Positions 1 to 22,494 of a DNA stretch of 22,494 nt are shown here, piece after piece (the stretch's first letter is position 1; each line of letters opens with the position of its first letter). The notes under the pieces were generated by a model that saw only the letters and a list, made by a program, of their open reading frames with translations, made no database searches and was not told where the DNA came from. The DNA is from a virus. The stretch spans positions 1 through 22,494 of IMG/VR virus record IMGVR_UViG_3300037246_001217. One strand, written 5' to 3'. Made by a program: the position numbers and the translations under genes.

Positions 1-135
1 TGTGCGACGGAGTGTTGTCCTTGTTGTGCGGGGTGTGGGATGCAAACCAAGGAGAAAGATTTAACATCATGTCAGCATTGCGAAAGGGAAGAGCGGTGTG
101 TGGAATGTCGGAAGTCTTGTGAGTGCCAGGGCTGA
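1..135 (+). CDS. Cysteine-rich small protein (5' truncated)
   Basis: Frame 1 is open from the first base to the TGA at 133-135, giving 44 residues whose start lies outside the window. Twelve of the 44 residues are cysteines, arranged as CCPCCAGC near the visible N-terminus and as CxxC pairs (CQHC, CVEC, CEC) in the second half. Such spacing suggests a protein that binds two or more zinc ions, but no family is recognised. It is the first of a run of cysteine-rich small genes in this block. An internal ATG at 40-42 could be a start, but the cysteine cluster before it argues that the gene begins upstream. Confidence 0.6.
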   Translation, partial: CATECCPCCAGCGMQTKEKDLTSCQHCEREERCVECRKSCECQG

Positions 136-146
136 CGAGGAGAGGA

Positions 147-215
147 ATGGCAATTTCAATTTACGCTCCAGGGCGAGGCGAGTGTTTTGTGGGTGAGATT
201 ATGGGACCAGACTGA
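147..215 (+). CDS. Possible 22-residue peptide ORF
   Basis: An ATG at 147 sits just downstream of a GAGGAGAGGA ribosome binding site and opens a 22-codon frame ending at TGA 213-215. The dispersed GTGGGTGAGATT motif lies inside it (coding CFVGEI). The strong ribosome binding site is the only support. The peptide has no recognisable features and may be a leader peptide or not translated. Confidence 0.25.
   Translation: MAISIYAPGRGECFVGEIMGPD
185..200 (+). repeat. Dispersed motif, exact copy (forward)
   Basis: Reads TTTTGTGGGTGAGATT, the full consensus of the dispersed motif. It precedes a roughly 200-bp gap before the next well supported gene. Confidence 0.75.
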
Positions 216-258
216 GTGACTTATAGGGTTGAAGTGGAACTCTCTTTCCTTCCCTCTA

Positions 259-292
259 GTGCCCCTGGGGTATCGGACCACTCCGGGGGCAC
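259..292 (+). other. Hairpin in the gap 216-417
   Basis: GTGCCCCTGG (259-268) pairs with CCGGGGGCAC (283-292) with one G-U pair, giving a 10-bp stem. The loop contains TATCGGACC, the reverse complement of the GGTCCGATA motif seen in the control region. A run of eight A follows at 309-316, not T, so this is not a standard + strand terminator. The 202-bp gap 216-417 otherwise holds only low-quality ORFs starting with GTG or TTG. Confidence 0.45.
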
Positions 293-417
293 ACCTATTA
301 TCGGGCACAAAAAAAACTTGGCAAGTGACTGGACAATCGAATCGGCGTATCGTATGCTTGGGTGTTGGGGTTGCAGCGTGCGGCCCTGGAATGAATCACG
401 TGAGGGAGGGTAGGACA

Positions 418-669
418 ATGGCGAAAGAGAAGATGGATTTCGGACCAGACAATTGTGAGATCGGGTTCGAGGATAGCGGAGCGGTGATTATCCGATTTGA
501 TCCGAATGCAGACTTGGGGGATTCCGTCACCAAAAAGTCTCGGATCGTGGCGACAACACGCGGGAATAAGGCGTTTGGCATCCCGGGCACAAGCCGACAA
601 GTCCATGTCGGGCTTAAGGTGTTCTGCCCGAAGCCGAAATCGGAGCGACCGAAGCCGGACGGATCGTAG
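418..669 (+). CDS. Small protein of unknown function, 83 aa
   Basis: The ATG at 418 follows a GGGAGGGTAGG ribosome binding site at about 5 bases. A longer frame back to a TTG at 229 is unlikely because it lacks such a site and crosses the hairpin. The product is soluble and mixed in charge, with a Lys/Pro-rich C-terminal tail (KPKSERPKPDG). The central part (residues about 15-65) contains alternating hydrophobic residues compatible with a small beta fold. I do not recognise the family. A UUCG-capped hairpin follows the stop codon. Confidence 0.65.
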   Translation: MAKEKMDFGPDNCEIGFEDSGAVIIRFDPNADLGDSVTKKSRIVATTRGNKAFGIPGTSRQVHVGLKVFCPKPKSERPKPDGS

Positions 670-687
670 GGGTACGTTGTGGGACTG

Positions 688-705
688 GGGGGGATTCGTC
701 CCCCC
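688..705 (+). other. UUCG-capped hairpin
   Basis: GGGGGGA (688-694), loop TTCG (695-698) and TCCCCCC (699-705) form a perfect 7-bp stem, extendable by a G-U pair, closed by a UUCG tetraloop. Only two T follow, so it is a weak terminator at best. It lies 18 bases after the stop of the 83-aa gene and may instead stabilise an mRNA 3' end or mark a processing point. Confidence 0.5.
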
Positions 706-732
706 TTATCCTGCTGTTGGGAGGGTGGAGCG

Positions 733-1128
733 GTGAAAGCAGGACCGTGTAAGATTCCAAGGCTAGGACAGCTACGAATATCTGCGGCTGGGGAAATACC
801 AGCCTTAGTACATACCTTGTTGAACGGTAGAATGGTGGACATTCCAGAGGTGGAGCGGAGACTAGCCTATATCAAACAGGTATTCGACGCTTGTGAATCC
901 CCCGTCCCCTATCTGCCGGATGGAATGTCCCTTATGATGTGGGGGGACATACTCGACAATCTAGTTGAACAATTCGGCGACGAGCACTTGTGTCCGGTTT
1001 GTCGGCACTTGCTGGACGTCCCGAATTGGCAGCATGGGGAGACCGTATGCCTGAGGGACGGGTGCGGTTACCGTGTGAAGGGGGAAGGGGGGAGTAGTGG
1101 ATTCGACATTGATAGTGCTGGGGATTAG
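733..1128 (+). CDS. Zinc-ribbon small protein, 131 aa
   Basis: The GTG at 733 is chosen because GGGAGGGTGGAG lies directly upstream. The frame is open further back to a GTG at 679, and an internal ATG at 832 has no good ribosome binding site. Residues 34-80 look helical (VERRLAYIKQVFDAC, DILDNLVEQFG). C87/C90 and C106/C111 form a CPVC...CLRDGC zinc ribbon, followed by a Gly/Ser-rich tail. The family is unknown. The 3' end overlaps the next gene by 32 nt, so translation is probably coupled. Confidence 0.65.
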   Translation: MKAGPCKIPRLGQLRISAAGEIPALVHTLLNGRMVDIPEVERRLAYIKQVFDACESPVPYLPDGMSLMMWGDILDNLVEQFGDEHLCPVCRHLLDVPNWQHGETVCLRDGCGYRVKGEGGSSGFDIDSAGD

Positions 1129-1315
1129 TGGGCTTCTGTTTGTTCTCAGTGTCGTTGTGTGGGATATCCGCCGTGAGAAGGGGAGAAAAGTCTCGACGCG
1201 GCGTGAACGGTGGGAGAAGAGACATCGGGCATACTTCGATCGGGTTGCCGATCACATATCGGACGACGAGGACCAGTGGTGTTCTCGGACGGACGATGAG
1301 GGGAGGTTCCTATAA
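1097..1315 (+). CDS. Small single-pass membrane protein, 72 aa
   Basis: The GTG at 1097 follows a purine-rich GGGGGAAGGGGGGA ribosome binding site. Residues 5-22 (LIVLGISGLLFVLSVVVW) form one transmembrane helix, followed by a strongly basic stretch (RREKGRK, TRRERWEKRHR) and an acidic C-terminus. By the positive-inside rule the long charged tail is cytoplasmic. It overlaps the zinc-ribbon gene by 32 nt and ends in TAATG shared with the next gene, another membrane protein, which suggests the two work or are produced together. The family is not recognised. Confidence 0.65.
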   Translation: MDSTLIVLGISGLLFVLSVVVWDIRREKGRKVSTRRERWEKRHRAYFDRVADHISDDEDQWCSRTDDEGRFL

Positions 1316-1656
1316 TGTTAGACCTAGAGGTTGCAGGATCAGCGATTCGGAGTACGTTATGGGACGTGGTGATTGTGGTGTTGGTGGTGGGAATGGTAGT
1401 GGTCACAATCGTCGGGTGTTCATGGAGCGTGCGGAAGTATTGCCAATGGGTGCTGGACCGGGAAATCATCCGCCGGCGGTTGACCGAGCCGGGTAGGGGT
1501 ACGGCATACTCAGTGGGCTGCACGTGCTATCGGTGTGGGGAGAGTCTCCCCTGGGCGGAACACGCGGGAGCGATGCTCCGGTGTGAGGCTTGTCGGGAAT
1601 GGGCTGCCCGGTGTGCGCCGTGTGACGCGGCTCTGAGGGAGATTGACGGTGAGTGA
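1315..1656 (+). CDS. Membrane-anchored zinc-ribbon protein, 113 aa
   Basis: The start ATG overlaps the preceding stop (TAATG). Residues about 16-37 (WDVVIVVLVVGMVVVTIVGCSW) form a transmembrane helix. A basic linker (DREIIRRRLTEPGRG) precedes a cysteine cluster with C69, C71, C74, C90, C93, C100 and C103, consistent with two zinc-binding knuckles facing the cytoplasm. No family is recognised. The combination of membrane anchor and zinc ribbon recurs in the small gene between TerL and portal (11981-12172). Confidence 0.7.
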   Translation: MLDLEVAGSAIRSTLWDVVIVVLVVGMVVVTIVGCSWSVRKYCQWVLDREIIRRRLTEPGRGTAYSVGCTCYRCGESLPWAEHAGAMLRCEACREWAARCAPCDAALREIDGE

Positions 1657-2200
1657 GACTTATAAAGGGTGTCCCACGTGTGATAGCCGTGGGTGTGTCG
1701 AGTCGGATGAGGGACATATAGTGGTGTGTCGGGCGTGTCGCGGTACGGGCCGGGTGGTCGTCGATGAACCGCTCCACGAGATCATGCCGGGATGTGGGGT
1801 GGTCAAGGCGTCGGAGGTAGACGGTGGGGCGTTGACGCCGGCGGAGTGTGAAGCAAAGATGCGAGATGACCGCGACCGAGCGATGCGGATCGGCCTAGGA
1901 TTCGAGGTTGCGGAACCTAGCAAGCCGCGACCGACCGAACCGACCGAATCAGAGCGTGACCGGAGACTTACGAAAGCATATCGGGATAGGTATCGACCGG
2001 AGCCGGAGACTAATGCTCCTAGACTGGTATTCGATGTAGACAGGAAACTTACGCAAGAAGATGTAGATATACTTGTCCGGGGGTACAAGGACTGGGAGTA
2101 TCGGCGGGCTTACGGTGGTCATATGGAGTCGAAGATGCAACAGTATCGGGCTCCGACCGAGAAGCAATTGAACGAGTACTTCCATCGACTTTATGGGTGA
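1649..2200 (+). CDS. DnaJ-type zinc-finger protein, 183 aa
   Basis: A GTG at 1649 with GAGGGAGA about 8 bases upstream is preferred. A TTG at 1643 is too close to that site. It overlaps the preceding gene by 8 nt. The N-terminus carries two DnaJ-like cysteine repeats: C8/C11 followed by SRGC, and C27/C30 in CRACRGTG. In DnaJ proteins such repeats bind zinc and assist substrate binding, but there is no J domain here. Residues 85-115 are charged and Pro/Glu/Arg-rich. The C-terminal 70 residues look helical (LTQEDVDILVRGYKDWEYRRAYGG is the start of this part). The role is unknown. A GGGTGAGATT copy covers the stop codon. Confidence 0.7.
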   Translation: MSETYKGCPTCDSRGCVESDEGHIVVCRACRGTGRVVVDEPLHEIMPGCGVVKASEVDGGALTPAECEAKMRDDRDRAMRIGLGFEVAEPSKPRPTEPTESERDRRLTKAYRDRYRPEPETNAPRLVFDVDRKLTQEDVDILVRGYKDWEYRRAYGGHMESKMQQYRAPTEKQLNEYFHRLYG

Positions 2201-2204
2201 GATT
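2193..2204 (+). repeat. Dispersed motif, one mismatch (forward)
   Basis: ATGGGTGAGATT overlaps the stop codon of the DnaJ-type zinc-finger gene and lies just before the GGGGGGAGGG ribosome binding site of the next gene. Confidence 0.55.
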
Positions 2205-2221
2205 GTGGGGGGAGGGACAGT

Positions 2222-2464
2222 ATGGCGACGGTGATTAAACAGCGGGTGATTCGGGAGACACACGGGACGGTGTTCTCGCAGGGCGAGGATCGAGCCGTGA
2301 TAGTGTCGATTGAACCGCCGAACGTCCTAGGGTTCCGGCTCAAGGGGACGCGGCAGACGTACTATCTAACGGCGGACGGGTTGTTCTTGCAGGCGTTGCG
2401 GGTGTACGTGGACGCCGAGAAGCGTGAGCGTGCCAAGGCACGGGAGGCACGGAAGGGAGGATAA
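2222..2464 (+). CDS. Small phage protein of unknown function, 80 aa
   Basis: The ATG at 2222 follows GGGGGGAGGGACAGT. The first 60 residues look like a small beta-rich domain (TVFSQGEDRAVIVSIEPP, then GFRLKGTRQTYYL), and the last 20 form a charged helix (DAEKRERAKAREARKGG). The pattern of a Gly-x-x-Arg strand followed by RLKGTR resembles small conserved hypothetical proteins found in phages and bacteria, but I cannot name the family. The stop is 2 bases before the next start. Confidence 0.65.
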   Translation: MATVIKQRVIRETHGTVFSQGEDRAVIVSIEPPNVLGFRLKGTRQTYYLTADGLFLQALRVYVDAEKRERAKAREARKGG

Positions 2465-2466
2465 TC

Positions 2467-2640
2467 ATGGACTTGTTGGAATTGATCGGCCAGTATCAAA
2501 CTATTCTCAAGGAACGTGGACGGCGAGCAGCTCGGGGGCTTCTCGTTAGTCTTGGTGTTCATTCCGAGACACAACAAGCTATTGTGTCTTGCTTTGACGA
2601 TGACGGCAAGAGGCTAGGGACGGGATGGAAGGTAGGGTAG
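2467..2640 (+). CDS. Small protein, duplicated gene copy A, 57 aa
   Basis: The ATG at 2467 follows AGGGAGGATAATC. The 57-residue product begins MDLLELI and ends in FDDDGKRLGTGWKVG. Both ends match the start and middle of the next gene, so the two are tandem paralogues. This copy lacks the cysteine-containing extension. The N-terminal half is an amphipathic helix (MDLLELIGQYQTILKERGRR). The function is unknown. The conserved pair with one base between them argues that it is a real gene despite its short length. Confidence 0.7.
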   Translation: MDLLELIGQYQTILKERGRRAARGLLVSLGVHSETQQAIVSCFDDDGKRLGTGWKVG

Positions 2641-2641
2641 G

Positions 2642-2953
2642 ATGGACCTGTTAGAGCTGATCTCAGAGTATTGGATTATCCTGCGGGAACGGGGGCGGGA
2701 ACCAGCGGAACTGTCCCTCATTGAACACGGTGTCCATAGCAGAATACGGACAGCTATCATGGCGTGCTTCGATGATGACGGCAAGCGGCTGGGGACCGGA
2801 TACCACTGGAAGAGTAGGCAGCATATGGAGAGGGGTAAGTGTGGGAAGTGCGAGGGTAGCGGTCGCGGGCCACGTCTCGGGGGTGGACACTACTCACATT
2901 GTAGAGCGTGTAGAGGTTCCGGCTTAACAAGAGCGGTTACTGATAAGAGGTAA
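2642..2953 (+). CDS. Duplicated gene copy B with DnaJ-type zinc finger, 103 aa
   Basis: It starts one base after copy A ends, with GGTAGGG as ribosome binding site. Residues 1-53 are homologous to copy A (MDLLELI, ILRERGR, GVHS, CFDDDGKRLGTG). Residues 54-103 are an added segment with two CxxCxGxG repeats: C67/C70 in CGKCEGSG and C87/C90 in CRACRGSG. These are the zinc-binding signature of the DnaJ central domain, but no J domain is present. The simplest reading is duplication followed by fusion to, or loss of, the zinc module. The role is unknown. Confidence 0.75.
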   Translation: MDLLELISEYWIILRERGREPAELSLIEHGVHSRIRTAIMACFDDDGKRLGTGYHWKSRQHMERGKCGKCEGSGRGPRLGGGHYSHCRACRGSGLTRAVTDKR

Positions 2954-2979
2954 GGTCCGATAGGGTCGAAGGTTATGGG
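2951..2979 (+). promoter_or_regulatory. Repeated upstream element, copy 1
   Basis: TAAGGTCCGATAG, then 8 unrelated bases, then GTTATGGG. The same arrangement with the same spacing recurs at 3157-3185. It lies immediately upstream of the 52-aa gene at 2989. A promoter, operator or RNA leader element is possible. It does not match the sigma70 consensus. Confidence 0.5.
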
Positions 2980-2988
2980 GGACGTATC

Positions 2989-3147
2989 ATGCGAACGGTT
3001 TGGTTGGTGTTCAATAATGATGGACAGTATTCGGTTGTAGCTAAGGTTTGTAGGTCGGAAGAAACAGCGGATCAGTGGATAGCGGTGGAGCTAGACGCCG
3101 ACGAATCACAAACCTTCCGCAGCGAGGAATGGGAAGTGTGGGAGTAG
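2989..3147 (+). CDS. Small protein of unknown function, 52 aa
   Basis: The ATG at 2989 opens a 52-codon frame ending at TAG 3145-3147, with a GGGGGACG ribosome binding site. The sequence begins MRTVWLVFNNDGQYSVVAKV and continues with a helix-like SEETADQWIAVEL and an acidic, Trp-rich tail ending EEWEVWE. The pattern (beta hairpin, then a helix starting ETADQW) resembles small phage proteins of unknown function. It is the last well supported gene of the early block. Confidence 0.6.
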   Translation: MRTVWLVFNNDGQYSVVAKVCRSEETADQWIAVELDADESQTFRSEEWEVWE

Positions 3148-3156
3148 GGCTGGTTG

Positions 3157-3185
3157 TAAGGTCCGATAGAGCAGCGAGTTATGGG
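3157..3185 (+). promoter_or_regulatory. Repeated upstream element, copy 2
   Basis: TAAGGTCCGATAG, 8 bases, GTTATGGG, matching 2951-2979 exactly in both blocks and spacing, 206 bp downstream. The 8-base spacer differs, so both flanking blocks appear to be conserved separately. Confidence 0.5.
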
Positions 3186-3276
3186 CGGGTTGGTTCTTAT
3201 TGAGAATGAGTCTCAGTATCAATTAGCCCGGTTGGTTTGTCAACGTAAGCACGTCAGTCTCCCTTTACTGCCATAA
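3181..3276 (+). CDS. Possible 31-residue ORF
   Basis: An ATG at 3181, inside the GTTATGGG block, opens 31 codons to TAA 3274-3276 (beginning MGGLVLIENESQYQLARLV). There is no good ribosome binding site, and the end runs into the first palindrome. It could be a short regulatory peptide, but support is weak. Confidence 0.2.
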   Translation: MGGLVLIENESQYQLARLVCQRKHVSLPLLP

Positions 3277-3314
3277 TGGCAGTCTCCAAGCTATCGGACC
3301 TGCCAAAATGGCAG
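3268..3314 (+). promoter_or_regulatory. Pair of operator-like palindromes
   Basis: CTGCCATAATGGCAG (3268-3282) and CTGCCAAAATGGCAG (3300-3314) are 6-bp inverted repeats separated by 3 bases. They are spaced exactly 32 bp apart, about three helical turns, so a protein dimer could bind both on the same face. A degenerate version, CTGCTATAATGGGCAG (3632-3647), overlaps the -10 box of the promoter downstream. This is consistent with a phage repressor or activator site set, but no cognate protein is identified. Confidence 0.55.
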
Positions 3315-3450
3315 TCACCGTCCTAACCACGACCGATAGGCCCCCTTCGCGGTGCCAACACGCCCGATAACCGCCCAGGATCACGTCCAAACGCACATCT
3401 TATCGCTCCAGCCGGCAGCACCATATCCTACGTCCGATACAACCTGGTCT

Positions 3451-3463
3451 TGTGGGTGAGATC
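3451..3463 (+). repeat. Dispersed motif, one mismatch (forward)
   Basis: TGTGGGTGAGATC in the non-coding control region, about 150 bp upstream of the late promoter. No gene starts directly after it. Confidence 0.5.
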
Positions 3464-3612
3464 GCGTGTCACTACCGGACGTGGGCAGGTGGGCAACCAC
3501 ACTGGGAGAGCGAGCAGGCCCGATAACAGGCCCCCCGGTCGGCCCCTGGCGAATCGCGGGGGGGAGACGAATAGAACCTCCCGTTTTCACGAAACTTTCC
3601 ACGAAAAGGGCC

Positions 3613-3641
3613 TTGACACCCCCTCTCTTACCTGCTATAAT
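3613..3641 (+). promoter_or_regulatory. Sigma70-type promoter for the late genes
   Basis: TTGACA (3613-3618), a 17-bp spacer and TATAAT (3636-3641): both hexamers match the consensus perfectly at optimal spacing. Transcription would start near 3648, some 30 bases before the first late gene at 3677. It shows that this phage uses the host housekeeping RNA polymerase here. The -10 box is embedded in a partial copy of the upstream palindrome, suggesting repression or activation at this site. Confidence 0.88.
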
Positions 3642-3676
3642 GGGCAGACTGGAACCTCTTTTGGAGTTACCGACAG

Positions 3677-3994
3677 ATGGACTACACTGCGATCGTGAAA
3701 GAACTCATGTTGGTCTTAGCCTCCCTCGGGATGGGTGTCTCTTCCTGCGGTTGCTTCATCCCCCTCACCGGGGCCGGCGAAGTTGCCATCGGGATGAGGA
3801 ACACCAATGAGGTCTACATCCGATCCACGGTTGATGGGGACAAGATGGGCAAGACCTCCCAGGCCGGCGTGCAGTTGAACCCCAAAGTCTGGGAGTGGAT
3901 CAACAAGGACAAGCCCGATGAGCCCACGAGCGAAGACAGCTCTGGCGACCCTGATGGGGACGGCCCTAGCGGCCCTGACTCTGACAGCGGGTAG
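3677..3994 (+). CDS. Putative secreted lipoprotein-like protein, 105 aa
   Basis: First gene after the strong promoter. ATG 3677 follows TTGGAGTTACCGACAG. Residues 8-23 form a hydrophobic segment (ELMLVLASLGMGVSS) ending in VSSC, an acceptable lipobox with Cys24 as a possible lipid attachment site. Cys26 follows. The mature part has a small beta-like region (EVYIRSTVDGDK, VQLNPKVWEWI) and a highly acidic Asp/Ser/Gly tail. The last 77 nt overlap the next gene in another frame. With the two following ORFs it may form an envelope-associated cassette (lysis, spanin or superinfection functions are possible), but no family is recognised. Confidence 0.65.
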   Translation: MDYTAIVKELMLVLASLGMGVSSCGCFIPLTGAGEVAIGMRNTNEVYIRSTVDGDKMGKTSQAGVQLNPKVWEWINKDKPDEPTSEDSSGDPDGDGPSGPDSDSG

Positions 3995-4469
3995 TGGGGC
4001 CGGCTGCGTTGCGGCCCGACTGGCATCCCCCGACATTGACGCCCAGGGTACAGCCACACTTACCACCCGGGACATCGGAGGCGGCGGTGACTCCATCGCT
4101 CTCTGGCTCGCCATCCTCGCACTCGGAGGATCACCTCTCCTGGGGTCCCTCCTGTACCAGTTCGGATTCCGCAAGATTCGTGTCTGGCGAGAGAACGGTA
4201 ACAAGTACCTCAAGATTGTGAATGGAGGAAGAGTACTATGTGTAAGCCCCCGAGGCGAAGATGGGACCTGCTCGATACAATCGTTGTCCTCATTGGACCT
4301 GCGGCGATCGTCCTCTTCCTCAGCCTCGGATGCACCCTCCGTGTCGAAGGATTCCACCGGCCCGAGGCCGAACTCCGAATCATCGTCCGGGAAGAGTGTG
4401 TCAACGCCATCCTCGCCTACCAACAGTACCTTGAACGACAACGAGAAACCGACAGGGCTGGCCCTATGA
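3918..4469 (+). CDS. Putative membrane protein with overlapping Ser-rich tail, 183 aa
   Basis: The ATG at 3918 (weak AAGGAC site) begins MSPRAKTALATLMGTALAALTL, a signal-like segment ending GAGC (Cys30). An internal ATG at 3954 would also keep it. A second hydrophobic segment, residues about 55-76 (SIALWLAILALGGSPLLGSLLYQF), is followed by a basic stretch (RKIRVWRENGNKYLK). From residue 107 the frame runs through the next gene for 232 nt, and this part is a low-complexity Ser-rich tail. The start overlaps the previous gene by 77 nt. Nested envelope genes recall Rz/Rz1 spanins, but the two-segment topology does not match a standard pair, so the role stays open. Confidence 0.5.
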   Translation: MSPRAKTALATLMGTALAALTLTAGSGAGCVAARLASPDIDAQGTATLTTRDIGGGGDSIALWLAILALGGSPLLGSLLYQFGFRKIRVWRENGNKYLKIVNGGRVLCVSPRGEDGTCSIQSLSSLDLRRSSSSSASDAPSVSKDSTGPRPNSESSSGKSVSTPSSPTNSTLNDNEKPTGLAL

Positions 4470-4483
4470 AGCCCGTCTCTTAG
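4238..4483 (+). CDS. Putative small lipoprotein/membrane protein, 81 aa
   Basis: The ATG at 4238 has an excellent GGAGGAAGAG site, so this gene is likely translated even though it lies inside the frame of the preceding ORF for 232 nt. A basic start (MCKPPRRRW) is followed by a hydrophobic segment, residues 13-31 (DTIVVLIGPAAIVLFLSLG), ending LSLGC with Cys32 as a possible lipidation site. The remaining 49 residues are an amphipathic helix rich in Glu and Arg (PEAELRIIVREECVNAILAY, YLERQRETDR). The shape resembles a small o-spanin-like or holin-associated protein, but similarity is structural only. Confidence 0.6.
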   Translation: MCKPPRRRWDLLDTIVVLIGPAAIVLFLSLGCTLRVEGFHRPEAELRIIVREECVNAILAYQQYLERQRETDRAGPMKPVS

Positions 4484-4492
4484 GAGATACCG

Positions 4493-4786
4493 ATGCCACA
4501 GAACTCAGCATTTGGAAGCCGTTTAAGAGGACTAATACGCCACCGGCCAGAACCAGGACAGCAATCCAAAGCGAAGGCCGCAGCGGCAGGCCAGGAGCAA
4601 CCAGGAATGATGCCCGGCGGAGTTGGGGACCCCACGAAGGGTGGAGGCCTACTGTCCACCCTCTCGACTGCATTCGCCCAGGGCTTGATGAAGAAGAAGA
4701 AGAAGGGTCAGACCGCAACTGGTGTGTCCCAGGACCTCACGCAAGCGGCCATGAACCCCCAGAAAACACCGGGTGGGACCCTCTAA
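4493..4786 (+). CDS. Basic Gly/Gln-rich protein of unknown function, 97 aa
   Basis: ATG 4493 is preceded by TTAGGAGATACCG, 9 bases after the preceding stop. The protein is low in complexity: a basic N-terminus (RLRGLIRHRPEPGQQSK), a Gly/Pro/Met-rich middle, and a KKKKK run at residues about 66-70 after a short helix (LLSTLSTAFAQGLM). It is one of several Lys-rich proteins in this block. They may be minor virion or DNA-associated proteins. The stop TAA overlaps the start of a reverse copy of the dispersed motif. Confidence 0.6.
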   Translation: MPQNSAFGSRLRGLIRHRPEPGQQSKAKAAAAGQEQPGMMPGGVGDPTKGGGLLSTLSTAFAQGLMKKKKKGQTATGVSQDLTQAAMNPQKTPGGTL

Positions 4787-4797
4787 TCTCACCCACA
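4785..4797 (-). repeat. Dispersed motif, exact 12-base core (reverse)
   Basis: AATCTCACCCACA lies in the 25-bp gap between the preceding stop and the GAGGAGGA ribosome binding site of the RyR-domain gene. Confidence 0.75.
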
Positions 4798-4811
4798 GAG
4801 GAGGAACGAAG

Positions 4812-5171
4812 ATGACGACCGAAGAGAGAGTATTGCTTGTGGTTAATGTAGCCCGAGTATGTCACGAGGCCAACCGAGCCTACTGCAAGACTTTGGGGGA
4901 TACATCCCAGTCTTCCTGGGAGAATGCTCCCCAGTGGCAGAAAGACTCAGCGATGGATGGGGTACAGTTCCATCTCGACAACCCTGATGCGGATGATGCT
5001 GCGAGCCACGAGAACTGGTTAATGGACAAGAGGTCCTGTGGTTGGGTGTATGGCCCCACAAAGGATGCTGAGAACAAGACGCATCCGTGTATGATGAAAT
5101 TCCAGGACTTACCAGAGACTCAACAACTCAAGGACCGATTGTTCAGGAGCATCTGTAGAGCTTTGTCGTAA
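4812..5171 (+). CDS. RyR-domain protein, 119 aa
   Basis: The ATG at 4812 follows GAGGAGGAACGAAG. The upstream in-frame ATG at 4773 lies inside the previous gene and would span the motif, so it is rejected. Almost the whole protein matches the pattern of the RyR domain known from ryanodine receptors and from many bacterial and phage proteins: an N-terminal helix (LLVVNVARVCHEANRAYC), the central QWQKDSAMDGV helix, HENWL and GWVYG, then KTHPCMMKF and a final helix with LPETQQLKDRLFRSI. Isolated RyR domains are thought to bind small ligands, with nucleotide-type ligands proposed in prokaryotic conflict systems. The ligand here is unknown. The reverse dispersed motif lies directly upstream. Confidence 0.8.
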   Translation: MTTEERVLLVVNVARVCHEANRAYCKTLGDTSQSSWENAPQWQKDSAMDGVQFHLDNPDADDAASHENWLMDKRSCGWVYGPTKDAENKTHPCMMKFQDLPETQQLKDRLFRSICRALS

Positions 5172-5187
5172 ACCTCACCCACGAAAA
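5171..5187 (-). repeat. Dispersed motif, one mismatch (reverse)
   Basis: AACCTCACCCACGAAAA begins at the last base of the RyR-domain stop codon and abuts the AAGGAG ribosome binding site of the next gene. Confidence 0.6.
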
Positions 5188-5199
5188 GGAGTACATCGT

Positions 5200-5490
5200 A
5201 TGATTGGACTAGCAACAGGATTTGGAGCAATGGCGGCTGGTGGTGGTGGAGCTATGAGCCCAGCCCTCATTGGGTCCCTGGCGGGTAGTGCGATCGGTGC
5301 CGGCGGTGGGCTCCTGGAGTCCCGCGAGCAGAAGAAGCGGGAGAAGGAGGCCAAGAAGGAACGCCGCAGCCAGAAGCGGATGGCCGCAATCCAGGGAGTC
5401 ACAGGTACGATCAAGGAGAGTCAGGCCATGCGGCAGCGTGCCCTTGTCGCTCTCGGGCAGGCCCACATGGACTACGCCTCCATGTTCTAG
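5200..5490 (+). CDS. Gly-rich small protein with charged helix, 96 aa
   Basis: ATG 5200 follows AAAAGGAGTACATCGT. Residues 1-38 are Gly/Ala-rich and hydrophobic (GLATGFGAMAAGGGGAM, LIGSLAGSAIGAGGGLL), resembling the glycine-zipper segments of phage proteins that insert into membranes. Residues 40-62 are a strongly charged helix (ESREQKKREKEAKKERRSQK), and the C-terminus is helical (IKESQAMRQRALVALGQAHM). Such small proteins occur near packaging and internal-virion genes, so a minor structural or ejected protein is possible, but this is inference. Confidence 0.6.
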   Translation: MIGLATGFGAMAAGGGGAMSPALIGSLAGSAIGAGGGLLESREQKKREKEAKKERRSQKRMAAIQGVTGTIKESQAMRQRALVALGQAHMDYASMF

Positions 5491-5501
5491 GAGACAGTAT
5501 C

Positions 5502-5963
5502 GTGGCAGCAACCGTTAAGTTCAAGAGACCCCCGAAGCGTAGGACCATCTCGCAGGTGGCGGCGGACAGGCGGGTGGCCCCAAAGGCGAAGGCCGGCCCC
5601 GCGGGACCCACGGAACTCCCGCGGCTACCCCGAATGAAGGCCCGCCCCAAGAGGGCTCGTCCGGAGCGTCCCACCGAGCGGATGAAGAAGAAGGACACAG
5701 CAGGGAAGGACCTCCGAGGGGAGGCTCTCTCGGCTGTCGCACAGGCAGCCCTCGCCATGCCGTCGAAGTCCCGGACTGGGAAGGTTATCAAGGGAGCCCT
5801 CACTGGAGCTGCGATTGGTGGACAACTCGGCCTCGCCTTCGAGAAGTGGGGGGGCTCTCGGAAAGCCAAGAAGGCCAAGGGCGGCGGACGTGCCAAACTG
5901 TCACAGGAGGCCGTCTCGAAACCCCACGCGAAACCATCCAAGAAAAGGGAGGAGACCGTATGA
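5502..5963 (+). CDS. Highly basic protein, 153 aa
   Basis: The GTG at 5502 follows TAGGAGACAGTATC. The same leader shape precedes the GTG-start gene at 20210. The protein is dominated by Lys, Arg, Ala and Pro (KFKRPPKRRTISQVAADRR, KARPKRARPERPTERMKKK). Near residues 104-122 is a hydrophobic Gly-rich stretch (VIKGALTGAAIGGQLGLAF), and a Lys-rich tail follows. This suggests nucleic acid or capsid interior binding. I do not recognise a family. The stop overlaps the next start (ATGA). Confidence 0.6.
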   Translation: MAATVKFKRPPKRRTISQVAADRRVAPKAKAGPAGPTELPRLPRMKARPKRARPERPTERMKKKDTAGKDLRGEALSAVAQAALAMPSKSRTGKVIKGALTGAAIGGQLGLAFEKWGGSRKAKKAKGGGRAKLSQEAVSKPHAKPSKKREETV

Positions 5964-6205
5964 TCCCTCCGTACCGGACGATGTTCAAGCTGCCGGCTCT
6001 CCGCAAGGTTCATGGCTTCAAATCCATCGTACCCTTCCCCCTACCCATCCGGGATAGTGTCTTCTGTGTCAAGTGCGATACAGCCTTCCCTCTCTCGGAC
6101 CTTCTAGGGAGAGAGCTGGAGGAGAGCCAGTGTCCGTCTTGTAAGACTACCGCCGAGGAGTTCTGGAAGGACAAACCGAGCCTTCCAATCCCGGAGTACA
6201 ACTGA
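5960..6205 (+). CDS. Zinc-ribbon protein, 81 aa
   Basis: The ATG at 5960 overlaps the preceding stop by 4 nt and has GGGAGGAGACCGT upstream. An upstream in-frame start at 5846 would put most of the extra length inside the basic gene and is rejected. C36/C39 (CVKC) and C58/C61 (CPSC) form a zinc ribbon separated by 18 residues. The N-terminus is Pro/Phe-rich and the C-terminus is a short acidic and aromatic segment (TTAEEFWKDKPS). Its function is unknown. Confidence 0.7.
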   Translation: MIPPYRTMFKLPALRKVHGFKSIVPFPLPIRDSVFCVKCDTAFPLSDLLGRELEESQCPSCKTTAEEFWKDKPSLPIPEYN

Positions 6206-6588
6206 TGCCAGAGAAACAGGACAACACAGCCCGCATGAATGAGGAGCTGAGGCGACAGAGGAACCAGGCTCGCCAGAAGATGGGGAAGCTCCCCGAGTCC
6301 GGAGGGTTTGACTGGAAGAGTCTCTCGCAGGAGAAACGGGTTGACGTCGACCGCCGGCGTAAGACGTACCGGAAGGTCATCGCCCGGGTGGACAAACTCC
6401 TGGGATCGGACCAGAAGACCCCGGCCAAGGCTCCCGCAGCGAAGCCGAAGCCGAAGGAGGGAACTCCGGGGGAGAAGCTCATTGGGAAGCATGTTCAGAA
6501 GGCCGCGGGCCTCAAGCCCCTGATAAAGACCCTCCAGACGGCAGCAGAACAAGGACTCAAGAAGAAACAGAACAGCAACCAGAACTAG
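6205..6588 (+). CDS. Basic coiled-coil-like protein, 127 aa
   Basis: The ATG overlaps the preceding stop (TGATG), indicating coupled translation. Residues 8-70 are a charged helical region (ARMNEELRRQRNQARQKMGK, SQEKRVDVDRRRKTYRKV). A Lys/Ala/Pro linker follows at residues 73-90 and then a second helix (LIGKHVQKAAGLKPLIKTL). It is another member of the Lys-rich group of this block and could bind DNA or line the capsid. No family is recognised. The dispersed motif begins two bases after its stop. Confidence 0.6.
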   Translation: MPEKQDNTARMNEELRRQRNQARQKMGKLPESGGFDWKSLSQEKRVDVDRRRKTYRKVIARVDKLLGSDQKTPAKAPAAKPKPKEGTPGEKLIGKHVQKAAGLKPLIKTLQTAAEQGLKKKQNSNQN

Positions 6589-6589
6589 G

Positions 6590-6605
6590 TTTTGTGGGTG
6601 AGATT
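6590..6605 (+). repeat. Dispersed motif, exact copy (forward)
   Basis: TTTTGTGGGTGAGATT fills the 19-bp gap before the GTG start of the DUF4031 gene. No separate ribosome binding site is present, so the GGGTGAG within the motif may serve as one here. Confidence 0.8.
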
Positions 6606-6607
6606 GA

Positions 6608-6883
6608 GTGCCAGTGTATGTGGATAGTTTGACGCCCTGTCAGCGAAACTCCAGATGGCGGGGATGCCGGGCATGTCATTTGCTGGCTGATTCCTTGTCG
6701 GAACTTCACGAGTTTGCAAGAAAGATAGGGTTAAGATCATCGTGGTTTCAGAATCATCCACGTCTGCCTCACTATGACCTCACCTCAGGCAAGCGTCTTC
6801 AAGCGATCCGAACTGGTGCTGTACCAATTACCAGGAAGGAAGTTGTAGCACGAATGAGGGAATTGAAACATGCCGTTGCGTGA
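6608..6883 (+). CDS. DUF4031 family protein, 91 aa
   Basis: The GTG at 6608 begins MPVYVDSL, and the pattern throughout fits DUF4031, a small family common in phages and bacteria: an N-terminal YVD strand, CHLLADSLSELHEFARKIGL (residues 23-42) with its conserved His and Asp, SSWFQ, then PHYDLTSGKRLQAI (54-67) and GAVPIT (70-75). The length of about 90 residues is usual for the family. The biochemical role of DUF4031 is not established. The conserved His and Asp residues hint at metal binding or catalysis. The next gene starts 14 nt before its stop. Confidence 0.8.
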   Translation: MPVYVDSLTPCQRNSRWRGCRACHLLADSLSELHEFARKIGLRSSWFQNHPRLPHYDLTSGKRLQAIRTGAVPITRKEVVARMRELKHAVA

Positions 6884-7073
6884 GGGTCACTCACAGGAGA
6901 CTATAACATCGAACATTCAAGAGACGTTGGAGAGTTCGACGTTCGCCGCGGGGAAGCCCCGGAAGAAGAAAAGGAAGATGGCGATCGCGGCAGCCCTCAG
7001 CTCGGCCAGGAAGTCAAGAAGGAAATCGGGACTGAGCACGGAAGCCCTCCGGAAGAAGAAGGGAAATGGGTAA
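6870..7073 (+). CDS. Basic small protein, 67 aa, possibly extended by -1 frameshift
   Basis: ATG 6870 overlaps the DUF4031 gene by 14 nt, with GAGGGAATTGAA upstream. The product is Ser/Thr-rich at first and then strongly basic (KPRKKKRKMAIAAALSSARK, ending RKKKGNG), like its neighbours. Seven bases before the stop the sequence GGGAAAT is placed exactly as a -1 slippery heptamer (G GGA AAT in the reading frame). The -1 frame is open beyond the stop for 28 codons. Whether slippage happens is unknown. Confidence 0.5.
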   Translation: MPLREGHSQETITSNIQETLESSTFAAGKPRKKKRKMAIAAALSSARKSRRKSGLSTEALRKKKGNG

Positions 7074-7153
7074 GCTGGATTGCTGAGATTCCGGGATTTG
7101 ATGGTAGACGGCACATCGAATTTGGCATAGAATACCGCGAGGGAGGAGTTTAA
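7061..7153 (+). other. Possible -1 frameshift site and extension
   Basis: After slippage on GGGAAAT (7061-7067) translation would continue from 7067 as WVSWIAEIPGFDGRR and so on to TAA 7151-7153. The extension is compact and looks protein-like (Trp, Ile, Gly, Glu spacing), and it has no usable start codon of its own near by. I see no strong pseudoknot or stem 5-9 bases downstream, which weakens the case. A sequencing error or a decayed gene is the alternative. Confidence 0.3.
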
Positions 7154-7161
7154 GTGGTAAG

Positions 7162-7269
7162 ATGGGTAGTTTGGTTTTAGTGGACCCCCCGGGGGAGACA
7201 TACCCCCCCTCCGTTGTCCGAATCCGGACGGGGGCTCTCTTGAATGTAAGACCATTGGAGGTGGAGTAG
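7162..7269 (+). CDS. Possible 35-residue ORF
   Basis: ATG 7162 to TAG 7267-7269, two bases before the next start. GGGAGGAG lies 14-21 bases upstream, which is rather far. The product begins MGSLVLVDPPGETYPPSVV. The stretch is C- and G-rich and contains GTCCG/CGGAC around AATC (7216-7229) inside a longer CCCCC/GGGGG pairing. It may therefore be a structured leader for the HNH-like gene rather than a gene. Confidence 0.3.
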   Translation: MGSLVLVDPPGETYPPSVVRIRTGALLNVRPLEVE

Positions 7270-7270
7270 C

Positions 7271-7825
7271 ATGTCAAAACCTAAAGGCTCTCTGAAACGT
7301 AAGCCCCAAGACAGTGTGAAGGCTCTGCAACGGTGGCTGGCTGAGGAGAAGGAGAGGCTAGTCAAGGAGAAGGGGTGCCCTATGTGCGATGGTGTACCGC
7401 TGCCGCCGGTGGGGGACCTGAAGGACCCAGAGATACGGAAGGGCCTCGATGACTACTGGGACACCTGGACACAGCCGGTCGCGGCGGTCGAGGCTCGCTT
7501 CAATCCATGTGGTTTCCAGTTCGTACACATGAACCGGGGGGAGGATGACTTCCAGGTGAGTGATGGACCCAGGAGGAAGGGGATGACCCTAGAGAGACTC
7601 CAGCGTGAGGTGAACAAGTGTACTCTCATGTGCAAGAAGTGTGCGGGGAATGTCAGAAGAAAGAGTCAACATTGGCAGTTGAGTGGAGCTGAACCTCTGG
7701 AGTACAAGGAACCCAAGGAGAAGGTACCAGAGGGTGCGATCCCATACGAAGATGGGCCGGAGAAAATCTCACCCACAAAACTGTCGTGTCCGAAATGCGG
7801 ACATCTGTGGAATTGGCATAACTAA
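7271..7825 (+). CDS. HNH-like zinc protein, probably diverged, 184 aa
   Basis: ATG 7271 follows TGGAGGTGGAGTAGC. Zinc knuckle C36/C39 (CPMC), a FQFVHMN strand with H86, then a helix (MTLERLQREVNKC) and C117, C121, C124 (CTLMCKKC) follow the order of zinc-bearing HNH endonucleases. There the first His and a later His or Asn act at the metal site. Here the usual His after the last Cys (CH) is Ala (CAGN), so nuclease activity is doubtful. A further CPKC (C173/C176) ribbon ends the protein. HNH proteins near terminases can assist genome packaging. A reverse dispersed motif lies inside, just before the C-terminal ribbon. Confidence 0.6.
   Translation: MSKPKGSLKRKPQDSVKALQRWLAEEKERLVKEKGCPMCDGVPLPPVGDLKDPEIRKGLDDYWDTWTQPVAAVEARFNPCGFQFVHMNRGEDDFQVSDGPRRKGMTLERLQREVNKCTLMCKKCAGNVRRKSQHWQLSGAEPLEYKEPKEKVPEGAIPYEDGPEKISPTKLSCPKCGHLWNWHN
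7765..7780 (-). repeat. Dispersed motif, exact copy (reverse, intragenic)
   Basis: AATCTCACCCACAAAA lies inside the HNH-like gene, read as ISPTK in that frame. Confidence 0.75.
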
Positions 7826-7924
7826 AAAAAATAAATATGTACTGTATGGCCTCGGAGGGGGGGAGTCTCTGGGGCTGGGTGTCCACTAACTTTTTTGTGT
7901 TACTTAAACTGGAGAGATCAAGAT

Positions 7925-8374
7925 ATGGGGGTTGGCTCGGTGAAAAGTAAACCGACACTGATGCGGCGGCAGCCCCGGCGGGTGAAGGTCGCTCCGTCGT
8001 CGGTCTACGTGAGCTTGGAGGAGCTGATGGATGCCTTCGGGATTGCCGAGAAACACGTCAGGAGCCTTCTAAGCATTTTGGGGGTACCACTGGTCCATTT
8101 CCCTGGGGGAGACGCCAGGTACGTCCTCCTGTACGCTCTGGACACCTCTCTGTTCAACCTGGGGCTCCCGAAGATCATCAAGGAGAGCCCTGATCTGGCT
8201 CGGGTACACCACGAGCTGGCGGGGGTCCTGTATGGGACTCTGACGAAGGAAATGATCCGGGAGCGGGTATTGGCTCTCGGGAAAGTCTTGACATCCCACG
8301 CCAAAGATGGTAAGATGGGCCGCCGCAAGAGACGAGTAGCAGTAGATTCTGCAAAGAGGAGGTTTGACCGATGA
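7925..8374 (+). CDS. Helix-turn-helix-like protein, 149 aa
   Basis: The ATG at 7925 has GGAGAGATC upstream. A TTG at 7895 in frame is less likely. After a basic N-terminus (MRRQPRRVKV), residues about 26-70 (VYVSLEELMDAFGIAEKHV, then LLSILGVPLVHFPGG) fit a helix-turn-helix of the excisionase/MerR type followed by a wing. The middle is helical (LARVHHELAGVLYGTLTKEM) and the C-terminus is very basic (GRRKRRVAVDSAKRRFDR). A DNA-binding regulator or a packaging-site binder is plausible. The preceding 99-bp gap (7826-7924) is A/T-rich at its start and carries T6 at 7891-7896 but no clear terminator. The stop overlaps the next start. Confidence 0.65.
   Translation: MGVGSVKSKPTLMRRQPRRVKVAPSSVYVSLEELMDAFGIAEKHVRSLLSILGVPLVHFPGGDARYVLLYALDTSLFNLGLPKIIKESPDLARVHHELAGVLYGTLTKEMIRERVLALGKVLTSHAKDGKMGRRKRRVAVDSAKRRFDR
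8288..8316 (+). promoter_or_regulatory. Candidate sigma70 promoter before the terminase genes
   Basis: TTGACA (8288-8293), a 17-bp spacer, then TAAGAT (8311-8316). The -35 box is perfect and the -10 matches at 4 of 6 positions. It lies inside the helix-turn-helix gene and would start transcripts near 8323, just before the genes at 8371 and 8628. Confidence 0.45.
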
Positions 8375-8628
8375 GTGATCTGACAACTGTAATTCTGGAA
8401 GAGGTGGGAGCAGAGAGGGAGGACCAAGTCGCTCGTGGATTTGGTCCTGCTCACGACGAGGAGCATACCCACAACGACTGGGTAGCGTATATCTGTGCCT
8501 ACGCAGGGCGTGGAGTGAATCGCCACTATGATGAGGGGTCCCACAGATTCCGGAAGCAGATGGTAAAAGTGGCTGCTTTGGCAGTGGCTGCTATCGAGAT
8601 GGTGGACGTGGGTGAGTTGAGGAGCTGA
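8371..8628 (+). CDS. Conserved small phage protein, 85 aa
   Basis: ATG 8371 overlaps the preceding stop (ATGA) and follows AGAGGAGG. The sequence shows the pattern of a widespread small phage protein family: an N-terminal AEREDQVARGF helix, then AHDEEHTHNDWVAYICAYAGR, an FRKQMVKVAALAVAAIEMVD helix, and a short tail. The conserved His/Asp/Glu cluster (HDEEHTHND, residues 28-36) suggests metal binding. The family lies in varied phage contexts and has no established role. The stop overlaps the next start (TGATG). Confidence 0.7.
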   Translation: MSDLTTVILEEVGAEREDQVARGFGPAHDEEHTHNDWVAYICAYAGRGVNRHYDEGSHRFRKQMVKVAALAVAAIEMVDVGELRS

Positions 8629-9587
8629 TGGCTGAGGGTGACACTGAGATTCTGGTCCGGGGACAGGGGGGATACTCCGGCCTGCTGGGGTTCTATGTTC
8701 CGGACTCCGTAGCTGATGCTCTAAAGGAGACCAACTGGGACCTCCGGGAGATGATAGACATCCTGGCGGACATTGCCAGGGACACTGTGGCCGCCCCGAG
8801 GGACCGGATGGCGGCCATGAAGATGATGGACGAGAAGGCCCGTCAGGCCCTCGTTCTCTCCGGGGCTATCCGGAAGATCACAACGGAGGCCCTCCGGAAG
8901 GATGATGTTGGTACACAGAAGGTGACTGCCGAGAGCCTTCGCATCATCGAGGAGGGGGCAGCTCGGACGCTCGGGACCCTGGAGCTACTGGCAGCCGGGG
9001 CTGAGCGGCTGGAGATAATTGACGTTGAACCAGAGGAGGTAACGCAGGATGACACCAGAACAGGAAGCGATGTTCCAGCTCCAGGCCGACCCCGGCTACC
9101 AGCCTCCGATACCGGGGCAGGGAGGAGTTCAGATTCCGGCGGACGCACCGATGGTCGAGGACGGGGTGGAGACCGCAGTTCAGAGCGGGTTGGGGATGGC
9201 GTGGCAACACATGGCCAAGAACGGGCCGGTCAGGCCGGTGACGAGCCGGCGACCGAGCACGATAACCAAGGGACAATTAGAAGAACAGAAAGTGAGAGAG
9301 AACATGGGACTTCCGAGCAACGAGACGGACGCGGCCCGAGTGGTCGCCCTGGAACAGAAGGTGGATCAGATGATGGGAATGATGGAGAGTATTCTCCAGG
9401 CGAAGGGGCCAGCGATCCCTCTAGCCGGGAACGAGCCGTTGCCCCCCATCCTCCCCGTCGAGTCACTCCCTACACCCCCGGTGAGGACAGACGCCGTGCC
9501 GCCCGGGCAGCTTCGGTACCACTCCCCTCCGGTGAGGACGAGTTCCCCGACATCGGAACAGGCCGTCCCCCCGACGGCTCAGGTTAG
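8628..9587 (+). CDS. Candidate small terminase with long overlapping tail, 319 aa
   Basis: ATG 8628 follows TTGAGGAGCTG. Residues 1-140 are helical and acidic (VADALKETNWDLREMIDIL, MAAMKMMDEKARQALVLSG, GAARTLGTLELLAAGAERL), a size and character fitting a small terminase subunit, and the gene lies shortly before TerL. No DNA-binding motif is clear, so this is positional inference. From residue 141 to the end (539 nt) the frame overlaps the next gene. That part is disordered-type sequence rich in Gly, Arg, Asp, Ser, Pro and Glu. The overlap has no stop in 180 codons, so the tail must be translated unless the sequence has an error. Confidence 0.55.
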   Translation: MAEGDTEILVRGQGGYSGLLGFYVPDSVADALKETNWDLREMIDILADIARDTVAAPRDRMAAMKMMDEKARQALVLSGAIRKITTEALRKDDVGTQKVTAESLRIIEEGAARTLGTLELLAAGAERLEIIDVEPEEVTQDDTRTGSDVPAPGRPRLPASDTGAGRSSDSGGRTDGRGRGGDRSSERVGDGVATHGQERAGQAGDEPATEHDNQGTIRRTESEREHGTSEQRDGRGPSGRPGTEGGSDDGNDGEYSPGEGASDPSSRERAVAPHPPRRVTPYTPGEDRRRAARAASVPLPSGEDEFPDIGTGRPPDGSG

Positions 9588-10098
9588 TCACCCGGTAGGC
9601 CCAGTAGAGCGGCCTCGGGAACCGGAATATGCAGTACCGGCCCCAGTGGAGACAATGGGTGAGTTGGCCCAGAGACGCCGGGGTGAAAAGGGGCAGCCAG
9701 TGGAGCCCTTGCGGGAGGAGCCGGAGGAGCAGCCGACTACCGAGGAGTTGACGGAGCCCGTGATGCTTCAGGAGCCGGTGCCGGACCCACTGCTGGAGAA
9801 GACGCAAATTCTGACGGAGAAGGTTTTTAAGTGGCTGGAGACGAAGGACCCCCATCGGTACTGGAAGTCGTATACGGGGGGCTTGAACAAGAACCTCGCG
9901 TTCAACACATGGCCCCCGGCAATGCAGGCTCGCTTCAAGGAGCGGTTTGACCAGCTCCTCAAGGACTCCTCGTTTGTGTCAACGATCTGTCAGCACATGG
10001 TACAGTTCGAGAATGGGCACATGCTCGGTGAGGGTGTGGCTGCCGGCTTCGTCGTGGTGATCGCTGGGATGCTCGCCTTCACGGCAGTGGGGACCTAA
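9049..10098 (+). CDS. Pro/Glu/Gln-rich protein with C-terminal membrane segment, 349 aa
   Basis: ATG 9049 has an excellent GAGGAGGTAACGCAGG upstream, so it is a true start inside the preceding frame. Residues about 90-115 form a coiled-coil-like helix (AARVVALEQKVDQMMGMMES). Residues 120-240 are Pro/Val/Glu-rich linker. Residues 250-320 form a compact region (ILTEKVFKWLETKDPHRYWK, MQARFKERFDQLLKDSSF). The end is a hydrophobic helix (GVAAGFVVVIAGMLAFTAVG). It abuts the TerL start without a gap. It could be a virion or packaging-related membrane-interacting protein. No family is recognised. Confidence 0.65.
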   Translation: MTPEQEAMFQLQADPGYQPPIPGQGGVQIPADAPMVEDGVETAVQSGLGMAWQHMAKNGPVRPVTSRRPSTITKGQLEEQKVRENMGLPSNETDAARVVALEQKVDQMMGMMESILQAKGPAIPLAGNEPLPPILPVESLPTPPVRTDAVPPGQLRYHSPPVRTSSPTSEQAVPPTAQVSHPVGPVERPREPEYAVPAPVETMGELAQRRRGEKGQPVEPLREEPEEQPTTEELTEPVMLQEPVPDPLLEKTQILTEKVFKWLETKDPHRYWKSYTGGLNKNLAFNTWPPAMQARFKERFDQLLKDSSFVSTICQHMVQFENGHMLGEGVAAGFVVVIAGMLAFTAVGT

Positions 10099-11970
10099 AT
10101 GGCGGTAGTCTTCCCAAAAGCTGGGAACGCATTTTGGCCTTTGCCTCCTGACTACCCAGAGTTGGACGCGGAGGGCCAGAAGGCGGCCCGTGTGAATGCC
10201 GTTAGGCTCCGGGGGAGACCGGACCTGGAGGTGGCGTCCTGGGCTTTCTTTCGGGACTACTACTTGCTCCCCCGCCCCAAAGGGGAATTCTACAAGCATG
10301 GTCGGGTCCGAAGTCCCGACATGCACTACGGTTGGATTTACTTCTGGGAGAAGCACCAGCTATCGGTGACGGCAGCCCCCCGAGCTGCCGCGAAGTCTAC
10401 CCTCATCAAGGAGAACATCCTTCGGAAGATCGTGAGCCGTCCATACTGGGAGACCGTACTGTTCCTAGCGAAGATGGACTTTCTGACTCCGACGTTCGAT
10501 GACCTGATGATCCAGATAGAACACAATGAGGCGATCGTGAACGACTTTGGGGTCCTGAAGCCCAAGTCCCGTGAGGGTATCTGGAACCACCACCAGATCA
10601 AGCTGCGGAACGGAGCCATGCTGACGGGGATGCCTCTCATGGGGGCAGCCCTTGGGAAGAGGCCCCACGAGATTTACTTCGACGATGTAGAAAAGTCTGA
10701 GGACATGGTGGTCTCTCCCAGTGAGTTGATCGCCCAGTTCCAGTCCTTCTTCTTCAACGTCGTGTACCCTATGGCGGACAACTTTGAGGTCGCCATCCGG
10801 GTCGTTGGGACCCTCCTCTCCCGGAGGACTTTCATTCACTGGCTCCACACCACGGAGGACCCTCGGATTGACGACTGGCGACGACTGTTCCATGCTGTAG
10901 TCTACGTGGACAAAGAGGGTAAGGAGCAGGATGAGTGGCCCGAGAAGATGGGCCGGGAGTGGCAGGCAGTACAGAAACGCCGGATGGGCCAGGCAGCGTT
11001 CGCGGCCCAGTACATGAACGACCCAGGGACGGAGGCCGAGCGTGTCCTTCAGATTCACCCGGAGCTGAACACCTACTGGGTGGAGGACGAGGATGATGCC
11101 CTAGTGAATGATCCCCTGAACTCCAAGGCCCTGATGGTCTCCCACCAGCTCGCGGGGTGGGATGACTCCTTGAAGGACCGGGATGCGGCTCCTATTCCAG
11201 CTTCGATCGTGAGGCCCTTTGGGGAGACTGTCCAGAAGATGCGGCGGTTTATCGTCGTCGATTGGGCAAAGACGATCTCGGAGTCCTCAGACTTCTCCTG
11301 CATCCACGTGATGGGTATTGAGAACTCCAAGGACTACCGTGACACGCTGTGGTCCCTGGACCTGTGGTTGGGGAAGAAGCCTACGGAGGAGGTGATCCGA
11401 CGGGCCTACCTTATGGCTCTGAAGTGGAGTGTACCCCTCGTCGCGGTCGAGGCCTACCCCGTCCAGATGGAGTTCGCTGAGCGGTTGAAATATGACCTGC
11501 CCTCCATGTACGGTGAGGGGGAGGTCCCTTGTCGGGTCCTCCACGTCAAGTTCCCAGCGAGGTACAGCAAGGCTGACAAGATCACCGGCCTCCACTGGAG
11601 GTTCCGGCAGTTCCGCTTGAAGCTACCCTCGCACCTCCGTCGCCTACCCGGGTATCGGGAGCTGTGGTACCAGATTGAGAACTTTACAGAGGACCTGGCC
11701 CTACTGCGGCATGACGACGCGATTGACACACTGGCTACTCACCTAGCGATCGGGAAGCCCTCGGCCCCCTCGGGACCGGACGAACACATAGTCCGGGATG
11801 CCATCACGAAACTCCGGGACGGCGAGTATGTAGACCCGGACAGTGGTATCTCAACGATGAGTGGGATCAACGCCTCAGAGATTCCGAACGACGTGTTGGA
11901 GGATATGTTCCAGAAACGCTGGGAGCATCTCCAGGAAGTAGAACAACTAGACTGGTGTAACTACCAGTAG
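10099..11970 (+). CDS. terL: Terminase large subunit, 623 aa
   Basis: The DNA packaging motor: the ATPase pumps DNA into the prohead through the portal and the nuclease cuts the genome. An unusual Walker A, APRAAAKST (residues 93-101), keeps Lys99 and Ser/Thr but lacks the usual glycines. Walker B with catalytic Glu is EIYFDDVE (191-198), and VVGTLLSRRT near 236-244 fits the coupling motif. The RNase H-like nuclease acids are D388 (FIVVDWAK), E451 (VAVEAYP) and D539/D540 with D543 (RHDDAIDTLA). The length is in the normal range for long terminases. The start is directly after the preceding stop, with no strong ribosome binding site, so coupled translation is likely. Confidence 0.95.
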   Translation: MAVVFPKAGNAFWPLPPDYPELDAEGQKAARVNAVRLRGRPDLEVASWAFFRDYYLLPRPKGEFYKHGRVRSPDMHYGWIYFWEKHQLSVTAAPRAAAKSTLIKENILRKIVSRPYWETVLFLAKMDFLTPTFDDLMIQIEHNEAIVNDFGVLKPKSREGIWNHHQIKLRNGAMLTGMPLMGAALGKRPHEIYFDDVEKSEDMVVSPSELIAQFQSFFFNVVYPMADNFEVAIRVVGTLLSRRTFIHWLHTTEDPRIDDWRRLFHAVVYVDKEGKEQDEWPEKMGREWQAVQKRRMGQAAFAAQYMNDPGTEAERVLQIHPELNTYWVEDEDDALVNDPLNSKALMVSHQLAGWDDSLKDRDAAPIPASIVRPFGETVQKMRRFIVVDWAKTISESSDFSCIHVMGIENSKDYRDTLWSLDLWLGKKPTEEVIRRAYLMALKWSVPLVAVEAYPVQMEFAERLKYDLPSMYGEGEVPCRVLHVKFPARYSKADKITGLHWRFRQFRLKLPSHLRRLPGYRELWYQIENFTEDLALLRHDDAIDTLATHLAIGKPSAPSGPDEHIVRDAITKLRDGEYVDPDSGISTMSGINASEIPNDVLEDMFQKRWEHLQEVEQLDWCNYQ

Positions 11971-11980
11971 GAGGAGTGGG

Positions 11981-12172
11981 ATGGCCAAAAGACGGGCAAA
12001 GTGTGTGTTCTGTGGCTGCCGTGACTTGCGAACGTGGAGGTTCTGCTCCTCCTGCGGAAGACAATACCAGTGGAAGCGACCAGAGCAGTTCGAGAGGATG
12101 ATCGCCGATGGGTGGAAGCAGGTAGCAGCTCTGTTCCTCCTAGCGATCGTCTTGGTGGCGATCATTACTTAG
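11981..12172 (+). CDS. Zinc-ribbon tail-anchored protein, 63 aa
   Basis: ATG 11981 follows TAGGAGGAGTGG. C8/C11/C13 and C22/C25 (CVFCGC, CSSCG) form a compact zinc ribbon. Residues about 46-62 (KQVAALFLLAIVLVAII) form a C-terminal transmembrane helix, so the ribbon would face the cytoplasm. It resembles the membrane-plus-zinc protein of the early block in design but in reversed order. The location between TerL and portal is conserved for small accessory genes in many phages. The role is unknown. Confidence 0.7.
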   Translation: MAKRRAKCVFCGCRDLRTWRFCSSCGRQYQWKRPEQFERMIADGWKQVAALFLLAIVLVAIIT

Positions 12173-12182
12173 GAGGAGTACG

Positions 12183-12530
12183 ATGGGACAAATGAAAAGG
12201 TTTGCTATGACCCTGGAGGATGGACAACAGGAGATTCGGGGTCAACTCGTACAGTTGGCGGAGAAGATAGTAGTTGTGGGTGAGATGGTGGAGAGAGTCT
12301 GGCAGGTTGTGCAACGGCTCCAGACGAATGAGGAGACGAACCGAGCCCTGGTGGACCGACTGATCGAGATGTCGATGGTACAGAAGGGGGAGGTGGACGC
12401 GGCGAACATCCACCGACGGACAGCGACCCCTCGGGTGGAATCTCACCCACAAGAAGAAGATTGGAATCCGAGTCCTCTGGACGAAGAGTGGCCTCCGGAC
12501 GGCTGTGACTCGGCTGACCTGAAAGGATAG
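12183..12530 (+). CDS. Coiled-coil protein, 115 aa
   Basis: ATG 12183 follows TTAGGAGGAGTACG. Residues 12-70 form a long amphipathic helix with heptad-like spacing (LEDGQQEIRGQLVQLAEKI, MVERVWQVVQRLQTNEE, RALVDRLIEM), followed by an acidic, Pro/Trp-rich tail. It could be a small structural or assembly factor between terminase and portal. Two copies of the dispersed motif in opposite orientation (12274-12287 forward, 12439-12454 reverse) lie inside the gene, in different reading frames. Confidence 0.65.
   Translation: MGQMKRFAMTLEDGQQEIRGQLVQLAEKIVVVGEMVERVWQVVQRLQTNEETNRALVDRLIEMSMVQKGEVDAANIHRRTATPRVESHPQEEDWNPSPLDEEWPPDGCDSADLKG
12274..12287 (+). repeat. Dispersed motif, one mismatch (forward, intragenic)
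   Basis: TTGTGGGTGAGATG inside the coiled-coil gene, read as VVGEM. Confidence 0.5.
12439..12454 (-). repeat. Dispersed motif, exact 12-base core (reverse, intragenic)
   Basis: AATCTCACCCACAAGA inside the coiled-coil gene, read as ESHPQ, a different reading frame of the motif from the ISPT copies elsewhere. Confidence 0.7.
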
Positions 12531-12534
12531 GACT

Positions 12535-14598
12535 ATGCGACTGGCACTCCCTACGAAGGAGAAAGAACTGGTGGACGCACTGGACCGGGAGTTGATGCCC
12601 GCCGAGACTGAGATGAATATGAATCTCGTGGGGTGGAAGATCATCGACGCCTACCTGGCGGGGGTGCGGAAGTTCCACGTCATGGATCGGTGGGCCGGGA
12701 ACGTGTCGATCGCTTGGGAGAACGCGAAGGGGAACTTGGACCTGCGGTATGAGGAGGTCACGCGGTTGTATATGACAGAGGCCGGGCGGTACATGAAGAT
12801 GGACATATCGCCGGTCGCCAGGAAGAAGGGGGAGTCTCTGGACTCTCTACGGAAGGCCGCGATTGCGAACGCAGTTCTCGGGTCCCTCGCTGCGAAGATA
12901 CCTCAGAACCTCCTGAAGAGGCGGCTCCTGATTCCATTCCTGAAGTATGGAACGGTCGGCGTGGGTCACTATGAGACGGGGAACCAGAGTAGGCCGGACC
13001 TGGTGGAGATAGTTCCAGCCCGTCAGCTCCGAGGCTTCCCTGCTTGGGTGGATGGGACAGAGAATCTGTGTGCGGTGGCCCGGGTACGGTGGGTGCCAAT
13101 GGAGTGGCTCGTGGCCGGCTTGAAGGCGGTCTACGACTACACTCTGAAGGCGGACCCCTGGAAGGTCCTGAGAGCACGGGACGTGCAGTGGGGGACGATA
13201 CCCCCGGGGCAGAGTAGCTACGACCGGCAGGGATTCTCGCCGGGGTCGGTCGTGAGCGTCACGCGGCAGGACCTCCTGGGAACTCAGATCAGTGACCCCG
13301 AGGGGACAGCGTGGAAGTCTAAGAAGGACGGACGCCCCTTCGTACAGTTGGAAGAAATCTATGTGTACGACGACTCCCAACAGTTCGTCTCACGGGGCAT
13401 CGTGAAGTGTGGGGACCTCATCATCGTAGATGAAGACCTGGAGAAGAAGAACCTGGAGGTGTTGTGCCCGCTGCACATAGCTCGGCACTCGGACGTGGGG
13501 AAGATGTTTGCACGGGGGTTTGTGTCTCCCCTGATTCCGTTCAACGACCAGGTGGAGAAGATGTTTGCGTCCCTCTTCAAGAACATCCAGGAGATGGACA
13601 TGTTCGGGACGCTGTTCGTGCCTGGAGCCTCCGGGATCGACCTGAAGAGGTGGCGGACAGGTCCTCGTCCTAAGATCGAGAAGTTCGAGCCGGACCCCAT
13701 GAACCCCGCCGGGGCTCCATTCACCCTGACGCCTCACAACACTGGGACGATGCCAGCGAAAGTGGCAGAGTTAGCTACCAACGTGATGCAGAAGTTGGCG
13801 AACCAAGGACCCTACTTTTCAGGAGAGACAAGTGGACGAGTCGATTCGGCTGCGGGACTGGGCTTCCTATTCAATACTGGTAACATTGCACTGGGGTTGC
13901 CTACTCATGGGTTGGCTGATGCACTATCTGGAGTGTATGCTAGAATGTTGCAGACGGCCAAGGACCGCCTCGGACCGGGTGATACCATTGAGTTGGCTAC
14001 GGTTGACGATGCTGTTGCGGGGGTCGTCATTGATCCTACCACGGGCCTCATGGAGTTGTCTCGGAATCCGATCCCGGATGCTTGGGCAGTTGAGGTTAAT
14101 ATTCGGGACCGCACTCCCCGCGACCGCCAAATTCGCAAACAGGAACTACTGGAACTCTATGGGGCTCAGTTGGTCACGCCCACTCGCTTCTGGATTGCAG
14201 CTTTGGAGGAAAACCTGGACTTCCCCGGAGCTGACAAAGCAGTATGGGAAACGTGGCGGAAGGCAACCTGGCAGATCATCATGCTGTTCCGTGATGGACA
14301 GACGCCTGGTCCACTCGTGCTCGGGGAGCATACCCAGAACCCCGACATCCAACTGATGGCGGTCCAGCAGTTTATGAACAAGATTGAGTTCTCCCTCGCC
14401 TCCGAGCGGGTGAGACAGGAGTTCGAGAGGTGGAAAGAGAGCTTGGAGATTCTCGCCGGCCAGTCGTTCCCGGTTGGTCTGGGGAGTCCCGAGGAGGTCG
14501 CAGCCCAGATGGCTGCTGGTGGTGAACAACGTCCGGGTGTCCCGGCAGTCGGTATCCCCCCAGGTACGGCTCCCGGCCCCGGCATAGGCATGATGTAG
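12535..14598 (+). CDS. Portal protein (head-tail connector), 687 aa
   Basis: The portal forms the dodecameric ring at the capsid vertex through which DNA enters and leaves. The evidence is position (after TerL, before scaffold and capsid), large size, and the texture typical of podovirus-type portals: a helical N-terminus (IIDAYLAGVRKFHVMDRW), a central clip/stem region with ARHSDVGKMFARGFVSPLIP and NDQVEKMFASLFKNIQEMD, SGETSGRVDSAAGLGFLF, and a Gly/Pro-rich C-terminus. No protease or Mu-type fusion is present. Codon use turns more A/T-rich around 13750-14250, which may mark recombination. The ribosome binding site is AAAGGATAG, a moderate match. Confidence 0.8.
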   Translation: MRLALPTKEKELVDALDRELMPAETEMNMNLVGWKIIDAYLAGVRKFHVMDRWAGNVSIAWENAKGNLDLRYEEVTRLYMTEAGRYMKMDISPVARKKGESLDSLRKAAIANAVLGSLAAKIPQNLLKRRLLIPFLKYGTVGVGHYETGNQSRPDLVEIVPARQLRGFPAWVDGTENLCAVARVRWVPMEWLVAGLKAVYDYTLKADPWKVLRARDVQWGTIPPGQSSYDRQGFSPGSVVSVTRQDLLGTQISDPEGTAWKSKKDGRPFVQLEEIYVYDDSQQFVSRGIVKCGDLIIVDEDLEKKNLEVLCPLHIARHSDVGKMFARGFVSPLIPFNDQVEKMFASLFKNIQEMDMFGTLFVPGASGIDLKRWRTGPRPKIEKFEPDPMNPAGAPFTLTPHNTGTMPAKVAELATNVMQKLANQGPYFSGETSGRVDSAAGLGFLFNTGNIALGLPTHGLADALSGVYARMLQTAKDRLGPGDTIELATVDDAVAGVVIDPTTGLMELSRNPIPDAWAVEVNIRDRTPRDRQIRKQELLELYGAQLVTPTRFWIAALEENLDFPGADKAVWETWRKATWQIIMLFRDGQTPGPLVLGEHTQNPDIQLMAVQQFMNKIEFSLASERVRQEFERWKESLEILAGQSFPVGLGSPEEVAAQMAAGGEQRPGVPAVGIPPGTAPGPGIGMM

Positions 14599-14608
14599 GA
14601 GGAGCGTG

Positions 14609-14866
14609 ATGGATGCCGAGAAGACGGTGTGCCTGTGTGGAGTTATCCGCACAGAGGGACGTAAGTTGACCACAAAGGTAGACTTCGCCCTTGTGGTTCC
14701 AGAGCGTAGGTTGTTGGCTTCGGTATCGCTGGCGAGTTGGAACAGGTTAAGTCCTGAAGAGAGAAACAAGAGAACGGAGGACCTTTGTTCCCGGATAGAC
14801 GAAAGTGTAGAGAAAGCTGTCTTACAAGCCATCAAGGAATGGCAGGAGGAAAAACATGCTAGATAA
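14609..14866 (+). CDS. Small protein of unknown function, 85 aa
   Basis: ATG 14609 is 7 bases after TAGGAGG and is preferred to the in-frame GTG at 14606. The N-terminus has a beta-like segment with two Cys (KTVCLCGVIRTEGRKL), followed by DFALVVPERRLLASVSL and a helical acidic C-terminal half (ESVEKAVLQAIKEWQEEKH). It overlaps the scaffold gene by 11 nt, so coupled translation is likely. Its location between portal and scaffold suggests a head-assembly role, but no family is recognised. Confidence 0.6.
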   Translation: MDAEKTVCLCGVIRTEGRKLTTKVDFALVVPERRLLASVSLASWNRLSPEERNKRTEDLCSRIDESVEKAVLQAIKEWQEEKHAR

Positions 14867-15854
14867 CAATGTGCAGAACGTGAACCCGAACCCGAGCCCG
14901 GATGGTGGGTTGTCACAGGTGCCGATTCCGACGGATGCAGGGGACAATACTCCCGTGATCCAGGTGCCGGCAGGAGCGGTGCCACCGCAGATAGCGAACG
15001 CACCACACCCGGACATGGAGACGATCATTGTAAATGGGAAGGCGATCCAGATCACCCCCGAGCAGAGGACTGCTCTCGCTCAGAAGGGGGCAGCGGCGGA
15101 CGAGAAGTTCCAAGATGCGGCGACCCAGCGGAAAGAGGCGGAGTCGGCGATCCAGCTCAAGGACGACTTCGAGATTCTCAAGGAGACCGGCGACATCAAT
15201 GCGTTCCGTCGCATCGGTGCTCAGATGGGTCTCCCCGGAGATCAGGTGGAAGAAGCTGCTCGGATCGTGTACGAAGGTGTGAACCCGGACGGTGACCCCG
15301 ACGATGAGAATCGCCACTGGGACAAGCAGGAAGCCCGTGGTCGCGGTGCCGGCACCCCGGTGGACGCTGAGAAGCTCCTGTCCCAAATTAAAGCAGAGGT
15401 GGAAGGTCATCAGGTGGGGTACGATAACCTGTCGGACGATGTGAAAACGGCCCTCCTCCACGTCGAGGAGAAAAGAATCCACGAAATTGTTGAGAAAGCC
15501 CTTGACACGGATGAAGTAATCCGGTATTATATGAATAGCTACGAAGATCGTGGTAAGGAGGCCATCCGAACGATGGTCGATGAGAAGATCCGAGGGCGAT
15601 TGGACGATTCCGATGGCCAGTTCGGTGACGGGGCTCGAATCCTCCGTGAGGTGATCCCGGAAGTCCGGACTCACCTGGAGGCAATCGGTACCCCGAGTCG
15701 CACCACACCCCAAATGGGGCTGGGGCCTGCACCGGGCGGTACTGGAAACCAAGTCTACCCAACGAAGCCACCCGATCACGTGCCTTCAACGGAGACTGGT
15801 TTCGAGGACCACATAACGCAGACCTTAGCTCACAACTTAGGCAAAGGTCAGTAG
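14856..15854 (+). CDS. Scaffold-like protein, 332 aa
   Basis: Scaffolds guide capsid assembly and leave the head before maturation. The gene lies directly before the major capsid gene. It has an acidic, Gln/Glu/Lys-rich helical centre (QKGAAADEKFQDAATQRKEA, AIQLKDDFEILKETGD, LLSQIKAEVEGHQVG), a Pro/Asn-rich N-terminus and a Pro/Gly-rich C-terminus, with no catalytic motif. These are usual features of separate scaffolding proteins. The ribosome binding site is GGAGGAAAAAC. A candidate internal promoter (15502-15530) lies inside it and would make a capsid-gene transcript. Sequence identity across scaffold families is low, so the call is contextual. Confidence 0.75.
   Translation: MLDNNVQNVNPNPSPDGGLSQVPIPTDAGDNTPVIQVPAGAVPPQIANAPHPDMETIIVNGKAIQITPEQRTALAQKGAAADEKFQDAATQRKEAESAIQLKDDFEILKETGDINAFRRIGAQMGLPGDQVEEAARIVYEGVNPDGDPDDENRHWDKQEARGRGAGTPVDAEKLLSQIKAEVEGHQVGYDNLSDDVKTALLHVEEKRIHEIVEKALDTDEVIRYYMNSYEDRGKEAIRTMVDEKIRGRLDDSDGQFGDGARILREVIPEVRTHLEAIGTPSRTTPQMGLGPAPGGTGNQVYPTKPPDHVPSTETGFEDHITQTLAHNLGKGQ
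15502..15530 (+). promoter_or_regulatory. Candidate sigma70 promoter inside scaffold gene
   Basis: TTGACA (15502-15507), a 17-bp spacer, TATTAT (15525-15530): perfect -35, 5 of 6 at -10, ideal spacing. Transcription from about 15537 would give a 430-nt leader to the major capsid gene and stop at the terminator after it. Confidence 0.6.
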
Positions 15855-15889
15855 TCGATTCGACGTTGTGATCCCCGAACCGTGGACAA

Positions 15890-15953
15890 GATCGAGGTCC
15901 TAGTTTCTCGATCGTGCCTGTGGGTGAGTTGAGAGGAAATCTCACCCACAAAA
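15890..15953 (+). promoter_or_regulatory. Two tandem hairpins in the capsid gene leader
   Basis: Hairpin 1: GATCGAG (15890-15896) with CTCGATC (15907-15913), loop of 10. Hairpin 2: TGTGGGTGAG (15919-15928) with CTCACCCACA (15941-15950), loop of 12. Hairpin 2 is made of a degenerate forward and an exact reverse (15938-15953) copy of the dispersed motif. It ends 16 bases before the capsid start, where the ribosome binding site is weak (GGGG at 15955-15958). It may control translation, RNA processing or stability of the capsid message. The 112-bp gap 15855-15966 holds nothing else visible. Confidence 0.65.
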
Positions 15954-15966
15954 CGGGGATTTCAAC

Positions 15967-17457
15967 ATGACTACGATTAGTGATGCTGTTCAGCTTACCC
16001 TAGAGGAGAAGATCGTCCCAACGATCTTTGAGAGCCTCTGGGCGATGGACCCCATCTATCCTATGATCGCTCGGTCTAGCACGAACGTCGTGCGGAACCG
16101 AGGCATCGGGAGAGGGTGGAACGTCCTCAAGACCTGGGTTGCGGGTGTCGCTGGTGGAGCGAAGTTCACGAGTCCGGTGGGCGGAAACGTCGTGTCCGGA
16201 ACTCACAACTTCACCATGTACGATACGCCGCAGAGCTTCCAGGCCATCGACGAGGTTACGGCTCCTGCCTTCATTCAGACGACCCTCCAGCTCATCGAGC
16301 ACCGGGGGAACTTCTATCTGCCCCACCAGATTCTCAGGGCGGACCGTCTGACGGCCTCCATTGGTTCGGTCGTGGCTCAGAACTTGAAGGGTGTAGGCGA
16401 CCTCCTGGCTCAACAGGAGGCGGCACTGTTCTACAGCACGGACACCACGACCTACGCACTGGCCTGCCTGGGAACCACTGCGAGTACGATGTCTAATAAG
16501 GCAGCGGATACGGCTGCGATCGTCGTGGACCTGAGTGAGACACTTGCAACCGGCAGAGTGCATAGGTTCCGTCAGGGTATGATGGTGGACCTGTACGACT
16601 CCACTGGTGCGACAAAGCGTAACGCCAACTTCTACCTGGTAGTGGACAACGTGGCTCCCCTGGACCAGACGATCACGCTGCGGCGTGTTGATGGTGACGA
16701 CTTCCAAGTTGAGACGGTTCTGGGTGGTGGGATCACCTACGCGGGTGCTGGTGGTGACCTTGACGTGATCGTCATCAAGGACTCGGTGAAGGTGGCCCCG
16801 AACTCCCTAGAGTCGTGGATCGCGGGTGCAGCCGGGAGCTTCTTTGGGATTTCCATCGCGGATCACGGACAGTTCCAGAGTTACGTTCCGACTGCTCTGG
16901 GTGCGGCTCTCACGGAAAGTGCTCTGAACAGGCACTTTGCCATGTACTACGAGTCGTTCCCGGGGAAGAAGATCGACGCGGCCATCACGACTATGGGTGT
17001 GCTGATTGGGTTCATCGACAACCTGGACAGCTACAACGCAGCCGTGGCGGATCAGCCGGGTCGGTTCCGGTATGATCGGAACGGACGGCCTATGGAGATC
17101 GAAGCCGGCTGGGAAGGATTCCGGTACCGCTTCGCGTCGAGGCCCTGTGAGATTTACACCTCGACCTACTGTGCCAGCGGGACGTTCTACGCTGGGAAGA
17201 TAAAGAATGGTGGGATCACACGGTACGTTCCCCCCAGTCTTCCCGGAGCGAAGGTGGACTCCCGGTTCGGTACTGAGGTTGAGTTCGTTGCGACGTTGGG
17301 TGGCTCTGGTGGTTACCAGGGCATCTTCAAGCACGCTCACAGTGCTACTGGAGCGACGACGGACTTCATCGAGGCTCCGTTCGTCCGGCAGTGGAACTGT
17401 ATGCCGACTCAGCCGAACTTCATGAAGCTGACAGGCATCTCCGAGGTGCTAGGCTAA
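15967..17457 (+). CDS. Major capsid protein, 496 aa
   Basis: The shell protein of the head. It begins MTTISDAVQLTLEEKIVPTIFE, with the helix-rich N-terminus typical of HK97-fold capsid proteins of phages with separate scaffolds. It then has a long beta-rich body (TLRRVDGDDFQVETVLGGG), a Gly/Ala-rich centre (WIAGAAGSFFGIS), and KHAHSATGATTDFIEAPFVRQ near the end. Position after scaffold, length, and low Cys content fit. No other gene in the window is a better candidate. The hairpin leader, internal promoter upstream and strong terminator downstream are consistent with a highly expressed gene. Confidence 0.85.
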   Translation: MTTISDAVQLTLEEKIVPTIFESLWAMDPIYPMIARSSTNVVRNRGIGRGWNVLKTWVAGVAGGAKFTSPVGGNVVSGTHNFTMYDTPQSFQAIDEVTAPAFIQTTLQLIEHRGNFYLPHQILRADRLTASIGSVVAQNLKGVGDLLAQQEAALFYSTDTTTYALACLGTTASTMSNKAADTAAIVVDLSETLATGRVHRFRQGMMVDLYDSTGATKRNANFYLVVDNVAPLDQTITLRRVDGDDFQVETVLGGGITYAGAGGDLDVIVIKDSVKVAPNSLESWIAGAAGSFFGISIADHGQFQSYVPTALGAALTESALNRHFAMYYESFPGKKIDAAITTMGVLIGFIDNLDSYNAAVADQPGRFRYDRNGRPMEIEAGWEGFRYRFASRPCEIYTSTYCASGTFYAGKIKNGGITRYVPPSLPGAKVDSRFGTEVEFVATLGGSGGYQGIFKHAHSATGATTDFIEAPFVRQWNCMPTQPNFMKLTGISEVLG

Positions 17458-17471
17458 AAAACTCCTCCTCC

Positions 17472-17519
17472 GGTGGGTCCTGGGTGACTCCCATGACCCG
17501 GGACCCACCAACCCTTTTT
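17472..17519 (+). terminator. Rho-independent terminator after capsid gene
   Basis: GGTGGGTCCTGGGT (17472-17485) pairs with ACCCGGGACCCACC (17496-17509) along 14 bp with one G-U pair and a 10-base loop. A T tract follows at 17515-17519 after AACCC. It is the strongest intrinsic terminator in the window and separates the capsid gene from the connector genes. Confidence 0.9.
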
Positions 17520-17531
17520 GTGGGTGAGATT
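17516..17531 (+). repeat. Dispersed motif, exact copy (forward)
   Basis: TTTTGTGGGTGAGATT follows the terminator, sharing its T tract, and precedes the GAGGAGGGG and GGGAGGAGAG sites of the next gene. Confidence 0.8.
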
Positions 17532-17555
17532 GAGGAGGGGTTTGGGAGGAGAGAT

Positions 17556-17993
17556 ATGAGTGTGACAGTCCTGAACCCTCAGCGGCACTTGGTGAGGGAG
17601 ACGCCAGCCGCACAGTTCTTCCGGCGAAGGCTCCACGACCCCGACATGATGACGTTCTGGAATCAGTCTACGGGGCAGTGGATTCTCGCGTACTGGCTCC
17701 ACAAGACTCTACGGATCGTGGATGAGATCGAAGACCTGGGGGCTCGGTTCGAGAATATGACCCAGGGGTTCATCGAGATGATCGTGGGGTGCTACGGGCC
17801 GGTGGACCTGAAGAAGACGAAGAGGCGACTTCTGGAGAAGAATCGGTCCAGCATCCGAAAGCAGACTGAGGACATCCTGGATCAGCAGGAGAAGTGGGAC
17901 TGGTTGAAGAAGAAGATGGACCGCCCGTTCCCCTATATGTTCTCGTCTCCAGTGTCGGGTGGACAGGTGGGTCCTGCAAAGGCGATGGGGTAA
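17556..17993 (+). CDS. Small structural/assembly protein, 145 aa
   Basis: ATG 17556 after GGGAGGAGAGAT is chosen over an earlier in-frame start that overlaps the capsid gene and terminator. The protein is helical and charged (HLVRETPAAQFFRRRLHD, WILAYWLHKTLRIVDEIEDL, KKTKRRLLEKNRSSIRKQ), with aromatic clusters in the first half. It shares its last base with the next start (TAATG). The position between capsid and connector suggests a head-completion or capsid-decoration factor. No family is recognised. Confidence 0.6.
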   Translation: MSVTVLNPQRHLVRETPAAQFFRRRLHDPDMMTFWNQSTGQWILAYWLHKTLRIVDEIEDLGARFENMTQGFIEMIVGCYGPVDLKKTKRRLLEKNRSSIRKQTEDILDQQEKWDWLKKKMDRPFPYMFSSPVSGGQVGPAKAMG

Positions 17994-19588
17994 TGACTGA
18001 GATTGCTGTAGACACTGTGGATGTCTCGCGGTACGTGATGCTCCGGGACTCTGGTGATTTTACCCCAGAGACCGGGTATACCATCACGGACCTGGACCTC
18101 CAGTATACTCGGTACGGTGCTGCTCCGGCTGCAAAGGCAGATGCTACGGCTCTGGGGTCCACCGACGCTGCCCACGCTGACAACAAGGCTATCCAGATTG
18201 ACGGCACGTCTTCCCCGGGTCTCTACCGGGTGGACTGGCCTGACGCTGCATTTGCCACCGGAGCGGAGGGTGTGACCCTGGCAGTGACGGGGGCCGGGCT
18301 TGATCCGGTGGTGGAGGACATCCGGTTGGTGAGTGCCACCCCTGACGTGAATGTGGCGGCTATCAGTGGAGACTCGGCGGCGGCAGACAACTTGGAGGCC
18401 GACTTTGATGGGACGGGGTATCACCACCACGATTACTTGACAACTGGGTTCAGTGCGGGTGGGCCAAACAATCTACAGTCGTACCTTCTGGCTCTGATGT
18501 CCAAGGCTGCCTCGGCTCCTGCGGCTGGGGGGACCTTTGACCCCACGACCGACAGTGTGGAGTCCCTCCGAGAGTTGGGGGATGGTATGGCCGGGGCTGG
18601 GTTCGCTACGGGGACTGATAGTCTGGTCAAGATTCGAGATTACATCGAGACGATGGTAGCTCCCTCCGTGGTAGGGTCCTCCGCGATGTCGGGTAAGGGC
18701 TTCCTGAGTGACTGCGTAAACTTGATTCGGAAGATGACGGACGAGCCGTCTGTGGACCCGAAGTACACAAACGGGGAGATTGTAGACTTCCTCCAGACTG
18801 CGTTTGCGACGATCATTACAGACCTGAACGTGAATACGGACCACCCAGTGTTGGTTCGCTACAACATCACCTTGGAGTCCGGCAAGCAGAACTATACACT
18901 GCCCCCAAATGTGGGTGAGGTTTGGCGGGTTGCGAAGCTGAACACGACCTCCGGCCTACCAGAGTATGAGATGTGGCCCGACAACCACTTCAGCTCGGGG
19001 CAGAGTGGTGTCGTGATCGAGGGGAACACCTTACGATTGCTACGGGATTGGAAGTCCTCGGACATGCTAGAGATACTGTTCGTACCTCTGGGTGAGCCGC
19101 TCATGCACTACGGTACGGCGGGAACAATGGCAGCGGGGTCGATCACGTTCGCAGCCACACCCACAGATGGGACCCTCGATACCCGTGCGAATGCGTATGC
19201 GGGGTATCTGGTGAGGATTCTAACTTCAACTGGGCCAGCCGGCTATGAGAAGGTGGTTCAGGAGAGGCTCATCACAGCCTACGACAACGTGACGCGGGTA
19301 GCGACTCTGGCAGAGGACTGGACTGCACTTCCTACTGGGACAATAACGTATGAGGTGGTTCCGCAGTACAGCCTGGTCCTGAAACACCTGGTGTGCCTGT
19401 CGGCGGCAATGGATATTCTGGCGATAGAAGCCAGCACGAAACGACTGCAAGCTCTCCACGCGAGGTTTGTAGTGAAACAGAGGGCGATGCGGTTGATGGT
19501 TGAGCGTAAGTGTGCGAGGTTCCCGGGCCACGCCGAGGGGGACACGTCAGACAATGAGAACCGCGGTGGCTTCCTGTCTTGGGGATAA
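17993..19588 (+). CDS. Head-tail connector/adaptor-like protein with N-terminal module, 531 aa
   Basis: ATG 17993 (TAATG) is the start. A longer frame from 17894 overlaps the preceding gene. Residues about 1-125 are a beta-rich module (DLDLQYTRYG, GLYRVDWPDAAFATG, EDIRLV) that resembles the product of the gene at 22117. Residues about 240-400 carry the pattern of phage neck/adaptor proteins: DPKYTNGEIVDFLQTAFATI, LESGKQNYTLPPNVGEVWRV, VVIEGNTLRLL and LEILFVPLGEP. The C-terminus is helical. A connector between portal and tail fits the location, but the N-terminal extension is unusual. Confidence 0.65.
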   Translation: MTEIAVDTVDVSRYVMLRDSGDFTPETGYTITDLDLQYTRYGAAPAAKADATALGSTDAAHADNKAIQIDGTSSPGLYRVDWPDAAFATGAEGVTLAVTGAGLDPVVEDIRLVSATPDVNVAAISGDSAAADNLEADFDGTGYHHHDYLTTGFSAGGPNNLQSYLLALMSKAASAPAAGGTFDPTTDSVESLRELGDGMAGAGFATGTDSLVKIRDYIETMVAPSVVGSSAMSGKGFLSDCVNLIRKMTDEPSVDPKYTNGEIVDFLQTAFATIITDLNVNTDHPVLVRYNITLESGKQNYTLPPNVGEVWRVAKLNTTSGLPEYEMWPDNHFSSGQSGVVIEGNTLRLLRDWKSSDMLEILFVPLGEPLMHYGTAGTMAAGSITFAATPTDGTLDTRANAYAGYLVRILTSTGPAGYEKVVQERLITAYDNVTRVATLAEDWTALPTGTITYEVVPQYSLVLKHLVCLSAAMDILAIEASTKRLQALHARFVVKQRAMRLMVERKCARFPGHAEGDTSDNENRGGFLSWG

Positions 19589-19594
19589 TGTGCG

Positions 19595-20197
19595 ATGCGT
19601 TACTGGTCTCGGAGTATGGCTCACCCGCCCGCCCGAGTGCGGCAGGTTGTCCGGGAGTCCTCGCCCCTAGCCTCTGCCTTTGCTGACCAAATCCCTTTCC
19701 AGGCTCCTCCAGAGGCGGAGGAAATCTCACCCACAGAGAAGGGTATCCTGGATCGTTTGGAACAGATCATCTCCACTCCCGAGGTCGTACCCGCTGATGA
19801 GACTCCAGGGGGCATTGGTAGCCTGGATAGTATAGCTCGCCGCCTGGCGGACACTGCCGTCACTGTGGACGAGTTGGAGCGAACTAGGGTTAGCGACCAC
19901 GGGAACCTCGATGGGTTGGGGGACGACGACCACCCTCAGTATCATACCAATACGAGGGGGGACGTTCGGTACTACACGAAGACGCAGTTGATAACTTTGG
20001 GAATTCTGGATCACGACTATGGATACGCGGGAGGTGCTGGGACAGGAAAGTACCTGGACACGCAGAACGTAAGGCCGTTCACACCGGACCAGGACTACGA
20101 GCCGGCGACCAAGAAGTACGTGGACGACACTGTGGCGACTGCGGGGAGGGAGACTCACATTACACTCTTTTCGGAGCACACTGCGGTAGCAATTTGA
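19595..20197 (+). CDS. Fibre or appendage-like structural protein, 200 aa
   Basis: ATG 19595 lies 6 bases after the previous stop with a weak GGGGAT site. Residues 101-116 (DHGNLDGLGDDDHPQY) are the known phage fibre/structural motif HgNLdGL-DDDHPQY, followed by RGDVRYYTK. Residues 165-179 (PDQDYEPATKKYVDD) are another element common in tail fibre stalks. The N-terminus is Pro/Ala-rich with a helical SIARRLADTAVTVDELER segment. It probably forms part of a trimeric virion appendage. A reverse dispersed motif (19723-19738) is coded as EISPTE. Confidence 0.75.
   Translation: MRYWSRSMAHPPARVRQVVRESSPLASAFADQIPFQAPPEAEEISPTEKGILDRLEQIISTPEVVPADETPGGIGSLDSIARRLADTAVTVDELERTRVSDHGNLDGLGDDDHPQYHTNTRGDVRYYTKTQLITLGILDHDYGYAGGAGTGKYLDTQNVRPFTPDQDYEPATKKYVDDTVATAGRETHITLFSEHTAVAI
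19723..19738 (-). repeat. Dispersed motif, exact 12-base core (reverse, intragenic)
   Basis: AATCTCACCCACAGAG inside the fibre-like gene. The 16 bases are identical to 4785-4800 in the leader of the RyR-domain gene. Confidence 0.75.
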
Positions 20198-20209
20198 GGA
20201 GACAGAATC

Positions 20210-20731
20210 GTGGAACTCGTACCTATCAAAGTGAAGATTGGACTAAGGGCAAACGGTCACGCTGACCATCCCAACTGGGGACGGCTACCGTTGGCTGCGT
20301 CCGAAGACCCCGCAACTCACATGCACCACGGCTGGAAGTACGACAAATCGAGTGGTCATGCTGAAGCTACGCCCGACAGCCCGGTTGGTATGCAGTGGGG
20401 TGTTGTTCTGGTTACTCCGCAGTTCGCAACTGAAGCTCTCGTAGTATTTCCTGCATTGGTGACAGTGTTGACGGAGGAGGAGCTTGCTGAGTTCTGGGAG
20501 CAAAAGGCCCATGCTCATCTGTCCGACTGCCGGTATGATTCCAATGTATTGGTTAGCTTGAAGACGGAACGTGATCTACGGAAGGCGGTAGGGGAGAACA
20601 CGGGGAACGTGGACCAGCGGATACGGCGAGCCTTGGACCCAGATGACGTTGAACCAGGCATTCGGCGGAATCTGATGAAGACTTGGACACAGGCTAAGCA
20701 ACGCCTCGATGTGAAGGTTGTGGCTCCATGA
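20210..20731 (+). CDS. Conserved-looking phage protein of unknown function, 173 aa
   Basis: The GTG at 20210 follows TGAGGAGACAGAATC, almost the same leader as at 5502. The N-terminal half is beta-rich with many His (VKIGLRANGHADHPNWGRLP, HMHHGWKYDKSSGH). The middle has VLVTPQFATEALVVFP, and the C-terminal half is helical (LTEEELAEFWEQKAHAHL, DLRKAVGENTGNVDQRI). It overlaps the glycosyltransferase start by 4 nt. The position among appendage genes suggests a virion or host-attachment role. The family is not recognised. Confidence 0.6.
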   Translation: MELVPIKVKIGLRANGHADHPNWGRLPLAASEDPATHMHHGWKYDKSSGHAEATPDSPVGMQWGVVLVTPQFATEALVVFPALVTVLTEEELAEFWEQKAHAHLSDCRYDSNVLVSLKTERDLRKAVGENTGNVDQRIRRALDPDDVEPGIRRNLMKTWTQAKQRLDVKVVAP

Positions 20732-21384
20732 CGAAGGTACTCCTAACAGTCCCGAATACACACTGGGTTCACAAGCTCGTGAGCCAGCGGCTTATGCTCT
20801 TGCAGCAGGATAGCCGGTATGCGGTGCGTTTCGAGTGGCCGAGTGACCGTCCCTATGAGAACAACCTCCACCACATCGTCCGGCAGTTCTGCGAGGGTGA
20901 GTACGACTACTGGCTCAACATCGACAGTGACAATCCACCGATGCAGAATCCCTTGGACCTTGTAGAACTTGACAAGGACATTATTGGGCTGCCGACACCA
21001 ATATGGCACTATACTGGCAAGCCTGGGGAGAGGCCGATATACTGGAATGCCTACGATTATGACCGTGAGGCCGACGCCTACCGTGAGCATCCTGTGAAGG
21101 CCGGATTGCAGCGTGTCGATGCCATTGGTACGGGCTGCTTTATTGTGGCCCGTCGAGTGTTCAATCATCCGGGTATGAGAGAAGCACCATTTGCTCGCAA
21201 GCTACACAGGGACGGCACGGTCCACAAGGGCAACGACATTTCGTTCTGTGAGCGTGCCACGGCTCGTGGCTTTGAGGTATGGGCACACTACGATTATCCG
21301 TGCCGGCACTTCTGCTCCAACATCGAACTCAGTGAGGTCGAGCAAGCGATGAAGCTACTGTGGGAGGGTACACAGAATGGCTGA
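20728..21384 (+). CDS. Glycosyltransferase-like protein, 218 aa
   Basis: ATG 20728 overlaps the preceding stop. The fold order fits a GT-A type family 2-like glycosyltransferase: an N-terminal strand (KVLLTVPNTHWVHKLV), ENNLHHIVRQFCEGEYDYWL, then NIDSDNPP with the metal-binding DxD (D66, D68). Further on are DIIGLPTPIWHYT, VDAIGTGCFIVARRVF (acceptor side), and a late NDISFCERATARGFEVWAH with the acidic residue expected for catalysis. Such genes occur in many phages and could modify the virion, host surface or phage DNA. The sugar and acceptor are unknown. Confidence 0.8.
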   Translation: MTKVLLTVPNTHWVHKLVSQRLMLLQQDSRYAVRFEWPSDRPYENNLHHIVRQFCEGEYDYWLNIDSDNPPMQNPLDLVELDKDIIGLPTPIWHYTGKPGERPIYWNAYDYDREADAYREHPVKAGLQRVDAIGTGCFIVARRVFNHPGMREAPFARKLHRDGTVHKGNDISFCERATARGFEVWAHYDYPCRHFCSNIELSEVEQAMKLLWEGTQNG

Positions 21385-22117
21385 TACGCTTTGGGTTGGC
21401 TACACTGATGCCAAGCTCTACCTACAGAGTGGTCAGTTCTCTAGTACAATGAAAACTAGTCTAGCTGTTGGTGGGATTGACGACTCTCCCTTTGGTATCT
21501 CATGGGATGGGACCAATACGCCTTGGTGTGGCGGTGCTCAAAGGCTCTATCTACAGAGTGGTCAGTTCTCTGCTACCCTGAAAACCAGTCTAGCTGTTGG
21601 TGCGGTTGACACCGCTCCAACTGGTGTCTCATGGGATGGGACCAATACGCCTTGGGTTGGCGACCAAGGTAAAAGGCTCTATCTACAGAGTGGTCAGTTC
21701 TCTGCTACCCTGAAAACCAGTCTGGATATTAGTGGGATTGACAACTCTCCAAGTGGTATCTCATGGGATGGGACCAATACGCCTTGGCTTGGCCACGCCG
21801 ATGACAGGCTTTACTTACAGAGTGGTCAGTTCTCTGCTACCCTGAAAACCAGTCTAGCTGTTGGTGCGGTTGACACTATCCCCTATGGTGTCTCATGGGA
21901 TGGGACCAATACGCCTTGGTGTGGCTACACTGATGCCAAGCTCTACCTACAGAGTGGTCAGTTCTCTAGTACAATGAAAACTAGTCTAGCTGTTGGTGGG
22001 ATTGACACTCCGGTTGGTATCGAACATGGTGATTATGATGCCCGCGTAGGGGTAGTAGTGGGTTTGAGTATCCCGATTGCCATGCACCATTACAAGCAAC
22101 TGATGGGAGCAAACTAA
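21377..22117 (+). CDS. Repeat protein, probable five-bladed beta-propeller, 246 aa
   Basis: ATG 21377 follows GGGAGGGTACACAG and overlaps the glycosyltransferase by 8 nt. Repeats of 43-44 residues start at LYLQSGQFS and contain KTSL, a variable VD/ID segment and SWDGTNTPW. There are four full units plus a fifth partial one, and the N-terminus (LWVGYTDAK) supplies the missing start of the last unit. This fits a circularly closed five-bladed propeller like the lectin tachylectin-2, whose repeats are about 47 residues. The C-terminus (GVVVGLSIPIAMHHYKQL) is not repetitive. A sugar-binding receptor or fibre-tip function is inferred. Confidence 0.65.
   Translation: MADTLWVGYTDAKLYLQSGQFSSTMKTSLAVGGIDDSPFGISWDGTNTPWCGGAQRLYLQSGQFSATLKTSLAVGAVDTAPTGVSWDGTNTPWVGDQGKRLYLQSGQFSATLKTSLDISGIDNSPSGISWDGTNTPWLGHADDRLYLQSGQFSATLKTSLAVGAVDTIPYGVSWDGTNTPWCGYTDAKLYLQSGQFSSTMKTSLAVGGIDTPVGIEHGDYDARVGVVVGLSIPIAMHHYKQLMGAN
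21416..22006 (+). repeat. Tandem coding repeats, about 132 bp
   Basis: Units begin at 21416, 21545, 21677, 21809 and 21941 (129, 132, 132, 132 bp, then partial). An 85-bp stretch at 21397-21481 is identical to 21922-22006, exactly 525 bp apart and in frame. The middle units share CTCTATCTACAGAGTGGTCA with small differences. Repeat number could change by recombination. Confidence 0.9.
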
Positions 22118-22494
22118 TGCAGGAACTTCGTGCCAATACGGAAGTGATCGTAACGGTAGGGCCATTCGTTGATGTTGGAGATGGGTTTACCCCCCAAGTG
22201 GACATTTCGCTCGGTGGTAATGAGGCCGAGTTACTCAAGCATGGTTCGACAACGGTGGTTGACATTTCGGGTGCGACGTGGGCGGCTGTGACCAACTGTC
22301 GTGGCTATTATTCACTGACCTTGACTACTGCACATACTGACACTGAGGGGCTGTTGGTGGTGATTGTGCAGGACGATTCCGATTGCCTGCCCGTGAAGCA
22401 GGAGTACATGGTTCTATCGGAAGCAGCATGGGATAGTAAATATGTTGCCAAGGACGTTGGTTTCATGGATGTCAATGTCAAGACTATTGGTCGT
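22117..22494 (+). CDS. Structural module protein (3' truncated)
   Basis: ATG 22117 overlaps the preceding stop (TAATG) and the frame is open for 126 codons to the window end. The visible part is beta-rich: VIVTVGPFVDVGDGFTPQV, ISLGGNEAELLKHG, RGYYSLTLTTAHTDTEGLLV, then DDSDCLPVKQEYMVL. This matches the pattern of the N-terminal module of the connector-like protein at 17993 (GLYRVDWPDAAFATG, EDIRLV). It is likely a virion or adhesin domain, perhaps carbohydrate related, followed by another domain off the window. Confidence 0.65.
   Translation, partial: MQELRANTEVIVTVGPFVDVGDGFTPQVDISLGGNEAELLKHGSTTVVDISGATWAAVTNCRGYYSLTLTTAHTDTEGLLVVIVQDDSDCLPVKQEYMVLSEAAWDSKYVAKDVGFMDVNVKTIGR

Follow-up and report, generated by a model that had tools for sequence, protein, structure and literature searches.

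The locus and its repeated motif

The window, by which we mean the whole stretch analysed, comes from IMG/VR; it is a phage contig of 22.5 kb that carries a large terminase, a major capsid protein and, at the small-terminase position, an HTH protein of family c39 (Table 1). A PHROGs search found no family for the portal, the capsid, c39 or a 405-aa protein. Spread over the contig are copies of a short motif, GTGGGTGAGATT, on both strands.

The eight exact and five one-mismatch copies reported in the first-pass annotation were all recovered. Their number also holds against a shuffle-type control of the kind suggested there, with 13 copies observed at ≤1 mismatch versus 0.24 in order-3 Markov versions of the window (n=200, maximum 2 in any version). 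The same pattern read backwards has no copies in the window, and CTCACCCACA is the window's most frequent 10-mer. The exact copy at 15938 (-) and an additional degenerate one at 15920 (+) together make an imperfect inverted pair.

Table 1. Motif sites and selected genes in the window.
Feature	Position	Strand	Context
Exact site GTGGGTGAGATT	189..200	+	intergenic
One-mismatch site ATGGGTGAGATT	2193..2204	+	overlaps stop of ORF 1643-2200; 17 nt 5' of start 2222
One-mismatch site GTGGGTGAGATC	3452..3463	+	
Exact site	4785..4796	-	start at 4812 follows 15 nt on
One-mismatch site GTGGGTGAGGTT	5171..5182	-	immediately 5' of ribosome binding site for start 5200
Exact site	6594..6605	+	between stop 6588 and GTG start 6608
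Exact site	7765..7776	-	within ORF 7271-7825 (HNH-endonuclease-like, PHROG 3106)
HTH protein, family c39, Xis/BldC-like fold	7925..8374	+	small-terminase position, 5' of large terminase
Large terminase (PHROG 38)	10099..11970	+	
One-mismatch site	12276..12287	+	within ORF 12183-12530
Exact site	12439..12450	-	within ORF 12183-12530
Two-mismatch site GTGGGTGAGTTG	15920..15931	+	arm 1 of inverted pair 5' of capsid gene
Exact site	15938..15949	-	major capsid start 15967 follows 17 nt on
Major capsid protein	15967..17457	+	assigned by position, following the portal and scaffold-like ORFs; without a PHROG match
Exact site	17520..17531	+	capsid stop 63 nt upstream; identical and at same place in sibling contig G008
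One-mismatch site GTGGGTGAGGTT	18911..18922	+	within ORF 17894-19588; G008 identical
Exact site	19723..19734	-	within ORF 19595-20197; site at the same codon in aligned G008

Genome-specific motifs in related phages

Relatives were located via the large terminase and major capsid protein. When IMG/VR was searched with exact 16-mers, most matches were single and due to chance, the exception being the sibling contig G008 (~85% identity where alignable), which has 11 exact and 4 near copies of the window motif. Phages at 68-72% terminase identity are without it; each has its own asymmetric motif of 11-14 bp in 22-52 copies (ACCGGGAGAG, AAGCCGGGAGAG, ATCGGGAGAGAG and GCAGAGACAGG), and deeper relatives have still other motifs. 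Overall, motif-rich contigs hold 11-57 sites of 11-14 bp, non-palindromic and with 17-21 bits of information, and every motif-rich relative has a motif of its own that is absent from the other genomes. One relative, G016, is motif-poor and has no dense array.

Even among close relatives the motif variants are mutually exclusive, as plain counts with no fitted model illustrate. For example, G007 has 22 copies of TCGGGAGAG and none of CCGGGAGAG, G006 has 29 copies of GCCGGGAGAG and none of ACCGGGAGAG, and in G004 an A precedes 31 of the 37 copies of CCGGGAGAG.

Conserved places and changed letters

Across four genomes, orthologous genes carry their sites at matching codons (44 coincident pairs versus 1.04 expected). 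At 18 orthologous coding positions G007 always has T and G006 always has G. Between G002 and the lineage of the window and G008 the motif itself is swapped, with place and orientation kept, before the capsid gene and in one promoter spacer; at the place matching window position 15938..15949, G002 has GCAGAGACAGG, its genome's own motif, the same way round. The sites of a genome thus appear to be re-lettered in concert, as if tracking a trans-acting reader. A transposable or mobile repeat was rejected, since the sequences flanking the sites show no relationship and common descent accounts for the shared places.

By the first-pass annotation, relatives without the motif at equivalent places would refute its reading. 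The outcome was unexpected: the window motif is indeed missing from relatives, but they have a different motif, which in at least two cases occupies the same place.

Sites at promoters

A subset of sites overlaps promoter-like sequences. In two lineages, that of G002 and that of the window and G008, one promoter of the form TTGAC-N17-TATAAT has a 17-bp spacer that contains the local motif, the two versions being TTGACT-TCGGGCCCTGTCTCTGC-TATAAT and TTGACA-AAACCAATCTCACCCAC-TATAAT. The left-arm early promoter, in a region that the window lacks, has a site near its start in most complete relatives: the site's centre is at +4 to +18 in G001, G002, G004, G007 and G014, while G006 has it at +52. A strict scan placed a site between -55 and +30 in 9 of 44 strong promoter-like sequences (2.6 expected). 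With looser hexamers the enrichment was weaker (13 of 71 promoter-like sequences near a site, 6.2 expected). The majority of sites are intragenic and distant from recognisable promoters, which weighs against the transcriptional reading proposed below.

Placement relative to genes and leaders

Sites span all gene modules, and both strands and all reading frames are used, the strands equally. By rough gene calls, 95 of 304 sites are intergenic, an enrichment over the ~8-19% non-coding share that still leaves most sites within genes. Genic sites in ten contigs ignore gene direction, with 103 in the same and 106 in the opposed orientation. Together with the neutrality to reading frame, this suggests an element acting at the DNA level rather than through RNA or protein.

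The first-pass annotation had also placed many copies in the short gap preceding a ribosome binding site. This holds for the sites at 2193, 4785, 5171, 6594 and 15938, and the site at 17520 likewise lies 5' of a start, at 17556. In the window and six relatives, 14 of ~210 sites end 10-20 nt 5' of a start codon (~2.3 expected); these statistics are approximate, since starts come from a rough custom caller, and such sites are a small minority. An RNA-level leader or hairpin element, the second proposal made for the motif, would draw on this minority and on the pair at 15920/15938, which could form a hairpin. Equal use of both strands in all frames, a majority of sites outside leaders and the lack of any Rfam match speak against it. 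The hairpin, from the only pair able to form one, has a z-score of only -1.5, with many shuffles folding as well, and the pair is not common to G002 or G008. An RNA element is therefore scarcely credible.

Neighbouring sites are inverted more often than expected (133 orientation switches versus 98.6, sd 7.0, in five lineages). Even spacing of sites was looked for and not found. Transcriptional repression gives no account of the inverted-neighbour tendency, which stands as an unexplained rule for models of dispersed phage sites to cover.

Inverted neighbours would suit an architectural array, in which a phage protein bridges or coats DNA for organising, protecting, segregating or packaging it, the inverted neighbours forming loops and any promoter effects being secondary. 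The spread of mostly intragenic sites through all modules and both strands, and their indifference to transcription, are consistent with such a role. So are the gene contents of these phages: profiles PF00589, PF00239 and PF13614, positive on control genomes, detected neither a tyrosine integrase nor a serine recombinase nor a ParA-like gene in 11 contigs, of which several exceed 50 kb. Nothing therefore indicates a lysogenic state that requires a repressor. Nevertheless, the early promoter and one promoter spacer show conserved operator-like placement, and alternation, though strong in G002 and G004, is absent in G006 and G017. On this evidence an architectural array is rather unlikely.

Host-read sites would also be dispersed on both strands and insensitive to genes. 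Known Chi sites, for instance, are 5-8 bp long, are read by host RecBCD or AddAB and are enriched in the host genome. Sites of this kind could switch the host recombination nuclease from destruction to repair of phage DNA, and the phages here do have a set of recombination genes (PDDEXK nuclease, Sak4-like ATPase and SSB-like protein, in part putative assignments). The motifs nevertheless exceed known Chi sites in length, with 17-21 bits over 11-14 bp, the variants of close relatives are mutually exclusive, and promoter-spacer placement would be left without explanation. Reading by the host is thus very unlikely. Portal and terminase profiles identified no prophage or host in sequenced genomes.

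Candidate reader proteins

Two phage proteins were considered as candidate readers. The first, c23, is a tandem winged-helix protein (170 aa in G008, 9797-10309); the arm expected to carry it lies outside the window contig. Its predicted structure has two H-H-H-E-E winged helices (pLDDT 79), and a fold search matched PadR/MarR-type and eukaryotic multi-winged-helix proteins, with no cluster A repressor among the 50 matches listed. In a phyletic search of eight contigs, only c23 and c21 (DUF4406) followed the split between motif-rich and motif-poor phages. Adding the motif-rich outer relatives G014 and G015, which lack c23, broke the match, and the idea that a genome has the array because it has c23 was given up. 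Either these outer relatives use a different reader or c23 is not the reader. G014 carries a small winged-helix ORF (2856-3116). Within the inner clade c23 is the best candidate, and a single c23 molecule might recognise one asymmetric site through its two dissimilar domains. There is a precedent in a cluster A repressor, a monomer whose two DNA-binding domains read its asymmetric 13-mer (PMC9283540).

The second is c39; on this view the motif copies would be binding sites of the small terminase, serving as dispersed packaging signals. Every contig that covers the locus has c39, an HTH-fold protein encoded 5' of the large terminase, and its recognition helix differs among motif types; moreover, G012 has a few copies of its own motif upstream of c39. 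As a universal reader it was set aside because motif-poor G016, with no dense array, carries c39 too. To our knowledge, fifty packaging signals running in both directions have no precedent, and we hold this role to be very improbable indeed.

A proposed dispersed-operator array

With moderate confidence, we propose that the motif is a putative binding site of a phage-encoded, sequence-specific protein, with operators and stoperator-like or silencing sites serving genome-wide transcription control. Some copies would act as operators on phage promoters, and those dispersed in genes and gene gaps on both strands would be stoperator-like or silencing sites through which the protein may repress or time transcription across the genome. 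The specificity of the reader would drift between phages, and all sites of a genome would follow. More tentatively, a broader scheme is possible for this apparently non-lysogenic family: a fast-drifting phage reader may use a genome-wide array of asymmetric sites, preferentially alternating in orientation, to organise or silence the whole genome, with re-lettering of the entire site set whenever the reader changes and replacement of the reader gene in some lineages.

Comparison with known systems

Of the two earlier proposals, a dispersed protein-binding site like the stoperators of mycobacteriophage L5 is the better one, because each genome has its own motif, places are kept and some sites lie on promoters; neutral orientation and inverted neighbours depart from that model. 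Cluster A mycobacteriophages (L5, Bxb1, TipsytheTRex) are temperate and carry >20 short asymmetric stoperators per ~50 kb genome, mainly in short intergenic gaps and following transcription direction (PMC6550527, PMC9283540). The family studied here resembles them in its many short asymmetric dispersed sites, in a consensus that differs between related phages and in having sites on promoters and elsewhere, including the main early promoter in five or six relatives. It differs in its orientation, in having most sites within genes and in that no integrase or ParA gene was found in the 11 contigs.

Cluster O mycobacteriophages such as Corndog contain >30 dispersed 17-bp repeats of unknown function and have no integrase or par genes (PMC4351075). 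They share with the phages here this lack of genes, intergenic and intragenic copies and little meaning of orientation, although their repeat is a dyad-symmetric 17-bp palindrome, near-invariant in the cluster (PMC4351075), whereas the motif here is asymmetric and genome-specific. A similar question about these repeats has been unanswered since 2015.

Phage P1 has 22 dispersed copies of an asymmetric 17-bp C1 operator, all read by one phage repressor (PMC8546580). Its dispersed asymmetric sites resemble those here, where the reader is a candidate phage protein, but P1, a phage-plasmid, is temperate and has an immunity system that is known (PMC8546580). Like the present motif, the SPBRE of Bacillus phage SPbeta came to notice as a repeat in the sequence; it was later shown to be what the master repressor MrpR binds (PMC10516654). 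The differences are that SPBRE sites lie in promoter regions, that the fold of MrpR is that of a tyrosine recombinase, and that SPbeta is temperate (PMC10516654).

In summary, the close relatives form a natural series in which ~20 to 50 sites per genome are re-lettered together in place, and which allows one to ask how a regulator and its whole site set shift specificity at once. If the proposed reading is right, it would carry dispersed-operator control beyond P1, SPbeta and the temperate actinophages, into an uncultured phage family in which no lysogeny genes are recognised.

A dispersed motif with its own version in each genome

The array of asymmetric DNA sites is real, family-wide and genome-specific. 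The window is an IMG/VR virus contig, linear and 22,494 bases long. The copies of GTGGGTGAGATT listed in the first-pass annotation, eight of them exact and five with one mismatch, all lie at the positions it gave; when the window is modelled as an order-3 Markov chain, only 0.24 copies with no more than one mismatch are expected. Most of the motif information falls within T-GTGGGTGAGATT; it weakens on the T-rich 5' side, and beyond that the flanks show no further conservation. The main window genes encode a large terminase, which matches PHROG 38, and portal, scaffold-like and major capsid proteins, all three assigned from position. Gene calls and start positions are our own and approximate, and all contigs come from uncultured phages.

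Seven relatives at 68-71% identity were retrieved via the terminase, and more were added through capsid, polymerase, portal and regulator profiles. The window's own motif does not exceed chance in the first seven. G008, a 33-kb sibling contig retrieved by the motif itself, carries 11 exact and 4 near copies. Over aligned parts, G008 and the window share about 83-86% identity; the two sum to roughly one family genome length (49-57 kb) but are nevertheless two different phages.

Other relatives carry their own versions, with site models of 17-24 bits. Among dispersed 10-mers, the most frequent one resembles ACCGGGAGAG in G001, G004 and G006 and is ATCGGGAGAGAG in G007 and CAGAGACAGG in G002 (41 copies). 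The outer relatives G014, G015 and G017 have CGGGAACGAGT, ACCCCGACAGA and ACGAGGTTGGAATG, respectively, at 11-35 dispersed copies versus a maximum of 4-6 in shuffles. Arrays are weak in G009 and G012 (about 6 copies each), and G016 has none above shuffles. The variants are mutually exclusive between genomes. For instance, model-free counts are 22 for TCGGGAGAG versus 0 for CCGGGAGAG in G007, 29 for GCCGGGAGAG versus 0 for ACCGGGAGAG in G006, and 31/37 for ACCGGGAGAG in G004.

Selection on DNA, and placement of sites

Genic sites are neutral to gene direction (103 same, 106 opposed; 10 contigs) and occupy all six frame-and-strand classes (46, 36, 30, 35, 31, 30), in line with the earlier view that selection is not on protein. 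An RNA leader element, also proposed earlier, would have to accommodate this neutrality, the lack of any Rfam match in the window and a z of -1.5 for the sole hairpin-forming site pair, and the proposal is dropped. Together, these results indicate selection on double-stranded DNA.

Neighbouring sites switch orientation more often than expected, both in the first seven contigs (138 versus 103, sd 7.0) and in five separate lineages (133 versus 98.6, sd 7.0). The excess is smaller with exact-core sites only (94 versus 79.8); by genome, G002 and G004 alternate strongly, whereas G006 and G017 show no such tendency.

The 10 contigs contain 44 strong promoter-like sequences (TTGAC[AT]-N17-TATAAT, the second hexamer with no more than one mismatch); a site falls between -55 and +30 relative to the predicted start in nine of them, against 2.6 expected. 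The left-arm early promoter lies outside the window, and its data come from relatives: the site is centred at +18 in G001 (a weaker promoter match, detected only in a looser scan), +5 in G002, +8 in G004, +15 in G007, +4 in G014 and +52 in G006. In several relatives, this leader keeps its shape while its sequence changes, and the hairpin following the site resembles an attenuator.

Conserved places, changed letters

Placed via protein alignments, coding sites coincide (within one codon, equal orientation) in 44 pairs in all versus 1.04 expected, 43 of them among G001, G004, G006 and G007. At 18 coincident positions, T in G007 and G in G006 occur without exception, where the others have C and mostly A, respectively. 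Site lists drawn with each genome's own model are biased toward its own letters, but the model-free counts exclude this bias as the source of the pattern. The window/G008 lineage and G002 share three coincident pairs (0.37 expected) at two distinct places: 13-17 nt upstream of the capsid start, and a promoter whose spacer the motif fills (TTGACT-TCGGGCCCTGTCTCTGC-TATAAT in G002, TTGACA-AAACCAATCTCACCCAC-TATAAT in G008). Fixed places with changed letters are the pattern expected if a trans-acting reader, probably a phage protein binding the motif, shifted specificity and its sites followed.

Candidate readers and other features

Inner-clade phages encode c23 beside a Cpn10 gene at the replication arm's convergent end; it is predicted as two consecutive winged helices (pLDDT 79) and has PadR/MarR matches. 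Such an architecture would suit the binding of an asymmetric site by a single monomer, as in a cluster A repressor (PMC9283540). c23 occurs in all six motif-rich inner contigs covering the locus and is missing from the weak-array G009 and G012. At this locus, G009 and G014 have a small ORF, winged-helix-like as judged from sequence, that is a possible replacement. The HTH protein c39 is present throughout and is more likely the small terminase, given its position and fold. c23 stays a candidate reader, since motif-rich G014 and G015 lack it too, and c39 is disfavoured in that role by its presence in motif-poor G016.

Elsewhere, inner-clade phages and G002 encode a D5-type helicase whose C-terminal domain is RFX-like; in its place, G008, G009, G012, G013 and G014 have a 405-aa protein that matches no family.

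Features of the window (W) and of relatives' contigs (G) or stretches of them (L)
Location	Feature	Reading
L044:13965-14080, L046:7413-7530, L041:11990-12175	Left-arm early leader: promoter, motif site, G+C-rich hairpin with T run, first gene	
W 2956-3520	Six TCCGATA/CCCGATA-type repeats within 0.6 kb	Possibly replication-origin iterons
G012 42983-43086	Tight GTCCGATAACC array, 15-bp steps	Possibly replication-origin iterons
G014 near 32.8-33.1 kb	Cluster similar to that of G012	Possibly replication-origin iterons
W 21384-22057 (ORF 21377-22117)	Five tandem DNA repeats of ~132 bp; 44-aa units LYLQSGQFSATLKTSL...SWDGTNTPW	
W 4812-5171	Small protein, Pfam RyR domain match (E 3.8e-9)	
W 2467-2953	Adjacent pair of similar ORFs (MDLLELIGQYQTILKERG / MDLLELISEYWIILRERG)	Local gene duplication
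L044:6187-7964 (G004 46187-47964)	Neighbouring genes retained by several relatives, with weak matches of ThiF-like and JAB-like type	Possible phage gene pair for ubiquitin-like conjugation
L051:8119-9336 vs L043:16062-17411	Loci compared for the D5-type helicase and the 405-aa protein	Possible replication gene swap
L037:13460-13533	Predicted tRNA-His, anticodon ATG rather than usual GTG; only tRNA among contigs scanned	

Comparison with known systems

The sites are best read as operators and stoperator-like sites for a phage DNA-binding protein whose specificity drifts. The nearest known system is the cluster A stoperators, which the sites resemble in number, length and asymmetry, in overlapping promoters and in having a consensus specific to each lineage. 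However, cluster A phages are temperate and orient their stoperators with transcription (PMC6550527, PMC9283540), whereas the sites of this family are orientation-neutral, and none of 11 contigs contains a member of the integrase, resolvase or ParA families (controls positive). The L5-type likeness first suggested holds for dispersed, asymmetric sites with a lineage-specific consensus, but not for orientation or these gene families. Cluster O repeats are likewise dispersed in phages without lysogeny but are palindromic (PMC4351075), unlike the asymmetric motifs here. In two further precedents, P1 C1 operators and SPBRE, a single phage repressor recognises repeated sites. The array would work like a dispersed-operator system and is at most a possible member of the cluster A type.
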